IMG/VR virus record: IMGVR_UViG_3300038759_000120
Span: 1-46,653 of that record
DNA: 46,653 bases
Reading direction: 5' to 3' (one strand)
Origin: a virus
Shown: positions 1 to 46,653 of the stretch, in pieces
Layout of the letters: each line of letters begins with the position of its first letter
How positions within the stretch are numbered: position 1 is the first letter of the stretch
The notes under the pieces: generated by a model
Seen by the model: only the letters and a program-made list of their open reading frames with translations
The model's database searches: none
What the model was told of the DNA's origin: nothing
Made by a program: the position numbers and the translations under genes

Positions 1-54
1 GCAGCAACGCAAGCACCTGCAGCAACGCAAGCACCTGCAGCAACGCAAGCACCT
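1..54. repeat. 18-bp tandem repeat, three copies
   Basis: GCAGCAACGCAAGCACCT is repeated three times exactly and encodes AATQAP each time. The array begins at the first base of the window, so the true copy number is unknown and the contig may have broken here. Confidence 0.95.
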
Positions 55-249
55 GTAACACCGGCTCACGACTTGGTACAGCCTCAAACGCCTGGTAACG
101 CAACACCACCACCAGTACTTGACACACCTGTAGCAACTCCACCAGCCGAGCCGAGCTACGATGTGCAAGGTACTATATACACAAAGTCACAGTTGCTAGC
201 GATGCCGGGTTGGACTGAAGCGCATTTAGCGGGTTTAACGCAAGTTTAA
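1..249 (+). CDS. C-terminal end of probable DUF2815 ssDNA-binding-like protein (5' truncated)
   Basis: The reading frame is open from base 1 to TAA at 247-249, giving 82 residues. It starts with three copies of the hexapeptide AATQAP, then a Pro/Ala/Thr-rich linker, then a short C-terminal module (YTKSQLLAMPGWTEAHLAGL). This proline-rich linker plus a 'xxLLxxGWT...L' end resembles the C-terminus of phage DUF2815 proteins, which look like ssDNA-binding proteins and normally follow a DUF2800 nuclease. A DUF2800 gene runs off the other end of the window, which supports the assignment. The DNA-binding body lies outside the window, so the identity is inferred from the tail and from context. Confidence 0.5.
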   Translation, partial: AATQAPAATQAPAATQAPVTPAHDLVQPQTPGNATPPPVLDTPVATPPAEPSYDVQGTIYTKSQLLAMPGWTEAHLAGLTQV

Positions 250-256
250 TTTTAAC

Positions 257-280
257 GCCCCGCTTCGTGCGGGGCTTATT
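257..280 (+). terminator. Probable Rho-independent terminator
   Basis: A 7-bp GC-rich hairpin (GCCCCGC, loop TTCGT, GCGGGGC) is followed by TTATT, directly after the truncated first gene. The U tract is weak, so read-through into the next gene is likely. Confidence 0.6.
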
Positions 281-292
281 CGTGAGGTTACT

Positions 293-583
293 ATGAGTAA
301 ATTAGCTATAACTTTAGACTTAGACACATTTTCAGGTTGTGAAATGGCAAATATCGTGGAAGGGTTGGGGGTAGACAACATTACAACTTACTCGGATCGT
401 TATGAGTTACTATCTAAATATTCAGATGAAGATTTGATAGACGAAATAACTAATAATAATGATAGAGACCACAAAGATATAATAGTGGCTCTAGTTAAAT
501 CTAACATACTGGATGAGGATGACGAGCAATATGGTTTAATCGATAAACTCGAAGACTTTCTCAAAGACATAGGTTTGGAGTAA
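293..583 (+). CDS. Hypothetical acidic protein, 96 aa
   Basis: Unrecognised. ATG at 293 follows GAGG with normal spacing. The product is strongly acidic in its second half (EDLIDEITNNND, LDEDDEQYG) and probably helical, with no membrane segment or cysteine motif. It lies five bases upstream of the MazG-like gene and is probably co-transcribed with it. The DNA is more AT-rich and poorer in CG dinucleotides than its neighbours. Confidence 0.7.
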   Translation: MSKLAITLDLDTFSGCEMANIVEGLGVDNITTYSDRYELLSKYSDEDLIDEITNNNDRDHKDIIVALVKSNILDEDDEQYGLIDKLEDFLKDIGLE

Positions 584-587
584 TACA

Positions 588-1109
588 ATGCGATACAATA
601 TAAAGTTAGTTACAGAGTGGGCAATCGATAAAGGTTTGGTTGGTACAAGCAATCAAGCAGTGTGCGCTCAGTTTATCAAAGGTGTTGAGGAAGGTGGGGA
701 GATATTCGACGCTATTCTCAATCGTGATAAGGACGAGCTAATCGACGCTATAGGTGATCGTTTAGTCGTTGCAACCATCGAGTGCCTCAACGCTGGTTTA
801 GATCCGCAAGAGTACATTAAGCGTGTTAACCACCCCAACTTCTACAACCATGGGTCATTTGGGGAAGCTGTTGCAACTACTGACGCTTTGAAAGTTGCTT
901 GCGAGTACGGTGCGACTCAAGGTCGTTTAGCACGTGCGGTCGCTAAGCAACAACCGATCGAACAACGAGTCATAGAAGTGGTGTTGGTACTTAACCGACT
1001 AGCTACCCTACTATGTGTAGACATCGGTGAGTGTTACCGCATCGCTTACAACGTGATACGTAACCGCACAGGTTCAACGGTTGACGGGGTCTTTGTAAAA
1101 GACGAATGA
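588..1109 (+). CDS. MazG-like nucleotide pyrophosphohydrolase
   Basis: Predicted all-alpha NTP pyrophosphohydrolase (MazG-like superfamily), which hydrolyses NTPs or dNTPs to monophosphates with Mg2+. The metal-binding pattern is visible: E34, E35 and E38 in the first helix (GVEEGGE), then E50, D53 and D57 in the second (ELIDAIGD). The C-terminus (AYNVIRNRTGSTVDGVFVKDE) matches the usual 'A.n.I..R.G....G.F.K' ending of phage members. Such proteins adjust host nucleotide or alarmone pools during infection. ATG at 588 follows the previous stop by four bases. The stop codon lies inside a long inverted repeat (1097-1148). Confidence 0.8.
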   Translation: MRYNIKLVTEWAIDKGLVGTSNQAVCAQFIKGVEEGGEIFDAILNRDKDELIDAIGDRLVVATIECLNAGLDPQEYIKRVNHPNFYNHGSFGEAVATTDALKVACEYGATQGRLARAVAKQQPIEQRVIEVVLVLNRLATLLCVDIGECYRIAYNVIRNRTGSTVDGVFVKDE

Positions 1110-1148
1110 TTAAAACGACTGATAAGGCACTTTAATTATTCGTCTTTT
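1097..1148 (+). terminator. 18-bp near-perfect inverted repeat after the MazG-like gene
   Basis: The left arm 1097-1114 and right arm 1131-1148 pair over 18 positions, 17 Watson-Crick plus one G-U, around a 16-nt loop. The TGA stop of the upstream gene (1107-1109) sits in the left arm, and the ribosome-binding site of the next gene (AAGGA) starts right after the right arm. The A-rich left and U-rich right arms allow termination on either strand. It could also act as an mRNA-end stabiliser or attenuator before the polymerase gene. Confidence 0.65.
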
Positions 1149-1158
1149 AAGGATTGTT

Positions 1159-1359
1159 ATGACTAAACGTAAAGCAATGTTATTGGATGGACATACTTAC
1201 GGGTATTACGACCCTGACACTAATAAATTTAGCTGTACGCATGGTGCTTGGTCGTCGGATATTAAACTAATCGATGAAACCACATGTGAACTTAAAGTTG
1301 CGCCGAGTGTGACGGAATATAAGTTCATTGACGAAATACCAGAGGACTATATACGATGA
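1159..1359 (+). CDS. Hypothetical protein, 66 aa
   Basis: Unrecognised small soluble protein with good AAGGA spacing to ATG 1159. The stop overlaps the start of the DNA polymerase gene (ATGA at 1356-1359), so the two are translationally coupled. A Cys-His pair (CTHGAW) and an acidic C-terminus are visible, but no family is recognisable. Position suggests an early gene co-regulated with replication. Confidence 0.7.
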   Translation: MTKRKAMLLDGHTYGYYDPDTNKFSCTHGAWSSDIKLIDETTCELKVAPSVTEYKFIDEIPEDYIR

Positions 1360-3560
1360 CTAAATATCTTTCATTGTGTGCGTGTGAGAAAACCTATCCG
1401 GGTGATATGGATAACTGTCCGCATTGTGGCGAGCCTGAATGGGCGTCAAGCCACGCACCGATTAACCCACGCGATTATGCTTACGATTTAGAAACGTACC
1501 CTAACACGTTTACCGCCCGCTTTATCCACATGGCGACCGATACGCGCTGGAAGTTTGAAATCTCGTACCGACGTAACGACCTAGCCGAGCTTATCGCATT
1601 TGTGTGGCAGCTTAAAGCGTGTAACGCTCGCGGCGTTGGTTACAATAACGTTGGGTTCGATTACCCTGTGTTACATCGTATCGTTATGCAACAGATGAAC
1701 GACCCTCGCGCTATTTACGATTTAGCGATGAAACTAATCAAAGGTTCGAAAGACGAGAAATTCGCGTTACAGGTTTGGGATCGTGACAGACTCTTCGAAC
1801 AGTTAGATTTAATTATGGTGTGGCATTACAACAAAGAAAACCCAGTCACAGGAACAGAACCAACAAGTCTTAAAGCGCTTGAAATTGCGATGCGTATGGA
1901 TGACGTCGAAGACTTACCGTTTGACGTCGGTACGGTCTTAACAGACGAACAAATTGACGAACTCCACAGGTACAACGAACACGACGTGATCGCTACGATA
2001 TTCTTCTATGTGCGGTCATTGACACAAATTAAACTACGTGAGGAGCTATCGACCACGTTCGGCAAGAATTTTTTAAACCATTCAAATACTAAAATGGGTG
2101 GTGATATTCTTATACACGAATGTGAAAAAGCGGGTATCGAGTTTTTCGACCGCGTAGGCAATAAGCGTGTTAAGCGCCAAACGATACGCCCATCTATTAA
2201 TCTCGGTGAATGTATATTCCCTTACGTGCGTTTCGAGCGTCCAGAGTTTGAAGCTGTACGCGCGTTACTTGCGAGTAAAACAATCACCGAAACGAAAGGT
2301 GTGTTTAAAGGGCTTAACGCTGAAGTCGACGGCTTGAAGTATTATTTCGGGACTGGTGGTATCCATGCGAGCGTTGAGTCTCGTATATTCGAATCGAATG
2401 AAACGCATCAAATAATAGATGTCGATGTCGCTAGCTTTTATCCGAACTTAGCAATTAAAAACCGCCTACACGCTGAGCATTTAGGTGTGGAGTTTTGTAA
2501 CGCTTATGAAGGTGTTTATCATACTCGTAAATCGTACCCTAAAGGTTCACCAGAAGACGCAGCATACAAAGAGGCACTTAACGCCAACTACGGGAATAGT
2601 AACAACGCGTATAGTGTGTTTCTCGATCCTAAATTCACAATGTCGATTACGCTTAACGGTCAATTATTATTGTGTATGCTCGTTGAGCAGATGATAAAAA
2701 TACCAAACCTTGAAATGATTCAGGCCAACACGGACGGTATTACCTACTATTGCCCGCGAGAACACATCGAACACACTCGCGCATTGTGTAAATGGTGGGA
2801 GCAGTTAACGTGCTTAGAGCTTGAAGAGGCTCAATATTCACGTATGTTTATTCGTGACGTTAATTCATACATCGCTGAGTACGAAGGGGGCGGATTAAAA
2901 CGTATCGGCGCTTACGCTCATGAACGTATGGACGAAAACCCAGGTACGCGAGAAGTACCCTACGGTAAAGACCCAAGCGGACTAGTCATACCTAAAGCAG
3001 CCGAAGCGGCACTGGTACATGGTACGGATATTCGCACGTTTATCGAAAACCACGCAGACGATTACGACTTTATGTGTCGTGCAAAAGCGCCACGCTCGAA
3101 CCGTCTTGTAATGCGTTGGCCTGAATACGATAACGCCGAGATAGACTTGGCGAATATCGTACGTTATTACGTATCGAATAGCGGTGGTTCGCTCGTTAAG
3201 ATTGCACCACCTACGGGTGAGTTAGGCACGTGGAAACGCGCCGCGAAAGTATCGGACGCAACATACGCGGCGGTACTTGCTGAGAACAGAGACAACATGC
3301 GTCAACACGGTTACGACGTTAATAACTTCGGACCAGCCGATCACTCTTTACACTCGACTGACCTGAACGGTGATAAATGGGATGAACGTATACACACTAA
3401 AAACCGTAGCAAGCACGGTATACGTGAAATGGGCGTGTGTGTTGGCTGGCGAGTAACGGACTGTTCGAACGTTAAGAATTTCGACCGCTCGACAGTTAAT
3501 TACGATTACTACGTGCAAGAAGCTGAAAAACTAGTTAAACCACTCAGAGGGGATGAATAA
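1356..3560 (+). CDS. Family B DNA polymerase with 3'-5' exonuclease domain
   Basis: Replicative polymerase, 734 aa. Exonuclease motifs are YDLETYPN (D44, E46), NNVGFDYP (D102) and YNEHD (Y206, D210). Polymerase motif A is DVASFYP (D357), motif B is KEALNANYG (K405 to YG 412-413), and motif C is NTDG (D460, in place of the usual DTD). The N-terminus has a putative zinc knuckle (C8, C10, C21, C24). About 270 residues follow motif C. Phages with the DUF2800/DUF2815/SNF2-type helicase/VRR-NUC module more often encode a family A polymerase, so the B type stands out. It probably works with the primase-helicase at 36571-38961. An ORF in another frame at 2485-2694 is a shadow. Confidence 0.88.
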   Translation: MTKYLSLCACEKTYPGDMDNCPHCGEPEWASSHAPINPRDYAYDLETYPNTFTARFIHMATDTRWKFEISYRRNDLAELIAFVWQLKACNARGVGYNNVGFDYPVLHRIVMQQMNDPRAIYDLAMKLIKGSKDEKFALQVWDRDRLFEQLDLIMVWHYNKENPVTGTEPTSLKALEIAMRMDDVEDLPFDVGTVLTDEQIDELHRYNEHDVIATIFFYVRSLTQIKLREELSTTFGKNFLNHSNTKMGGDILIHECEKAGIEFFDRVGNKRVKRQTIRPSINLGECIFPYVRFERPEFEAVRALLASKTITETKGVFKGLNAEVDGLKYYFGTGGIHASVESRIFESNETHQIIDVDVASFYPNLAIKNRLHAEHLGVEFCNAYEGVYHTRKSYPKGSPEDAAYKEALNANYGNSNNAYSVFLDPKFTMSITLNGQLLLCMLVEQMIKIPNLEMIQANTDGITYYCPREHIEHTRALCKWWEQLTCLELEEAQYSRMFIRDVNSYIAEYEGGGLKRIGAYAHERMDENPGTREVPYGKDPSGLVIPKAAEAALVHGTDIRTFIENHADDYDFMCRAKAPRSNRLVMRWPEYDNAEIDLANIVRYYVSNSGGSLVKIAPPTGELGTWKRAAKVSDATYAAVLAENRDNMRQHGYDVNNFGPADHSLHSTDLNGDKWDERIHTKNRSKHGIREMGVCVGWRVTDCSNVKNFDRSTVNYDYYVQEAEKLVKPLRGDE

Positions 3561-3561
3561 A

Positions 3562-3759
3562 ATGGCGACGATTACGAAAGGTTTTAAAGTTATACTCAAC
3601 ATGGCAGACGGTGAAAGTATAACAGTGTTAACAGATTACGAACCGTCACTCGAAGATAGTGTTATAAAATTCAGACTTGAAGATGACGACAAGGGTATGT
3701 TATATCGTCAAGTACGTATGGGTTCGTTCCACTCAATGAAAGTGTATATCATCTGTTGA
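3562..3759 (+). CDS. Hypothetical protein, 65 aa
   Basis: Unrecognised. An ATG at 3553 exists but AGAGGGG abuts it; the ATG at 3562 has proper spacing and gives a natural N-terminus (MATITKGFKVILNMADGES), so I chose it. It starts just after the polymerase stop. The TGA stop (3757-3759) is built into the -35 box and operator of the next promoter. The product is probably a small beta-rich protein. Confidence 0.6.
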   Translation: MATITKGFKVILNMADGESITVLTDYEPSLEDSVIKFRLEDDDKGMLYRQVRMGSFHSMKVYIIC

Positions 3760-3784
3760 CATACCCGTCACTATAGACGATACT
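3756..3784 (+). promoter_or_regulatory. Promoter with TGAC-N6-GTCA operator on the -35
   Basis: TTGACA (3756-3761), 17-bp spacer, GATACT (3779-3784). The palindrome TGACATACCCGTCA (3757-3770) covers the -35 box. It drives the gene pair at 3834-4264. The leader carries a hairpin also found downstream of the 36568-36596 promoter. Confidence 0.75.
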
Positions 3785-3791
3785 ATCAAAA

Positions 3792-3812
3792 AGCGTCACA
3801 TTCCGTGGCGCT
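3792..3812 (+). promoter_or_regulatory. Leader hairpin shared with the 36.5-kb promoter
   Basis: AGCGTCAC and GTGGCGCT pair (one G-U) around ATTCC, just downstream of the predicted transcription start. Almost the same sequence sits on the minus strand at 36541-36561 after a second operator-bearing promoter. Confidence 0.5.
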
Positions 3813-3833
3813 AATTACACGAGGTTATATGGT

Positions 3834-4121
3834 ATGAAATCACAAGGTAAATATACTACGAGTAGAATGTTACAAACTGCTAAAATAGCTAGTACCGTTG
3901 ACGGTATTGAGATAAGCGGTAATGCTTTTAAGGTTATCGAGTTACAAACTTGTCCCGATATGTTATTACATGCAGTAGAGCGAATAGAAGTGCTTGAAGA
4001 AGCGGTCAAAAAAGCGCACGAAATACTATTACACGAAATGGATAACGGACGAACGCCGAGCATGTTACAAGGCGTTGGACTTGGTTACTTTGAAGATATT
4101 ATATGTGGGGTGAAATCATGA
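3834..4121 (+). CDS. Hypothetical protein, 95 aa
   Basis: Unrecognised. ATG 3834 follows an ACGAGG ribosome-binding site. The middle (LLHAVERIEVLEEAVKKAHEILLHEM) is a likely coiled coil; the C-terminus is GVGLGYFEDIICG. First gene behind the 3756 promoter, overlapping the next small gene by four bases. Confidence 0.65.
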   Translation: MKSQGKYTTSRMLQTAKIASTVDGIEISGNAFKVIELQTCPDMLLHAVERIEVLEEAVKKAHEILLHEMDNGRTPSMLQGVGLGYFEDIICGVKS

Positions 4122-4264
4122 TTAATATTATCTTAAACACTTTTGTAGCTTTAATTGGTATCGCTATATTCGCACCTGACAGTGATATCCTTACGACAAT
4201 ATTTGTAGGTACTGTTAGTATTGCGGCTGTAAGGTTTTTCATCTACGTGATGCGGGGTGTGTAA
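4118..4264 (+). CDS. Small two-helix membrane protein, 48 aa
   Basis: ATG 4118 overlaps the stop of the preceding gene (ATGA). The 48-aa product has two hydrophobic stretches (residues 3-19 and 25-45), a short polar turn (APDSDI) and a positively charged C-terminus (VMRGV). Co-transcribed with 3834-4121. Function unknown; it converges with the minus-strand membrane genes 21 bases away. Confidence 0.6.
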   Translation: MINIILNTFVALIGIAIFAPDSDILTTIFVGTVSIAAVRFFIYVMRGV

Positions 4265-4285
4265 TCACCCGTACTATATGTGGGG

Positions 4286-4582
4286 TTAATCACGATTAGC
4301 TATCGATTGAACCATTGCGGCGAGCGCGTCCATTTGTTGTTGCGCTCGCTTAGCTTCTTCAGTGCGATACGCTAATTCTTCTTTACGTCTCAACTCTTCT
4401 TTACGATTTGCCGAAATCTTAAAACATATACCAGCAACCAACGACACGACACTCAAAACCAAACCAAGGGCGACAGCATACTCGTTTATCACACCTAGTG
4501 CGCTAGTTCCCGCTATTGTCGCGGCGGTTGCTCCTGAGCCTATAATGTTTGCATTGGCCGCATCGGGTAAATGTGCGCTCAT
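4286..4582 (-). CDS. Single-helix membrane protein with C-terminal coiled coil (holin-like)
   Basis: 98 aa. A Gly/Ala-rich N-terminus is followed by a transmembrane segment at about residues 36-56 (ALGLVLSVVSLVAGICF) and then a charged, Arg/Lys/Glu-rich helix to the end. This is the size and layout of some phage holins or accessory lysis proteins, but no family is firmly recognised. It overlaps the upstream gene (4579-5019) by four bases and lies downstream of the tail-fibre block, a common place for lysis genes. A second lysis-type cluster exists at 34.7-36.0 kb. Confidence 0.6.
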   Translation of the reverse strand: MSAHLPDAANANIIGSGATAATIAGTSALGVINEYAVALGLVLSVVSLVAGICFKISANRKEELRRKEELAYRTEEAKRAQQQMDALAAMVQSIANRD

Positions 4583-5019
4583 GTTCTTTGATTCCCCTGT
4601 AAATGTAAAAAGCTACGTACACCACGTTTAATGTGATCATAATTAACGTACCGTATCGCTGTAAAAATTCCAATAAATTGACAAGCGACAAGTCCATAAA
4701 TCACCGTTTCGTAATTGTTATAAATCAAGACGTGTTGCCCTTGTGATACGTCGTAAGCGAGTGCCCCATAACTACACAATATGCACAGTTGTAATATGGA
4801 CTGATAATAACCTATTGTCGTTCGCGGCATACATGCGAGTACAGCGACAACGGTAGTACCAATTGTTCTGAACCAGTATAACGCATCACCGTTTCTATCG
4901 CAAAATGTTGTTACAATTAATAAAAACACGTTAAGCCCGCAAAGCAGCGAGCATATGTAACGAACTTTAGGGTTAATAGCGAATAGCCCGAAAGCTACCG
5001 CTAGTACGAAGAATAACAT
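4579..5019 (-). CDS. Multi-pass membrane protein, 146 aa
   Basis: Four hydrophobic segments are visible (about residues 1-15, 21-40, 48-66 with 70-88, and 106-124), ending in a basic tail (HIKRGVRSFLHLQGNQRT). No family recognised. The ATG at 5019 directly follows the TAA of a 17-codon ORF (5020-5073), so translation may be coupled to it. Possible roles are membrane remodelling or lysis together with the adjacent 98-aa protein; this is inference from position only. Confidence 0.65.
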   Translation of the reverse strand: MLFFVLAVAFGLFAINPKVRYICSLLCGLNVFLLIVTTFCDRNGDALYWFRTIGTTVVAVLACMPRTTIGYYQSILQLCILCSYGALAYDVSQGQHVLIYNNYETVIYGLVACQFIGIFTAIRYVNYDHIKRGVRSFLHLQGNQRT

Positions 5020-5073
5020 TTACTTATTCTTCGGTTTTGGTTTTGGTAAGTCTGGTTTAGTTGGATCGGCCAT
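5020..5073 (-). CDS. Possible 17-aa Pro/Lys peptide
   Basis: ATG at 5073 is preceded by a strong AGGAG site and encodes MADPTKPDLPKPKPKNK. The TAA abuts the ATG of the 146-aa membrane protein. It may be a leader peptide that couples translation of the membrane genes, or a true microprotein. Confidence 0.45.
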   Translation of the reverse strand: MADPTKPDLPKPKPKNK

Positions 5074-5118
5074 TACTTCACACTCCTATCAGTTGGTTAA
5101 ATTTAATTATAACAAGTG

Positions 5119-5160
5119 TTGACACGTTGCGCGAGTACGTATATAGTGACGTTACAGTCA
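5119..5160 (+). promoter_or_regulatory. Promoter with operator after the -10
   Basis: TTGACA (5119-5124), 17-bp spacer, TATAGT (5142-5147). The operator TGACGTTACAGTCA (5147-5160) overlaps the predicted start site. The promoter is closely related to that at 30779: both share TTGACACGTTGCGC and the block from TATAGTGACG to CAGTCAATTAAA. Confidence 0.8.
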
Positions 5161-5181
5161 ATTAAATAAGTGAGTGCGAAA

Positions 5182-5271
5182 ATGCCAGATTTACAAGCAA
5201 TAATTATTACAATAGTTTTAGTGTGTGGCCTTTGTTATTTACTATACAAAGACCACGTTAGTAATGATTAA
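5182..5271 (+). CDS. 29-aa single-span membrane peptide
   Basis: ATG 5182 to TAA 5271 encodes a peptide with one hydrophobic helix (AIIITIVLVCGLCYLLY) and a charged end. It is the only ORF between a strong promoter (5119) and the convergent tail-fibre gene, whose stop is one base away. The ribosome-binding site is weak (GAGTG). Having its own regulated promoter favours a real product; the transcript may also run antisense into the fibre gene. Confidence 0.5.
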   Translation: MPDLQAIIITIVLVCGLCYLLYKDHVSND

Positions 5272-5272
5272 C

Positions 5273-7489
5273 CTATCTATTAGTATTTACTGGGGGTACT
5301 ACTGGTGTACCACTAACCGTAACCGTGGAGCGTTTTTCAACTAGGAACGCTGTAGCACCAGACGATAAAGTTAGTGTTGAACTATCAACCAACTGCTCAG
5401 TTTTTGTGATTGACACATCGCCAGTTATTAACATCCCAACAGCGCCAGCGCCATAATCTCCACGATGAGAAACCCTGTTGCATTGGCCTGTTACAGCGTT
5501 CATGTATACGCCGTAACCTGTTGCCCCCCTGCTCGTTGCAGTAACATCGACTGATAGTGACAAATCTACCAACTCAATACTGGTAAGGTATGCTAATGAT
5601 TTTCCAGATGTACCAGTAGGCGTACCGGGTATCACAAAATTTGATTCTATCTCTAATGTGCCCCTCAACTTTCCGCCACCAGAAGATGAAGTAGTGAATA
5701 TACTGTGATTAGTCTCAACACCATTGTCACCAGATACGCGCTTAATTTTCGTGTGCCCTAGTGAAACATCTACAAGGTTGTCGGATATGCTCATAGTAAC
5801 GCGCCCATCTGTCTCTATGTCAGCATTCACTATTTCAGCTTGAGAACCAAGGCTGTAGTGAGCACCCGCTACAGTAGTACCAAGTATGTTTGCTGATATG
5901 TTATTAACACTTATTGCACCGTATACCAACTCAACGCGCCCGCTACATAAGATGTCTTTAACCGAGCCGCGACCAGTGTTAGCACTAGTAGAGCTTACGG
6001 CTATAGTAAAATTATCCAGTATATTGCCAGATGAACAGTTTTCTTGGTCATCAAATATGACACCCGTACCTTGCGCTAAATTGGTTTCAAAATCACCAAG
6101 ACCAGTTACATTACCTACCGAGCAACCCTTAGCCTTATCGCCTACAGCACCAAACCTAACTGCTTGTGAGCCGAAGCCGTCAAAAATATCCCCAGCGGTG
6201 TTATTATCCCCCTTAAACCAACAAACCCTGTCGCCGTAACCTACGCCTACGATGTTACCAAACTTCCAACTGTCAGTTGTTCCTAAGCACTCAACAACTG
6301 AGTGCATTGGTAGTGATGGGTCTAAGTTGTAAGCTGTTACATTACCAACAGTAACGTTACCAAAACTAGAACCTTTAACTAATCTTTTAGCTACGTTTCT
6401 ACCTGTAACATCACCTATGGTCACATCAAATTTTTCAGTTGTTGGGGTTTCAGCAAAACCACGTATTAAGTCAGCGTCTTGTACAACACCTAAACCACCG
6501 TCAACTGTTTTTATCGTGTCACCATAAACATTTCCAATCTTTCCGTATGATTTACCGTGTACTACATCAGCGTCCCTACCAACCAAATACAATCCCCCAA
6601 CGAAACCTTTACCGGTAACGGAGCCGTCGTCATCTTGGGTAATGTTTATAAATCTTTGGTCGCCGATTTGAAAGTTAGGGCACCCATACATAGGTAAATA
6701 TAGTGGGTATGTTTGAAACGCGCTGATACCGTGGAAGTTACGCCATTCCATATCACCTATTTTTATATTTTCCGCTGGTAAATTAGTCGGGGTGAAAGGT
6801 GTGCTTGTGTGGTCATTATTATCACCATCCACTATAAAACCGCCTATGTAACAGTTACCATCAATAGTACCTATCGCAACAGAGTGATCGCAAAGTAAAG
6901 TTGTATTGCGACCGAAAAACTTAGTCTCATTTGACAGATTGAATGAGTCGGCTACTCTATAAGTCTCGCCGCTTTTGAAGTTTATAGAATAACCTGATGA
7001 AGATAAGTATTGAATTACGGGTGCGTTATCAAAAACCCCGTCAGCTAAACCGCCGAAATTTTCTATTTCATTAGTATCTTTAAGTACAGCGGTGTTACCG
7101 CCACCCGCGTCAATTATGTCAAAACCATTTGCAGCGCCTCCACTAACAACTTCAAAGTTTGAGTTGTTTCTATCCTTTACAATGACAGTGGCACCGATTT
7201 TGTATTTACCAGACGCAACTTCTGAAACCGTAGTGTAAATACTAGTTATATTTTTTAACGCTTCTAATCGCTGTGAAGATTGCACAGTGTCAGGTAAACC
7301 GTTAGGTGTGATACCAGCCTCGTCAAGTAGTGCGTCGGTGAAACCGAGCATGTCGTTACCCCACGATGCGTCTAGTGGTGTACCGTCTTTAGCGCCCGGT
7401 ACCGATTCGTTCTTAATCGAACCGTATGGGTAGTCTGCGTCCGCTGGGTTCGCTCGCGGTGAGAATTTCTCAAAAATTTTAAGTGCCAT
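5273..7489 (-). CDS. Tail fibre / tailspike protein
   Basis: 738 aa, last gene of the baseplate operon. The N-terminus (FSPRANPADADYPYGSIKNESVPGAKDGT) is the short virion-attachment domain common at the start of phage tail fibres. From about residue 140 (ENFGGLADGVFDNAPVIQYL) the sequence has the repetitive Gly/Asn/Val pattern of a right-handed beta-helix of the pectate-lyase type, as in receptor-binding or depolymerase spikes. No catalytic site can be assigned by eye. The central and C-terminal coding DNA is poor in CG dinucleotides, unlike the flanking baseplate genes, which suggests exchange of the receptor-binding part. Confidence 0.8.
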   Translation of the reverse strand: MALKIFEKFSPRANPADADYPYGSIKNESVPGAKDGTPLDASWGNDMLGFTDALLDEAGITPNGLPDTVQSSQRLEALKNITSIYTTVSEVASGKYKIGATVIVKDRNNSNFEVVSGGAANGFDIIDAGGGNTAVLKDTNEIENFGGLADGVFDNAPVIQYLSSSGYSINFKSGETYRVADSFNLSNETKFFGRNTTLLCDHSVAIGTIDGNCYIGGFIVDGDNNDHTSTPFTPTNLPAENIKIGDMEWRNFHGISAFQTYPLYLPMYGCPNFQIGDQRFINITQDDDGSVTGKGFVGGLYLVGRDADVVHGKSYGKIGNVYGDTIKTVDGGLGVVQDADLIRGFAETPTTEKFDVTIGDVTGRNVAKRLVKGSSFGNVTVGNVTAYNLDPSLPMHSVVECLGTTDSWKFGNIVGVGYGDRVCWFKGDNNTAGDIFDGFGSQAVRFGAVGDKAKGCSVGNVTGLGDFETNLAQGTGVIFDDQENCSSGNILDNFTIAVSSTSANTGRGSVKDILCSGRVELVYGAISVNNISANILGTTVAGAHYSLGSQAEIVNADIETDGRVTMSISDNLVDVSLGHTKIKRVSGDNGVETNHSIFTTSSSGGGKLRGTLEIESNFVIPGTPTGTSGKSLAYLTSIELVDLSLSVDVTATSRGATGYGVYMNAVTGQCNRVSHRGDYGAGAVGMLITGDVSITKTEQLVDSSTLTLSSGATAFLVEKRSTVTVSGTPVVPPVNTNR

Positions 7490-7494
7490 GTTGT

Positions 7495-8133
7495 TTATGC
7501 TCCAAAGTACTGACCGAATGTGGCCCGTGTGTCACCGAATCCAAACGACCCGCCAAACTGTGTAATTGCTGTTTCTTCAGTATAACCCAAAAACCCTACG
7601 CCTTGCGGTCGCGGTAATATATCAAACGTATTGAACACAAAACGCTCTATCTCACTAAGTTCTGAACCGAATGACACACTGAATGTCATGTCCTCGTTGT
7701 CTATTACGCTGATTGGGTTAATGTTCGTTATATAACTTAACGCTTTTACAACACCGTCAAGTGTTGCGTCTGAGTTATTTTTAGCTATTTTAGCTTTGAT
7801 TAATACTCTGTATATCTCGTTACTAACCTCATCGGTTATCGTAGCGCCGACAGTTTCAAACTGTGAGTCGTTACCGCCAAACTGTGCGGTGAGTGTATCT
7901 GCGCCGAAATACGTGTCAGGTTCAAACGTAACACTAGACTCGTAACTTCTATCAATGACCACGATGCGACCGATGACATCTAGTTCTGCGGTGTTAGCCG
8001 TGTCGATATTATACGACGTCCTGACCTGTTCGTAAGCGTCAGCTATTTGGCCCGCAAGCGACGGTACGATGTTGTACCACGCGACTGCTTTCGGTTTATC
8101 ACGATACTGTGCATATATACGGGTATTAATCAT
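7495..8133 (-). CDS. Baseplate protein, DUF2612 family
   Basis: 212 aa. The N-terminal pattern (ITRIYAQYRDKPKAVAWYNIVPSLAGQIADAYEQVRTSYNIDTA...ELDVIGRIVVIDR, paraphrased) and C-terminal FGG-containing repeats (AQFGGNDS, TQFGGSFGFGD) fit DUF2612 baseplate proteins that lie between gpJ and the tail fibre in small myophages. It overlaps gpJ by eight bases and ends six bases before the fibre gene. It probably joins the wedge to the fibre. Confidence 0.75.
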   Translation of the reverse strand: MINTRIYAQYRDKPKAVAWYNIVPSLAGQIADAYEQVRTSYNIDTANTAELDVIGRIVVIDRSYESSVTFEPDTYFGADTLTAQFGGNDSQFETVGATITDEVSNEIYRVLIKAKIAKNNSDATLDGVVKALSYITNINPISVIDNEDMTFSVSFGSELSEIERFVFNTFDILPRPQGVGFLGYTEETAITQFGGSFGFGDTRATFGQYFGA

Positions 8134-9331
8134 TTATAATCACCGTTATGTTCGACAAGTCCCAGCGTGACAACTCGTTAAGCGCGATGGGTACTTGACC
8201 AGACGTTAGGGTGTTCACTGTTAATGCTGTGATATACGAGTTGCCGAACACACCTATAATTTGATTAACCGGTGTGTACATACGTGACACTGGTACTTCC
8301 TCACCAATGTCAAAACCTAACACGTTAAATCCACACTCTGCAGCTACTAATTCACCCGACGAGTAATCGATAATAGCTTGCTTAACTCGCTCGTCAGTAT
8401 CGTTAGGTAATGTACCGTCGTTTTGTATCGTAACACTTACGATCATATCCACGTAGTTAGGTCGGCTGAACGTGATGTCGCGAGAGTTACTCGGGTAAAT
8501 GTCGAATACGTCAGGGACTGTTACGCTTGTACCAGCCGCGTGTAATTTACATCCGGGGTTTTTCTTACGAAATATCGCCTTTGCAATATCTTCGTTCGTA
8601 CCACCGTCAACAATCGGCGCAACACTATGTTCTGGTAGTCCGTTAGCATCAGTCACACCTGTATCGTTTTCCAGTACGATAGCGCGTCGAACACCTTCAA
8701 CCGCGAATATCTCGCCGAGCATGTTATCAACCTGAGCATTACCAGGGCGTGATACAGCTTTAGCGCGTTCAAGACGCAACGACGAATCGTTCTGTCTATT
8801 CGTACCGAGCGTAGCGACCGTTGGGTTAGTGACTTTTTGCCACCCACCCACAGTGTCTACAATACGTGTAATTGTTCCGATGCTCGCAACCGTTGCACCG
8901 TTGGTCGTACACGTTGCGGTCGCTGCGACTGTACCACCTACACCGATTGTTACGTTCGAGTCAATCGACCATTGCGAACCATCGACCACAGACTCGACGA
9001 GTTTACCAGATAAAATTACTGTACCCGCGACACCAGTTAAGGTTAACTCCACATTGCTTGGTGTGCCTTGACTACGTATCGTACCTGTGAGTGAACATAT
9101 GACGTTTAGGTCAACGTCTTTCGCTTTGTTCGGATCTTTAGAGTTATACGCACGTTGACCAAGCTCGTCGAGGTTTGCGAATATCTCAGCGTCAGACGCG
9201 AGTTTTAGGCCGTCGGGAGTCGATGGGTCTAAGTTCCAATTCGGATCGATATCCAAATATAGCTGGCGCTCTTCAGCAAACCATGTGTTTTGATTTTTTA
9301 TAACGTAACCGTTAAAAGTTATTTCAGCCAT
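8126..9331 (-). CDS. Baseplate J-like wedge protein
   Basis: 401 aa, homologous to phage P2 gpJ / Mu gp47 / T4 gp6-type wedge proteins. Typical features are the N-terminal DPNWNLDPSTPDGLKLASDAEIFANLDELGQRAYNSK-like helix (about residues 28-66), the GTPSNVELTLTGVAGTVI beta domain, and VGGWQKVTNPTVATLGTNRQNDSSLR before the C-terminal half. It overlaps both neighbours by a few bases, so translation is coupled. It forms the ring around the hub in the baseplate. Confidence 0.88.
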   Translation of the reverse strand: MAEITFNGYVIKNQNTWFAEERQLYLDIDPNWNLDPSTPDGLKLASDAEIFANLDELGQRAYNSKDPNKAKDVDLNVICSLTGTIRSQGTPSNVELTLTGVAGTVILSGKLVESVVDGSQWSIDSNVTIGVGGTVAATATCTTNGATVASIGTITRIVDTVGGWQKVTNPTVATLGTNRQNDSSLRLERAKAVSRPGNAQVDNMLGEIFAVEGVRRAIVLENDTGVTDANGLPEHSVAPIVDGGTNEDIAKAIFRKKNPGCKLHAAGTSVTVPDVFDIYPSNSRDITFSRPNYVDMIVSVTIQNDGTLPNDTDERVKQAIIDYSSGELVAAECGFNVLGFDIGEEVPVSRMYTPVNQIIGVFGNSYITALTVNTLTSGQVPIALNELSRWDLSNITVIIND

Positions 9332-9674
9332 TTGTCAAGCTCACCGTTGTTGATCCGTATTGTGTAAGTATACCAGCAGTGACGGTATAAGCGCGAGTAT
9401 TGATGTCGAAATCAGTGTTAAACTCTATAAGTTGCGTTACACCCTCTGTGCGTATGATACGATTTTTTATAATCGCTTCTTTACTAGACAATGTACCTTC
9501 TTTACCTAGTATCGACTCCCACCACGGCGTCCCGTCCGTAACGTCTCTGAAATATTCGCCAAGAAATAAACGTAAACGTGTCTTGACGGTCTGTGCGACT
9601 TCTTCAACTTCAGTTGTGAATTGACGACCACTTGTCGTTATATCGCCGTCACTGCCTAATAATCTCACAGTCAT
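9324..9674 (-). CDS. gp25/gpW-like baseplate wedge protein
   Basis: 116 aa, placed directly between the spike and gpJ genes, as usual for the gp25-like wedge. Supporting sequence: the EVEEVAQTVKTRLRLFLGEYFRDVTDGTPWWESILGK segment, split across residues 22-57, and the central helix KEAIIKNRIIRTEGVTQLIEF. One-base overlap with the spike gene. Confidence 0.75.
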   Translation of the reverse strand: MTVRLLGSDGDITTSGRQFTTEVEEVAQTVKTRLRLFLGEYFRDVTDGTPWWESILGKEGTLSSKEAIIKNRIIRTEGVTQLIEFNTDFDINTRAYTVTAGILTQYGSTTVSLTNG

Positions 9675-10441
9675 TATAATGCTCCGGTGTTGCCAGATTT
9701 AAGCGGTCTGTCTTCCGCGTCGAGGTAATCGCCTTTATCGTGCGTATGTTCTTTCACTTCTTTACCAGCTACGACAAGTGACGTTGAACCCGTTACGGTC
9801 GGCGCTGTTACACTGACAGGACTTGACGCTGAACCGTCAGGATTGATAATAAACCCGTTGATGTTCACAGTGCCGTTAGTCGCTACGGTTTTATTATACG
9901 CCCCGTTCGTTTCACTTAACGACCCGTCAGGGTTTACCGTTGTTGTGAAATTACCGTTGGTCGTTTCGATTGTGCCGTCTTTCTTCAACCACACGTAATG
10001 TGTACCAGCTTTATTACGCCAGCGTATACCATCGTTCGCATGGTCAACTATTACATTCGGTTGCGAGCGTAAGCCCGGTACGAACATAGCGTCTTGTAAG
10101 TCGTGAAAACGTAGAATAGGGTTATTAGCAACACCCCCTGTCGTTTTCCAACCATCGATACAACGTTGTGAAAAATGTATAGTACCTTCAGACCCTATGT
10201 CGATTTGATGCTCTTGGAAGTATTCAGACCCACCAATAAACGCCACGGGTACTTCTATTAGCGGCGAGGGTGTAAACGTTGTCCCGTTCACGTCGATACG
10301 TTGCACGCCGATTTGTATTTGGGCGTGTTGAGTCGTCGGGTCAAATGCTATCACATGGCCCGTTATAGATGTCGCGACGGATTTCATTAGTTCACGGTGT
10401 GAACGCTTGAAAAGTTCCGTTAGGGTTGCTTTATTACTCAT
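9674..10441 (-). CDS. Baseplate central spike (gpV / Gp138-like)
   Basis: About 255 aa. The N-terminus has the OB-fold Gp138 pattern (SITGHVIAFDPTTQHAQIQIGV...VPVAFIGGSEYF). The C-terminal half is a repetitive beta-prism (DGTIETTNGNFTTTVNPDGS). The tip carries the HTHDKG motif that binds iron in membrane-piercing spikes. A GTG 18 bases upstream is in frame, but it lies upstream of the -10 box of the promoter at 10450-10458; the ATG at 10441 is the plausible start. That leaves almost no untranslated leader. Confidence 0.85.
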   Translation of the reverse strand: MSNKATLTELFKRSHRELMKSVATSITGHVIAFDPTTQHAQIQIGVQRIDVNGTTFTPSPLIEVPVAFIGGSEYFQEHQIDIGSEGTIHFSQRCIDGWKTTGGVANNPILRFHDLQDAMFVPGLRSQPNVIVDHANDGIRWRNKAGTHYVWLKKDGTIETTNGNFTTTVNPDGSLSETNGAYNKTVATNGTVNINGFIINPDGSASSPVSVTAPTVTGSTSLVVAGKEVKEHTHDKGDYLDAEDRPLKSGNTGAL

Positions 10442-10449
10442 ATGTTCAC

Positions 10450-10458
10450 AGTATAACA
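10450..10458 (-). promoter_or_regulatory. Late promoter, extended -10 (TGTTATACT)
   Basis: Minus-strand TGTTATACT with -10 at 10455-10450 and no good -35. The predicted start is only two to three bases before the spike ATG at 10441. The same TGTTATACT occurs before the sheath and MuF-like genes. Confidence 0.6.
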
Positions 10459-10498
10459 CTCACGCGGTGATAATTTAAAATTTATTTACGTTTAGGTG

Positions 10499-10527
10499 TT
10501 GACAGGTTCGTCACTAGCGAGTAAAGT
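10499..10527 (+). promoter_or_regulatory. Promoter with operator on the -35 (small RNA promoter)
   Basis: TTGACA (10499-10504), 17-bp spacer, TAAAGT (10522-10527). Operator TGACAGGTTCGTCA at 10500-10513. No convincing coding sequence follows before the terminator at 10766-10791. Confidence 0.75.
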
Positions 10528-10533
10528 TAATCG

Positions 10534-10791
10534 TGTAGACAGATGTGAATATCGAATCGTAACTGAGGAGGTGGTCAATATCTCGGGGCTATGACCGATA
10601 GATTAGCGAGACTTAACGACTGTTGCGATAATAGACGGTAGGTCGATTTAGAATGTAACGGGTTAACAGTGGATATGCTTGCAAGCTGTTCTTTTAAAGT
10701 CACCCACGTTGACAAACCGCTGTTAACACCGATACATTCTGTATCAATCAAGTTAGAACCTTTTAACCCCGTTTCGCGACGGGGTGTTTTT
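10534..10791 (+). ncRNA. Candidate phage small RNA, about 258 nt
   Basis: A regulated sigma70 promoter (10499) and a canonical terminator (10766-10791) bracket about 230 nt with no convincing ORF. It can form several helices: GGTCA/TGACC, a GCTTGCAAGC palindrome, an 11-bp long-range stem pairing the GTTAACAG block near 10661 with CTGTTAAC near 10721, and GATACA-TTC-TGTATC near 10732-10746. A GAGGAGGTG sequence (about 10564-10572) looks like a strong ribosome-binding site, but the nearest ATG (about 10591, 16 codons) is too far away. The tail of the RNA overlaps the 3' end of the hub gene on the other strand by two or three bases. It is the only content of the 348-bp gap between spike and hub genes. 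Confidence 0.55.
10766..10791 (+). terminator. Rho-independent terminator of the small RNA
   Basis: ACCCCGT, loop TTCGCG, ACGGGGT, then GTTTTT. Stem of seven pairs followed by a U tract on the plus strand. Confidence 0.85.
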
Positions 10792-11656
10792 ATGTACGAA
10801 TACGTAAACCGTATATCTTATTCGACCATGAGTCTCCCCACGTATCACCCGTGTATTCAATCTTAATAATCTTATGTTCACCTTGCCCCGCTGTTTCAGG
10901 AACGTCGCGGAAATATAAGTTACTAAAATTAAACGTTGCTAAGTCCGACTCGATACGAAACTTACCGCCTATACGAAACTTAGGGTTTAACCGTGTCGTT
11001 ACGTCCACACCAACGTCAGATATTTCGGGTATACCTTCCATGCCCGTAAACTGTGATATGACATTCACAGCACCTTGGCGAGCGTAACCCTGTCTAACAA
11101 CGACTAGTTTCTCGTTTTCGATAACGTAATCAAACTTGTGGGTTTGTGCTAACTCATCGAGATACACACGCGGATCGCCTTGTAACGCATATCCGTAAGG
11201 GTACGGGTCGACGTCTGCAAACTGTGAGTCGTCAATCACTATGGGATAGCCTAACGCTGTGCCGCACGCACGTATAATGTTAATCAGTTTGGTGTCAACA
11301 CCTAACGTTTGATTGATTTGCGGTTGTTCCTCAGTGACTTTACCACCTCTACAAACCAAGCGTGTAATTGTGTTAGGCCCTCTACGTTCGGGAAACACGT
11401 TGCGCACTGTACCACTGAATATGGTGTCGATTGAGTCCACGTAACCAGCCCTAAAAACGATATTCTTACCGCGTTTTAACGCTTTACTTATCGTGTCGGT
11501 TGATAAATTATATATCGCTATATCAGCGTAACTAGTGAACCCGCCGAAGTCGTGGAGTATTTGAAACGTCGCTTTAAACTGTCGACCAGCGACAGCTTCG
11601 ATAAGCACCTCGCCGTCAACCTCAAGCGACCAACGTCGATCGTTATAACTACTCAT
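10790..11656 (-). CDS. Baseplate hub protein (gpD/gp27-like)
   Basis: About 288 aa. The ATG at 11656 (MSSYNDRRWSLEVDGEVLIEA) follows GGTGTGGG and is preferred to the longer ORF start at 11680. The pattern (FSGTVRNVFPERRGPNTITRLVCRGG, helix, then AQTHKFDYVIENEKLVVVR) is that of the two-barrel hub proteins (P2 gpD, T4 gp27, Mu gp44). It lies between the plug gene and the spike gene, as expected. The stop codon lies at the end of the plus-strand small-RNA terminator. Confidence 0.78.
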   Translation of the reverse strand: MSSYNDRRWSLEVDGEVLIEAVAGRQFKATFQILHDFGGFTSYADIAIYNLSTDTISKALKRGKNIVFRAGYVDSIDTIFSGTVRNVFPERRGPNTITRLVCRGGKVTEEQPQINQTLGVDTKLINIIRACGTALGYPIVIDDSQFADVDPYPYGYALQGDPRVYLDELAQTHKFDYVIENEKLVVVRQGYARQGAVNVISQFTGMEGIPEISDVGVDVTTRLNPKFRIGGKFRIESDLATFNFSNLYFRDVPETAGQGEHKIIKIEYTGDTWGDSWSNKIYGLRIRT

Positions 11657-11939
11657 CCCACACCAACTTATTATCAACACCTAGGTTATCAAGCGTTACG
11701 TCCGCACCGATAAAATACAATTTACCAATATCCGCTTCGTAGTTTTCGAGTATATCAGCGCCTGATTCAAGCATCGCACCCGCTGCGAGCAATACATCAT
11801 CGCGACGAATGTCAACAGACCAAGCAGGTCCAGCGAGTGTAATATAATTTAAAGTGAACTCTAAAAAGTTTTCACCTAGTTGAATGTTAAACGTGTAATG
11901 AGCGTTAGCAGCACCTTTACGTAACGGCAATGTGATCAT
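11649..11939 (-). CDS. Baseplate plug protein, Pam3 gp18-like domain
   Basis: 96 aa beta-rich protein (LGENFLEFTLNYITLAGPAWSVDIRRDDVLLAAGAMLESGADIL, shown in part) matching the small plug domain described in the Pam3 cyanophage baseplate. It overlaps both neighbours by a few bases. It would sit between hub and tube. Confidence 0.65.
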   Translation of the reverse strand: MITLPLRKGAANAHYTFNIQLGENFLEFTLNYITLAGPAWSVDIRRDDVLLAAGAMLESGADILENYEADIGKLYFIGADVTLDNLGVDNKLVWDE

Positions 11940-12577
11940 TCGAACAAACCCCCTATCGCTGATAGCACCGATGCACTCGATACATTTCCCGTAACCTCAC
12001 CTAAATCCACAGTTGCTACAGCTTGAGAATAGCTCGGGTCATTAGGGTTTAGCTCCGACAGGGACGCACCGTTTTTACTCAGTGTCGTTTCGAGCGTTGG
12101 GTATTCTTGTAAGTCTGCTTCGAATATAAGCGCGTTTTCGTTTACAGGGTCTTTCGTGCGTCGAATGCGACCAATCACCATGTTCTTTAATTGTATGTCA
12201 CCCGCGTCAATGTCAAACGGTTCACCACTGACCATCAATGTGATCAGAAAATCAAGTGTTGAACTTGCGCGAGTCTCACTACTACCAGCCAAGAAACCAG
12301 CAGATAAACCAGCGACCGTCGAAAGTACACCACCCGCGTCGTTACTCAACGCGCCGATGAAGTCTGTAACACTCGCGTTAAGCGGGTTATTACTAACCGC
12401 ACCGACTAGTGACCATTTGAACGGTTTAATTATACGGTGGTCAACGGCTCTCGCACCTAGCTCAATCGTATAACCCGTCAATTCAACTTCAGCTTCGAAT
12501 GTGTCTTCGAGTATCGCGTCAAACTCGTAACCCGCCAGTGTTGGCGCTTTCGGTGTGAATATATTAATTAATGCCAC
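11936..12577 (-). CDS. Tail/baseplate protein downstream of the tape measure
   Basis: 213 aa, virion protein by position: immediately after the tape measure gene and before the plug and hub. The N-terminal half has a Dit-like 'ELTGYTIELG...DHRIIKPFKWSLVGAVSNNPL' feel. The middle is Gly/Ser-rich and somewhat hydrophobic (GVLSTVAGLSAGFLAG); the second half is a beta domain with GEPFDIDAGDIQLKNMVIGRIRRTKD. I expect a tube-baseplate adaptor but cannot name a family. Confidence 0.6.
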   Translation of the reverse strand: MALINIFTPKAPTLAGYEFDAILEDTFEAEVELTGYTIELGARAVDHRIIKPFKWSLVGAVSNNPLNASVTDFIGALSNDAGGVLSTVAGLSAGFLAGSSETRASSTLDFLITLMVSGEPFDIDAGDIQLKNMVIGRIRRTKDPVNENALIFEADLQEYPTLETTLSKNGASLSELNPNDPSYSQAVATVDLGEVTGNVSSASVLSAIGGLFE

Positions 12578-12578
12578 A

Positions 12579-13898
12579 CTAACCCCCTGTGCTTGACGAT
12601 AAGTCGTCTATAGCTGTTTGTGCCATACCATCCACAACCGATACGACTGTACGATCTATAATAGCGCCGTCGAGCATTATCGGTATCTCAATGATTTGTC
12701 GTTGTGGTACTTGTCGCGCTTGTGGTTGCGTTACAGACTCGATACCCTCTCTGCGTCGCTCTGCGAATCCAGATTCTGACAAGCTGCGTACAGGTGCTGA
12801 GTCGTTACCAAAATAACCCGCCTCAACTTGTTTCTGATACGTGTCGGTAAAACCACCCGCAGCGGATTCAGCGTCGAGTGCGGCTTGCGCCTCTTCATTG
12901 CCGAACATCGCTAGCGTTTGGGCGATGCCACGCCCTAAATCTAATTTATAATCTTCGGGTAGCTTGTCGCTTATAACTGTACCAATACCATAACCCGCAA
13001 CGGCTGCAGCACCCACACCTGTTACAGCCGCAGCACCACTCGCAACGGTCGCTAAACCTTTACCTATGGCTGGAATGTAACGAGCTAGTAGTGCGAGCGT
13101 GTTTAATGCACCTGTACCAGCGACAAGCGCCGAGAATCCGGCAAACGTTACAGCGTTGGAGTTCACAAGGTCTTTGTTAACACTTATCCAGTTATTGACA
13201 CCGTCTATCGCACTATTAACAACGGGTAAAAACTGGTCACTCACTGAGTCCGTAGCGCTCCCGATATTTTGACCAAACTCGACCCACTGTCGATTGAACT
13301 CTGCAGCCGCTTCGGTTGATGACTCTGTGACGGGGCGTATCGCACGGAAACGCTCGACAAGTTGATCAACACCTTCACGCCCTTTGCTTAATAAGCGAAT
13401 ACTCGCTTCGTCAAGCCCAAGCGCTTCCGCTGCGTTAATACGTTGTTGTGTGGTCATCGTAGAGAATGAATCAGCCAGAGCAAGGTAAGCGTCTGTAGCG
13501 TTCTCAGCGTTAGCTATAACGTTTGGATCAATACCAGCTTTTGCAGCGGGTGCGAAAAATCCCACATCACCCACAAGTATACGTGCGCGTACACGCTCAA
13601 GATTTTCGAGTTGTGACATGAACCCTTCAAGTGAACCCTGTTCAGTTGCGAGCGCGTTACCGAAAGCCATTACGTCGTTAGGAAGTACACCGAATGTATC
13701 TGCGAATTTACCGAGCATGTCGCGCGACGATGCAAAGTCAGCTGTTAACGCTTTTAAACCGAAACCACCAGCAACGACCGACCCGAGTTGTAACGCTTTG
13801 GATTTTACAGAGTCGATCGAACCCTCGAACTCCTTAGCGCCTTTCTGGTCTACGTCAAAACCGAGGCCGACTAGTAAACTACTTATAACTTTAGCCAT
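12579..13898 (-). CDS. Tail tape measure protein
   Basis: 439 aa, short for a tape measure, implying a tail of roughly 60-70 nm at the usual 0.15 nm per residue. The N-terminus (VISSLLVGLGFDVDQKGAKEFEGSIDSVKSKA) is typical. Two hydrophobic Ala/Gly-rich stretches lie at about residues 250-310 (ALLARYIPAIGKGLATVASGAAAVTGVG in part). The C-terminal region is polar and Gln-rich. It starts within the end of the frameshifted chaperone ORF (ATG in AATAATGG). Confidence 0.82.
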   Translation of the reverse strand: MAKVISSLLVGLGFDVDQKGAKEFEGSIDSVKSKALQLGSVVAGGFGLKALTADFASSRDMLGKFADTFGVLPNDVMAFGNALATEQGSLEGFMSQLENLERVRARILVGDVGFFAPAAKAGIDPNVIANAENATDAYLALADSFSTMTTQQRINAAEALGLDEASIRLLSKGREGVDQLVERFRAIRPVTESSTEAAAEFNRQWVEFGQNIGSATDSVSDQFLPVVNSAIDGVNNWISVNKDLVNSNAVTFAGFSALVAGTGALNTLALLARYIPAIGKGLATVASGAAAVTGVGAAAVAGYGIGTVISDKLPEDYKLDLGRGIAQTLAMFGNEEAQAALDAESAAGGFTDTYQKQVEAGYFGNDSAPVRSLSESGFAERRREGIESVTQPQARQVPQRQIIEIPIMLDGAIIDRTVVSVVDGMAQTAIDDLSSSTGG

Positions 13899-14118
13899 TA
13901 TTAGCCGCCTCTATGATTTGGTCTAATGTGATATTAAATCGCATTATATCAGTGATTGAATACGTGCCGTCTTGAACTTGCGACCATGTGCACAATGGTG
14001 GACATAAGCCTGACACACCGACACACGGTCGCATGAAGAACCAGTCGACTAGCTCTTCGCGTTTGGTTGGTTGCTCGCTCGCCTTGCGACCCTTTCGGCG
14101 TCGAGCCAGATGAAAAAA
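13891..14118 (-). CDS. Second reading frame of the tail assembly chaperone (-1 frameshift extension)
   Basis: No independent start. The first chaperone frame contains a canonical slippery heptamer T TTT TTC at 14118-14112 (zero-frame codons GAT TTT TTC). A -1 slip there opens a frame of 73 codons to TAA at 13891-13893: a basic linker (HLARRRKGRKASEQPTKRE) followed by ELVDWFFMRPCVGV...DGTYSITDIMRFNITLDQIIEAANNG. That end resembles the 'T' part of frameshifted chaperones. Five bases after the heptamer, GCTCG (14106-14102) can pair with CGAGC (14077-14073), with an inner CGCC/GGCG stem. The fusion would be 184 aa. The tape measure gene starts within its last codons. Confidence 0.75.
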   Translation of the reverse strand, partial: FFHLARRRKGRKASEQPTKREELVDWFFMRPCVGVSGLCPPLCTWSQVQDGTYSITDIMRFNITLDQIIEAANNG

Positions 14119-14444
14119 TCGTTCAGGTTGTGATAAACCGCTTCAGCTATAAGCGTGAATAAGTTCATCATACCACCCTGAAAGTCTTTAACGTCCACCG
14201 GTGTTGACTCACCCGACTTCATTACACGACTCAACACGATGTTAGACACCTTGTCGAATGTTTCTTCGGGTAACGTCATCAACGCACCAATGAGTAATTG
14301 CACATCGATGTCAGCGTCAGCGGCGTTGGAGTTAAACGCGATTTTACCGCCTAGTAGTAACATTAAACGTTTTTGCTCAGGCGCGGGGGCTTGAGCAATA
14401 TTATACGTTATGTCACCGATTGTAGTTGACTTAATCTGTGACAT
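14049..14444 (-). CDS. Tail assembly chaperone (zero-frame product)
   Basis: 131 aa. It lies between the tube and tape measure genes, the standard place for the lambda gpG/gpGT-like pair. Helical body (APEQKRLMLLLGGKIAF...LIGALMTLPEETFDKVSNIVLSRVM) with an acidic/aromatic end (HNLNDFFIWLDAE). The slippery site in the FF codons allows the -1 extension to 13891. It overlaps the tube gene by one base. Confidence 0.78.
   Translation of the reverse strand: MSQIKSTTIGDITYNIAQAPAPEQKRLMLLLGGKIAFNSNAADADIDVQLLIGALMTLPEETFDKVSNIVLSRVMKSGESTPVDVKDFQGGMMNLFTLIAEAVYHNLNDFFIWLDAERVARRASNQPNAKS
14112..14118 (-). promoter_or_regulatory. -1 ribosomal frameshift site T TTT TTC
   Basis: The heptamer in the minus-strand mRNA fits X XXY YYZ exactly in the zero frame, followed after five nucleotides by a bulged stem of nine pairs. 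The -1 frame has a stop (TGA) a short way upstream, so it can only be entered here or nearby. Confidence 0.75.
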
Positions 14445-14857
14445 TATTCACCACCTTTCGTAGCGTTCCACACGTTAAATTCAAACGTGTATTGGTCGTC
14501 ACTGATAGTCGTACCGCCGCGATTGTTCGTCGCGTCGTTAGTGATTAACCCGTCTGTACCAATCGCAGCGTCTAACGTGCCAATTTGTTGCATTGACATT
14601 GTGATGTTAGCGCTAGAATTAAACAAACCTTGTACATATGTGCTATCAGGTGAACCAGGGTTTAAATAAATATTAACTGATCGACCTGGGTTGTTGCGTT
14701 CAAGTTTCACAGCTTTACCACCTTGACCACGACGAAGTTGTCGCTTCGGGTCAATCGGTGCATCTTGGAACGGTGAAGCTGTTTCACCAAAGTCAGTTAT
14801 TTGACGTCCGTTAATTGTCAGGACGAACGAGTCGTTACCGTAATCTGCTAAGCTCAT
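14444..14857 (-). CDS. Tail tube protein, DUF3277 family
   Basis: 137 aa, directly downstream of the sheath gene. Recognisable DUF3277 pattern: NDSFVLTINGRQITDFGE..., GRSVNIYLNPGSPDSTYV, and the C-terminal DDQYTFEFNVWNATKGGE. Forms the inner tail tube. Confidence 0.82.
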   Translation of the reverse strand: MSLADYGNDSFVLTINGRQITDFGETASPFQDAPIDPKRQLRRGQGGKAVKLERNNPGRSVNIYLNPGSPDSTYVQGLFNSSANITMSMQQIGTLDAAIGTDGLITNDATNNRGGTTISDDQYTFEFNVWNATKGGE

Positions 14858-14868
14858 CAGTTAGCCCC

Positions 14869-16011
14869 TTAATATACGTCAATGTCAACAGGTGCTACGT
14901 GTATAGCGCCGGCTCTGAATAATCGAATCCGTAACGGTGCGGATTTACGCGCGTCACGGTCTGGATCTGTTAAGTTCAAAATATCTTCAGGCTTCGTTAA
15001 GATTTCGTAACCCACTGTAAACTTAGTTTGACCGTCATCAGGGTCGATATAGTTACGCGGACCTAAGTAACCATTAGCAATGTAAAGTTCACAGAATGCT
15101 TTTGCAGTACCGATAAGTACGCTTTGACCAGCTGGAGTCTGACCGAGTTTAGTCGGTTGATTAAACACAGTGTTGTAAAGCTCTACACCGATACCATTGA
15201 TAAACGCCGACAAGTTAATCACGTCGTCCATATATTCGCCAAACGAACTATGTGACCATGAGTTAATCACTCGTCCCGCATCGACTGAACCTTTATTCTC
15301 TACTTGCGTATAGAATTGACATTTCTTTGTCGGTAGCTTCATCGCTGCGTAAGCTGTACCCGTTAAGTCTTCACCCGCAACACCTGACAACACTTTACCT
15401 TCGCCGGTAATAGTTGAGTTTGTAGCGGTGTAATTAACCTTAGCGAATAACTTACAGAGTGTGATACCCGCGTAAGCGTCTGTAGCGTGAGCCATTGTAG
15501 ACACGTAACGATAACCGTTAGTTGTGAATACTGTAGCGATGTCAGTATCGTCGTTAATGTCACGAATTGCAGTGGCGTTAACACCTGTCTGGCAGTTCAT
15601 GAAGAACGATTCGTTGTCATCAGCCCAACCAGCTATAGCGGTAGCGTCAGCAACCGAAGCGTAGACGGTAGCGGTTACAAAAGTGAAGAACCACCAAAAT
15701 TCGTTACGTGCTTTGTTTAGCGTGGTCGGCCAATCGGCGTCTATGTCGTTAGTGGCCCAAACGGTTAGCGATGACATCGACGGTGTACCACCTAACCATT
15801 TACTAGCGGCTTTATATGTTTCAGTTGTGGATGCGAAGTCCACAGATAAGTCGGTCAACGATGTGTAAACGCGTCGCGTATCAACGTCGAAATCGACTGG
15901 TAGTTCTGATTCAGGCGCGAATAATGTAGCGCTCCCGAAGTTTGCGTAACCTAATCCCTGCGGTGAAATCCGCAGATTTATAGGTACGATATTATTTATA
16001 TCATACGACAT
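14869..16011 (-). CDS. Contractile tail sheath protein, DUF3383 family
   Basis: About 380 aa. The ATG at 16011 (MSYDINNIVPINLRISPQGLG) has an ideal CAGGAG site; the TTG at 16032 of the longer ORF is not needed. DUF3383 features are the N-terminal 'LRISPQGLGYANFGSATLFAPE', WATNDIDADWPTTLNKARNEFWWFFTF, and the C-terminal 'RSAPLRIRLFRAGAIHVAPVDIDVY' (in part). This gene identifies the phage as a myovirus. It has its own late promoter at 16041-16049. Confidence 0.88.
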   Translation of the reverse strand: MSYDINNIVPINLRISPQGLGYANFGSATLFAPESELPVDFDVDTRRVYTSLTDLSVDFASTTETYKAASKWLGGTPSMSSLTVWATNDIDADWPTTLNKARNEFWWFFTFVTATVYASVADATAIAGWADDNESFFMNCQTGVNATAIRDINDDTDIATVFTTNGYRYVSTMAHATDAYAGITLCKLFAKVNYTATNSTITGEGKVLSGVAGEDLTGTAYAAMKLPTKKCQFYTQVENKGSVDAGRVINSWSHSSFGEYMDDVINLSAFINGIGVELYNTVFNQPTKLGQTPAGQSVLIGTAKAFCELYIANGYLGPRNYIDPDDGQTKFTVGYEILTKPEDILNLTDPDRDARKSAPLRIRLFRAGAIHVAPVDIDVY

Positions 16012-16040
16012 TTTAAATGCTCCTGATTGCAATCAATAAC

Positions 16041-16049
16041 AGTATAACA
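16041..16049 (-). promoter_or_regulatory. Late promoter before the sheath gene, extended -10
   Basis: Minus-strand TGTTATACT (-10 at 16046-16041). Predicted start about 16034, giving a leader of some 23 nt with a CAGGAG ribosome-binding site. Confidence 0.7.
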
Positions 16050-16053
16050 CTAC

Positions 16054-16602
16054 TTAATCGGGCACGCTACCAGTTGCTACAACCGTACCGTTCTCGTACT
16101 CTACCCCGTAACTAGCCGACTCAATAGAGTTTATCGTAACCTCGTCGGTTGTTTCGTAATACAAGTACACGTAACACTGTGCACGTTGCTCAGGGTTTCC
16201 CGATTGCATACGCGTTAGGTTGTTTGGAGCGCTCACACGTTGCCAGCCGAGTTTATTAGCTCGTAACGACGTTGACACGTCAGGGCGCTTGTTACACTCT
16301 TGTAAGCGTGATACGCGACTAATGGCATCAACGCCACGGTAGACGTTTATATCTGCTTCCACGATGATTTGAGCGCGTACGTCGACGTCTAGAGATAGTG
16401 GGGTCGTTGACGTGTTGTGATGGATATTAGCTTGACCACGTTGAGCAACGGATTGTTTCGGCTCGATAGTGATGTACTCACCTGACGGTGCGGGTATACC
16501 TGTACCGTCTGATTGAGTCTGATTAGCGAGTATAACAGTCGATACACCCGTAACGGACTTAACGATCGGTTGTAAGATGTTGAATAGCTCTAAACGGTTC
16601 AT
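16054..16602 (-). CDS. Tail terminator / neck protein (gp12-like)
   Basis: 182 aa. Pattern of the neck terminator (LIC_12616 type) family: LFNILQPIVKSVTGVSTVILANQTQSDG, GEYITIEPKQSVAQRGQ, and a final domain with YVYLYYETTDEVTINSIES. It lies between head-closure and sheath genes, as in related myophages. Four-base overlap with the upstream gene. Confidence 0.72.
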   Translation of the reverse strand: MNRLELFNILQPIVKSVTGVSTVILANQTQSDGTGIPAPSGEYITIEPKQSVAQRGQANIHHNTSTTPLSLDVDVRAQIIVEADINVYRGVDAISRVSRLQECNKRPDVSTSLRANKLGWQRVSAPNNLTRMQSGNPEQRAQCYVYLYYETTDEVTINSIESASYGVEYENGTVVATGSVPD

Positions 16603-16958
16603 TGATTGTCAATCCTGCTAACCACGGCGCGGCAATAGTTGCGCCAGTGTCGATTATCTAATTCGTGACATTTGTAGCGCTGGCCGTCAAATTCCCATAC
16701 GTCGGCGGGTGATATACTCGCGTTAATACCGTCGTTGACGTGTAACACTCTTGCGTCTTTGATACGTTCACCGCCCTTTTCAAGTGCTTCGATTTCTCTG
16801 TCTGTTGCGGGTTGTATATTCACAGTGTGCGGTGTGGGTGTTTCAGCGCCCGGTTGATAAATACCACCCGAGTCGTAACCACCACCCGTTTTAGCGATAC
16901 GTGTTGCTGGTATCGATGTGAATACGGGGTCGATAAACCCTTGCATGTCGAGACTCAT
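16599..16958 (-). CDS. Head closure / head-tail connector protein
   Basis: 119 aa. Pattern FTSIPATRIAKTGGGYDSGGIYQPG...HTVNIQPATDREIEALEKGGERIKD is that of gp16-like head-completion proteins, which often mention 'epxxIe.l..G.R..' and end in a small beta domain (ADVWEFDGQRYKCHELDN). Encoded between gp10-like and terminator genes. Confidence 0.68.
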   Translation of the reverse strand: MSLDMQGFIDPVFTSIPATRIAKTGGGYDSGGIYQPGAETPTPHTVNIQPATDREIEALEKGGERIKDARVLHVNDGINASISPADVWEFDGQRYKCHELDNRHWRNYCRAVVSRIDNQ

Positions 16959-17113
16959 GGTCCAACCACCTCGGATGAATACGGTTTACTAACAACCATG
17001 CAAAATTTAGGTACGTAAGGTTTGAGACCAAACACAACAAGCGGTATATTGATTAGTTTAATTAACCACATGTGACGTATTGAAACGTCTACTTTCAATT
17101 CACAGGTTGCCAT
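16955..17113 (-). CDS. Small hydrophobic protein in the head-tail cluster, 52 aa
   Basis: ATG 17113 is one base past the stop of the gp10-like gene and its TGA (16955-16957) overlaps the next ATG. The sequence has one hydrophobic segment (HMWLIKLINIPLVVFGL). Short membrane-like proteins at this exact place are frequent in related phages; function unknown. Confidence 0.65.
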   Translation of the reverse strand: MATCELKVDVSIRHMWLIKLINIPLVVFGLKPYVPKFCMVVSKPYSSEVVGP

Positions 17114-17114
17114 T

Positions 17115-17711
17115 TTACAAGCCCTCAGTTGGTTTAGTTGATGAGACTTTAAACGTTACGCTCTGTCTCAGTGCGCCGCTGTCGATTAGCGGATTCGACG
17201 ACCCTTTCGCTTTAATCGTGCTTGGTGCGTTTGGTGGTGTCTTCAATTCGGTCATGTACTTCTGAACCATACCGACTGCGACAACCCCGACGCGCTCTAA
17301 CGCTGTGTTAAGTGTTTCGCCGTTGTCGAGTGCACGTTCAATAATTTTTAAATACTCTTCGTTCCCTGCGTTGACTCCTGGGTTTAACCAAGGTCGTGCG
17401 GGAATGTTCACGGTGTGTGGGCCTGTCACACCTAACTCAGCGTAACCACTACCCGATTTTAAAAACCTAACCTCGTTACGTTCCGCAGCGGCTTTCGATG
17501 CGAAACCGTACGACGTGCCACCCGGGTGATTTATGTCAGCACCAAACTCATGTATCGCACCTAACGATGCGTTAGTGATGTCGTCGCTCTCATGGTTTCC
17601 CGCATCTTCGTGTATTCCGATTGTGACGTAGTTATCCGCCGTTAGCTCTTCAAGCTCTCGTCGCAGTTGGTCGATGGTGTTTTGAACACCTGTCACAGTC
17701 GATTTAATCAT
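17115..17711 (-). CDS. HK97 gp10-like neck / minor tail protein
   Basis: 198 aa. Pattern of gp10-like proteins: ADNYVTIGIHEDAG...ASLGAIHEFGADI...IPARPWLNPGV...VGMVQKYMTELKTPPNAPSTIKAKGSSNPLIDSGALRQSVTF (in part). An insertion (about residues 63-98, HPGGTSYGFASKAAAERNEVRF...) separates the two halves. It is the first gene after the plus-strand island. The -10 box at 17719-17724 leaves almost no leader. Confidence 0.75.
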   Translation of the reverse strand: MIKSTVTGVQNTIDQLRRELEELTADNYVTIGIHEDAGNHESDDITNASLGAIHEFGADINHPGGTSYGFASKAAAERNEVRFLKSGSGYAELGVTGPHTVNIPARPWLNPGVNAGNEEYLKIIERALDNGETLNTALERVGVVAVGMVQKYMTELKTPPNAPSTIKAKGSSNPLIDSGALRQSVTFKVSSTKPTEGL

Positions 17712-17718
17712 AGCTCAT

Positions 17719-17747
17719 AGTATATTCACAATTTGGTGTTGTTGCAA
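17719..17747 (-). promoter_or_regulatory. Late promoter before the gp10-like gene
   Basis: Minus-strand TTGCAA (17747-17742), 17-bp spacer, TATACT (17724-17719). The predicted start is at or next to the ATG at 17711, so the mRNA may be leaderless. Confidence 0.65.
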
Positions 17748-17769
17748 TCGACCCCGTTTAAATACTTGT

Positions 17770-17863
17770 GGGGTGATACATCGGGGTGACTCTAAGTCCT
17801 TGATACCTATAACACTATACACTCTTTACCCCTTTACCCCTTAAAATATAAGAATAGATAGTA
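17770..17863. repeat. Iteron-bearing repeat, copy A (candidate origin)
   Basis: Positions 17783-17863 match 33578-33657, with 43 bp identical (17821-17863). GGGGTGA occurs at 17770 and 17783. CTTTACCCC occurs twice in tandem (17824-17840), giving GGGGTAAAG on the other strand. AT-rich DNA with short purine tracts follows to about 17950, then CGGGGTATCG. This fills the 370-bp gap between the gp10-like gene and the 18082 island. Confidence 0.7.
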
Positions 17864-18020
17864 GAGAGAATAATAGTAATATATAGGTATATATCATAAT
17901 CATAATAATAATATTGAGAGTATTACTAAGAGAGTGAGAAAGTGCGGGATTTTACACCTTTTCGGGGTATCGCTTTAAATTCAAAGACTTACAGCACCCT
18001 ACTTTAACCCCGTTTAATAC

Positions 18021-18049
18021 TTGACGTATCCGTCACTAAGCGCTACACT
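18021..18049 (+). promoter_or_regulatory. Promoter with operator on the -35
   Basis: TTGACG (18021-18026), 17-bp spacer, TACACT (18044-18049). Operator TGACGTATCCGTCA at 18022-18035. Drives the 18082-19669 island. Confidence 0.78.
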
Positions 18050-18081
18050 TCCCGTACAGTAAAATTGTGGAGATACAACGA

Positions 18082-18414
18082 ATGACAACGGAACAACGAA
18101 GAGCGATAAACGAGAATCCGAATTTACAATCGGGCGTGCTATCAAGGTTGTTAGGTATACCAAGTAACACTATAAAAACGTTCCGACGACGTAATAATTT
18201 ACGTGGTAAGTGGACGTACTCGGGGACAGGTATACCATTTTTAAGATTCGACGGGTTATACCGTATAATGTATAACCACAGATACGTGATAGCATGTAAC
18301 GATTTTAAAAAGGCGATTGATGTGTTAGATCATTTAATCTGGTCGATCGAAACGGGTGTAATGTCTGATAACACACGCATAGAACACCCATATTTTGAAG
18401 GTTTGAAGCTATGA
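18082..18414 (+). CDS. Helix-turn-helix protein, 110 aa
   Basis: ATG 18082 sits nine bases after GGAG; the in-frame GTG at 18067 overlaps that site and is unlikely. Residues 14-42 (NLQSGVLSRLLGIPSNTIKTFRRRNNLRG) look like a helix-turn-helix. The rest is unassigned. It is the first gene of the island and overlaps the zinc-finger gene by four bases. Probably a phage DNA-binding regulator. Confidence 0.65.
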   Translation: MTTEQRRAINENPNLQSGVLSRLLGIPSNTIKTFRRRNNLRGKWTYSGTGIPFLRFDGLYRIMYNHRYVIACNDFKKAIDVLDHLIWSIETGVMSDNTRIEHPYFEGLKL

Positions 18415-18686
18415 GTAGATATAATTTAGCAGGTGATTCGACGATGATACATTGTAAAGTCACCGACAATAAAATGACGAAGAAAGAGTGTCAAAAACTT
18501 GACATACCTGTCTATTACTACGTGTGTAAACACGGTCACAAGTTACGTTACGTGTCAAACGATAAGTGTGTCGATTGTTCAGTAGCTCAAAACCGTAAAC
18601 ATACTGGTGATGCGAAACGCGTCGCAATTAAAAAGCGTCTCGACGAGATCGAAGCACGTCGAGAGCTTGACAAAATACTATGTTAA
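18411..18686 (+). CDS. Small zinc-finger protein, 91 aa
   Basis: Cysteines are arranged as C15, C26, then VCKHGHKLRYVSNDKCVDC (C-x-H-x-H ... C-x2-C), followed by a basic helical tail. The CKHGH...YVS...C-x2-C unit recurs at the C-terminus of the 33920 protein. Possible nucleic-acid-binding protein. An internal ATG at 18444 is an alternative start. Confidence 0.6.
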   Translation: MSRYNLAGDSTMIHCKVTDNKMTKKECQKLDIPVYYYVCKHGHKLRYVSNDKCVDCSVAQNRKHTGDAKRVAIKKRLDEIEARRELDKILC

Positions 18687-18784
18687 GGTACACTTGAACT
18701 GCGACTAGACCGGCCAGTTGAAAAGCATTTAGTCAATGCCTGTCGCAACCTTTCAAGACTACCCATGACTTAGGGGCCTTAACG
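18687..18784 (+). promoter_or_regulatory. Structured leader of the homing endonuclease gene
   Basis: The 98-bp gap holds interleaved complementary blocks: TGCGAC (18700-18705) with GTCGCA (18742-18747), TTGAAA (18718-18723) with TTTCAA (18751-18756), and GCATT (18725-18729) with AATGC (18735-18739). The first two helices cross, so a pseudoknot can form. GACTA (18703) can alternatively pair with TAGTC (18730). AGGGG precedes the ATG at 18785. Confidence 0.4.
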
Positions 18785-19669
18785 ATGCGTAAACTAACCA
18801 CCGATCAATTTATCGAAAAAGCTAAACTAGTTCATGGTGATAAATATGATTACTCTAAAACCATGTACACTAAAGCCAAGTTCAAACTGACTGTAACTTG
18901 TCGTAATCACGGCGATTTCACCCAGAAAGCTAACAATCATTTAAACGGTAACGGATGCCCGACATGCGCCAACAAGGTACAAATGAGCACCAGTGAATTT
19001 ATCGCGAAAGCTAAACTAGTTCATGGTGATAAATATGATTACACCATGTCAGAATGTAAATCATATTCACATAAAATAACTATAAAATGCCCGTCGCACG
19101 GTTACTTCAAACAAAGTTATGAAAATCATCTTAAAAAAGGTATGGGATGTAGAGCGTGTGGGTCTGAACGCATGAAAAAGCTACAAACTAAGACTGCAAG
19201 CCAGTTCATAGATGAATCAAAAATAATACACGGTGATAAGTATGATTATTCTAAAGTTAATTATGTTGGTAGGGTCAGTAAAGTAATTATAAATTGTGCT
19301 GAGCATGGTGATTTCAACCAGAACCCAGCATGTCACTTACGAGGTTCTGGTTGTCCGTCTTGCGCTAATACATGTTTCGACACATCTAAACAGTCAAAAC
19401 TTTACATCTTAGTATCTGAAGACGGTAGTATGATTAAAGTAGGTATAACTAATAACTACAACAGAAGAGTTAGTGAGTTGAAATGTTCCACACCCTTCAA
19501 CTTTGAAATGTTAGACTTGTACAGTGTTGAAGGAAGTGTTGCTCGTATCTTCGAGAAATCACTCCACAGCATGTTAAATAGTGCTAATCTGAAAGGTTTT
19601 AACGGTGCTACAGAGTGGTTTCTTCACAACGGTGATTTTATAGACGGTGTGAGGTTAATGTTATCTTGA
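18785..19669 (+). CDS. Homing endonuclease: three DUF723-type repeats plus GIY-YIG/T5orf172-like domain
   Basis: 294 aa. Three repeats (about residues 1-63, 66-128 and 133-196) share FIxxAKLVHGDKYDYS...HGxFxQ...HLxGxGCPxCA, each with an H/C zinc-binding set. The C-terminal domain (about 205-245, SKLYILVSEDGSMIKVGITNNYNRRVSELK) is the T5orf172/Mug113 branch of GIY-YIG nucleases. This is a typical free-standing mobile endonuclease. Its DNA has fewer CG dinucleotides than the neighbouring genes. It ends five bases before the convergent DUF4054 gene and probably entered the phage with part of the island. Confidence 0.8.
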   Translation: MRKLTTDQFIEKAKLVHGDKYDYSKTMYTKAKFKLTVTCRNHGDFTQKANNHLNGNGCPTCANKVQMSTSEFIAKAKLVHGDKYDYTMSECKSYSHKITIKCPSHGYFKQSYENHLKKGMGCRACGSERMKKLQTKTASQFIDESKIIHGDKYDYSKVNYVGRVSKVIINCAEHGDFNQNPACHLRGSGCPSCANTCFDTSKQSKLYILVSEDGSMIKVGITNNYNRRVSELKCSTPFNFEMLDLYSVEGSVARIFEKSLHSMLNSANLKGFNGATEWFLHNGDFIDGVRLMLS

Positions 19670-19673
19670 CACA

Positions 19674-20105
19674 CTAAACAGTGCGAGCACCCATACCCGC
19701 ACGACGTCGTAAGCGAAGATATTGAACACCGTAGTTACTAAGTGACAAATAATCATCGGCGGTCGTTTGGATAGCACCCACACGATACGTAACAGACTCG
19801 TCTCGCACTGACTTAGCTGCAACGTTTAAACGCGCTGTGGGATTTACTGAGGTCGGGTCGGTTGCTCCCGCACCTGTAGTGTATTCAATACTTAACCAGT
19901 GCGCAGCGAATAAGAACACGCCGCGACGTTTGAAGTTTTGACAGTCAGTTACGTCGAACACACCCCAACCGCGCCCACCGCATTCGGGGAACGCTTCACA
20001 AAATGCTTCGGTTACTACTTCGTCAGGCCATTTCGTAACGTCGCTAAACGCGGGTTTTGACGCTCGAAACGCGTCGATAATTTCTTGTGTTATTTCCACA
20101 CTCAT
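19674..20105 (-). CDS. Head-tail connector, DUF4054 family
   Basis: 143 aa. Pattern: AFRASKPAFSDVTKWPDEVVTEAFCEAFPECGGRGWG, FLFAAHWLSIEY, and the C-terminal TTADDYLSLSNYGVQYLRLRRRAG (in parts). This family of connector/adaptor proteins follows the capsid genes in phages with DUF2184 capsids. Four-base overlap with the upstream gene. Confidence 0.8.
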   Translation of the reverse strand: MSVEITQEIIDAFRASKPAFSDVTKWPDEVVTEAFCEAFPECGGRGWGVFDVTDCQNFKRRGVFLFAAHWLSIEYTTGAGATDPTSVNPTARLNVAAKSVRDESVTYRVGAIQTTADDYLSLSNYGVQYLRLRRRAGMGARTV

Positions 20106-20710
20106 GTCGGAATATCCTCATTTGGTACGTCTAAGCCACCGTCGTACATTTCGATACGTACAGCAATGTCTTGAATTTGTGGATCTGCGCTGTAAAACTT
20201 TAACAGATAACTTGTGTTAGCAGCTAAAATATAATTAGACCCGTAAAGCGCGTTTGGTGCCCCGCGTGACTGTTGTGACGTTGGTCCAAGTACGTAAACA
20301 GTCGGTGCAAACTTATCACCCTCATCAGTCAACGTAAAACCCGTCAGTAACTCCACAGTGGGTGTTGTCTCTACGATACCGCACGCACTGTACAACGGAT
20401 CGTTCGTCCCACCTGTATACGTAGGGTTTTCGAATATATCAGCTATTACAGTCGTGCCGGTGTGTGCAAACTCACGGGACTTTAAGTCCACAGGTTTATC
20501 ACCCGTGACGATCATAGAGTAGTAAACACCAGCGGAATTAATCGCACCGGTGCTTGTCGGTGCGGCAATTATGAGTCGAGACGCACCCCATTGACGACCA
20601 CGCTTTTTATTCATCTCGTCGTAAGACTGCGTACAGATAGCTTTAAACCCGTTAATAACCCTAACGAACATTCCGTCTATCGAGTTTTTAAATTGCCACG
20701 GTGTTAACAT
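20102..20710 (-). CDS. Virion-associated protein of unknown family, 202 aa
   Basis: Good ribosome-binding site (AGGAAATTATA ATG). Basic, helical N-terminus (PWQFKNSIDGMFVRVINGFKAICTQSYDEMNKKRGRQ in part) and beta-rich remainder with a C-terminal domain (NTSYLLKFYSADPQIQDIAVRIEMYDGG). Encoded between the beta-helix protein and DUF4054, so probably a head or neck protein. No family recognised. Confidence 0.6.
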   Translation of the reverse strand: MLTPWQFKNSIDGMFVRVINGFKAICTQSYDEMNKKRGRQWGASRLIIAAPTSTGAINSAGVYYSMIVTGDKPVDLKSREFAHTGTTVIADIFENPTYTGGTNDPLYSACGIVETTPTVELLTGFTLTDEGDKFAPTVYVLGPTSQQSRGAPNALYGSNYILAANTSYLLKFYSADPQIQDIAVRIEMYDGGLDVPNEDIPT

Positions 20711-20733
20711 TATAATTTCCTATAGTGTGAATA

Positions 20734-20756
20734 GACCCGCCGTAAATTGACGGGTC
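20734..20756 (-). terminator. Hairpin between the beta-helix gene and the 202-aa gene
   Basis: GACCCGTC pairs with GGCGGGTC (one G-U) around AATTTAC on the minus strand, with no clear U tract. Possible attenuator or processing site. Confidence 0.4.
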
Positions 20757-20771
20757 GTTGTTAGTTGGTCT

Positions 20772-22811
20772 TTAGATAGCTACACAGTTCAATTTCAGAG
20801 GGATCGCGGACATATCCCTAGATGCGACTCCTTTATTGATAGCTGTAATACTAACAACCTCATCAGCGGTTATCACGCAAGAGACTACTTGAACATCTGG
20901 TAAGTTATTTATTGCTGAGACATTATAAGAGGAACTGACGGACAACCCTTTGTAATCGACATTGGCTGTTACCAATCCGTCTGTTGGCACATTTAACCCG
21001 AAGTCGGCAACTACTTGTTCAATCCTTCCAGACTGTAAGTACTGTCTTTCAGTTAAGAAGTTCACATTTCTTACAAAAGATATATCACCACCTCCGCAGA
21101 TCTGTATATTTGTGTCGTTTGGTTGCGGGGTTGCCCCCCAGACCCCTACACCATCATCCATAACAAGGTCAAAGATTAGTTGACCGTCCACAACAGGGTC
21201 TGAGTTTGCCCTGAACAAACTGTCAACACCAGTACCTCTTATCTTGAACTTGTCACCATGTAGCTTATAATTACTTGTCGTACCTGAACCTCTCACATCT
21301 AAGCCACGATATTTCTTTATAGCATAGTTGTCAAAGTGCCAATCCATCTCATCAAACAATATAGTCCCCGCCACATTGTTTCCGAAATAAGAGTCGAATT
21401 CGTTGAGAGGTTGTGAGAATGTCAAGCTAGTGTAGCCGTTAAACTTTGCTACTGTATCCACAGATGATGTATACCAAGATGTACTACTTTTTGCTGTAAC
21501 CCTGTCACCACTATAGTTATAGAAGTTTACTGGAACACCTTTACTTGTGTTCGTTATAACACCAGAACAAATATTTTTATGATTTATGATTCTGGCGCTT
21601 GTTCTTGAGGGGTTCATATCTTCCTCATCGAAAATATTTATATCAAACACACAAGCTCTACTCACCGTGTCAATTAGAGTAACGTCACCCCTACACTGGA
21701 AACCAAAAGACATTGAGTTAACACTAACGCACTTGTCATACACTAAATCCCTGCACTGATGATGAGATGCGAAAGAATCAAGAGAGGTGCTTATGGCTTG
21801 ACCACCTATACACCTCATATCCACACTGCTACCGTATAGCTCTGGTTTAGTTAGGTTTGAACCATAACTTTGATTATGAGTATCAACGAGGTGCCTTACC
21901 CTTTTGCCAGTGATACCATAAACCCTTGTGCCGAAGCTACAGTCCACAAGTCCTGAACTTTGAGCCTCTTTGTCACCAGCAGCATCCCTGTCCTCTCCAT
22001 TGGAGAAATCACTTTTATACACTACACTGTTTAAGCAAGCTACTAGTTCACATGACCATCTATATGTTCTTGTTGTATTAAAGGCTATGACTGGTTTATT
22101 TAAAGCAACAAACCTTGTCAGAGGGGCATTTAGTAACACCAATCCTGTAACATCATCTCTGTGCTTGATATCACCATTGTAAACTTTCACAGTATTATTA
22201 TTTCTTTGAGATATTTGTGGGTTGGTCGTGTAGGTGTTGTTTTGCCCGCAAATACTACTACTTAACCCACCGAGTCTGATCGAATTTGAGTCTACTATCT
22301 CTTCAACGAAGATGTCTTCTGCTTGGAAAGCTAAAGCACCTTTTGCGTCTTTAGCCACATCGTCAGAAGTAAGTCTAACGATATCTCTAGGTCTGATTAA
22401 TGATGTGTCAGGTATTCCGCCAACTATTAAATCACCTGCGCCACCTATAGATGTAAAACTCTGTATTGATGACCAACCACCGTGAAACTCTATCCCCACC
22501 TTGTTTTCGTCATGTATAACCAAAGTTGAATTGTTTAAATTTACATTTATAGATTTTTGACTTAAGTCTATGAATGTATCTGTTAGAAAATGGTATGTTT
22601 TTGACCTACCAAAAATTATAGTGTCACCATCCCCAGCAGCAGCACACAAATCAATAAAAGGTTGTGAGTTGTCAAAAGATATATCATCAGGAACTAAACC
22701 ATTGTCATCAGTGTATAAATCAGCACCCACAAGGTTTATTAATCCGTTTACATTTGATCTTAAAAGCTCTGTCGTGTAATTCTCACCACATATCATTTTT
22801 TCTAAAGACAT
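20772..22811 (-). CDS. Beta-helix spike/fibre protein encoded in the head gene cluster
   Basis: 679 aa. An opening phrase common in fibre proteins (ADLYTDDNGLVPDDISFDNSQPFIDLCAAAGDGDTIIFG, residues 30-68 in part) resembles pectate-lyase-type beta-helix spikes. The body is repetitive and rich in Val, Asn, Ser and Gly; the C-terminus (DVQVVSCVITADEVVSITAINKG) is a small beta domain. It lies between capsid-proximal genes and DUF4054, not in the tail cluster, so it may decorate the head. Its DNA is markedly poor in CG dinucleotides compared with both sides, a sign of transfer. An unusual second receptor- or glycan-binding protein. Confidence 0.7.
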   Translation of the reverse strand: MSLEKMICGENYTTELLRSNVNGLINLVGADLYTDDNGLVPDDISFDNSQPFIDLCAAAGDGDTIIFGRSKTYHFLTDTFIDLSQKSINVNLNNSTLVIHDENKVGIEFHGGWSSIQSFTSIGGAGDLIVGGIPDTSLIRPRDIVRLTSDDVAKDAKGALAFQAEDIFVEEIVDSNSIRLGGLSSSICGQNNTYTTNPQISQRNNNTVKVYNGDIKHRDDVTGLVLLNAPLTRFVALNKPVIAFNTTRTYRWSCELVACLNSVVYKSDFSNGEDRDAAGDKEAQSSGLVDCSFGTRVYGITGKRVRHLVDTHNQSYGSNLTKPELYGSSVDMRCIGGQAISTSLDSFASHHQCRDLVYDKCVSVNSMSFGFQCRGDVTLIDTVSRACVFDINIFDEEDMNPSRTSARIINHKNICSGVITNTSKGVPVNFYNYSGDRVTAKSSTSWYTSSVDTVAKFNGYTSLTFSQPLNEFDSYFGNNVAGTILFDEMDWHFDNYAIKKYRGLDVRGSGTTSNYKLHGDKFKIRGTGVDSLFRANSDPVVDGQLIFDLVMDDGVGVWGATPQPNDTNIQICGGGDISFVRNVNFLTERQYLQSGRIEQVVADFGLNVPTDGLVTANVDYKGLSVSSSYNVSAINNLPDVQVVSCVITADEVVSITAINKGVASRDMSAIPLKLNCVAI

Positions 22812-22975
22812 GTTATTAACTCCCCATTACATTCTATTAAGCCGTAGCTGCAATCAACTAAACCCGTTGTTTTGTCGTACCAACCACCGACTATAACGTT
22901 GTCACTACCACCAAAAACCAGAACACCTTTAATATTTAACGTTATTGGTATTATGTTATTAACTAAAAACGCCAT
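22802..22975 (-). CDS. Small protein upstream of the beta-helix gene, 57 aa
   Basis: ATG 22975 overlaps the TGA of the 90-aa gene (TGATG) and its TAG overlaps the beta-helix start. The product (AFLVNNIIPITLNIKGVLVFGG...WYDKTTGLVDCSYGLIECNGELITCL, in part) is beta-rich with three cysteines near the end. Probably part of the same head-fibre assembly. Confidence 0.65.
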   Translation of the reverse strand: MAFLVNNIIPITLNIKGVLVFGGSDNVIVGGWYDKTTGLVDCSYGLIECNGELITCL

Positions 22976-23247
22976 CACACCACCTCGACAACTTGCACAG
23001 CACTACCCGAAACGCTCCAAGCCCATAGGCCTGAATCACCTTGTGTATTCTCGCCGCTTTGACCGGTTACGAGTAACGCAGCGCCCGAAGCACCCATAGT
23101 AGGCGTAGTAGCTCCGACATGTACTCGAACATCACCGCTCCCCACGTTTTGAGCACTTACTTTCGTACCGACTGTTATACCTGTTGCGGCGTATAAGTCC
23201 ACAGGTGTTTTAGCTGGTAATAATACGTCCGGTAATGTATCAGACAT
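22975..23247 (-). CDS. Head decoration/fibre-base protein, 90 aa
   Basis: Gly/Val/Thr-rich beta protein (LLPAKTPVDLYAATGITVGTKVSAQNVGSGDVRVHVG in part) of the kind encoded next to head-fibre genes. GGAG ribosome-binding site just after the terminator at 23266-23290. Position and neighbours suggest it anchors the beta-helix protein. Family name not assigned. Confidence 0.6.
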   Translation of the reverse strand: MSDTLPDVLLPAKTPVDLYAATGITVGTKVSAQNVGSGDVRVHVGATTPTMGASGAALLVTGQSGENTQGDSGLWAWSVSGSAVQVVEVV

Positions 23248-23265
23248 GTTTCGTTCTCCAAATAT

Positions 23266-23290
23266 AAAAAAGGGCTACGTATAGCAGCCC
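23266..23290 (-). terminator. Rho-independent terminator
   Basis: Minus strand: GGGCT, loop GCTATACGT, AGCCC, then TTTTTT. It follows the SAP-like gene and would reduce transcription into the 90-aa and beta-helix genes relative to the capsid gene. Confidence 0.75.
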
Positions 23291-23313
23291 AATCGTCAGT
23301 CAACTACAAATTG

Positions 23314-23709
23314 TTACTTGTCCGCTTCTTCGAGTTTAGCGATAAGCTGTGTCGCTGTGTCGCGGCTCTTCACTTCAATGTCACGCGCTTCACACTGTGC
23401 TACTAGTTGCGCTTTGTCGAAATCCGCGTAAAGCGACTCACCGTCGTCGGCGTCACTATCACCACGTGGCTTTAAGTCTGGTTTAACTGGGCTACCTTGT
23501 AACTCTGGTTTAACCGGACTACCCGCAACGGCGATTAAATCTTCATTGTCGATTAGTGATTGTACAAACGCTGATTCACACAACTCGTCAGGCACTTCAA
23601 CCGCTGGGTTTTTACCCGGCTTGATTAAATACTTCTCGGTGCGTTCACCTTTATCGTTTAACGAACCATTAACGGTGATTAAACGTGCTGATTTATTTTT
23701 CAATAACAT
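23314..23709 (-). CDS. Head-associated protein with C-terminal SAP/LEM-like motif
   Basis: 131 aa. N-terminal small beta domain (KSARLITVNGSLNDKGERTEKYLIKPGKNPAVEVPDEL in part), a linker with two GSPVKP(E/D)L repeats, and a C-terminal helix-extended loop-helix (FDKAQLVAQCEARDIEVKSRDTATQLIAKLEEAD in part) like SAP/HeH domains in some phage head proteins. GAGGG ribosome-binding site. Directly after the capsid gene. Confidence 0.65.
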   Translation of the reverse strand: MLLKNKSARLITVNGSLNDKGERTEKYLIKPGKNPAVEVPDELCESAFVQSLIDNEDLIAVAGSPVKPELQGSPVKPDLKPRGDSDADDGESLYADFDKAQLVAQCEARDIEVKSRDTATQLIAKLEEADK

Positions 23710-23739
23710 GATATTAGCCCTCGACCCGATTGTTAGTAT

Positions 23740-23788
23740 AACTCGTTACGGTGGGGCGGGCCTTCCCCTTTTTCGTCCGTAACGAGTT
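23740..23788 (-). terminator. Long hairpin downstream of the capsid gene
   Basis: AACTCGTTACGG (23740-23751) and CCGTAACGAGTT (23777-23788) are perfect 12-bp complements; inside lie GGGG (23753-23756) and CCCC (23765-23768). It begins nine bases past the capsid stop. Either a terminator or a 3' stabiliser for the abundant capsid mRNA. TATACT follows at once on the minus strand (23741-23736), a possible late -10. Confidence 0.65.
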
Positions 23789-23796
23789 AATTAGTT

Positions 23797-24810
23797 TCAC
23801 AGGTGATCGCGATACGCTGCGCTGAACGGGTAACGGAACTCAACGCCTGAGATTTTATATTCTGCAGGGACGATAACCGTTAGGTTCTTCATCTGTGGAG
23901 CTAGTGGACGCCATGGAATAGGGTTAACCATACCAAGGTTATCGTCGTTAAGCTCGTAAGCAATCATACGGTCTTTATCACCGTTTGACACACCGTTAGC
24001 TGCTAATACTGAAGCGCTAAGCTGTAAACGTGGGAAGATACGGAGCTCTGAACCTGTCATAGTAGTGTACAGGTTGTTCTTTTTAAAGAACTCTAAGATA
24101 GTCGTGTCTGTACCGCTATCCATACGCTGCGAACTAATCTGCGCGTAACGTGCTGAGTCAAGACCGAACGCGTTAGCTACGTGTGTATTAGCTGAGTTAA
24201 TCCACACTTCGATTAGCAAGCTGTTCATGTCCGCTACGATTTCTTGACCTGTAGCAGTCGCCCAATTCACTGTCGAGTTATCCACAGCAATGTTAGGGTT
24301 GTTAAACAAGCCTGTCATGTTACGCGCCGCGTCACCGAAGTAAGCTACACGTTGTGAATGTTCTTGTGAACCACGGAACGCCGCACGACCTTTAATAGTG
24401 TCGATAGGCATACGCATTTGCTGCGTTTTACGAAGCTCGTCAAGCGAGTAGTCGAACGAGTTACCAGCGTAACCAATCGGTACACTTGTTTTGTTCGCAC
24501 TAGCTTGTACAGACGGTAAGTCGTCAGCACTTGAGCCGATGAATTTACCAAGCGTTACAGCATCGTATGAAATGTAATCCCACGAATCGACGTATTCAGG
24601 TACAGACGTATTAACAGGGACCATTTCTTGGAAGTTAATATTCGTGTATTTAGCTTCGTAAATCTTAGCTTCTAAATTAGCAAGCTGAGAGATATAGAAA
24701 CCCATACCGTCGTCCATCGTTTTAAGACCGTCAGAAAACTGAACCGTGTGACCCGCATCCATACCTAAGCGTTCAGCTAGGTCGGCGTCTAAAGTAAATG
24801 TATGTTTCAT
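23797..24810 (-). CDS. Major capsid protein, DUF2184 family
   Basis: 337 aa from the ATG at 24810 (MKHTFTLDADLAERLGMDAG), which has AGGTGG at good spacing; a GTG nine bases upstream also exists. DUF2184 features: NINFQEMVPVNTSVPEYVDSWDYISYD..., VPIGYAGNSFDYSLDELRKTQQ..., and the C-terminal 'AEYKISGVEFRYPFSAAYRDHL'. HK97-fold capsid protein of small myophages. Preceded by the cement-like and protease genes. Confidence 0.9.
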   Translation of the reverse strand: MKHTFTLDADLAERLGMDAGHTVQFSDGLKTMDDGMGFYISQLANLEAKIYEAKYTNINFQEMVPVNTSVPEYVDSWDYISYDAVTLGKFIGSSADDLPSVQASANKTSVPIGYAGNSFDYSLDELRKTQQMRMPIDTIKGRAAFRGSQEHSQRVAYFGDAARNMTGLFNNPNIAVDNSTVNWATATGQEIVADMNSLLIEVWINSANTHVANAFGLDSARYAQISSQRMDSGTDTTILEFFKKNNLYTTMTGSELRIFPRLQLSASVLAANGVSNGDKDRMIAYELNDDNLGMVNPIPWRPLAPQMKNLTVIVPAEYKISGVEFRYPFSAAYRDHL

Positions 24811-24811
24811 G

Positions 24812-25294
24812 TTAACCACCTAAACCTAGTGAGATTTTAACAAGATCGCCAGCATCGCCAGCCGTTAAGAATTTTGTATTTGGTAGAAGTACGCCAAGTG
24901 TTGCACCTGAACCCACAATACCCGAGAAATCACCCGCACCCGTAGCACCTACGCGTAAGTACACAGGTGCGTCTTTAGCAACTGTATCAAGTACTGTAAC
25001 CCAGATAACACCTTCGGTTAACAACGTCATGTCGTAACCAGTTGGTGCACCTGTTTCACCGTCTTGACGTGCGCGGTTCAACTCGTAAACTAATACACCG
25101 TTAAATTCCGCAGCGGTTGACGCTGGTACAGGTAATTGTGCGCTTTGTTCGTCTTCAGTAACTAAACCTTTACCGTACGCGATTGAAGCGCCTGTTTGGT
25201 TAAGTTTCGATACTTTGTTGCGTAACTGTTGATCAGCTACTTGACCGGCATACGCTACGCCGTGATTAATTGCATTACCACCTAAAACAGCCAT
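24812..25294 (-). CDS. Capsid decoration / structural cement protein
   Basis: 160 aa from the ATG at 25294 (MAVLGGNAINHGVAYAGQVAD), eight bases after AGGAG; the ORF could extend to 25333 inside the protease gene. Ala/Gly/Val-rich beta protein with GVLVYELNRARQDGE and VYLRVGATGAGDFSG. Position between protease and capsid genes is typical of capsid cement proteins (gp24-like). Confidence 0.75.
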   Translation of the reverse strand: MAVLGGNAINHGVAYAGQVADQQLRNKVSKLNQTGASIAYGKGLVTEDEQSAQLPVPASTAAEFNGVLVYELNRARQDGETGAPTGYDMTLLTEGVIWVTVLDTVAKDAPVYLRVGATGAGDFSGIVGSGATLGVLLPNTKFLTAGDAGDLVKISLGLGG

Positions 25295-25296
25295 GG

Positions 25297-26397
25297 TTAT
25301 TTCTCCTGCCAAGCGTTTTGTAATTTCGCACAATGTGCGTCGTATGCTGAGACTTTAGCCTCGGCTGGTTTCTGTACGTTAGCCGCATCTTGTGCAAGTA
25401 ACGCGTGTTGTTCAGTCGGCTTGTGTGCTGGGGTCGCTTCGGCGTCCGCAACGGCCATATCGAAAGCGGCTTGTACATACGCTTCGGCTTTTTCAGACCA
25501 GTCGATTGAATCACGTACTAGCGTAAGCGCTTCACGTTGAATCGTTAATGTGTCCACACTTTCACATGTGAATTTATCACCCGCAACTTTACGCGCTTGA
25601 GCTTGTACGCTCGCAACGTCTGCAACGCGCTTGGCGATTGCTTCGTCGCTTGTAGCTAGTTCAGCGACTGTAAGTTTCTCGGCGATAGTATCACGCTCTG
25701 CGGTCGCTGCGTCGATAGCGGCTTGAGCATCGGTGACTTGTTTTTCTAATCGTGCAATCGAATCTGTAACGAGTGCGGCAACCGCAGCGTCTTCAATCTC
25801 GATTGAGCGACCAGCGTCAAGTGTTACCTTGTTCATGGTTTTTACTCCGTGGTTGTCATTGATACGAACTTGATCCCCACCGCGTCCACGCTTAACAATC
25901 GCGACGTGGTTTACATCAATTCCGGTTTGTTTAAAATCGTAAGCAGTACCACAAGGCGCTACACCTTGCTCGGCTTTGTACACAGCTGTGTAACCTGGCG
26001 ATAGTTGAGACTTTCCGCTCTCAATATCACGAATCGCGTCGTCTGCTTTAATAATCATATCCACATTGACGAAATCACCGTCCTGTGTCGCACTGATAAC
26101 GTGACCCACACTTGTGGCTTTGTACGACTTAGAGTCTACCATAGCGGTCGGGTGGTCGTTCGTTACGTCTACGTTTTCATATGATGAGAGCGAATCGGTG
26201 TTAAATACTTCTTCGGCTGGGCGGTACACGTTCACAATGTCATTCGGTGCGCGGTCGGTTAACTCTAACTCGCTCGCAAGGTATTGATAAACACCTGTAC
26301 GGGCGGCACGACCTTTAACACGCAAAAAACCGTTATCCGTATAAGTACGTGATGACGGTGCGAAATCGAACGTGTCTGTGATATGTAAATGTTTCAA
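25297..26397 (-). CDS. Prohead protease with scaffold domain, DUF2213 family
   Basis: 366 aa. Begins with TTG at 26397, nine bases after AGAGGA. Protease domain about residues 1-185: H82 in NDHP and S130/S133 in GKSQLSPGY are the likely catalytic positions of this serine-protease family. A linker and a coiled-coil scaffold follow from about residue 205 (SIARLEKQVTDAQAAIDAATAERDTIAEKL in part). It matures and shapes the prohead. Own promoter at 26427-26456. Confidence 0.85.
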   Translation of the reverse strand: MKHLHITDTFDFAPSSRTYTDNGFLRVKGRAARTGVYQYLASELELTDRAPNDIVNVYRPAEEVFNTDSLSSYENVDVTNDHPTAMVDSKSYKATSVGHVISATQDGDFVNVDMIIKADDAIRDIESGKSQLSPGYTAVYKAEQGVAPCGTAYDFKQTGIDVNHVAIVKRGRGGDQVRINDNHGVKTMNKVTLDAGRSIEIEDAAVAALVTDSIARLEKQVTDAQAAIDAATAERDTIAEKLTVAELATSDEAIAKRVADVASVQAQARKVAGDKFTCESVDTLTIQREALTLVRDSIDWSEKAEAYVQAAFDMAVADAEATPAHKPTEQHALLAQDAANVQKPAEAKVSAYDAHCAKLQNAWQEK

Positions 26398-26426
26398 GAC
26401 TGTGTGTCCTCTGCTTTAATAGCTAC

Positions 26427-26456
26427 AGTATAACGCGTTAATAATAATACTTGCAA
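26427..26456 (-). promoter_or_regulatory. Late promoter before the protease gene
   Basis: Minus strand TTGCAA (26456-26451), 18-bp spacer, TATACT (26432-26427). The same palindromic TTGCAA is also the -35 of the plus-strand promoter. Confidence 0.65.
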
Positions 26457-26492
26457 ATTTTTATTGTATGCCCTATAGTGACGATTCAGTCA
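26451..26492 (+). promoter_or_regulatory. Promoter with operator after the -10
   Basis: TTGCAA (26451-26456), 17-bp spacer, TATAGT (26474-26479). Operator TGACGATTCAGTCA at 26479-26492. Drives 26516-27779. Confidence 0.75.
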
Positions 26493-26515
26493 ATTAAATA
26501 AAGGGTTACAAGACG

Positions 26516-27226
26516 ATGAGTATGAACAGTCTAGAATTTATTAAACAACACGTTACGGAATGGCCTAGTGGTGAATACCACACTGTACTGTTATATAGTA
26601 ATGGGTTTGCGGTATTCGCCAATAGTTTCAAACCAGGAATGGGTGTCCACTCAATAGACCTGACCGAACATTTCGCACCGAGTTACTACGACGGCAAAGT
26701 CTGGACACGCGAAGAGTTTGAAGCGTGTGGGGTTGTTGAGTATCGTTACAATGATGGGTGCGCTAACCCACTGTTAAAACGTGAGGGTGGTAAATATTTC
26801 TATAATTCCGAGGGTGATTGGTGTGAATATAACATTCTACCTGCGTCACATTGGGAACACGCTGTTAAAATCAGTGATAGTATGGTGGTTAATCATCTTA
26901 AAAAACCTTTCTCAAAACGTAAAGATGGGTCGTTCGATGCGACTGAAATTGAGATGGTTAATGGTATCGACGCTACAGTCGAAGAGCGTGGAAATCGTTA
27001 TGGTGCATTTAAAGACGGTGCGGATATTATGCAAGAGCTTAAAAGCGTGATGCGCTCGACACCAAACTGGTCACAACTAACACCGTCACAACGCGAAGCG
27101 CTTGAAATGATACAGCACAAAGTGGGACGCATTTTAAACGGTGATCCAAATTACACAGATTCGTGGCATGATATTAAAGGTTACGCACATCTAATCGAAG
27201 AGGAGTTAAACGGAAATGCAAAGTAA
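26516..27226 (+). CDS. Phage protein with C-terminal DUF6378 domain
   Basis: 236 aa. The C-terminal 80 residues ([21 protein letters not shown]...[44 protein letters not shown], in parts) match the DUF6378 phage domain, an all-helical domain with MazG-like appearance. The N-terminal ~145 residues ([17 protein letters not shown]...) are beta-rich and often occur alone in phages. First gene of the DfrB-like operon, overlapping the next gene by 11 bases. A role in nucleotide metabolism is inferred from the neighbours. Confidence 0.72.
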
Positions 27227-27413
27227 TATACACAACATATTCGCTATGGGTGACGTAGTACGTAAAAAAAGCGGTTCGGAGTGGGAAGGCGTTATCGTGG
27301 GTTTCTACTCAACGAGCTTAACACCTGAAGGTTACGCCGTAGAAAGCTCATCACACGCAGGGTCTGTACAGATTTACCCAGCTAAAGCACTTGAGGCGGT
27401 GACACATGCTTGA
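27216..27413 (+). CDS. R67-type (DfrB) dihydrofolate reductase homologue
   Basis: 65 aa, close to plasmid type II DHFR over the whole SH3-like barrel: [30 protein letters not shown] and [12 protein letters not shown]. Residues that build the R67 active site are all kept: K17 (R67 K32), V51-Q52-I53-Y54 (R67 VQIY 66-69) and W23 (R67 W38). R67 is a homotetramer reducing dihydrofolate with NADPH and is naturally insensitive to trimethoprim. The N-terminus is shorter than in R67 but its disordered tail is dispensable there. Operon with a DUF6378 protein. It would support thymidylate supply. Activity is inference. Confidence 0.85.
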
Positions 27414-27552
27414 CCCTGAATGGTACGTAAAGAAACGCGACGAAATGTATCGCGCTTATCAAGCGGCTTTAGAAATGGAAGAACTAGACGAAGCTGAACG
27501 GTTGTTCAAAGAGTACGAAAACTACTCGAAGCAGTGTGGGGGTGTGTCGTGA
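27406..27552 (+). CDS. Small helical protein, 48 aa
   Basis: ATG 27406 overlaps the end of the DfrB-like gene and its TGA overlaps the next start. Charged amphipathic helix ([39 protein letters not shown] in part). Unknown function; coupled translation within the operon. Confidence 0.6.
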
Positions 27553-27779
27553 TACGCTACTACCATAAAGACAGGTTCTTAGGTTACGGTGTGGGTATAA
27601 ACCCTTTGACCGGCTCTATAGTGTTAGTAACTGACGACAACGAATACAAAGCGTTTCACCGTGAACAAATCACACATCATGTCGTGGGTGAAACAGTACT
27701 AGATGATAGGGTTAAACAACCTAACCGCGATAAGACCGAAAAATACTTCGAGTTACCTTACCCTTTACCGCTATCTTAA
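27549..27779 (+). CDS. Hypothetical protein, 76 aa
   Basis: GTG 27549 overlaps the preceding stop (GTGA) after GTGGGGGTG; a longer ORF from GTG 27534 is less likely. Begins [27 protein letters not shown], a beta-rich SH3-like pattern. The 3' end overlaps the convergent MuF-like gene by nine bases. Unrecognised. Confidence 0.6.
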   Translation: MIRYYHKDRFLGYGVGINPLTGSIVLVTDDNEYKAFHREQITHHVVGETVLDDRVKQPNRDKTEKYFELPYPLPLS

Positions 27780-28667
27780 CACACCCTTACGGACGCGACC
27801 CGCTCGGATATTCGCGTCCACCTCTTCCTGACTCACTGGTCGACCTATGCACCTACACTGAAAGTCTTGCCCTGGGATTATCGGAACACCACGGTCGCTC
27901 AACGGCGGGTTATCCCAACGGTATATCCCCTTCCCGTATGCTGTAACCTTGTCGTTAATGTCAGCGTGTCTATCACGTACACGTTCATCACCACTATCAG
28001 TCCACTCAAAGTACGGAAAGCCCGCAGCGGTTTGACGCTTAGCGTTTAAGTCACCATTCACCTTTGCGGTCTGGTCACGCGCGATAAGTTTAGCGCGACG
28101 CTCCGTAACGCCGAATTGTTCCTGTAGTAACTTAGCGATTGCGCTCGGTCTACCTCCCGCCCGTAAATTCGTCATCACGATACTGTCAACTTGTGTCAAG
28201 TATTGCGCCGGTATCGATTCGATTAAACGCACATTATCGTATATCGACGCCTGTACGTAGTCGCGCAACTCTGAGTTATCGACGAATATATCAATTCCTA
28301 AATCACGCTTCGTACGTTCAGCGTTTGTATTGTTGGCCGTCGTAACGAACTTACGCGCGATACGAGTCGCAAGCGCGTTAAACTGTGGACTTGACCAGCG
28401 CTCCCGAACGAGTTTTAACGCTCCTGCAATAACGTCAACGTACGAGTCGAGCGTAACCAGTGTCGATACACCGTCCGCGGTATACTCAAAACTTGTCGAC
28501 TTAACAGCGCCCATAATGTACGTATCGATGTCTTTACGCACTTCACGCACGATACGGCGTAACTCTGTTTGGTACGTTGCGCCCGCTTGTAAGTCTTGCT
28601 TAACACCTTTAGGTTTGCGGCGCTTGCTGGTGGCTAGTTGTTGCTGTAATAATTCGGCGCTCGTCAT
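27771..28667 (-). CDS. Head morphogenesis protein, Mu F / SPP1 gp7-like
   Basis: 298 aa from the ATG at 28667 (MTSAELLQQQLATSKRRKPKG); the ORF upstream contains the promoter. The MuF domain is clear: LIARDQTAKVNGDLNAKRQTAAGFPYFEWTDSGDERVRDRHADIN (in part) and the C-terminal PGQDFQCRC. This minor head protein is ejected or assists assembly next to the portal. Encoded between portal and protease genes as usual. Confidence 0.85.
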   Translation of the reverse strand: MTSAELLQQQLATSKRRKPKGVKQDLQAGATYQTELRRIVREVRKDIDTYIMGAVKSTSFEYTADGVSTLVTLDSYVDVIAGALKLVRERWSSPQFNALATRIARKFVTTANNTNAERTKRDLGIDIFVDNSELRDYVQASIYDNVRLIESIPAQYLTQVDSIVMTNLRAGGRPSAIAKLLQEQFGVTERRAKLIARDQTAKVNGDLNAKRQTAAGFPYFEWTDSGDERVRDRHADINDKVTAYGKGIYRWDNPPLSDRGVPIIPGQDFQCRCIGRPVSQEEVDANIRAGRVRKGVLR

Positions 28668-28696
28668 GTTGCTGCTCGGTTCGTGGATATATTCAC

Positions 28697-28705
28697 AGTA
28701 TAACA
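28697..28705 (-). promoter_or_regulatory. Late promoter before the MuF-like gene, extended -10
   Basis: Minus strand TGTTATACT with -10 at 28702-28697; leader about 25 nt to the ATG at 28667. Confidence 0.65.
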
Positions 28706-28734
28706 AATTAATTTGAGTTTTTTAATATTATTAG

Positions 28735-28763
28735 TTGACCGCACCGTCACTAGTTGTTAATAT
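28735..28763 (+). promoter_or_regulatory. Promoter with operator on the -35
   Basis: TTGACC (28735-28740), 17-bp spacer, TAATAT (28758-28763). Operator TGACCGCACCGTCA at 28736-28749. Confidence 0.78.
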
Positions 28764-28771
28764 TACCTTAT

Positions 28772-28826
28772 CGAAACGAAACGAAACGAAACGAAACGAA
28801 ACGAAACGAAACGAAACGAAACGAAA
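28772..28826 (+). repeat. (CGAAA)11 microsatellite in a 5' leader
   Basis: Eleven uninterrupted CGAAA units between the -10 box and the ribosome-binding site (AGGTGA) of the 28844 gene. The transcribed leader would be almost wholly this repeat. Confidence 0.97.
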
Positions 28827-28843
28827 CAACTAACAGGTGATTT

Positions 28844-29026
28844 ATGCAACGAGTAATAACTACTTTCAAACAAGTGACACTTGATCATAACGGTGTGTCA
28901 TACGTAAGGGTTGATAAGTTCAAGGGTGGTGTTTATTCTAACGTCGATCACTACGGATGTAACTGTACTTCGTTCCACTCTGAGCAAGAAGTTAAACTAT
29001 GGATCGATGAGGTGTTCGGGGAATGA
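28844..29026 (+). CDS. Hypothetical protein, 60 aa
   Basis: Unrecognised. Well-placed AGGTGA before ATG 28844. Beta-strand-like start (ITTFKQVTLDHNGVSYVRVDKFKGG) and a CNC motif (GCNCTSFHSEQEVKLWIDEVFGE in part). First of three overlapping small genes behind the repeat-bearing leader. Confidence 0.65.
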   Translation: MQRVITTFKQVTLDHNGVSYVRVDKFKGGVYSNVDHYGCNCTSFHSEQEVKLWIDEVFGE

Positions 29027-29133
29027 TTAAAATCGCAGCGAGTATAATAGCGTTTGCCGACTGGCTCGGTCAACAAGATGAAACGCTCGTAGAGTGCTAC
29101 GAGAAACGTTTAAAACTTTGGGGGTTAGTGTGA
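29023..29133 (+). CDS. Small protein, 36 aa
   Basis: ATG 29023 overlaps the previous stop and TGA 29131 overlaps the next start. Sequence MIKIAASIIAFADWLGQQDE followed by a charged helix. Tight stop-start overlaps support translation. Confidence 0.55.
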   Translation: MIKIAASIIAFADWLGQQDETLVECYEKRLKLWGLV

Positions 29134-29345
29134 TTACCAGAACAGTAAAAACAGTGAACATTGAAATATCGTTAAGTGAAGATGAAGCTAGATGGTTATT
29201 AGGTTATCTTCAAAATTCACCACAAGGTCTTGATGAGAGTGAAAGTGACCATTACACGCGCTGTGATATGTTCGAGACGTTGAAAGAGGCATTAACAGTT
29301 GAACCACCTCAAGTATCAATACCACCACCCACACGTTTAGCATAA
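29130..29345 (+). CDS. Hypothetical protein, 71 aa
   Basis: GTG 29130 after a GGGGG site, overlapping the preceding TGA; the longer ORF from 29094 would overlap the 36-aa gene more. Contains EISLSEDEARWLLGYLQNSP, a helical segment common in small phage proteins, and a Pro-rich end. Unrecognised. Confidence 0.6.
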   Translation: MITRTVKTVNIEISLSEDEARWLLGYLQNSPQGLDESESDHYTRCDMFETLKEALTVEPPQVSIPPPTRLA

Positions 29346-29362
29346 GCCCCGTTACGGGGCTT
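29344..29362. terminator. Bidirectional terminator between converging genes
   Basis: AAGCCCCG, loop TTA, CGGGGCTT. The stop codons of both the 71-aa gene (plus) and the portal gene (minus) are within the hairpin. Confidence 0.75.
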
Positions 29363-30731
29363 CATTCTTCTCGACGTATTCTTCAGCGTAACGTAGTGGG
29401 TCGTCTTCAGCGCTAGGCATTTCTTCGAACATATTACCTTCTTCAAGCTCTTCTAATTCTTCAAGCTCGTCGTCGTCGTACTGGTACTCTTCATTCGCTT
29501 GGAGTTCACGCATAACTTGTGATTTCTGTACAATACCAGCTTCAAGGTACGACATGTGCTTATCTGCTCGCAGCTTCTCGGCCTGGGCGTGTTCAAGGTC
29601 GTTAGGTAGTGATAGTGGATTCCACACGTAGTCATACTCGTCAGGGAATCGACCCAACGCGCTACGCACTAACACCTCGTCAAGTACGCGCATCGGCTCG
29701 TGCAGATATGAAGTCTGTTGAGCGCGAATAGAATTGTTATAATTCTTGTCGTCACCCTCACCCGTGGCGTTCATACCTTTAGCGCTCGTACCGAACATAC
29801 GTGTAACTGGTATGTCCGCAGCGCCTGAAATCCACGTAATGAATTGCTCAATAATCGGCGCGACACCTGACAGGTTTAACGTAGCTCGTTCGAACTTCTC
29901 AGCGGTACCACCACCCGCACCGTCACCGCCGTCAAGCAATGCCATCTGTATCGACGACTTCATTAAACTAAACATCTGGTAACGCTTGGTAATCATATCG
30001 TCCTGGTCGGTGCTTAACTCGTCCGCGAGGCCGTTACGTGTGATTATGTCAATGTTCGCTTCTTGCATTAGCTCAGCGATACCGTCCTTCGCTGCGACCA
30101 TATCGGTAATATCTTCGATACACTTACGAAGCGTTGAGTCGCCCCAACCCTGCGTCTGTTGCTGCATACGCAGCGGTAAGCGCTCACCGGTGAAACGTGC
30201 GAAGTGACTATGATGGATTTGCATCGCACCGCCACGCACCGTGTAGAACTCAGGTTTTAAATAGTTTTCAGCGAGGATGTCCCACGTGTTAATCGTACCG
30301 GCTTGCATATCGTACCGGTCGAACACTTTAAGTCCCTTGAGTCCGTCACGCTTGATTAACTCGACTCGCAACGGTTTCGTTAGGTCATGGTCGGTTAACA
30401 TCAAGATACCACCACCACCGTACAAACGACCCCAGCTAACGGCCTCTTGCACTTTTGGACGTAACCCAACACGCGCTTCGTACGCTGTGATTTCTTCAGC
30501 ACCGTCACACTTGATACGACGCCACTCGCGCGTCATGTCCTCGGCGGGTATGTCCACAATCTTACGGGCTATCCAGTTAGACGTGTAACACGCGTCAAGT
30601 TCTGAGAAGTTGCCAAACAGCGGATAGTTCCATTGGTTATGCGAGCGTTTAGAATTTGGGCCACCTAACCCCGTCATAACGTTACTAAGTCCGTCAAGCG
30701 TCGGTGGTGGTATTGGTACGATGTCGGTCAT
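29352..30731 (-). CDS. Portal protein, DUF1073 family
   Basis: 459 aa. Clear DUF1073 pattern: ARKIVDIPAEDMTREWRRIKC, VSWGRLYGGGGILMLTD, FEFARFTGERLPLR-like segment (HHSHFARFTGERLPLR), and IPVTRMFGTSAKGMNATGEGDDKNYNNSI (in part). The C-terminus is a strongly acidic tail (DDDELEELEELEEGNMFEE). Ring at the packaging vertex. Follows TerL, separated by the 30844 island. Confidence 0.9.
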   Translation of the reverse strand: MTDIVPIPPPTLDGLSNVMTGLGGPNSKRSHNQWNYPLFGNFSELDACYTSNWIARKIVDIPAEDMTREWRRIKCDGAEEITAYEARVGLRPKVQEAVSWGRLYGGGGILMLTDHDLTKPLRVELIKRDGLKGLKVFDRYDMQAGTINTWDILAENYLKPEFYTVRGGAMQIHHSHFARFTGERLPLRMQQQTQGWGDSTLRKCIEDITDMVAAKDGIAELMQEANIDIITRNGLADELSTDQDDMITKRYQMFSLMKSSIQMALLDGGDGAGGGTAEKFERATLNLSGVAPIIEQFITWISGAADIPVTRMFGTSAKGMNATGEGDDKNYNNSIRAQQTSYLHEPMRVLDEVLVRSALGRFPDEYDYVWNPLSLPNDLEHAQAEKLRADKHMSYLEAGIVQKSQVMRELQANEEYQYDDDELEELEELEEGNMFEEMPSAEDDPLRYAEEYVEKNEAP

Positions 30732-30765
30732 GTTATACGGTACTCAATGAATCGGAATTATTAAG

Positions 30766-30771
30766 AGTATA
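30766..30771 (-). promoter_or_regulatory. Late -10 box before the portal gene
   Basis: Minus-strand TATACT about 35 bases before the portal ATG. It lies directly beside the plus-strand TTGACA of the divergent promoter, with no recognisable -35. Confidence 0.5.
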
Positions 30772-30778
30772 TCAACAC

Positions 30779-30821
30779 TTGACACGTTGCGCTACCATCG
30801 GCTATAGTGACGCTACAGTCA
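30779..30821 (+). promoter_or_regulatory. Promoter with operator after the -10
   Basis: TTGACA (30779-30784), 18-bp spacer, TATAGT (30803-30808). Operator TGACGCTACAGTCA at 30808-30821. Near-duplicate of the promoter at 5119. Confidence 0.8.
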
Positions 30822-30843
30822 ATTAAACAAGCGAGTAACGGAT

Positions 30844-31125
30844 ATGAAACGAGACTACACGACCCGCGACGAGCTAACCATGCGTGAAATGGTTGTGGAG
30901 GGTCGTTCAATCGCAGAGGTGGCAAAACGACTCAACCGCACATACGCAGCGACCGCACAACGCTTATCGACGTTGGGCATCGCTACACGTGCACAGCGTT
31001 ACACACGTGAACAGTGTGAGCGGATCTTAACGTGTGCTGACAACCAACTGTTAGCGCGTGAGATGAGCCGCACACCTGATATGATAATTATGAAACGATA
31101 CAAACTTAAAAAGGCGATGAGATGA
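30844..31125 (+). CDS. Helix-turn-helix (Myb/SANT-like) protein, 93 aa
   Basis: TRDELTMREMVVEGRSIAEVAKRLNRTYAATAQRLSTLGI (residues 7-46 in part) fits a Myb/SANT-like or GcrA-type helix-turn-helix; a second, weaker one may follow (REQCERILTCADNQLLAREMSRTPDMI). Sole clear gene of its island, so it may be a phage transcription factor, a rival to the TetR-like protein for reading the shared operators. Confidence 0.7.
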   Translation: MKRDYTTRDELTMREMVVEGRSIAEVAKRLNRTYAATAQRLSTLGIATRAQRYTREQCERILTCADNQLLAREMSRTPDMIIMKRYKLKKAMR

Positions 31126-31134
31126 TTATTACCG

Positions 31135-31317
31135 TTGTGGACAACCGCAAAGCGTACAAAAAAGCTCGAACACGCGTTACGCTTTGAACAACCATACGAA
31201 GCGTTTAAACGTGACACCATGGGTTACATGAAGCGTGTAACGCTCGGTCAACGCTTTCAATTTGAATTACGCGTAAGGCGTGAAGTTAAACGACGTCGCG
31301 CGTTGAGGGTTATTTAA
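31135..31317 (+). CDS. Possible small basic protein (uncertain frame)
   Basis: An ORF from TTG 31135 encodes 60 very basic residues ending RVRREVKRRRALRVI, but has no clear ribosome-binding site; an internal ATG at 31219 gives 33 codons. A competing 21-codon ORF starts at ATG 31122, overlapping the 30844 stop. One of these may be translated. The end overlaps the convergent TerL gene by eight bases. Confidence 0.3.
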   Translation: MWTTAKRTKKLEHALRFEQPYEAFKRDTMGYMKRVTLGQRFQFELRVRREVKRRRALRVI

Positions 31318-32803
31318 CCCAGTCTTTCAACGATGGGCGCTTATGGTCGAGCATTTGGTCAATAGCGTCAATCATCGGGTCGATTTGGTCATCGTGGGTT
31401 TTGAAGTCACTTTGAAGCCCCTCACACTCCGCTAAGAAATCGTTAAGCCACGGCGCGTCCTTGGGTAATTTCACATAGCCTGATTCGATATAACCCTGCA
31501 CGTCCATGAAGCGCGTCAACTTATCGGTGTTACGCTGTATCGCCATGACAGGTATCAACGGTTTAGTCGATTTGCGTATCTGTTGTATCAAACCCGTACC
31601 GCTCGCTTTGTCCTCAACCATCAGCTTACGACACGACAGACCGTGAATGTGTTTCGCTTTTTGCCAGAACGCAACACAACGTTTCTTTAACTCGTCGCTT
31701 TCCCACTTACCACGAATCATATCGATAAGATACAAGTACCCGTCGTTACCTAGACCCCAATGTTCAAACACTGAGAAATCGTTTCGTTCTTTCGTCTTCT
31801 GAGCCGTATCGCCGATGATGTACGAGAATTTCATCTTAGGTAATATATCATACTCACCAAACCATTCGGACTTGATGAGTGAACCACCTTTAGCGGTGGG
31901 TCGTTGTTGATACAACGCGTTCCATGTGAGTGAGCCTGACGCCTTACACTGGTCTACGAAACCTTGGGGCATGCGTTCAGGGAATAGTATTTCCCCAGGT
32001 TGGCGCAACGTGTACGTGTCGCCGTTAAGTTCGTGACGCTCTGGTACGTCACTGTCCCATTCCATGGGGAACGAAACGACGCGGAATTGTTCACCACCTT
32101 CACGCGCTCGTTCAAGCAGTTGACCGGCTAAGTCGTTTTTATGCCAACGCGTTAGGATGATGATTATCCCGTTAACCTTCGGGTCGCGTCGAGTGTAAAA
32201 CGTAGTTTCGTACCAATCGATAACTGTCTCTTGGTACGCGGGGCTTGACGCTTCTTTGTAATCTTTCGCGGGGTCGTCAATGATACCGATGTTCATACCC
32301 TGACCGGTGATACCACCACCCACACCGGCAGCACGATACGTACCACCAGCAAGCGAGCCGTCCGCTTTAATCGTTTCCCATTCGTCTACCGATGTACGGG
32401 CATCAGATTTTAACGTACCCATTTGAGCGTCAGGGAATACGTCAACGTGTTGCTCTGATTTCACAATGCGTTGTGTATCACGTGACATTTTGAACGCTAG
32501 CGGTGAGGCGTACGACGCGGCGATTATATTCCAGTTTGGATACTTACCCATTGTGTAAGCCGGTAGGCGTCGTGAGGCTAGTTCTGATTTACCTGAGCGC
32601 GGCGGAGCAAATATCATGAGACGTGGGGACTTACCGTCCGCAACGTCCAAAAGGAATTGGTCTAGTTCAGCACATAGTAGCTCGTTAAACCAGCCTGTTT
32701 CGTACGTTGGGTTCGTGTAGAGCGTGTAACCCATGAGGGATTCACGCGCCTGTTCGATTGCTTCGCGTTTAAGCGTTTCGTAAATCGCTGCGTTACTGGT
32801 CAC
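31310..32803 (-). CDS. Terminase large subunit
   Basis: 497 aa packaging ATPase/nuclease. Walker A APPRSGKSE (66-74), Walker B IGIIDD (172-177), coupling segment LTRWHKNDLAG (217-227), nuclease acidic residues at IIGDTA (D332) and HDDQIDPMIDAI near residue 475. The GTG at 32803 follows GGCGG and overlaps the TerS end by 11 bases. Confidence 0.92.
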   Translation of the reverse strand: MTSNAAIYETLKREAIEQARESLMGYTLYTNPTYETGWFNELLCAELDQFLLDVADGKSPRLMIFAPPRSGKSELASRRLPAYTMGKYPNWNIIAASYASPLAFKMSRDTQRIVKSEQHVDVFPDAQMGTLKSDARTSVDEWETIKADGSLAGGTYRAAGVGGGITGQGMNIGIIDDPAKDYKEASSPAYQETVIDWYETTFYTRRDPKVNGIIIILTRWHKNDLAGQLLERAREGGEQFRVVSFPMEWDSDVPERHELNGDTYTLRQPGEILFPERMPQGFVDQCKASGSLTWNALYQQRPTAKGGSLIKSEWFGEYDILPKMKFSYIIGDTAQKTKERNDFSVFEHWGLGNDGYLYLIDMIRGKWESDELKKRCVAFWQKAKHIHGLSCRKLMVEDKASGTGLIQQIRKSTKPLIPVMAIQRNTDKLTRFMDVQGYIESGYVKLPKDAPWLNDFLAECEGLQSDFKTHDDQIDPMIDAIDQMLDHKRPSLKDWVK

Positions 32804-33473
32804 GCTTACCGCCCAACTGATTGTGGTAACGACCCAACCCTAACGCTTTAAGTTTCACTTCGAGTTCTTCGTCCGGTACATCTTGAGTTTGTATCGGCGC
32901 GCCGTTTGGTCCGCTGATTTCACTCTTCGTCGGTGCGTTGTATCCACACATATCGGCGATTTGTTTACGAGCGGCTAACGAATCGTACAGCGTAATCTCT
33001 AAACCGTTTTTCGTTTGCTTAACGGACTTAATCGCACTACGCGCACCTTCGGGTATTTCGTCGATTGATTTCACATGTACCGAAGAATTATACACTTCAA
33101 GTCCCGATTCCATGTCAACGCTAGGACGCTCTGTAAAGCTCACCACGTCGTCGATAGTCGTTCGGGCTATGGTCGTAAGGCCCATGAGTAGTTCGTCGCG
33201 TGAGAGTACCGCCGAGGCGATTTCAGGCGATGGTTCGACCGCCATTGTCGATAGGAAACGCTTCACGAGAGGATTAGATAGGATCTGATTACCCAAGTCT
33301 TTACGATGCGATTCGTTTTTACATTTCCCGCCGCCGAGACGATGCGATTCGGCTGGTTCGTTTCCCGCAAGCGAAGCAAGCGCAACGCCACGTTGTAATT
33401 TCGTAAGCGCGTCGTAAGCCTCAAGTTGTTCATCGGTCAATTCAACCGACCGCCCTTCTAATTCCACAATCAT
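32793..33473 (-). CDS. Terminase small subunit
   Basis: 226 aa, directly upstream of TerL. N-terminal helix-turn-helix-like region (LTDEQLEAYDALTKLQRGVALASLAGNEPAESHRLGGGKC in part) of the Terminase_2 type that binds the packaging site, then a helical oligomerisation region and a charged C-terminus. Own promoter at 33503-33531. Confidence 0.78.
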   Translation of the reverse strand: MIVELEGRSVELTDEQLEAYDALTKLQRGVALASLAGNEPAESHRLGGGKCKNESHRKDLGNQILSNPLVKRFLSTMAVEPSPEIASAVLSRDELLMGLTTIARTTIDDVVSFTERPSVDMESGLEVYNSSVHVKSIDEIPEGARSAIKSVKQTKNGLEITLYDSLAARKQIADMCGYNAPTKSEISGPNGAPIQTQDVPDEELEVKLKALGLGRYHNQLGGKRDQ

Positions 33474-33502
33474 AATTCTAGCCCTGTTCGTAACATACGC
33501 TC

Positions 33503-33531
33503 AGTATATCCACAAACGCACAGCCTCGCAA
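33503..33531 (-). promoter_or_regulatory. Late promoter before TerS
   Basis: Minus strand TTGCGA (33531-33526), 17-bp spacer, TATACT (33508-33503). Leader about 23 nt. Confidence 0.68.
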
Positions 33532-33563
33532 CAATTCGCAACACACCCCATTAATAACCATAC

Positions 33564-33657
33564 AGGGTTAACATAGGGGGGTTACCCTAAGCCCTTGATA
33601 ATCATACTACATATACTCTTTACCCCTTTACCCCTTAAAATATAAGAATAGATAGTA
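33564..33657. repeat. Iteron-bearing repeat, copy B (candidate origin)
   Basis: Homologous to 17783-17863, with 43 bp identical (33615-33657). GGGTTA elements occur near 33565 and 33579, then tandem CTTTACCCC. Purine-rich and AT-rich DNA follows to about 33760. The rest of this 446-bp gap holds a hairpin-capable GC stretch (CCCGC/GCGGG, about 33785-33808), a doubtful 28-codon GTG ORF (33770-33856) and the 33849 promoter. Confidence 0.7.
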
Positions 33658-33848
33658 AGAGAGAAGAGAGTAGTAGAGTATACGAGTATGATACATACAT
33701 ATCATACTGTACGATAATAATAATGAGTGATTTATAGAAAGGAAGTACGAAAAACGATGGGTAAATAAGGTGAAACGCTACAACCCGCGTCGTTATTGGG
33801 CTGCGGGTACACCTAACAAAAAATCCCACCAGTGTGAAATCTGGGGTA

Positions 33849-33878
33849 TTGACTAACGTCATACTTATAAATTATACT
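33849..33878 (+). promoter_or_regulatory. Promoter with variant operator
   Basis: TTGACT (33849-33854), 18-bp spacer, TATACT (33873-33878). The half-sites are present but closer: TGAC-TAAC-GTCA (33850-33861). Confidence 0.65.
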
Positions 33879-33919
33879 CAACGCTTAATTTCAAGTAATT
33901 ATATTAGGAGTATGACAAC

Positions 33920-34681
33920 GTGCCAATCTATTATTTTCCAGACGGTAGAGCTTCGGAACACCCGACGAGCTACGAACTAGCGTGTGAACTTAAAACGAAG
34001 CGCTACGACGAGGGCGTGAAGTGTAATAAATGCAACGCTCGTTTCACTAGTAGGTATACAAAAAACCAAGAATGTGCAGGTTGTGCACAGTTAAAAGCAG
34101 GTGATTTTTACAATTTATGCAAGCGCCACATGAAGATGTTTTGTAGTAATCCTGAAGGTGGATGGATGAGTAAAGTATCGGCGGGAGTGCTTCGACCTAT
34201 AGACGAAGACGTGTGGGATGAGATGATCGACCTTGCGTACTTATATCAACAAAACGAGCATACAGGGGAGTTCACAGTTTCAGAAGACGCGTGTAAAACT
34301 CACGGGCATTACGGGCTTAAACGACACGGTAAGTGTTATCAGTGTCAGTTGATGCGCACCAAACTAACACCGCGACAAAAAGCTATACAGGACGGTAAGA
34401 CGTGGTACATGCCCGCTACCGACTGCCCTAAGTGTGGTGAGAGAGCACTTAAGAATATACATAATGGTTCGTGTCAAGGTTGTAACCCACCTCGCGACAA
34501 CCGTACCACAGCGACTAGTATTATAATGGCTAATAATCCCGACATGGTGATAAGCCGAGAAGATGCTCACGAGCTTGAGATGATCGTATACCGTACGGGT
34601 GAAGAATGTAAGCATGGTCATACAGGCTGGCACTATGTATCAACAGGTAATTGTATCGATTGCCGTAAGGATAGTAGATAA
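33920..34681 (+). CDS. Multi-zinc-ribbon protein, 253 aa
   Basis: Starts at GTG 33920, nine bases after AGGAG. At least four metal-binding units are visible: CNKCNARFTSRYTKNQECAGC, CKTHGHYGLKRHGKCYQCQ, CPKCGERALKNIHNGSCQGC and CKHGHTGWHYVSTGNCIDC (each C/H-x2-C ... C-x2-C; first and third shown at ~20 residues). The last resembles the 18411 protein. Possibly DNA- or RNA-binding. It is alone behind its promoter. Confidence 0.7.
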   Translation: MPIYYFPDGRASEHPTSYELACELKTKRYDEGVKCNKCNARFTSRYTKNQECAGCAQLKAGDFYNLCKRHMKMFCSNPEGGWMSKVSAGVLRPIDEDVWDEMIDLAYLYQQNEHTGEFTVSEDACKTHGHYGLKRHGKCYQCQLMRTKLTPRQKAIQDGKTWYMPATDCPKCGERALKNIHNGSCQGCNPPRDNRTTATSIIMANNPDMVISREDAHELEMIVYRTGEECKHGHTGWHYVSTGNCIDCRKDSR

Positions 34682-34694
34682 CAGTATCAGGATA

Positions 34695-34714
34695 GGCGCT
34701 ACCAACAGAGCGCC
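34695..34714. terminator. Hairpin between converging genes
   Basis: GGCGCT and AGCGCC are perfect complements around ACCAACAG, in the 39-bp gap between the zinc-ribbon gene and the holin-like gene. No U tract. Confidence 0.4.
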
Positions 34715-34720
34715 ACACAC

Positions 34721-35122
34721 TCAACGACGTATAGACTTCAAGCCTTTGATACCCACCGCAGCAAGCACCACGATTTCAAGTATCTCATCATAACTAGGTA
34801 GTAACGTCTTAACGGACGCAATGGCCGCATCGCTCGCCTCAAGCAGTTCAGGTTTAGTGAACAGTATAGCGATGAACGTACATACAAACACAAGCACCAG
34901 TGGCAATGTGATAATAACAGTCACATATTCATCAGTCCACGACTCGGCACTCTGCGACTTCCCGAGCATTTCCCATTCCTGATCGTTAAACCCAGCGCGC
35001 GCTTCGTTATCTAGTTTCTGACCTGTGAGCTTAGCTTTTAAGTTTTGCTTAGCAGCCTTACGCTCTTGATGTCCTTCCCACAAACTCGTTATAGGACCTA
35101 ACAACACTTTTAACCAACCCAT
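34721..35122 (-). CDS. Putative holin (membrane protein, 133 aa)
   Basis: The ATG at 35122 (MGWLKVLLGPITSLWEGHQERKAAK) follows GGGGAG; upstream in-frame sequence crosses the terminator side and is not needed. A charged amphipathic N-terminal half ends in NDQEWEMLGKSQSAESWTDE, then two transmembrane helices (about residues 68-88 and 112-128) and a basic end. Proteins of this layout next to an endolysin are commonly called holins. A terminator separates it from the endolysin. Confidence 0.6.
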   Translation of the reverse strand: MGWLKVLLGPITSLWEGHQERKAAKQNLKAKLTGQKLDNEARAGFNDQEWEMLGKSQSAESWTDEYVTVIITLPLVLVFVCTFIAILFTKPELLEASDAAIASVKTLLPSYDEILEIVVLAAVGIKGLKSIRR

Positions 35123-35157
35123 AATATTTCTCCCCGCCGCTACGCGACGTTTAAACG

Positions 35158-35181
35158 TAAAAACCCGCACAATGGCGGGTT
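35158..35181 (-). terminator. Rho-independent terminator after the endolysin
   Basis: Minus strand: AACCCGC, loop CATTGT, GCGGGTT, TTT. Seven-bp stem with a U tract. Confidence 0.8.
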
Positions 35182-35239
35182 ACTCTTCAATCCCCATCAT
35201 AAATAGGAATATTATCATAAACGCGATGAACTGTATCAC
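35180..35239 (-). CDS. Possible 19-aa hydrophobic peptide
   Basis: GTG 35239 overlaps the endolysin TGA (GTGA) and encodes MIQFIAFMIIFLFMMGIEE, a single membrane helix. The stop is at the base of the terminator stem. May be a tiny lysis helper; could also be chance. Confidence 0.4.
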   Translation of the reverse strand: MIQFIAFMIIFLFMMGIEE

Positions 35240-35697
35240 AATTCCCCCGCTCGCCACGCCATCCAATCGGATATATAACGAGAACTTGTGGCTTTACCCG
35301 CGCTAGTATTCCAAACGCGCTTAGCGTAAGCACCCATACCTAACACGTCGTCGGGTATCGGATGAGGATCCATAGCGATAAGGTGACGCGCTAAGAATAT
35401 CGAATAGCGATCACCATCCTCAACACGTGACCAATCGCGAGTAATGCCCATAGCTTTCGACGTCTGTGCAATTGTGTCGCTGTTATCCCATATACTGTCG
35501 TGCGTATCGGGTTCGATTTGTAACACACCACGAGCAGGTCCACCACCCATTTGCACACGTAGTACACCGCCAAGCGACTCATGTGCACATATCATGCAGA
35601 TAAGCTCAACAGCGTTAGGGTTAAACATACCGTGACGCTGTTGACCCATTTCGGTAAGCACATCACTCACCTGACGTTTAAACGTTTCGTATTTCAT
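35236..35697 (-). CDS. Endolysin, lysozyme/transglycosylase-like
   Basis: 153 aa from the ATG at 35697 (MKYETFKRQVSDVLTEMG), after GGGGG. The catalytic glutamate is likely in CAHESLGG, followed by GPARGVLQIEP, the usual 'G.mQi.P' block of lysozyme-fold transglycosylases. The C-terminal ATSSRYISDWMAWR helix fits the fold. No signal peptide, so a holin is needed. Confidence 0.72.
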   Translation of the reverse strand: MKYETFKRQVSDVLTEMGQQRHGMFNPNAVELICMICAHESLGGVLRVQMGGGPARGVLQIEPDTHDSIWDNSDTIAQTSKAMGITRDWSRVEDGDRYSIFLARHLIAMDPHPIPDDVLGMGAYAKRVWNTSAGKATSSRYISDWMAWRAGEL

Positions 35698-35984
35698 GAC
35701 AACCCCCAACCTATAAGAATAAAGCCGATACACATTATACCAGCGAACGCTGCAGCGACTTGTAACATATCACCCGTATATCGATCACACTCGTCAGACA
35801 CAGCGCGAGGCACTAAACGAAACTCAAGTGCGTCACTAGCGTCAAGAGATGGTAAGACTACAATATCGTGAGTCAGTCCACGACCCGACGCATTCCACGC
35901 ATCGTAAAGCTCGTCAGGTGTAGCGCATGTTGTGTAAGTACGCTCGCACTCAGCGTGTTTAATCATTTCACCTACGTAACTCAT
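35694..35984 (-). CDS. Membrane-anchored protein in the lysis cluster, 96 aa
   Basis: Soluble N-terminal part (DELYDAWNASGRGLTHDIVVLPSLD) and a C-terminal transmembrane helix (about 74-94, VAAAFAGIMCIGFILIGWGLS). Good GAGGTGG site. Overlaps the endolysin gene by four bases. It could be a spanin- or holin-like partner; no family recognised. Confidence 0.6.
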   Translation of the reverse strand: MSYVGEMIKHAECERTYTTCATPDELYDAWNASGRGLTHDIVVLPSLDASDALEFRLVPRAVSDECDRYTGDMLQVAAAFAGIMCIGFILIGWGLS

Positions 35985-36193
35985 GACACCACCTCAAAAC
36001 CGAAAACATCTTTAGCGAAAACATATGTAAAGTTATCGTTTGGGAACCGCTCTGGTTCTATTTCGTGTAATTCTAAACCGCTAACATAAGCGTCACCATC
36101 GCAATCTATTTCAGCGTTAACAACGAAAGGTAATGTTTCATCTCTGAACGGGTAATAACCTTTATTTGATACTTTTATTTGAACAGTCTGCAT
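35981..36193 (-). CDS. Hypothetical protein, 70 aa
   Basis: AGGAG eight bases before the ATG at 36193. Beta-rich, acidic sequence with several aromatic residues (KGYYPFRDETLPFVVNAEI...FTYVFAKDVFGFEVVS in part). Overlaps both neighbours. Unrecognised. Confidence 0.62.
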   Translation of the reverse strand: MQTVQIKVSNKGYYPFRDETLPFVVNAEIDCDGDAYVSGLELHEIEPERFPNDNFTYVFAKDVFGFEVVS

Positions 36194-36348
36194 TTCGGTT
36201 TCTCCTGTTTTTTTAAGTTATGTCTAGTACGTAACACGTCGGCTGGTTTCTTACACTCGGGGCGCTCGTCGTTCGATGCGTCCCATTGGAGCCCACACCA
36301 CCCGCAGTGCATCTCGTCGTTACAGCGATACGCTTTACACCCGTGCAT
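36175..36348 (-). CDS. Small zinc-finger protein, 57 aa
   Basis: The ATG at 36348 (MHGCKAYRCNDEMHCGWCGLQW) has GGAGG ten bases upstream; longer in-frame starts to 36411 overlap the preceding gene more. Six cysteines (C4, C9, C15, C18 plus two later) suggest a zinc-binding fold. Similar short Cys-rich proteins are common in phage early operons. Confidence 0.62.
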   Translation of the reverse strand: MHGCKAYRCNDEMHCGWCGLQWDASNDERPECKKPADVLRTRHNLKKQEKPKCRLFK

Positions 36349-36523
36349 TATGGTCGAACCTCCGCTGTAACTCATCGCGCTCATCTTCAAGCATCTTGAT
36401 ACGCGCCCCACGCGCTATAACGTCAGCTTGTAACGAGTTAATAATGTGTTGCATCTCGTCACGCTCCCCGAATTGATTACAACACATGTCACGTATACAC
36501 GGTGTTCCGTTTGGTTTATCCAT
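36335..36523 (-). CDS. Small coiled-coil protein, 62 aa
   Basis: ATG 36523 follows GAGGTG; GTG 36529 is an alternative. Cys-containing N-terminus (CIRDMCCNQFG) then a coiled coil (MQHIINSLQADVIARGARIKMLEDERDELQRRF in part). First gene behind the 36568 promoter. Confidence 0.6.
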   Translation of the reverse strand: MDKPNGTPCIRDMCCNQFGERDEMQHIINSLQADVIARGARIKMLEDERDELQRRFDHNARV

Positions 36524-36540
36524 ACTCACCTCGTTGTTTT

Positions 36541-36561
36541 AGCGCCACGACATGTGACGCT
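36541..36561 (-). promoter_or_regulatory. Leader hairpin shared with the 3.8-kb promoter
   Basis: Minus strand AGCGTCAC/GTGGCGCT (one G-U) around ATGTC, close downstream of a TTGAC-operator promoter, as at 3792-3812. Confidence 0.5.
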
Positions 36562-36567
36562 TTTTAT

Positions 36568-36596
36568 ACTTTAGCTGTTAGTGACGGCGGTGTCAA
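36568..36596 (-). promoter_or_regulatory. Promoter with operator on the -35
   Basis: Minus strand TTGACA (36596-36591), 17-bp spacer, TAAAGT (36573-36568). Operator (minus strand TGACACCGCCGTCA) at 36595-36582. The promoter lies inside the last codons of the primase-helicase gene and drives the lysis-type cluster. Confidence 0.75.
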
Positions 36597-38961
36597 CTGT
36601 TTGCGCTAATAAATCGCCTTGCGCCGCTGCGTAACATCGCGCAACCTCCGCACCACTCGTTAAGTTACCGTGGATATGACCCGCACGGATATATAAACGC
36701 GGCTTACCACCTTCACACGGTATAACGTTATTAGCGCGTCCACCGTCTTTAAGTGCTGGGTGATAGTCGTAACCAAGAGAGCGTAACAGTTCGCGATGTT
36801 TGCCCGGTGGTAACATATTGTCTTTACGAATATCTTTAAGTAACTTACTGAATGCAAAGCTGCTTATCCATCCACCAGCAAAACCTGGACGGTCTTCACC
36901 AATCGCTTCGAGCACTTCTTGTTCGATGCGACCCATACCAATCGAAGCGGCCTCGGCTGTGCTTGACGTGTCTGGCGCTGTTTGACAACTCATCGTAGGG
37001 TTAAACTCGTTAGGTATCGCATACTCGTTAAGAAAGTGTGCAACCTTAGCGTAACCGTTATGATTATCCAACCAATCGTAAAGATTCGAGAAGTAATCGC
37101 CGGTCATACCGTCACGTATCAGGTCTATTTTTTCTTGTTGTGCTGAATAAAATACACAGTAGCGGCGGTCTTTCGTAGCGTCTTTGATACCGTCTTTATG
37201 GTTCGAGTTAAACATAAAGTTACAACAAATGTTGTGCATCGCTTGGTCGGTATTCATCGCACGTTTAGCTAAGCGCTTATTTGTGATCATAGGCTTAAGC
37301 GTTTCAATCATTTCAAGCTTATTGCTCGGCACGTAAATATCCTCAACGCCGATAAATAACGTATTAAACAACCACGCGTTAAACTTCTCAGAGATTTCCA
37401 ACGCTGGTGGCATGTGTGTATAACGCTCACCGATAGCATACGCCACGCAACGAGTGAATAGCGTCTTACCGTTACCCACCACACCTTGCAATAGTGGTGC
37501 CCATTGGATTTTATACCCTTTATACTGGACACACGCCGCCATGTAAGATAACAGTATCGTTTGGTCACGTTCATCTGGTAACACTTTACGCAAGTGAGTC
37601 ATAAACGGGGCGATGTCACCTGATACAGTGTGAATATCGATAGGTACGTACGTATTAACGTAGCGCCACCCGTCAACCTCAACGATAGCGCCAGGCGCTA
37701 CATCAGGTCGAAACGTCATTGAATCGGCTTTAGGGAAATGCATTATTTGAGACTCGGTGAACGCTTCCCATGCTTTTTTGGTCGTCTTCTCACCGTCTTC
37801 ACCCGCTGCGAAATTGTAACCACCGTACATCGCATTAAACTGTTCAGGTTTAAGTAACGCACCGTTAGCACAAAAGATACGGTTAACCTCGGCTATATAT
37901 ACACAACCTTTAAACAGTTCAACTTGCTTGTCGGCAGCTAATAACTGATAACCGTCACGCATGACAGGCTCAAGTACGGTAGTAACTTCGGTGACCTCAG
38001 TTGTGGATAGACCCACAGCGTAAAAACTACCTTGACGCGCTACAGCGTTTGTAATGGTGCGTTGCATGTACGACTTATGATAATCCCATTTGTCACGCAC
38101 AAGCGCAGACTTACGCATCAACGACTCTATACGCTCACAGTTGCCACCCGTCCAGAACGCCAAGTGTTGAGCAAGCGCAGCGTCAGCGCTCGAACGGTCA
38201 TACTCACCATCAAGCGTGTCGTGCGGGTAGCCACGTGATAACACAGGTGCGTTACCCGTCCACAAGTCTTTGAACGATACTTTAGTCGGTTCAGCACCGA
38301 ACATTACCGCGACTTCTTTAGGTTTCGACGCGAGTGCTTTCTCGATCAGATCCGCGTCGTCTTTAGGTGGGTTGGAGTCCTCAACGTGAGTCGTTGACCA
38401 TTCACCCGTAATGCGCTCTGGGTCTTTACCAGCGAAATACTGTGTAACAACCGACGATAATCCGTCAGTCACGTGCGAAGCGTCACCGCTCACACCGTTA
38501 CCGGTCAACGCGATGAAACGCTCCGAGGTGTAAAGCTCGATACCTAGCGCGATGTTCTTACACTTATGTTCAGGTTCAGCGCCAGCATACGACCCGATAA
38601 TATGTAAACCTGTACCACTATGTGAAATCTCAACAGCCGCACCAGTTAACTCCGTACATAACTGCGTAGTGAGTGGCGACCACTGACCGTCGTAAGCGCC
38701 GTCAATATCTACACAGTAAAAAGGGTCGTTCGATGTGAATACAAACCCTACACCGTAATTATCGCCAAGTAACTGAGCGCTACTGATAGCGGTGTCAGGG
38801 TCTAACCATACGTTAGGGTTGTGCGCGTCCGTCACGTTACCGGTAATATCACAAGGGAACTTGTCGAATTTACCAGGTCGTGACTTGCTCGCCACGGCTT
38901 TCCACAATACGAATTGTGCGTAGGCCCGTAACGCATTAAATGATTGTGGGAGTTGTTGCAT
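36571..38961 (-). CDS. Primase-helicase (prim-pol-like plus SF3/DUF5906 helicase)
   Basis: 796 aa. The N-terminal third resembles archaeo-eukaryotic-type primase (prim-pol) domains: VDID (84-87), then ISHSGTGLHIIG and KNIALGIELYTSERFIALTG. A middle region carries a cysteine (GGNCERIESLMRKS) as in DUF3987/VapE-like proteins. The C-terminal helicase has Walker A GVVGNGKT (493-500) and Walker B LFIGVED (535-541), followed by FMFNSNHKDGI. Together these prime and unwind DNA for the family B polymerase. Downstream of the TetR-like gene and probably under its promoter. Confidence 0.85.
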   Translation of the reverse strand: MQQLPQSFNALRAYAQFVLWKAVASKSRPGKFDKFPCDITGNVTDAHNPNVWLDPDTAISSAQLLGDNYGVGFVFTSNDPFYCVDIDGAYDGQWSPLTTQLCTELTGAAVEISHSGTGLHIIGSYAGAEPEHKCKNIALGIELYTSERFIALTGNGVSGDASHVTDGLSSVVTQYFAGKDPERITGEWSTTHVEDSNPPKDDADLIEKALASKPKEVAVMFGAEPTKVSFKDLWTGNAPVLSRGYPHDTLDGEYDRSSADAALAQHLAFWTGGNCERIESLMRKSALVRDKWDYHKSYMQRTITNAVARQGSFYAVGLSTTEVTEVTTVLEPVMRDGYQLLAADKQVELFKGCVYIAEVNRIFCANGALLKPEQFNAMYGGYNFAAGEDGEKTTKKAWEAFTESQIMHFPKADSMTFRPDVAPGAIVEVDGWRYVNTYVPIDIHTVSGDIAPFMTHLRKVLPDERDQTILLSYMAACVQYKGYKIQWAPLLQGVVGNGKTLFTRCVAYAIGERYTHMPPALEISEKFNAWLFNTLFIGVEDIYVPSNKLEMIETLKPMITNKRLAKRAMNTDQAMHNICCNFMFNSNHKDGIKDATKDRRYCVFYSAQQEKIDLIRDGMTGDYFSNLYDWLDNHNGYAKVAHFLNEYAIPNEFNPTMSCQTAPDTSSTAEAASIGMGRIEQEVLEAIGEDRPGFAGGWISSFAFSKLLKDIRKDNMLPPGKHRELLRSLGYDYHPALKDGGRANNVIPCEGGKPRLYIRAGHIHGNLTSGAEVARCYAAAQGDLLAQTVDTAVTNS

Positions 38962-38962
38962 A

Positions 38963-39259
38963 CTACGACACTCCCAGCGCGCGACACGCTATATATTGTC
39001 CCTCGTCTTGCCTAACTTCAGGCAGTTTAGCGATTTCAGTCAGAGCATTTTCAAGCTCCTCTACACGTCGCTCAGCATCCACAAGTTTTTGACAAGGTGT
39101 TAAACCGTCTACTTTCTGCATTGTAACAACGAACGATTTTGAAGGGTCGTCGTTACAACCGAAAGTTTGTTCAATGTAGTTAACAGCACCCGAACCCTCG
39201 AAGAAATCGAGAAGCTTATCGGCCATAGCGTGTATTACGTTTTCGTGTTCATTACTCAT
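38963..39259 (-). CDS. Hypothetical protein, 98 aa
   Basis: ATG 39259 nine bases after GGGAG, inside the end of the TetR-like gene. A coiled coil (CQKLVDAERRVEELENALTEIAKLPE) and the ending YIACRALGVS, a pattern seen in many small phage proteins. Function unknown; sits one base before the primase-helicase gene. Confidence 0.65.
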   Translation of the reverse strand: MSNEHENVIHAMADKLLDFFEGSGAVNYIEQTFGCNDDPSKSFVVTMQKVDGLTPCQKLVDAERRVEELENALTEIAKLPEVRQDEGQYIACRALGVS

Positions 39260-39590
39260 CGTCTTCGCTCCCACCGTTGCTGATCAACCAATCCATTGCT
39301 TGACGCTTTAACGTGTCATCAGCACCGTGAGCGATACGACAACCCGACGCGATACCGTGAGCGATGATAGGTAACTCGGCGCGGTGTATCGCTGCGCGCA
39401 TAACGGCACGGTGTAACTGATTCATAGTGTTAAACACTTTACTCACTAAACCTGTGGAAATACCACCTTGCTCGGCGATACGTTCACGTGTTACAGCGTC
39501 GTAACCCTGTTTAATAGCTATATCCATCGCAACACCTAAGATGTGCTCGCGACGTGCTTCTGGTTTCATTCTTGTTCTACGGTCTGACAT
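39252..39590 (-). CDS. Short TetR-family transcriptional regulator
   Basis: 112 aa. Residues 13-58 (REHILGVAMDIAIKQGYDAVTRERIAEQGGISTGLVSKVF in part, then the YxH-like FNTMNQLHRAVMRAAI) are a standard TetR helix-turn-helix. The usual ligand-binding domain is missing; only about 50 residues follow. AGAGAG precedes the ATG. Its promoter contains two perfect TGAC-N6-GTCA operators, so autoregulation is likely, and the same operator stands at most other non-structural promoters. Probably the global regulator of early phage genes. Confidence 0.8.
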   Translation of the reverse strand: MSDRRTRMKPEARREHILGVAMDIAIKQGYDAVTRERIAEQGGISTGLVSKVFNTMNQLHRAVMRAAIHRAELPIIAHGIASGCRIAHGADDTLKRQAMDWLISNGGSEDDE

Positions 39591-39611
39591 GTTATTCTCT
39601 CTTTAAATTAA

Positions 39612-39653
39612 TGACTAGATGGTCAATATAAGCGCGCGTGACGGGCTTGTCAA
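39612..39653 (-). promoter_or_regulatory. TetR-like gene promoter with two operators
   Basis: Minus strand TTGACA (39653-39648), 17-bp spacer, TATATT (39630-39625). Operators at 39652-39639 (on the -35) and 39625-39612 (at the start site), both perfect TGAC-N6-GTCA. Confidence 0.85.
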
Positions 39654-39823
39654 CAAAATATTACGACACGTACCTCACTATCTGGTAAAATCCACATACG
39701 CATCGACCCCGCAGCGATGTCACACTCACCAAACAAATCGCTTGGGTCGTCGGGTAACTCTACAGGATCAGTTAGTGGTTGCGACGCTGAATTGTGCCAC
39801 AGTTGAAGCGTTACGGGGGTCAT
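39650..39823 (-). CDS. Hypothetical protein, 57 aa
   Basis: ATG 39823 overlaps the VRR-NUC stop (ATGA); TGA 39650-39652 is part of the next promoter's -35 and operator. Sequence begins TPVTLQLWHNSASQPLTDPVELPDD and ends RMWILPDSEVRVVIFC. Unrecognised; end of the helicase-nuclease operon. Confidence 0.6.
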   Translation of the reverse strand: MTPVTLQLWHNSASQPLTDPVELPDDPSDLFGECDIAAGSMRMWILPDSEVRVVIFC

Positions 39824-40296
39824 AGTGACCCCACATCATTACAAAAACACGCGTCGCCGCCAAGCGACACGACGAACTCAAGGCAACGCAACTGTGCAAT
39901 TTCGTGTTCAGTGGCAGTATACTTCCAGTTAGCTCGTTTAACCTCACGCATTACGAATTGACCTATAGTACAACCGACCATTTCTTGTGTGATTAACACA
40001 GGACGTATACCGATAAGATCACCAGACTTAATATGTTCGTTCATCTTTTTAGAGTCGTTCATCCAACCGTAACGTATTTGTCTACCGTTTTTATCTTCAC
40101 AAGCACCAACCTGATTACGGTAGAGCCTAACACCAACGTGACTAGCCTCAAGACGTACAGCGTTCAACACAGCCGCTTCGCTCGCACCGGTCATAGAGTG
40201 CGGTACGTCCGTCGACTGTGTGAATAACTGTTGCAACTCTTCGAGTGCTTCGGGCGTTACGCCGTGACGCTTCGCCCATTCGTTAAGGTGTATCAT
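39820..40296 (-). CDS. VRR-NUC domain nuclease
   Basis: 158 aa PD-(D/E)XK nuclease of the VRR-NUC type. Active-site pattern: E40 in GASEAAVL, D93 in SGDLIG, E118-x-K120 in MREVKR, then a helix with an Arg/Leu-rich pattern (AQLRCLEFVVSLGGDACF). Such proteins go with phage helicases in recombination or Holliday-junction processing. It overlaps the PAPS-like gene by four bases. Confidence 0.82.
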   Translation of the reverse strand: MIHLNEWAKRHGVTPEALEELQQLFTQSTDVPHSMTGASEAAVLNAVRLEASHVGVRLYRNQVGACEDKNGRQIRYGWMNDSKKMNEHIKSGDLIGIRPVLITQEMVGCTIGQFVMREVKRANWKYTATEHEIAQLRCLEFVVSLGGDACFCNDVGSL

Positions 40297-41306
40297 GATA
40301 AATCTCCAAAAGCTTCACATGACTCTGAACACGAGTTGGTTTCAACCATGTGACCACCACGTATACGCGCTTTAATCTCTTCGCCTGTTGAACCGTCAAA
40401 AGTAGCTATCACCTGCCCTATGGAACGTTTTTTTCTATAACCTCGATGATTATCGTGAGTGTCCCTGACTGTAGCGTTATTTACAAGTTGTAACCAGTCT
40501 TGGTACATTTCCGGTTCGTCCTTCGCTGCAGCTGCGAGTTTTAGGTCTGATTTTTTGAAGCAGTATACACAATTACCGCACCACTCAGGTATCTCTAGGT
40601 CGAAAGGCATTTTAGACCAATGTTCCATTACGTCAGATTTATCCATGTCTGTTATTTCAGCCATGTAATGAATGTTGCGGTCTATAGTTACTTTGTAATA
40701 CCTTTGAATCATTAACCTGGCTAGATAAACATTACCTTCTACCAACTTTGAAACATTCTCAACAGTGATTAAGGTGTCACCCATCTGACGCCACTTATCT
40801 ATAATATCTATATCATCCATACCCATGTTTTTCATTATCTTAACTATGGAATGTTTACTTTTTTTAGGGTTTCCCCATATCCTCAGAGGTTCATCCGAAC
40901 GCATACCTAACCATGTTTCGTAGTTATGCTCCCCGTAAGTATCGTTACAATATTTATCGTGCACGTCCTCTTTCATTCGAGACGTACACCAACCGTTGCC
41001 GATACCAGGCATCCCGTACTTTTTAACAAGTTCACCGTACACTTTTAAATCGTATTTCAAATCTTCCACGGGTATTATCTTATATGTGTGGCCTTCACCT
41101 AGAGGCTGATTAAAATCACCTTGTAAACAAGTCAAGTTGAGGTCGAAATAAAGATCGCAAAACTTGATGAACTCGTATGTCTTAGGGTGCTCAGCACCCG
41201 TATCCATGTAAATAAAATCTAAGTTATCCCTTCCGAATTTAGAAATCATCTCTACGGCCATACATATACTTGTACGACCTCCACTGACATTTACGGTTTT
41301 TTTCAT
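40293..41306 (-). CDS. PAPS-reductase-like / N-type ATP-pyrophosphatase protein
   Basis: 337 aa from ATG 41306 (MKKTVNVSGGRTSICMA), eight bases after GGGAG. PP-loop SGGRTS (8-13), then FIYMDTGAEHPKTYEF and GNGWCTSRMK, as in the PAPS reductase/sulfurylase fold. A Cys pair WCGNCVYCF near residue 258 and a C-terminal cysteine cluster (NSCSESCEAF) suggest a metal or Fe-S site. Phage members lie beside replication genes; their substrate is not established. DNA here has fewer CG dinucleotides than the genes on both sides. Confidence 0.75.
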   Translation of the reverse strand: MKKTVNVSGGRTSICMAVEMISKFGRDNLDFIYMDTGAEHPKTYEFIKFCDLYFDLNLTCLQGDFNQPLGEGHTYKIIPVEDLKYDLKVYGELVKKYGMPGIGNGWCTSRMKEDVHDKYCNDTYGEHNYETWLGMRSDEPLRIWGNPKKSKHSIVKIMKNMGMDDIDIIDKWRQMGDTLITVENVSKLVEGNVYLARLMIQRYYKVTIDRNIHYMAEITDMDKSDVMEHWSKMPFDLEIPEWCGNCVYCFKKSDLKLAAAAKDEPEMYQDWLQLVNNATVRDTHDNHRGYRKKRSIGQVIATFDGSTGEEIKARIRGGHMVETNSCSESCEAFGDLS

Positions 41307-41339
41307 CGTAACTCCCGTTAAACTGACCAAAACGTCACT

Positions 41340-43067
41340 TTACGTGCCCAAATTACCAATGTCAAGCGCGACACGTTCACTTAACGCTAGCGACTCACTC
41401 GACCCGAGCGCCTGGGCGCTTAACCAATCCACACCGTAACGCAGATAAAAACGTCTAAATATCTCACTGTCTGAACGACCCGCTGCACGATGATGACCCG
41501 CCCACATCGCTAAGATTTCGCGCAGTGCTTCAAGCGCTTGTTGTTGTGCTTCAAGCTTCGCAGCGAACCGACGAGAGTGTGCAGCGATGTGTAACGGTTT
41601 GGTATGTTTCGCTGCTAGTTCCATTCGATACTGTGCAATTGCGTCTTGTAGTGGCATATCCACACGTGCGACATCGCCGCGCATCTGTGCGAGTGTATTA
41701 GCGTCAAGCTCCGTTAAATCACCGTCGACGAGTTCAGGCTCTTTACGGTCGGTAGGTGCTGGTTTAGGTATCGGTGTGTCGCAAAACGGGCAGACTGTAA
41801 GGTATTTCTCATAGACGTTGTAACACTCTTCGTTCATACACGTACGTAACTGTGTAGCGTCATCACCACCAGCCCCACGCTTCTCACGCCTATCAAGTGT
41901 CCATTCGCGTTTGGCGTCTGGTAGCCCGTGACGCATTACGTTACCCGCGTGGTCAATAACCAACGCGTGTTTTTTACCATCGAGCAACCGTAAGGCGCGG
42001 CCGAATTGTTGGATATATAGAGAATAACTAGCAGTAGGTCTAGCCATACTAACTACTTCAATCGCTGGTACGTCAACGCCTTCCCCGAGCAAATCCACAT
42101 TTACAAGCTGTAATATCTCACGGTTGCGAAACTTACGCATCACATCACCGCGTTGTTCATCGGGTGTTTTAGCGCTCAACACTTCGGCACGTACACCGGC
42201 TTCGTTGAACTGTCGCGCTACTTCAGTAGCTTGCTCTACACTCGGTACGAACGTTACACCCAATTTACCGTTAGCTATACGTTTATAATGTGAAACTATG
42301 TCGCCGACAATACGTGACTTACCATCCGAAGCGATTAACGACGACTTACCAACCGCGTCACGCATTTGATTAACGTTATAATCCCCCGTGGTCTTACTGA
42401 CGGATACGTGCGATAAATCAATGTCACTAGGTGGTGAGAATATACGGTACTCTGTTAAGAACCCTTCACGTATTAGGTCTCGCATATTAGGACCTACGAC
42501 CATAGTATCAAATAGACCGTCGTGATGAGTACCTAAACCCTTACCGTCAGCACGAACAGGTGTGGCCGTTGGTCCTAGTAACTTACAATTATTAAATAGT
42601 TGTACAGCGGTTCCCCACTTGTTCTCTTTAAGCACGTGGTGAGCTTCATCAATTACACAAAGTGTGACTGTAGGTAAATAACGTTTAAGTTCATCTGTTC
42701 TACGCACCAAAGTGTCTACACCGGCTACGGATGCTTTAGAGCTTGGGTCGTAAAAACTACGTTTAAATTCTTTCATGTGCATACGTACAATAGTACGTAT
42801 TAATTTATCAGGGCCAATTATACGATGTTCAACACCGTTACGGGCAAACGCCATTGACAACTGTGACACTAGCTCCTGGCGATGTGCAATGGTACAACTC
42901 GCACCATCGTGATCGCGTACAATTGCTGAAAGTATACGAGACTTACCACCACCGGTAGGAAGTACCATGCACACACCATGATTACCAGCGCCCCACGCTT
43001 CATGTACGTGATCGTAAAGCCCTAACTGATAAGGTCTTAGTCCTTTATCCGAGCATATTTTTTTCAT
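41340..43067 (-). CDS. Superfamily 2 DEAH helicase (RadD-like)
   Basis: 575 aa. Motif I PTGGGKS (37-43), motif II DEAH (140-143), motif III GPTATPVR, motif VI QQFGRALR. A zinc finger follows (CMNEECYNVYEKYLTVCPFC), then a helical C-terminus. This order matches RadD-type repair helicases and their phage relatives. It probably acts with VRR-NUC, DUF2800 and the polymerase in recombination-dependent replication. The start overlaps the HNH gene. Confidence 0.87.
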   Translation of the reverse strand: MKKICSDKGLRPYQLGLYDHVHEAWGAGNHGVCMVLPTGGGKSRILSAIVRDHDGASCTIAHRQELVSQLSMAFARNGVEHRIIGPDKLIRTIVRMHMKEFKRSFYDPSSKASVAGVDTLVRRTDELKRYLPTVTLCVIDEAHHVLKENKWGTAVQLFNNCKLLGPTATPVRADGKGLGTHHDGLFDTMVVGPNMRDLIREGFLTEYRIFSPPSDIDLSHVSVSKTTGDYNVNQMRDAVGKSSLIASDGKSRIVGDIVSHYKRIANGKLGVTFVPSVEQATEVARQFNEAGVRAEVLSAKTPDEQRGDVMRKFRNREILQLVNVDLLGEGVDVPAIEVVSMARPTASYSLYIQQFGRALRLLDGKKHALVIDHAGNVMRHGLPDAKREWTLDRREKRGAGGDDATQLRTCMNEECYNVYEKYLTVCPFCDTPIPKPAPTDRKEPELVDGDLTELDANTLAQMRGDVARVDMPLQDAIAQYRMELAAKHTKPLHIAAHSRRFAAKLEAQQQALEALREILAMWAGHHRAAGRSDSEIFRRFYLRYGVDWLSAQALGSSESLALSERVALDIGNLGT

Positions 43068-43684
43068 TGTCTACCCTCAACAGCTTCAACAACTGACCAA
43101 CCGTAATTATTTAATCGACCTTTCATCGTGTAAAAATTAATACCAGCCAGTTCGGCAAGTTCTCTAATAGTGTATTCTTTACCGTTATATTCGTACTTGC
43201 GTATCTTACGAGTGTTTAACGCTTGTTTCTCGTTAGCTAACCACACACAATTTAAAGGTGAATAACCTAAGTTCACATCGGCGCGCTCAATCGTTAAACC
43301 TTCACAGTATCCGTTTTCTAAAGCCCAACTGTGAAAATGATTATAATTATCCCACAACGAACAAACTTTAATACCTCGACCGCCGTAATTAGGATAATCT
43401 TTATTTCTAGGGTTGTTACAACGTTGACGCATCGCGACCCACACGTAGTAAAGCTTCTTAATTGTTGCTGACTTACCATGTGTTTTCAGATGGTGATCAC
43501 AACCACAACTACTTTTAGACCCGTGACGTTTTTTAGACGCGAAGGTTATACAACGCTCAACAGTATTACCACAATCACAAGTAAACTCCCAAATCCACAA
43601 ACCTTTTTCATTTGGTCGAAGTGGTTTAGTTGCTGTCAATTTACCGTATTTGTTACCCGTAATGTCTTTACGCTTATTAGCCAT
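43064..43684 (-). CDS. HNH-type (AP2-like) homing endonuclease
   Basis: 206 aa. N-terminal Cys pairs (CDCGNTV...SSCGCDHH), then the phage HNH/AP2 signature YYVWVAMRQRCNNPRNKDYPNYGGRGIKVC...LTIERADVNLGYSPLNCVW (in parts), and a C-terminal helix-turn-helix-like segment (TIRELAELAGINFYTMKGRL). Free-standing mobile endonuclease. First gene of the helicase operon under a strong promoter. Confidence 0.8.
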   Translation of the reverse strand: MANKRKDITGNKYGKLTATKPLRPNEKGLWIWEFTCDCGNTVERCITFASKKRHGSKSSCGCDHHLKTHGKSATIKKLYYVWVAMRQRCNNPRNKDYPNYGGRGIKVCSLWDNYNHFHSWALENGYCEGLTIERADVNLGYSPLNCVWLANEKQALNTRKIRKYEYNGKEYTIRELAELAGINFYTMKGRLNNYGWSVVEAVEGRQ

Positions 43685-43718
43685 TTTAAGACCTCATCAA
43701 ATAATGAAACATTGCGTT

Positions 43719-43746
43719 ATTATATACACTAGACTTAACCTGTCAA
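43719..43746 (-). promoter_or_regulatory. Strong sigma70 promoter of the helicase operon
   Basis: Minus strand TTGACA (43746-43741), 16-bp spacer, TATAAT (43724-43719). It has no perfect TGAC-N6-GTCA, only TGAC followed by AGTC six bases on, so it may be constitutive. Confidence 0.8.
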
Positions 43747-43747
43747 C

Positions 43748-43981
43748 CTATTCCCAATTCCTCGGTAAGATTGTTATAAGTGTGCGATTATGTGACGTTA
43801 CGACGAAGATGCAAAGCTCCGTAACATAATAACGTCTGTCGCGTCTGATACGCACACCAAGTGTGCGAACCTTGTTAGGTTTCCATTTAGTAGCTTTACG
43901 AAACTCGGCGATGATGCCACCTTTTATACGTTTCTCGAATCGTTGCCGCCACCGAACCCCCGCATGTTTAGTTATTATCAT
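43748..43981 (-). CDS. Small basic protein, 77 aa
   Basis: ATG 43981 or TTG 43987; both overlap the preceding gene. Very basic (KHAGVRWRQRFEKRIKG..., VRIRRDRRYYVTELCIFVV), a compact alpha/beta pattern that loosely recalls DUF4258- or toxin-like small folds, not assigned. Second gene of the 44315 operon. Confidence 0.55.
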   Translation of the reverse strand: MIITKHAGVRWRQRFEKRIKGGIIAEFRKATKWKPNKVRTLGVRIRRDRRYYVTELCIFVVTSHNRTLITILPRNWE

Positions 43982-44315
43982 TGGCAATACGACCCTCAGT
44001 ATAAGGTGATAATATTAACTCATAATCATCTAAGTGACCCGTTTCCCAATCGTAGCTTTCGTTTGTTACAGTTAGTTGGTATACACCGTCTATAACGTCA
44101 TACATATTAACAATGATAATATCTTCTAATGATTGATTGTACATTTCATTCTCTAACAGATCGAAATCAGGTGTTTTACGTTTTAAAGTGCGTAACTCTT
44201 TTACCTGTCGAAAAGCACCTTTCGATGTTTTATATGTTGAAGTTGTGAGCCTAACCACCGTTACAGGCTGTTTAGGTTTATTCAAGTCTAAAGTATCCAT
44301 AAAATTATTTCTCAT
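43968..44315 (-). CDS. Hypothetical protein, 115 aa
   Basis: Unrecognised. ATG 44315 has no clear ribosome-binding site; ATG 44300 is preceded by GAGA and may be the real start. Basic N-terminal half (TSTYKTSKGAFRQVKELRTLKRKTPDF) and acidic C-terminal half with TVTNESYDWETGHLDDYEL. First gene on the minus side of the divergent promoter at 44322-44365. Confidence 0.6.
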   Translation of the reverse strand: MRNNFMDTLDLNKPKQPVTVVRLTTSTYKTSKGAFRQVKELRTLKRKTPDFDLLENEMYNQSLEDIIIVNMYDVIDGVYQLTVTNESYDWETGHLDDYELILSPYTEGRIANDNN

Positions 44316-44321
44316 TTGTTG

Positions 44322-44365
44322 TTGACTGAGTGGTAACTATACGTTTATAGTGACCGTGTTGTCAA
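44322..44365. promoter_or_regulatory. Overlapping divergent promoters sharing one operator
   Basis: Plus: TTGACT (44322-44327), 18-bp spacer, TATAGT (44346-44351). Minus: TTGACA (44365-44360), 18-bp spacer, TATAGT (44341-44336). Operator TGACCGTGTTGTCA (44351-44364) covers the plus start site and the minus -35. A one-mismatch copy (TGAC-TGAGTG-GTAA, 44323-44336) mirrors it on the plus -35. Confidence 0.82.
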
Positions 44366-44389
44366 TAACCAACTACGAGGAATTTACAA

Positions 44390-45376
44390 ATGACACAAAT
44401 TAAAATCGAAGTACCAGCAAACGACCATATCGCGCTTTCAGCAATGGCCGACGCCTTACAACGTATCGCTACTGAACGCGCTCCAAGCGTTACGACAGGT
44501 GTGACTCAGTCCGACGTTGAACAATACGGTAAAGCATGGTCAGAACATTACGGTTCTAACACTGAGCAACTTAACGATGAGCTAGAACACGCTTCACAAT
44601 TTGACGTTGAACTCAATCGACTAGACGGAGAGATCGAAGAAACGTTAGCCACTGTTGAAAACGTTCACGTTCATTTCGGCGGTAACGATGTGTCACCTGA
44701 CAAACCTGCGGATACCGAGCAAGACGACACACTCGACGCGGACGGTATCCCGCACGATAAGCGTATACACAGTAAAGGTGCGACACGCTTAGCTGATAAC
44801 ACGTGGCGTTTACGCAAGCGTCCAGCCGATAAGACCGAAGAAGAGTGGACAGCTTACATCGACTCAGTTAAAGCAGAGCTTAAAGCTGTACAGGATATTC
44901 CGAGTGAAACAACAGTGACTGATGTTAACGATATTGAATATCGTAAAACACAAGGTGTTATCGCACCTAATTGTGAAGTTGAGGTGACACTTGACGAACA
45001 AGCCGTAGCGGACTTAACACCACCAGCGATCGACGAGCCAGCGACACAACTCGAAGGTGTAACACCTAACGGTGACGTAGCGATTGAACCACCTGTTACG
45101 ACTGTCGGTGCACCTGTAGCACCCGTAACTCCTCCGACGAGTTTAACGCCTCCTGTAGTCGAAGCTGACAAGCCGAGCGACCAACCAAGCGTAACGACGT
45201 TTCAAGAGCTAATGCTTTACATGACGAGTGACGCGAAGAAGCGTGGAGCTGATAACGATATGATTAAAGCGACACTATTAGAAGTTGATCCAGCGCTTAC
45301 AGCAATCCCACTGATTGCCGCACGTGCTGACCTAATCCCTAAATTCGTAAAAGCACTAGAGGTGAAGTTAGCATGA
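44390..45376 (+). CDS. Recombination-associated early protein, 328 aa
   Basis: ATG 44390 follows ACGAGGA. The central segment ADGIPHDKRIHSKGATRLADNTWRLRKRP (about residues 122-150) is a domain widely seen in phage proteins next to exonuclease and DUF2800 genes. N-terminal coiled region, acidic middle, a Pro/Thr/Val-rich linker (about 205-262), and a helical C-terminal domain (TTFQELMLYMTSDAKKRGADNDMI). The function is unknown; location implies recombination or replication. Confidence 0.72.
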   Translation: MTQIKIEVPANDHIALSAMADALQRIATERAPSVTTGVTQSDVEQYGKAWSEHYGSNTEQLNDELEHASQFDVELNRLDGEIEETLATVENVHVHFGGNDVSPDKPADTEQDDTLDADGIPHDKRIHSKGATRLADNTWRLRKRPADKTEEEWTAYIDSVKAELKAVQDIPSETTVTDVNDIEYRKTQGVIAPNCEVEVTLDEQAVADLTPPAIDEPATQLEGVTPNGDVAIEPPVTTVGAPVAPVTPPTSLTPPVVEADKPSDQPSVTTFQELMLYMTSDAKKRGADNDMIKATLLEVDPALTAIPLIAARADLIPKFVKALEVKLA

Positions 45377-45900
45377 AGAACTTAATGTTAGATATTGAAA
45401 CGATGGGTACTAACCCTAACGCGGCTATAATGGCAATCGGCGCATGTTACTTTGACCCATTAACAGGTGAAATAGGTGACACTTTCCATGAGCAAGTTAA
45501 CCTTGATTCATATGGCGTGATAGACGCTTCGACTGTTATTTGGTGGATGAAGCAAGACGACGAAGCGCGCTCAAAGTTTTACGACAATGGTAACGCTCGT
45601 CACATTAACGAAGTACTTCATGATTTCGCTAAGTTTGTAAAACGTGGTGTTCAAGTGTGGGGTAACGGCATTGCTTTCGACAATGTGAAGATTGACAACG
45701 CATATCGTAGTCGAGGATTAAGAACACCGTGGGATTTTTGGAACGACCGAGACGTTAGAACAATGGTTGAACTTGGTAAAATGAAAGGTGTTGACCCGAA
45801 ACGTGACTTACCTTTCGATGGTGTTAAACACGACGCGCTTGCTGATGCTATTCATCAAGCTAAATACACATCTTTAATCTATCAGGTGCTAGCACTATGA
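45373..45900 (+). CDS. DEDD-family 3'-5' exonuclease (RNase T / exo VIII-like)
   Basis: 175 aa. Exo I LMLDIETMG (D7, E9), exo II WGNGIAFDNVKI (D in FDN), exo III KHDALADA near residue 156 (DEDDh type with H before D). Trims DNA 3' ends. ATGA overlap with both neighbours; operon with the DUF2800 nuclease. Confidence 0.85.
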   Translation: MKNLMLDIETMGTNPNAAIMAIGACYFDPLTGEIGDTFHEQVNLDSYGVIDASTVIWWMKQDDEARSKFYDNGNARHINEVLHDFAKFVKRGVQVWGNGIAFDNVKIDNAYRSRGLRTPWDFWNDRDVRTMVELGKMKGVDPKRDLPFDGVKHDALADAIHQAKYTSLIYQVLAL

Positions 45901-46653
45901 ACAAATCACCCTTAGCGCCGCACAACGCGGCAACATGGGTACATTGTACGGGCAGCGTTAAGCTGTCCCAACAATTCCCACGAATCGAAACAGACCGCAA
46001 CAGTGAATCAATGTTAGAGGGTCGTGCGTTTCACGAAGTAGCTCAACGGATCTTAGAATCGTTTAAAGATGGTGTAGAAGGTGAGTTGGTCGGACGTCAC
46101 GAACTTGTTGATACGTTAAGTCGTGACAATGTGCTCATCACCGACGAGATATACGACGCAGCACTCGAATACGCTAACGACGTCTTAAAGTTTTGTAACT
46201 CGAACGGTTCGTTACGTGCGTTACAAGTTGAACAACGTATCGAGCTAGGCGATATTATTGAAGGTATGTACGGTTACTGCGACGCGTGGTGTTTCTCTAA
46301 ATCCACAGGTGAGTTAGTCGTGTGGGACGCTAAGTACGGTCATAAGCGTGTAGAAGCGTTTGAAAACTGGCAGTTAATAACATACGTGATGGGTATTCTA
46401 CGTTATCTTGGTGTCGACGGACACGCAGAGCAACACATTAAAGTATCGTTACGTGTGGCACAACCGCGTGTATTCCATCGTGACGGGTGTATCGCTCGTT
46501 GGGACGTTACAGCGTCCGACCTACGTGGATATTTTAACACGCTAATCGACGCGGCCACAGAGTCACATAGTGACGACGCTAAGTGTGTAACGTCCGAGTC
46601 GTGTTTTTATTGCCCCGCTCGTTACGCTTGCGACGAGATCGTGACTGGGAAAC
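45897..46653 (+). CDS. DUF2800 PD-(D/E)XK nuclease, 3' truncated by the window
   Basis: 252 codons to the window edge. N-terminal SPLAPHNAATWVHCTGSVKLSQQFP is the usual DUF2800 start, followed by EGRAFHEVAQ. The nuclease core is MYGYCDAWCFS ... LVVWDAKYGHKRVEAFENWQLITY (D-x-K). The cysteine cluster SCFYCPARYACDE near the edge is the Fe-S-like C-terminal set. Usually followed by DUF2815, whose probable end opens this window. Confidence 0.85.
   Translation, partial: MNKSPLAPHNAATWVHCTGSVKLSQQFPRIETDRNSESMLEGRAFHEVAQRILESFKDGVEGELVGRHELVDTLSRDNVLITDEIYDAALEYANDVLKFCNSNGSLRALQVEQRIELGDIIEGMYGYCDAWCFSKSTGELVVWDAKYGHKRVEAFENWQLITYVMGILRYLGVDGHAEQHIKVSLRVAQPRVFHRDGCIARWDVTASDLRGYFNTLIDAATESHSDDAKCVTSESCFYCPARYACDEIVTGK

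Follow-up and report, generated by a model that had tools for sequence, protein, structure and literature searches.

Does a single phage protein control the non-structural promoters of this virus through one palindromic operator? The window, that is, the whole stretch of 46,653 nt that was analysed, contains repeated copies of TGAC-N6-GTCA, and the initial annotation had proposed that one phage regulator acts through them on all non-structural promoters. The pattern itself is confirmed, more strongly than first reported, and the sequence comparisons support this proposal. The motif is conserved and promoter-placed, it lies at the promoter of a tetR gene, and it forms no regulon in five related phages without tetR.

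Operators and promoters in the window

An exact search of the full sequence found 13 copies of TGAC-N6-GTCA. Dinucleotide shuffling gave an expectation of 0.98 copies (sd 1.19), with a maximum of 6 among 100 shuffles. When all 256 tetramer half-sites were scanned with gaps of 0–12, TGAC with a gap of 6 was the commonest palindrome (13 copies, the next having 9), and at gaps of 0–5 and 7–15 the same half-sites occur at most twice per gap in the window. The shuffles and the scan thus rule out chance or composition as the origin of the motif. The eleven perfect copies listed initially are all present, but the ones at 9100 and 41324 had been overlooked. Their location at promoters holds for 12 of the 13; only the copy at 9100..9113, inside ORF 8126-9331, is a coding copy without a promoter, and it is probably there by chance.

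The promoters at the 12 placed copies are of the sigma70 type. As initially described, the copies take only two positions, either over the -35 box (class A) or directly after the -10 box, starting from its last base (class B). This rule for calling a copy promoter-placed was drawn up after inspection of the window sites and was then applied unchanged to the further loci described below. In its fuller form, the operator reads TTGAC-R-N4-Y-GTCA.

Class A operators lie on the plus strand at 3757..3770 (TTGACA-N17-GATACT, before 3834-4264; this site has an additional weak class B match on the minus strand), 10500..10513 (TTGACA-N17-TAAAGT, before a conserved region lacking an ORF), 18022..18035 (TTGACG-N17-TACACT, before 18067-18686) and 28736..28749 (TTGACC-N17-TAATAT, before 28844-29345). 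Those on the minus strand are at 36582..36595 (TTGACA-N17-TAAAGT, before the operon 36529-34721) and 39639..39652 (TTGACA-N17-TATATT). The sites at 3757 and 36582 overlap the end of the ORF that lies upstream. Class B operators are found on the plus strand at 5147..5160 (TTGACA-N17-TATAGT, before ORF 5182-5271, 29 aa when translated), 26479..26492 (TTGCAA-N17-TATAGT, before 26516-27779) and 30808..30821 (TATAGT with the -35 box TTGACA), the last of these preceding 30844-31125, which encodes a D5-like regulator (phrog_323 match, E 3.9e-8). On the minus strand they occur at 39612..39625 (TATATTGAC, 27 bp from 39639) and 41324..41337 (TTGACA-N17-TAAAGT followed by GAC). The latter precedes the PAPS-reductase-like gene 40293-41330 (phrog_33262 match), overlaps the start of its longest ORF and stops 3 bp short of the end of ORF 41340-43067. 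The sites at 39612 and 39639 represent both operator positions of one promoter, ahead of the TetR-like gene. At 44351..44364, one operator is shared by divergent promoters, as class B on the plus strand, leading to 44390-46653 (a phrog_11133 protein and two exonuclease-like genes), and as class A on the minus strand, leading to the helicase operon 44315-41340. The N4 variant reported at 33850 is also present, over a -35 box on the plus strand (33850..33861, TTGACTAACGTCA, 18 nt from TATACT; before 33920-34681).

Late structural promoters had been said to lack the operator. This agrees with our scan of longest-ORF starts, where no minus-strand placed operator was found at the six minus structural operons (10459, 17711, 26397, 28706, 30731, 33473). 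Three of these starts are adjoined by GTTATACTGT (at 10448, 26425 and 28695).

The 10500 promoter drives a candidate structured non-coding RNA (10538..10790, plus strand), in which no conserved ORF was seen. The core shows 97% mean column identity in five phages, while the hairpin arms are variable, and the fold has a z of -2.84. No covariation is visible because the core is too conserved. Rfam yielded no family at the gathering score, only two sub-threshold matches (E 0.07 and 0.12). Both KpV52 and CP-T1 have an operator-driven stretch without an ORF ahead of the baseplate spike gene; these were rejected as homologues of the window RNA, as a search of 49 sources with a covariance model of the core yielded just six records, all from the close group of the window.

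The TetR-type protein and its relatives

The gene at 39252..39590 (minus strand) encodes a short TetR-type regulator of 112 aa, the proposed repressor. It matches Pfam TetR_N (PF00440; E 1.3e-6, 28.5 bits, above the curated cut-off of 24) and phrog_8723 (E 7e-30). In an AF2 model (pLDDT 88.4), the third helix, which is the recognition helix, spans residues 46–52, and C-terminal to the helix-turn-helix there are only helices 55–68, 72–81, 84–87 and 91–108. With 112 residues in total, the protein has no large C-terminal ligand-binding or dimer domain. The 50 PDB fold matches listed are TetR-type regulators, though with weak E values (best 4.6e-3). The two candidate operators in its promoter correspond to the TetR-family trait of a palindromic operator at the regulator's own gene. 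Among the 65 window genes, it is the sole recognisable helix-turn-helix regulator for which homologues turned up in every one of the 11 other operator-bearing genomes tested, a co-occurrence that is partly built in because most genomes were selected via tetR or the linked primase. The helicase, nucleases, primase and phrog_11133 protein are just as universal. The D5-like protein was rejected as the operator binder, being present in only 2 of the 11 genomes.

Searching related phages for the motif, as the initial annotation had suggested, showed it to be conserved and promoter-placed. Across the 28 records in which a related TetR-like protein is encoded, TGAC-N6-GTCA is placed in 130 of 160 cases, compared with 20 of 183 for other spacings, so a spacing artefact can be rejected. 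The corresponding figures for 16 further tetR loci are 51 of 64 and 3 of 38, where the loci are stretches of at most 20 kb around tetR rather than whole genomes and are partly dependent (L087–L091 are KpV52-like, and L090 and L091 have identical sites). KpV52 itself (L086) and contigs that had been analysed before (L070–L074 and the re-found L010, L011, L013, L015 and L020) were excluded from this set. An exact operator lies within 150 bp at the tetR promoter in 9 of the 28 records (0.61 expected) and in 11 of the 16 further loci; with up to one mismatch, the number rises to 19 of 28. In an unbiased spacer scan, restricted to contigs of at least 30 kb, GTCA at offset 11 was the top-ranking tetramer after TTGAC in 9 of the 12 operator genomes and came second in the other 3.

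The operator is common to phages of Klebsiella, Vibrio, Edwardsiella and Acinetobacter. Phage Scuro has tetR, primase, helicase, nucleases and operators in common with the window and, except for one tail-fibre match, none of its structural genes. Some copies in relatives, whether placed or not, are directed at structural genes or adjacent to them: in CP-T1 30664 and 25769 (plus side), in MSW-3 13173 and 4288 (plus side), and in KpV52 174 as well as 4556 and 18806 (both with a weak plus side).

As controls, we used five related phages without tetR, namely AsaM-56 from the phage group of PMC3391216 and four others from a terminase search; in PA-1 the best TetR match has an E of 0.07. TGAC-N6-GTCA is no regulon in these phages. 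They contain four copies in all, and the one that is placed belongs to YenM_12 (50,000 of 50,476 bases scanned). No tetramer reaches 4 counts in their spacer scans, among which only that of YenM_12 (21 promoters) has much power.

A different operator accompanies a different recognition helix in two relatives. In G010 the operator is TTGAC-N5-CGCCA, and CGCC takes nearly the place of GTCA in 9 of 14 promoters. In PY6, GTAGCGC-N4-GCGCTAC occurs five times within promoter spacers. Exact operator copies number only 0–3 in 11 of 23 long tetR-bearing records. No other operator was found in nine of these tetR phages (PD0307, PLPE, AeroV_348, SppYZU01, 367.14, R9Y1, Psp6, CKB-S1 and 1.009.O), for which the spacer scan is weak because they have 0–6 TTGAC promoters each. 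By eye, GTCA-N6-TGAC (CKB-S1), GCTTAAGC (R9Y1) and GGCT-N9-AGCC (AeroV_348) are not operator-like. The combination of G47 and N/S50 in the recognition helix tracks the count of placed sites (Mann-Whitney p 0.0005, 14 versus 9 phylogenetically non-independent genomes, five short contigs excluded). In the further loci, judged by eye, at least two copies occur in 10 of 10 that fit this rule and in 1 of 6 others, which is no clean test because the N/S50 part was noticed afterwards, the G47 part before. Psp6 and PLPE show that the combination does not suffice, Scuro and L082 that it is not required.

A proposed model for early shut-off

Our preferred explanation, to which we give a probability of nearly 80%, is that the 112-residue TetR-type protein binds TGAC-N6-GTCA and keeps RNA polymerase off the early and accessory promoters as well as the promoter of tetR. 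At entry, the repressor would be absent and the strong host-sigma70 promoters active. Transcription in this early phase would take in tetR and the RNA without an ORF along with the replication, nuclease and accessory genes. As the repressor builds up, probably as a dimer, it would fill the operators, masking the -35 box at class A sites and the start site, from the last -10 base onwards, at class B sites. RNA polymerase should be excluded at both, and therefore the early promoters and that of tetR would be turned down together, so that the protein could probably shut off nearly all non-structural promoters jointly. The operator-free structural promoters would continue, as under a Cro-like timer. 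We infer repression and early-gene shut-off from the position of the operators.

The same protein might act as a master repressor for immunity or for a plasmid-like pseudolysogeny, in which the non-structural programme is silent and an integrase is unneeded. The operators do cover replication as well as accessory promoters, and a PHROGs scan covering 39 of the 65 window proteins showed no integrase or partition family. CP-T1 carries the operators, and PMC3391216 reports it as temperate but without genes of known lysogeny mechanisms; the same source gives phiPLPE and 138, both tetR-bearing, as lytic. However, tetR is under two operators of its own, an arrangement more in keeping with temporary shut-off than with a state that is maintained, and no maintenance promoter was seen. 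We therefore consider this role unlikely.

It seems improbable that the operator is read by a host factor or by a phage protein other than the TetR-type one, even though helicase, primase and nucleases are equally universal and binding by the TetR-type protein is itself something that we infer. Phages of hosts from Klebsiella to Acinetobacter have the motif in common, the regulon is missing from the five genomes without tetR, operators lie at the tetR promoter, and where the recognition helix differs, in two relatives, the operator differs as well. GTCA at offset 11 could also be a mere part of a strong sigma70 promoter, as the overlap of class A with the -35 box might suggest. We give this next to no credence, since the class B palindrome lies downstream of the -10 box, a position that serves no sigma contact, other spacings have no promoter link, and 21 TTGAC promoters in YenM_12 lack such a tetramer.

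Early shut-off by the TetR-type protein may also be part of a wider picture, which we put forward tentatively and do not expect to hold in full. A previously undescribed minimal class of phage TetR proteins might run early regulons across many genera; its operator code might travel with the replication module between unrelated virion modules (Scuro), have switched at least twice (G010, PY6), control a modular non-coding RNA that neighbours the baseplate spike gene, and double as the missing immunity repressor of CP-T1.

Comparison with known systems

The tetR genes of phiPLPE, CP-T1 and 138 are regarded in PMC3391216 as plausibly co-opted cellular regulators; they belong to the same protein family and phage group as the one in the window. 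A word search of the main text of that paper found none of promoter, operator, palindrom- or motif, and we found no published account of the TetR-operator system in the open-access literature. For a family that is labelled as of 'unknown function' (phrog_8723) or taken for a co-opted cellular regulator, and that occurs in many phages, Klebsiella phages and CP-T1 included, our analysis suggests a probable role together with a DNA code. The code provides a testable early-promoter map for each such genome, and the protein-operator pair has natural specificity variants that are testable in E. coli.

With the TetR family (PF00440), the window protein shares the N-terminal helix-turn-helix and the palindromic site in its own promoter. 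Family members typically have a large C-terminal ligand-binding and dimer domain, whereas the C-terminal part of this 112-residue protein is one short conserved block, and its sites lie at about a dozen promoters genome-wide instead of at one neighbouring operon. In mycobacteriophage L5, one phage repressor, gp71, likewise has many short sites, the stoperators, across the genome. The stoperators are asymmetric and many lie outside promoters; in the window, the core is palindromic and nearly all sites are promoter-placed (12 of 13; 130 of 160 overall). Lambda Cro is an early-made repressor that turns down early promoters and its own, as would be expected of the window protein. No CI-like partner was seen among the window proteins scanned. 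The TetR-type protein has a different fold from Cro, and its sites are scattered over roughly a dozen promoters, where Cro has two operator clusters.

Palindromic operators at promoters of the window

By exact search, the window (46,653 bases, IMG/VR virus record, linear class) carries 13 copies of TGAC-N6-GTCA; shuffled sequences held 0.98 on average, with a maximum of 6 copies in any of 100 shuffles. TGAC with a gap of 6 is the commonest four-base half-site palindrome in the window (gaps 0–12 compared), and other TGAC-GTCA spacings (gaps 0–15) occur at most twice each. Under a fixed rule, drawn up after the window's sites were seen, 12 of the 13 copies are promoter-placed. In class A the -35 box is TTGAC, followed 16–18 nt on by a -10-like hexamer; in class B a -10-like hexamer ends in the T of TGAC, and a -35-like hexamer lies upstream. 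All eleven copies listed in the initial annotation are present, but the list was incomplete: the search added a class B operator in a minus-strand promoter (41324) and a coding copy without promoter (9100). In sequence logos, class A further has R in position 4 and Y in position 9. In class B, an A follows GTCA in 83%, so that one half-site is TTGAC in both classes, the T of TTGAC in class A being part of the placement rule itself.

Genes were assigned to operators from the ORF list and the sequence. Operators stand in front of plus-strand ORFs at 3834, 5182, 18067, 26516, 28844, 30844 and 44390, and in front of a minus-strand unit (36529-34721), the tetR-primase operon (39590-36571, minus strand), a PAPS-reductase-like gene (41330-40293, minus strand) and, in the divergent direction from 44351, the helicase operon (44315-41340, minus strand). 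No clear ORF follows the operator at 10500; the N4 variant precedes the gene at 33920.

Several downstream regions have features of their own. The ORF at 5182-5271 (+) encodes a hydrophobic product of 29 aa; the DNA of 5179-5270, with the operator outside the match, is 93% identical to Pseudoalteromonas phages H101 and AL (annotated QIG62426.1 in AL), a sequence match that hints at the host of the window phage. The leader of another operator-driven gene contains 11 tandem CGAAA units (28772-28826). By eye, two operator promoters have similar leaders, 3792-3812 (+) and 36541-36561 (-), each containing a short hairpin, AGCGTCACAT..CGTGGCGCT, close to where the transcript should begin. To the eye, the segment 18687-18784, which precedes the endonuclease gene 18785-19669 (phrog_681), looks like what is left of a group I intron; it had no Rfam match at gathering score.

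No minus-strand operator is placed where the longest ORFs of the structural operons begin (these operons carry portal, protease, head-morphogenesis and terminase genes, and baseplate genes identified by similarity to named phages). The extended -10-like 10-mer GTTATACTGT (-) has four copies in the window (10448, 16039, 26425 and 28695), and all except 16039 adjoin structural operon starts. It is a possible late-promoter signature. Since the longest ORFs at 10459 and 28706 begin inside or just before it, their true starts probably lie further in.

Conservation of the operator among relatives

A tblastn search with the TetR-type protein, the 112-residue product of 39252-39590 (-), matched 69 of 50,697 phage records, all below 60% identity. 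Our main set comprised 28 homologue-bearing records: 14 named phages and 14 IMG/VR contigs, namely the window and G001-G013, gathered by TetR and primase searches. In these records, 130 of 160 exact copies are promoter-placed (Fisher p about 1e-42), against 20/183 for gaps 2–5 and 7–10 pooled and 381/5,366 for TGAC alone. With the rule unchanged, 16 further loci (five of them KpV52-like, two of these with identical sites) gave 51/64 placed versus 3/38 for other spacings (p about 5e-13). Five related control phages without a significant tetR match (PA-1, AsaM-56, XM1, Aaphi23, YenM_12) contained four copies, one of them placed.

Operator contexts in three named phages were read by eye. In KpV52, 12 of 14 copies are placed. 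Eleven of these precede same-strand genes that carry no structural annotation, and the remaining one, 23500, precedes no gene; at 4556 and 18806 there is a weak class B match as well on the opposite side, which at 4556 faces a head-morphogenesis gene. Operators coincide with five of the nine annotated KpV52 promoters (4542, 14016, 35487, 38157, 38200) and are missing from 10226, 14212, 27999 and 47250. CP-T1 (8/9 copies placed) and MSW-3 (10/12) follow the pattern with exceptions: 30664 and, on its plus side, 25769 in CP-T1; 13173 and, on its plus side, 4288 in MSW-3.

We also scanned all TTGAC promoters for tetramer enrichment by spacer offset (5 to 19). GTCA at offset 11 ranked first in nine and second in three of the 12 operator genomes larger than 30 kb (window 6/19 promoters, KpV52 10/15, G012 8/12, CP-T1 7/11, Scuro 4/8). 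Two tetR-bearing relatives have other operators. Contig G010, with one exact TGAC-N6-GTCA, shows CGCC at offset 10 in 9/14 promoters (p 8e-17), i.e. TTGAC-N5-CGCCA. Phage PY6 contains five copies of GTAGCGC-N4-GCGCTAC, the fifth (12382) with a weaker -10 by eye, and GTAG at offset 8 in 4/7 promoters. No tetramer reached four counts in the five controls (1–21 promoters; more than four in YenM_12 only) or in nine other tetR genomes (0–6 promoters each).

A candidate non-coding RNA

Within the region from 10538, a core (29-nt pattern) occurs exactly in eight viral contigs, seven of which have an operator within 150 nt upstream. Across five sequences picked as distinct, the core is 97% identical; the hairpin 3' of it has differing arm sequences closed by GAATGTAACGG...CCGATACATTC. 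No conserved ORF was seen in the ORF list or these five sequences. The fold has a z of -2.84, equalled in 2/200 shuffles. No Rfam family matched at gathering score, and covariation of the core was not demonstrated, two model pairs being broken in G002 and L092.

The highly conserved, operator-driven stretch 10538-10790 (+), with counterparts in L092, L093, L094 and L096, adjoins the baseplate spike gene and is ORF-less, with exchangeable hairpin arms; in L096 the arm sequence appears to be partly repeated past the terminator. Stretches with no gene annotated in them also face operator promoters in KpV52 (23268-23468, minus strand), CP-T1 (37885-38116, minus strand) and MSW-3 (about 10778-11032, minus strand). 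Those of KpV52 and CP-T1 lie, as in the window, ahead of the baseplate spike gene and fold only slightly better than shuffled sequence (z -1.8 and -1.6). By eye, contig G009 has a tRNA-like sequence in the intergenic spot of the RNA region, some 100 bases before its baseplate spike gene, close to position 28,500.

The TetR-type protein as proposed regulator

The product of 39252-39590 (-) matches TetR_N (E 1.3e-6) and phrog_8723 (E 7e-30). In its promoter, operators occupy both positions at a distance of 27 bp, an arrangement found exactly in G001, G002, G003, G011 and G013 and with altered letters in G004-G010 (one exact copy in G007). An exact operator lies within 150 bp upstream of tetR in 9/28 records, versus 0.61 expected from site density, and one with at most one mismatch in 19/28 (rough chance from the shuffle rate: about 2). 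Scuro, with an operator at 21960 ahead of the annotated tetR start (21924), went uncounted because the automated search used an internal start. In the further loci, 11/16 have an operator at tetR. When the 65 window genes were compared with 11 other operator genomes, tetR, primase, helicase, two nucleases, a phrog_11133 protein and a tail-fibre gene occurred in all 11. Given what the others are, tetR is the sole recognisable HTH regulator among these universal genes.

Gly47 is invariant in operator-bearing homologues (13/13, alignment A1) and falls in the predicted recognition helix, residues 46–52 (AF2, pLDDT 88.4); position 50 in these homologues is mostly Asn or Ser. Placed sites are more numerous where the protein has G47 and N/S50 (14 vs 9 genomes, Mann-Whitney p 0.0005, a value made too strong by the relatedness of these genomes). 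Exceptions are Psp6, PLPE and G010 (0, 1 and 1 placed sites) and Scuro, with four despite Leu50.

Operators that cover the -35 box, or that start at the end of the -10 box and span the start site, are in repressor positions, and promoters of the TTGACA-N17-TATAGT type should fire immediately with host RNA polymerase. In the model proposed from this, the TetR-type protein would bind as a putative dimer, repress and set the timing: an early burst would come first, the protein would then accumulate and turn down the early promoters together with its own, and the structural promoters would keep running after this shut-off. No account of the operator or regulon appeared among the matches listed in searches of the open-access literature. 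The tetR gene was noted by Comeau et al. 2012, whose main text does not mention promoters or operators (PMC3391216). We also keep the rival, less likely explanation that the protein is an immunity or pseudolysogeny repressor, in favour of which CP-T1 is reported, in the same source, to be temperate without known lysogeny genes (PMC3391216).

Follow-up and report, generated by a model that had tools for sequence, protein, structure and literature searches.

The window analysed here, i.e. the whole IMG/VR virus record IMGVR_UViG_3300038759_000120 (46,653 bases, a tailed phage), encodes a 65-aa protein that is a full-barrel homologue of the R67/DfrB dihydrofolate reductases by sequence, motif and fold. 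The gene is a stand-alone phage dfrB, which probably specifies an NADPH-dependent dihydropterin/dihydrofolate reductase and is carried as optional cargo in an antisense cassette. This explanation is based on the family assignment, the fold of the monomer, the near-invariant pore residues, the purifying selection acting on the family, the single-gene insertion of dfrB and the linkage to pterin genes in a different phage lineage. The overlap of dfrB with FolE, QueD and QueE genes in that lineage is new and provides the first genomic hint that we found of a pathway for DfrB.

The dfrB open reading frame begins with ATG and ends with TGA. Comparison of its product with the Pfam family DHFR_2 (PF06442) gave a score of 93.9 bits (E=5.4e-27; cut-off 25), the match covering positions 22–77 of the 78 in the profile, and the phmmer search of the PDB matched residues 8–62 to R67 dihydrofolate reductase (1vie, E=8e-22). 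The AlphaFold2 model of the monomer (pLDDT 87.8) superimposes on seven R67 entries in the PDB with an rmsd of 0.5–0.7 A and TM-scores of 0.81–0.87, and over the barrel the protein is 74% identical to DfrB4 and about 70% identical to DfrB1/R67. K17, W23 and V51-Q52-I53-Y54 correspond to K32, W38 and V66–Y69 of R67. Three of the features by which membership of the DfrB family is judged, namely a PF06442 score above the cut-off, the VQIY motif together with K32 and W38, and an SH3-like barrel fold (in the AlphaFold2 model), are found in this protein. The preliminary description had recognized it as an R67-type enzyme aligning over the whole barrel and had placed the active-site residues at these same positions, and both assignments are borne out. 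The score against the NCBI resistance family NF000331 (trim_DfrB, a 78-residue resistance protein) is 104.4 bits, under the cut-off of 137 bits, and therefore the gene is not filed as a named resistance gene. The matching family in PHROGs (PHROG 31682) has no assigned function, so that phage annotation pipelines based on it will miss DfrB. An assembly artefact was rejected, since the locus recurs in another IMG/VR contig (L002 = L087), with 100% identity for every cassette gene.

Four overlapping genes on the + strand (26516–27779), dfrB among them, are placed within the head-gene module, between the – strand genes for the head maturation protease and the head morphogenesis protein (Table 1). 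The upstream gene overlaps the start of dfrB by 11 nt. In the close relatives L088/L115 (head protein 95% identical) and also in L114, all without dfrB, the stop of the upstream gene overlaps the start of orf48 directly, and an identical GAGGAG ribosome-binding site precedes orf48; in the window, dfrB is placed exactly between these two genes, as a clean single-gene insertion. In L133 the slot held by dfrB in the window is occupied by a DUF4406 gene. Because dfrB is inserted cleanly and relatives have DUF4406 or nothing at this place, we regard it as a cargo slot and dfrB as optional for this type of phage. Swapping of single genes (dfrB, DUF4406, nothing) among close relatives is seen across L114, L115, L119, L133 and L134, and the C-terminal half of the upstream gene is also swapped among close relatives (DUF6378-like or other). 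Neither type of gene qualifies as a general partner of dfrB: the DUF6378-like gene is near dfrB only at the window's own locus (second contig L002), and a DUF4406 gene was found near dfrB once (L084), in a non-adjacent position. The phage copy had been described as regulated; in the cassette region, matches resembling promoters or terminators did not rise above those in shuffled sequences, the Rfam search of the window gave no match, and what is visible is the GAGGAG site and the 11-nt overlap. We found no evidence of dedicated regulation of dfrB.

Table 1. Coordinates of dfrB, its cassette and other features of the window
Feature	Position	Strand	Basis
DfrB/R67-type dihydrofolate reductase homologue, 65 aa	27216..27413	+	PF06442 E=5.4e-27; 1vie E=8e-22; fold 0.5-0.7 A from R67
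GAGGAG ribosome-binding site of dfrB, within upstream gene; before orf48 in relatives without dfrB	27200..27205	+	sequence
Upstream gene (236 aa) with a DUF6378-like domain at its C-terminus (24.7 bits, under Pfam cut-off 27.1)	26516..27226	+	
Downstream gene orf48, sharing 8 nt with the end of dfrB; conserved in relatives	27406..27552	+	
Final gene of antisense cassette, 81 aa, no family	27534..27779	+	
Flanking head maturation protease (phrog_530)	25297..26397	-	
Flanking head morphogenesis protein (phrog_324)	27771..28706	-	
Non-coding stretch (about 90 nt) beside tail-fibre-like gene	5170..5275	-	
Tail-fibre-like gene	5273..7489		
TetR-type DNA-binding domain protein	39255..39590	-	
PAPS-reductase-like PP-loop protein of phage	40293..41330	-	

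The terminase of the window phage has its nearest counterpart in Pantoea phage PA-1 (68.6%), with Aaphi23 and S1249 as more distant relatives, and the window as a whole has almost no nucleotide similarity to isolate phages. The non-coding stretch beside the tail-fibre-like gene exhibits 86–94% identity to four otherwise unrelated Pseudoalteromonas phages (H101, AL, J2-1 and BS5) and matches no other phage of the collection; an 11-bp hairpin can be formed in it (z about -1.9). Such a sequence match hints at Pseudoalteromonas as the host genus, and the stretch is possibly an element shared among phages. The TetR-type protein lies in the phage replication region and is unusual for a phage of this size. 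Genes similar to that of the window's PAPS-reductase-like PP-loop protein lie close to dfrB in L057/L274 and Rhizobium phage RHph_N3_2.

According to the preliminary description DfrB was known mainly from integrons and plasmids, a view which is outdated. A plain tblastn search of INPHARED retrieved 26 phage records with a DfrB domain, many of them annotated as R67 or dihydrofolate reductase, from phages of Pseudomonas, Rhizobium, Sinorhizobium, Ochrobactrum, Vibrio, Aeromonas and Skermania, and pattern scans of IMG/VR found DfrB in at least 186 stretches. Four virome dfrB open reading frames (PMC7265639) and eight dfrB genes in lytic phages (PMC12466917) have been reported, and two phage copies have been cloned (PMC9835603): DfrB-H4 from a Vibrio phage conferred resistance to up to 600 ug/ml trimethoprim in E. 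coli, and no expression of DfrB-H3 from a Pseudomonas phage was visible, nor did it confer resistance, apparently because soluble expression was missing. Phage-borne DfrB is thus not new, and the window gene adds one clean phage member. In about 56 related temperate-phage contigs (L003–L051 and others) the DfrB barrel mostly occurs as C-terminal module in a variety of modular accessory proteins, encoded in the early region close to genes for integrase and recombinase.

Among 138 unique domains K32, W38, G40, G44, Y46, T51, G54, P70 and L74 (R67 numbering) are 100% conserved, V66, Q67, I68 and Y69 99% and S65 98%, with neighbouring positions falling to about 30%; these counts are somewhat favourable, as the collection scans used motif patterns, some of which included VQIY. 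The INPHARED phages found by tblastn are free of this bias, and in that search distant homologues from Rhizobium, Skermania and Vibrio phages keep Q67 and Y69, while divergent homologues, including the Skermania phage copy with a loop insertion, keep K32, Q67 and Y69. Loss of VQIY in close homologues had been named as evidence against the assignment; the motif residues are invariant or almost so among relatives. The median dN/dS is 0.21 over 1088 close pairs, which are not independent of one another. Conservation of the pore residues points to a ligand-binding, probably catalytic pore and favours it over a generic SH3-like adaptor. In a tree of 54 columns R67/DfrB1 clusters with chromosomal copies from Ramlibacter, other Burkholderiales and Pseudomonas (support 0.96), apart from the window sequence. 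Judged by this tree, the clinical dfrB genes do not derive directly from the window gene, contrary to the suggestion that it is a possible reservoir of the resistance gene; the pool of phage copies may represent an old source of the DfrB family.

The analysis of genomic neighborhood revealed one repeated association. Stand-alone dfrB genes in freshwater phages neighbour GTP cyclohydrolase I (L080, E=4.6e-98) and QueD-like and QueE-like proteins, which score below the NCBI equivalog cut-offs with the QueD and QueE families still as their best matches. After dereplication of 80 dfrB loci to 51 clusters, dfrB abuts FolE in 3 clusters, QueD in 8, QueE in 3, and QueD together with QueE in 2, and lies within 450 nt of such a gene in 3 more. 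Of the 19 clusters in which a pterin gene adjoins dfrB or lies at most 450 nt away, dfrB abuts one in 16; of the other ORFs at these loci, 36 of 335 abut a pterin gene. On contigs longer than 40 kb dfrB does so in 10 of 12, against 0.6 expected for random placement. The gene order is QueD-ATGA-dfrB-ATGA-QueE in L244 and FolE-ATGA-dfrB in L263, 4-nt stop/start overlaps being frequent in this lineage. The 19 pterin-linked contigs represent a single broad lineage, in which dfrB occupies at least two different positions (behind FolE, and between QueD and QueE); most dfrB loci outside it (30 of the 51 clusters) have no pterin or folate neighbour. In the reverse direction dfrB is found within 4 kb of only 2 of the 80 nearest QueD loci, therefore the pathway does not need dfrB, which is an occasional member of such clusters. 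Overlap of dfrB with FolE, QueD or QueE genes was noted in the freshwater-phage loci L235–L272 and L294, and no QueC was detected among the dfrB records checked. Pfam scans of 188 neighbouring ORFs revealed no further gene that clearly recurred near dfrB; integrase, DNA polymerase A and a beta-solenoid family were each seen two to three times. In the established pathway the product of FolE is dihydroneopterin triphosphate, that of QueD 6-carboxy-tetrahydropterin and that of QueE 7-carboxy-7-deazaguanine. A dihydropterin- and NADPH-binding reductase would fit this pathway, e.g. by re-reducing an oxidised intermediate. We found no mention of the linkage in the DfrB literature searched or in the paper on phage 7-deazaguanine (PMC6884629).

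The preliminary description suggested a role in viral thymidylate metabolism; by analogy with T4 frd, the protein would be a dihydrofolate reductase for phage thymidylate synthesis. A thymidylate synthase (2 ThyX, 5 ThyA) is indeed present in 7 of 38 DfrB-bearing viral records, including those of the large phages phiM9, RHph_N38, RHph_Y2_6 and ZX86, and the second neighbour scan placed one ThyA gene near dfrB. However, all five records with ThyA are about 66 kb or longer, and the presence of ThyA tracks genome size; mid-sized dfrB phages deposited as complete, e.g. PS-1 and RHph_N3_2, have neither ThyA nor ThyX, FolA is absent from all 47 DfrB-bearing records searched, and the only repeated neighbours of dfrB are the pterin genes. 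The window phage lacks ThyA, ThyX and FolA in a record that may be incomplete. The linkage to thymidylate synthesis is therefore partial, size-linked and absent in the window, and we consider such a role unlikely. A different suggestion (PMC9835603) is that DfrB serves mainly as a non-catalytic SH3-like module for binding or oligomerisation and that its reductase activity is adventitious. The C-terminal position of the barrel in the modular proteins of temperate phages agrees with this, as do the many neighbourhoods free of folate and pterin genes. Yet the pore-lining residues vary no more than those of the core, whether the barrel is stand-alone or fused, and such invariance is not required of a generic binder; the repeated overlaps with FolE, QueD and QueE also speak against this suggestion, and we doubt that binding is the main function. 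Capture of a trimethoprim-resistance gene from an integron or plasmid, for which the identity to DfrB4 and DfrB1 within the DfrB1–DfrB10 family could be cited, was rejected and appears very improbable: no integron or other resistance gene was seen around dfrB, its GC content (46%) matches that of the phage (45%), the NF000331 score falls below the resistance cut-off, and R67 clusters with bacterial chromosomal copies instead. Of the original interpretation, the family assignment and the active-site conservation stand; the view of DfrB as mainly an integron and plasmid protein is outdated, and regulation, a thymidylate role in this phage and a reservoir function of this gene are not supported.

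For the preferred pterin/folate reductase, four 65-aa SH3-like barrels would most likely assemble around one central pore, where Q67, I68 and Y69 together with K32 would line the site at which a 7,8-dihydropterin (dihydrofolate or a related pterin) is reduced with NADPH. The window phage has no FolE, QueD or QueC; the substrate would therefore have to come from the host, and during infection DfrB would act on host-made dihydrofolate or dihydropterin, presumably to the benefit of the phage. DfrB enzymes confer extreme trimethoprim resistance; their insensitivity to the drug would be incidental to the unusual nature of the site. Arguing against this explanation are the lack of FolE, QueD, QueC, ThyA, ThyX and FolA in the window, the rarity of dfrB near QueD, the confinement of the linkage mostly to one lineage, the failure of DfrB-H3 to confer resistance, the missing long N-terminus that aids expression of R67, and the slowness of R67-type enzymes (kcat 0.2–0.4 per s, PMC9774602). 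The observations can tentatively be joined in a broader reading, which is possible rather than probable: DfrB proteins could natively be phage pterin reductases, the enzyme of the freshwater lineage, acting between FolE, QueD and QueE, would maintain 6-carboxy-tetrahydropterin (or its precursor) in the reduced state for the synthesis of 7-deazaguanine; the dfrB resistance genes of integrons could have arisen from such an old family of pterin reductases, and in the window phage a stray copy could act on the pterin/folate pool of the host. The natural role of DfrB is called unknown or only 'metabolic' in the DfrB papers examined, and owing to the overlap with pterin genes its function prior to trimethoprim can be tested directly, using purified proteins together with pterin substrates.

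Compared with R67/DfrB1 (PDB 1VIE, 2RK1; PF06442), the window protein shares the whole SH3-like barrel, but has 8 residues instead of 23 before it and F30 at the position of W45; R67 resides in an integron and the window gene in a phage accessory cassette. The N-terminus of R67 helps expression and is dispensable for activity once the protein is made, and W45 is replaceable (PMC9835603). DfrB-H4 and DfrB-H3 are likewise phage-encoded barrels with VQIY, K32 and W38, but they are embedded in longer proteins, whereas the window encodes a bare barrel in another type of phage. The environmental DfrB12–DfrB21 (PMC9774602) are also stand-alone proteins from outside drug contexts, with 62–95% identity to known ones, but were assigned to Proteobacteria, and that paper does not mention phages. 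The dfrB genes of freshwater phages (L067, L244, L263 and others) belong to the same family (about 75% identity) and also encode bare barrels of about 60 aa in genes that overlap their neighbours; they reside among pterin/7-deazaguanine genes, whereas the window copy resides between the DUF6378-like gene and orf48.

Follow-up and report, generated by a model that had tools for sequence, protein, structure and literature searches.

Within the 46,653-base viral record IMGVR_UViG_3300038759_000120, the whole of which is referred to here as the window, a small gene of the TetR type lies in one operon with a primase-helicase, which raises the question of what such a regulator controls in this phage. 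The record represents a dwarf-myovirus-like phage with structural genes on one strand and a polymerase/helicase/primase module. It starts with three perfect copies of the 18-bp repeat GCAGCAACGCAAGCACCT (positions 1-55), and Rfam and tRNA scans of the whole window gave no matches. The locus comprises the following features:

39625-39653, minus strand: tetR promoter, TTGACA (39653-39648), 17 bp, TATATT (39630-39625)
39639-39652, minus strand: predicted tetR operator B, perfect TGACAAGCCCGTCA, on the -35
39612-39625, minus strand: predicted tetR operator A, perfect TGACCATCTAGTCA, beginning with the final -10 base and spanning the expected start site
39252-39590, minus strand: tetR, 112 aa, ATG start, predicted TetR-family repressor
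38963-39259, minus strand: unassigned ORF, 98 aa, ATG at 39259, overlapping the end of tetR
36571-38961, minus strand: primase-helicase with NrS-1-type HBD and DUF5906, downstream in the tetR operon

The tetR protein

The 112-aa protein matched TetR_N (PF00440) with an E of 1.3e-6, above the gathering score, and PHROG 8723 with an E of 7e-30, and PF00440 was also matched by 16 of 17 orthologs. Sequence profiles aligned with TetR structures, mostly over about residues 8-70. The AlphaFold model of the monomer (pLDDT 87.8, pTM 0.77) comprises helices at residues 10-28, 35-42, 46-52, 56-70, 73-82 and 92-109, with the predicted recognition helix at about residues 46-52. Among solved structures, the model resembled DNA-bound EilR (5vl9, Z 10.9) and KstR (5ua2, Z 10.6) as well as LuxR and SmcR, LuxR likewise reaching a Z of about 10-11; such values are middling for a helical protein, for which the TetR profile match is an independent support. 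Family, PHROG and fold matches thus agree with the sequence-only reading, an earlier interpretation of this DNA made without database searches, which had assigned a TetR DNA-binding domain to the protein and the primase-helicase to its operon; the latter is reflected by the overlap of tetR with the 98-aa ORF and the primase-helicase following it.

The same reading stated that almost no ligand domain is left, which holds true only in part. The classical C-terminal ligand-binding/dimerisation domain of about 120 residues is absent, the protein stopping at residue 112, but about 45 residues extend beyond the helix-turn-helix domain, mostly as confidently modelled helices with conserved positions. 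These short helices may serve dimerisation. Since the classical domain is missing, the claim of ligand control is limited, and membership in the TetR family is claimed for the DNA-binding domain only.

Sites in the window and their promoter registers

The perfect motif TGAC-N6-GTCA was found 13 times in the window, compared to a mean of 0.98 and a maximum of 6 in 100 shuffles. When all 4-mer and 5-mer dyads with spacings of 0-24 were compared without bias, it was the most enriched (P 4e-10) and led by five orders of magnitude. Twelve of the 13 sites lie at a sigma-70-like promoter in one of two registers: in register A the site starts at the last T of the -10, while in register B the -35 is supplied by the site's TTGAC, with the -10 at 17 bp. 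Because both registers are fixed, the two kinds of site lie 27-28 bp apart where a promoter carries both. Besides the two sites at tetR, the following were determined:

3757-3770, plus strand: operator B, upstream of 3834-4121
5147-5160, plus strand: operator A, promoter TTGACA-17-TATAGT at 5119-5147, without clear downstream gene
9100-9113, unstranded: perfect motif without promoter, inside tail gene 8126-9331
10500-10513, plus strand: operator B, promoter TTGACA-17-TAAAGT, without clear downstream gene
18022-18035, plus strand: operator B, upstream of 18067-18414 (or ATG 18082) and 18411-18686
26479-26492, plus strand: operator A, upstream of 26516-27226
28736-28749, plus strand: operator B, upstream of a (CGAAA)11 leader and 28844-29026
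30808-30821, plus strand: operator A, upstream of small HTH-like gene 30844-31125
36582-36595, minus strand: operator B, promoter 36596-36568, upstream of small ORFs 36523 to 35981
41324-41337, minus strand: operator A, promoter 41365-41337, upstream of a PAPS-reductase-like gene (ATG at 41306)
44323-44336, unstranded: one-mismatch operator TGACTGAGTGGTAA, B site of P44322(+) and A site of P44365(-)
44351-44364, unstranded: divergent replication-promoter operator, A site of P44322(+) and B site of P44365(-)

The site at 9100 is probably a chance match. The predicted sites are built into about 11 non-virion promoters of the phage, that of tetR included. As the sequence-only reading had noted, the tetR promoter is the only one in the window with two perfect sites, which are spaced 27 bp. 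The face-to-face divergent promoters 44322(+)/44365(-) are laid out likewise, from a perfect site (44351) and a one-mismatch site (44323), both sites serving both directions.

Some further observations concern individual operator promoters. Those at 5119-5160 (+) and 10499-10527 (+) are strong, and their sites recur with identical sequence in the uncultured relative G001. What they transcribe could be tiny genes, or else small RNAs in antisense to late genes. Directly downstream of P28735, a perfect (CGAAA)11 tandem repeat (28772-28827) lies in the leader of 28844-29026.

Motif and registers in related phages

Small TetR homologs were present in 71 phage records, and the window-like ones diverge to about 30% identity in phages of Vibrio, Klebsiella, Edwardsiella and Acinetobacter. 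Perfect sites amounted to 9 in CP-T1, 14 in KpV52, 13 in PEi21 and 5 in Scuro, and to 8 to 18 in each of the uncultured relatives G001-G005, G007 and G008, compared to 0-1 per genome for a reversed control pattern. SppYZU01 showed only two operator-type promoters. The registers were analysed in 13 genomes, comprising phages of these four hosts and uncultured relatives, with 136 perfect sites, 119 of which could be classed to a promoter. Counted over both strands, hexamers resembling a -10 occurred 77 times at an offset of +22 from the site start and 48 times at -5, the background at random positions being 5.2 per offset. A -10 at 17 bp was found for 73 of 166 TTGAC followed by N6-GTCA, compared to 46 of 1982 TTGAC without it (P 4e-57, the sites not all being independent).

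The tetR promoter itself carries doubled sites 27-28 bp apart in eight genomes, perfect in the window, G001, G002 and G008 and with one mismatch per site in G003, G004, G005 and G006, while KpV52, PEi21, CP-T1 and G007 showed a single -35 site. Between the window and G001/G002 the promoter and its operators are near-identical, whereas upstream of the -35 the sequences are unrelated. A general rule that tetR operators are weaker than target operators was rejected; it applies to G003, G004, G005, G007 and CP-T1 but is false in the window, G001, G002, G008, KpV52 and PEi21.

Two phages use variants of the motif. phiPLPE showed TTGACG-N4-CGGCA at promoters and at the tetR start site, and G006 (L027, IMGVR_UViG_3300020045_002457) showed TTGAC-N6-GCCA at seven promoters together with a changed TetR recognition helix. 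In G006 the altered half-site is the one not tied to the -35, as would be expected if a protein reads that half. The shift together with N46 is suggestive of a link to the recognition helix. The simple rule that residue 46 sets the third half-site base was discarded: phiPLPE combines D46 with GGCA, but other phages with D46 use GTCA.

In the phages with more distant TetR proteins (PD0307, 367.14, AeroV_348, CKB-S1, PY6 and Psp6) the motif did not rise above background, and therefore the scheme is not claimed for them. The Pseudoalteromonas phage PY6 (L011) carries another dyad, GTAGCG-N6-CGCTAC, between -35 and -10 at 8038, 7131, 19985 and 28181 (5 genome-wide, 0.01 expected), which is perhaps the operator of its own TetR homolog. 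The 'putative integrase' of PY6 (1781-4126) equals in size the primase found in its relatives, and its annotation may be wrong.

Co-occurrence of gene and motif

An alignment search with the distant TetR set yielded no usable conserved stretch; in its place, single-protein searches and then a primase alignment were used. The latter gave 80 viral and 24 bacterial-genome loci, and counts were made on loci of at least 8 kb. The 73 loci with tetR comprised 279 sites, compared to 26.8 expected and 23.0 at other spacings, although fewer than two sites were found in 17 of them. The 21 loci without tetR comprised 12 sites compared to 5.1 expected; these stem mostly from bacterial genomes and are phylogenetically separated, and two of them (L070 and L100) end where tetR would lie. 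Site enrichment differed between the two groups with a Mann-Whitney P of 2e-7, a value which overstates independence because the loci are related. The control phages 56, phi1422 and VpaJT_1, which lack tetR, showed 2, 0 and 2 sites, which equals background. The sequence-only reading had named occurrence of the motif in relatives without the gene as a refuting condition, and the outcome spoke for its proposal. Judged from these genome comparisons, dozens of related phages have the same predicted pairing of protein and sites.

Genes behind the operator promoters

In KpV52, PEi21 and CP-T1, a first gene could be assigned to 28 operator promoters; for 27 of them it has no virion annotation, the 28th being an ambiguous case in CP-T1. 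The targets comprise the operons of the single-strand-binding protein, of the helicase and of tetR-primase, and small reverse-strand ORFs. Five of the nine annotated KpV52 promoters coincide with operators, while three of the four operator-free ones are located in the structural region and have its orientation. A corresponding sequence was found in the window:

33898-33926, minus strand: promoter-like TTGGCA-17-TATAAT without operator, leading into the terminase/structural operon; a consensus match only

Since many genes of the regulon are unannotated in function, the label 'early' used for them is inferred.

Two genes of the window deserve separate mention. The PAPS-reductase-like gene under an operator promoter (40293-41306, minus strand) also gave a match to SspD in the PADLOC library (E 9e-15), and a connection with DNA phosphorothioation-type chemistry or with counter-defence is conceivable. 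Inside the replication operon lies an HNH (homing-type) endonuclease gene (43064-43684, minus strand), whose own promoter at 43746 is operator-free and near-consensus (TTGACA-16-TATAAT).

Proposed mechanism and alternative explanations

The tetR gene and the sites, the exact registers of these with promoters, their conservation and the co-occurrence are all read directly from the DNA, while binding, dimerisation, repression and a role in early-to-late timing are inferred. It is considered likely that the protein is an autoregulated TetR-family repressor which shuts off early promoters of the host sigma-70 type via TGAC-N6-GTCA. At phage entry no repressor would be present and the near-consensus early promoters would fire. 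The TetR protein, made together with the primase from one early promoter, would then accumulate, and its dimer would bind TGAC-N6-GTCA and occupy the -35 (B) and/or the start region (A), so that promoters read by the host RNA polymerase with sigma-70 are repressed. In this way, the promoters of replication and accessory genes would be shut off, the doubled operators would let the protein limit its own synthesis, and the virion genes, whose promoters have no operators, would stay on. Repression is indicated by the position of the sites on the -35 and the start site, and early shut-off is favoured because tetR is co-transcribed with the primase and predicted to be autoregulated, and the virion promoters are spared. 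The many operator promoters, the doubled tetR promoter in relatives and the enrichment that tracks tetR are in line with the master regulator under tight autorepression that the sequence-only reading had suspected; of the two roles it offered, early shut-off is the better supported and a carrier-like state less so.

The sites might instead belong to a host regulator or to the promoter architecture itself, the TetR protein not being the binder. Since the consensus -35 is TTGAC, promoter function alone explains half of a B site, but neither the second half-site with its fixed spacing nor the A sites are elements of a promoter. The motif moreover spans phages of Vibrio, Klebsiella, Edwardsiella and Acinetobacter, does not exceed background in phages that lack tetR and flanks the promoter of tetR itself, and this explanation is considered highly improbable. 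Still less credence is given to activation of the operator promoters by the TetR protein, a thought arising from TetR-type regulators such as LuxR, which can do both. Activation of some promoters by LuxR-type proteins is described in PMC2628434, and the tetR model resembles the LuxR and SmcR structures; however, sites overlapping the -35 or the start site are in repressor positions, and the operator promoters already comprise near-consensus hexamers with 17-bp spacing.

More weight is due to the view that the protein acts as an immunity repressor in a temperate or carrier state without integration, in which the replication genes would be silent and derepression would lead to lytic growth. The operators cover the replication operons at both divergent promoters, and CP-T1, which has the tetR/operator system, is reported as temperate, with none of the three known lysogeny routes represented among its genes (PMC3391216). 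In CP-T1 and G003-G006 the tetR operators are one mismatch off, which might let the repressor rise. Nevertheless, no integrated prophage with this tetR was found among the 24 primase relatives in bacterial genomes: the five with tetR (L130, L131, L132, L135 and L138) are all MAG contigs of at most 48.7 kb, and the relatives on long contigs (e.g. L133, L134 and L140) lack the gene. On plasmids no relative was found, the matches being full TetR proteins of unrelated kind and remote primases, phages 138 and phiPLPE are listed as lytic (PMC3391216), the structural promoter has no operator, and no integration or partition genes were seen among about 30 window proteins scanned, which covered the small ORFs only partly. 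The lack of an integrated prophage with this tetR among these primase relatives favours lytic timing over integrative lysogeny, and altogether the immunity repressor is regarded as unlikely. Since CP-T1 is reported to be temperate, timing may nonetheless not be the whole role. That the protein is the missing repressor of the CP-T1 type, holding lysogeny or a carrier state free of integrase and partition genes with all replication promoters occupied, is assumed to be slightly less likely still. As a separate observation, L134 (Vibrio hannami, 644-kb contig) and L133 (Marinobacter halodurans) encode primases of 44-45% identity on long contigs without tetR or motif, and it is possible that they are prophages of a related, differently regulated lineage.

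Relation to known systems and significance

With TetR, KstR, EilR and LuxR the protein shares the TetR_N helix-turn-helix, palindromic operators over promoters and autoregulation (predicted here), but it is phage-encoded, comprises 112 aa instead of about 200 and has no ligand domain, and many operators are spread over one small genome. Lambda Cro/CI and P22 Arc are autoregulated repressors which occlude early promoters, a mode of action also predicted for the window protein; these known repressors work in a compact switch region, whereas the window protein has another fold and one site type at many separate promoters. The repressor of mycobacteriophage L5 has many genome-scattered sites (stoperators), which are asymmetric and in many cases lie within transcription units. 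One phage repressor, as predicted here, with many scattered sites resembles this arrangement, whereas the window sites are dyads locked in register with promoters.

TetR-like regulators were noted by Comeau et al. 2012 (PMC3391216) in phiPLPE, CP-T1 and 138, in which the genes were suggested to be co-opted osmotic-stress genes. The text of that paper gives no operators, the words promoter and operator being absent, and left the temperate CP-T1 unexplained. These proteins are small homologs from the same phage group as that of the window, and CP-T1 with its TGAC half-sites and phiPLPE with its variant carry promoter-embedded operators like those found here. The tetR genes of this group and the phage repressor regulon as a kind are already known, while in the papers searched (mostly non-subscription) the operators, the regulon and the promoter-embedded architecture of these TetR proteins are not described, nor was a description of gene control in this small-myovirus group found.

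The analysis provides a testable regulatory scheme for small myoviruses including CP-T1, 138, phiPLPE, Jedunavirus, Yokohamavirus and many uncultured relatives, and suggests how these phages turn early genes off. It bears on the behaviour of CP-T1, for which the TetR protein is a candidate explanation. Since Jedunaviruses infect clinical Klebsiella, the ability of the repressor to silence an infection matters for the choice of lytic phages. Furthermore, a very small repressor with operators that double as the -35 would be a compact model of repressor-promoter co-evolution, and small phage TetR proteins are a possible source of minimal repressors.
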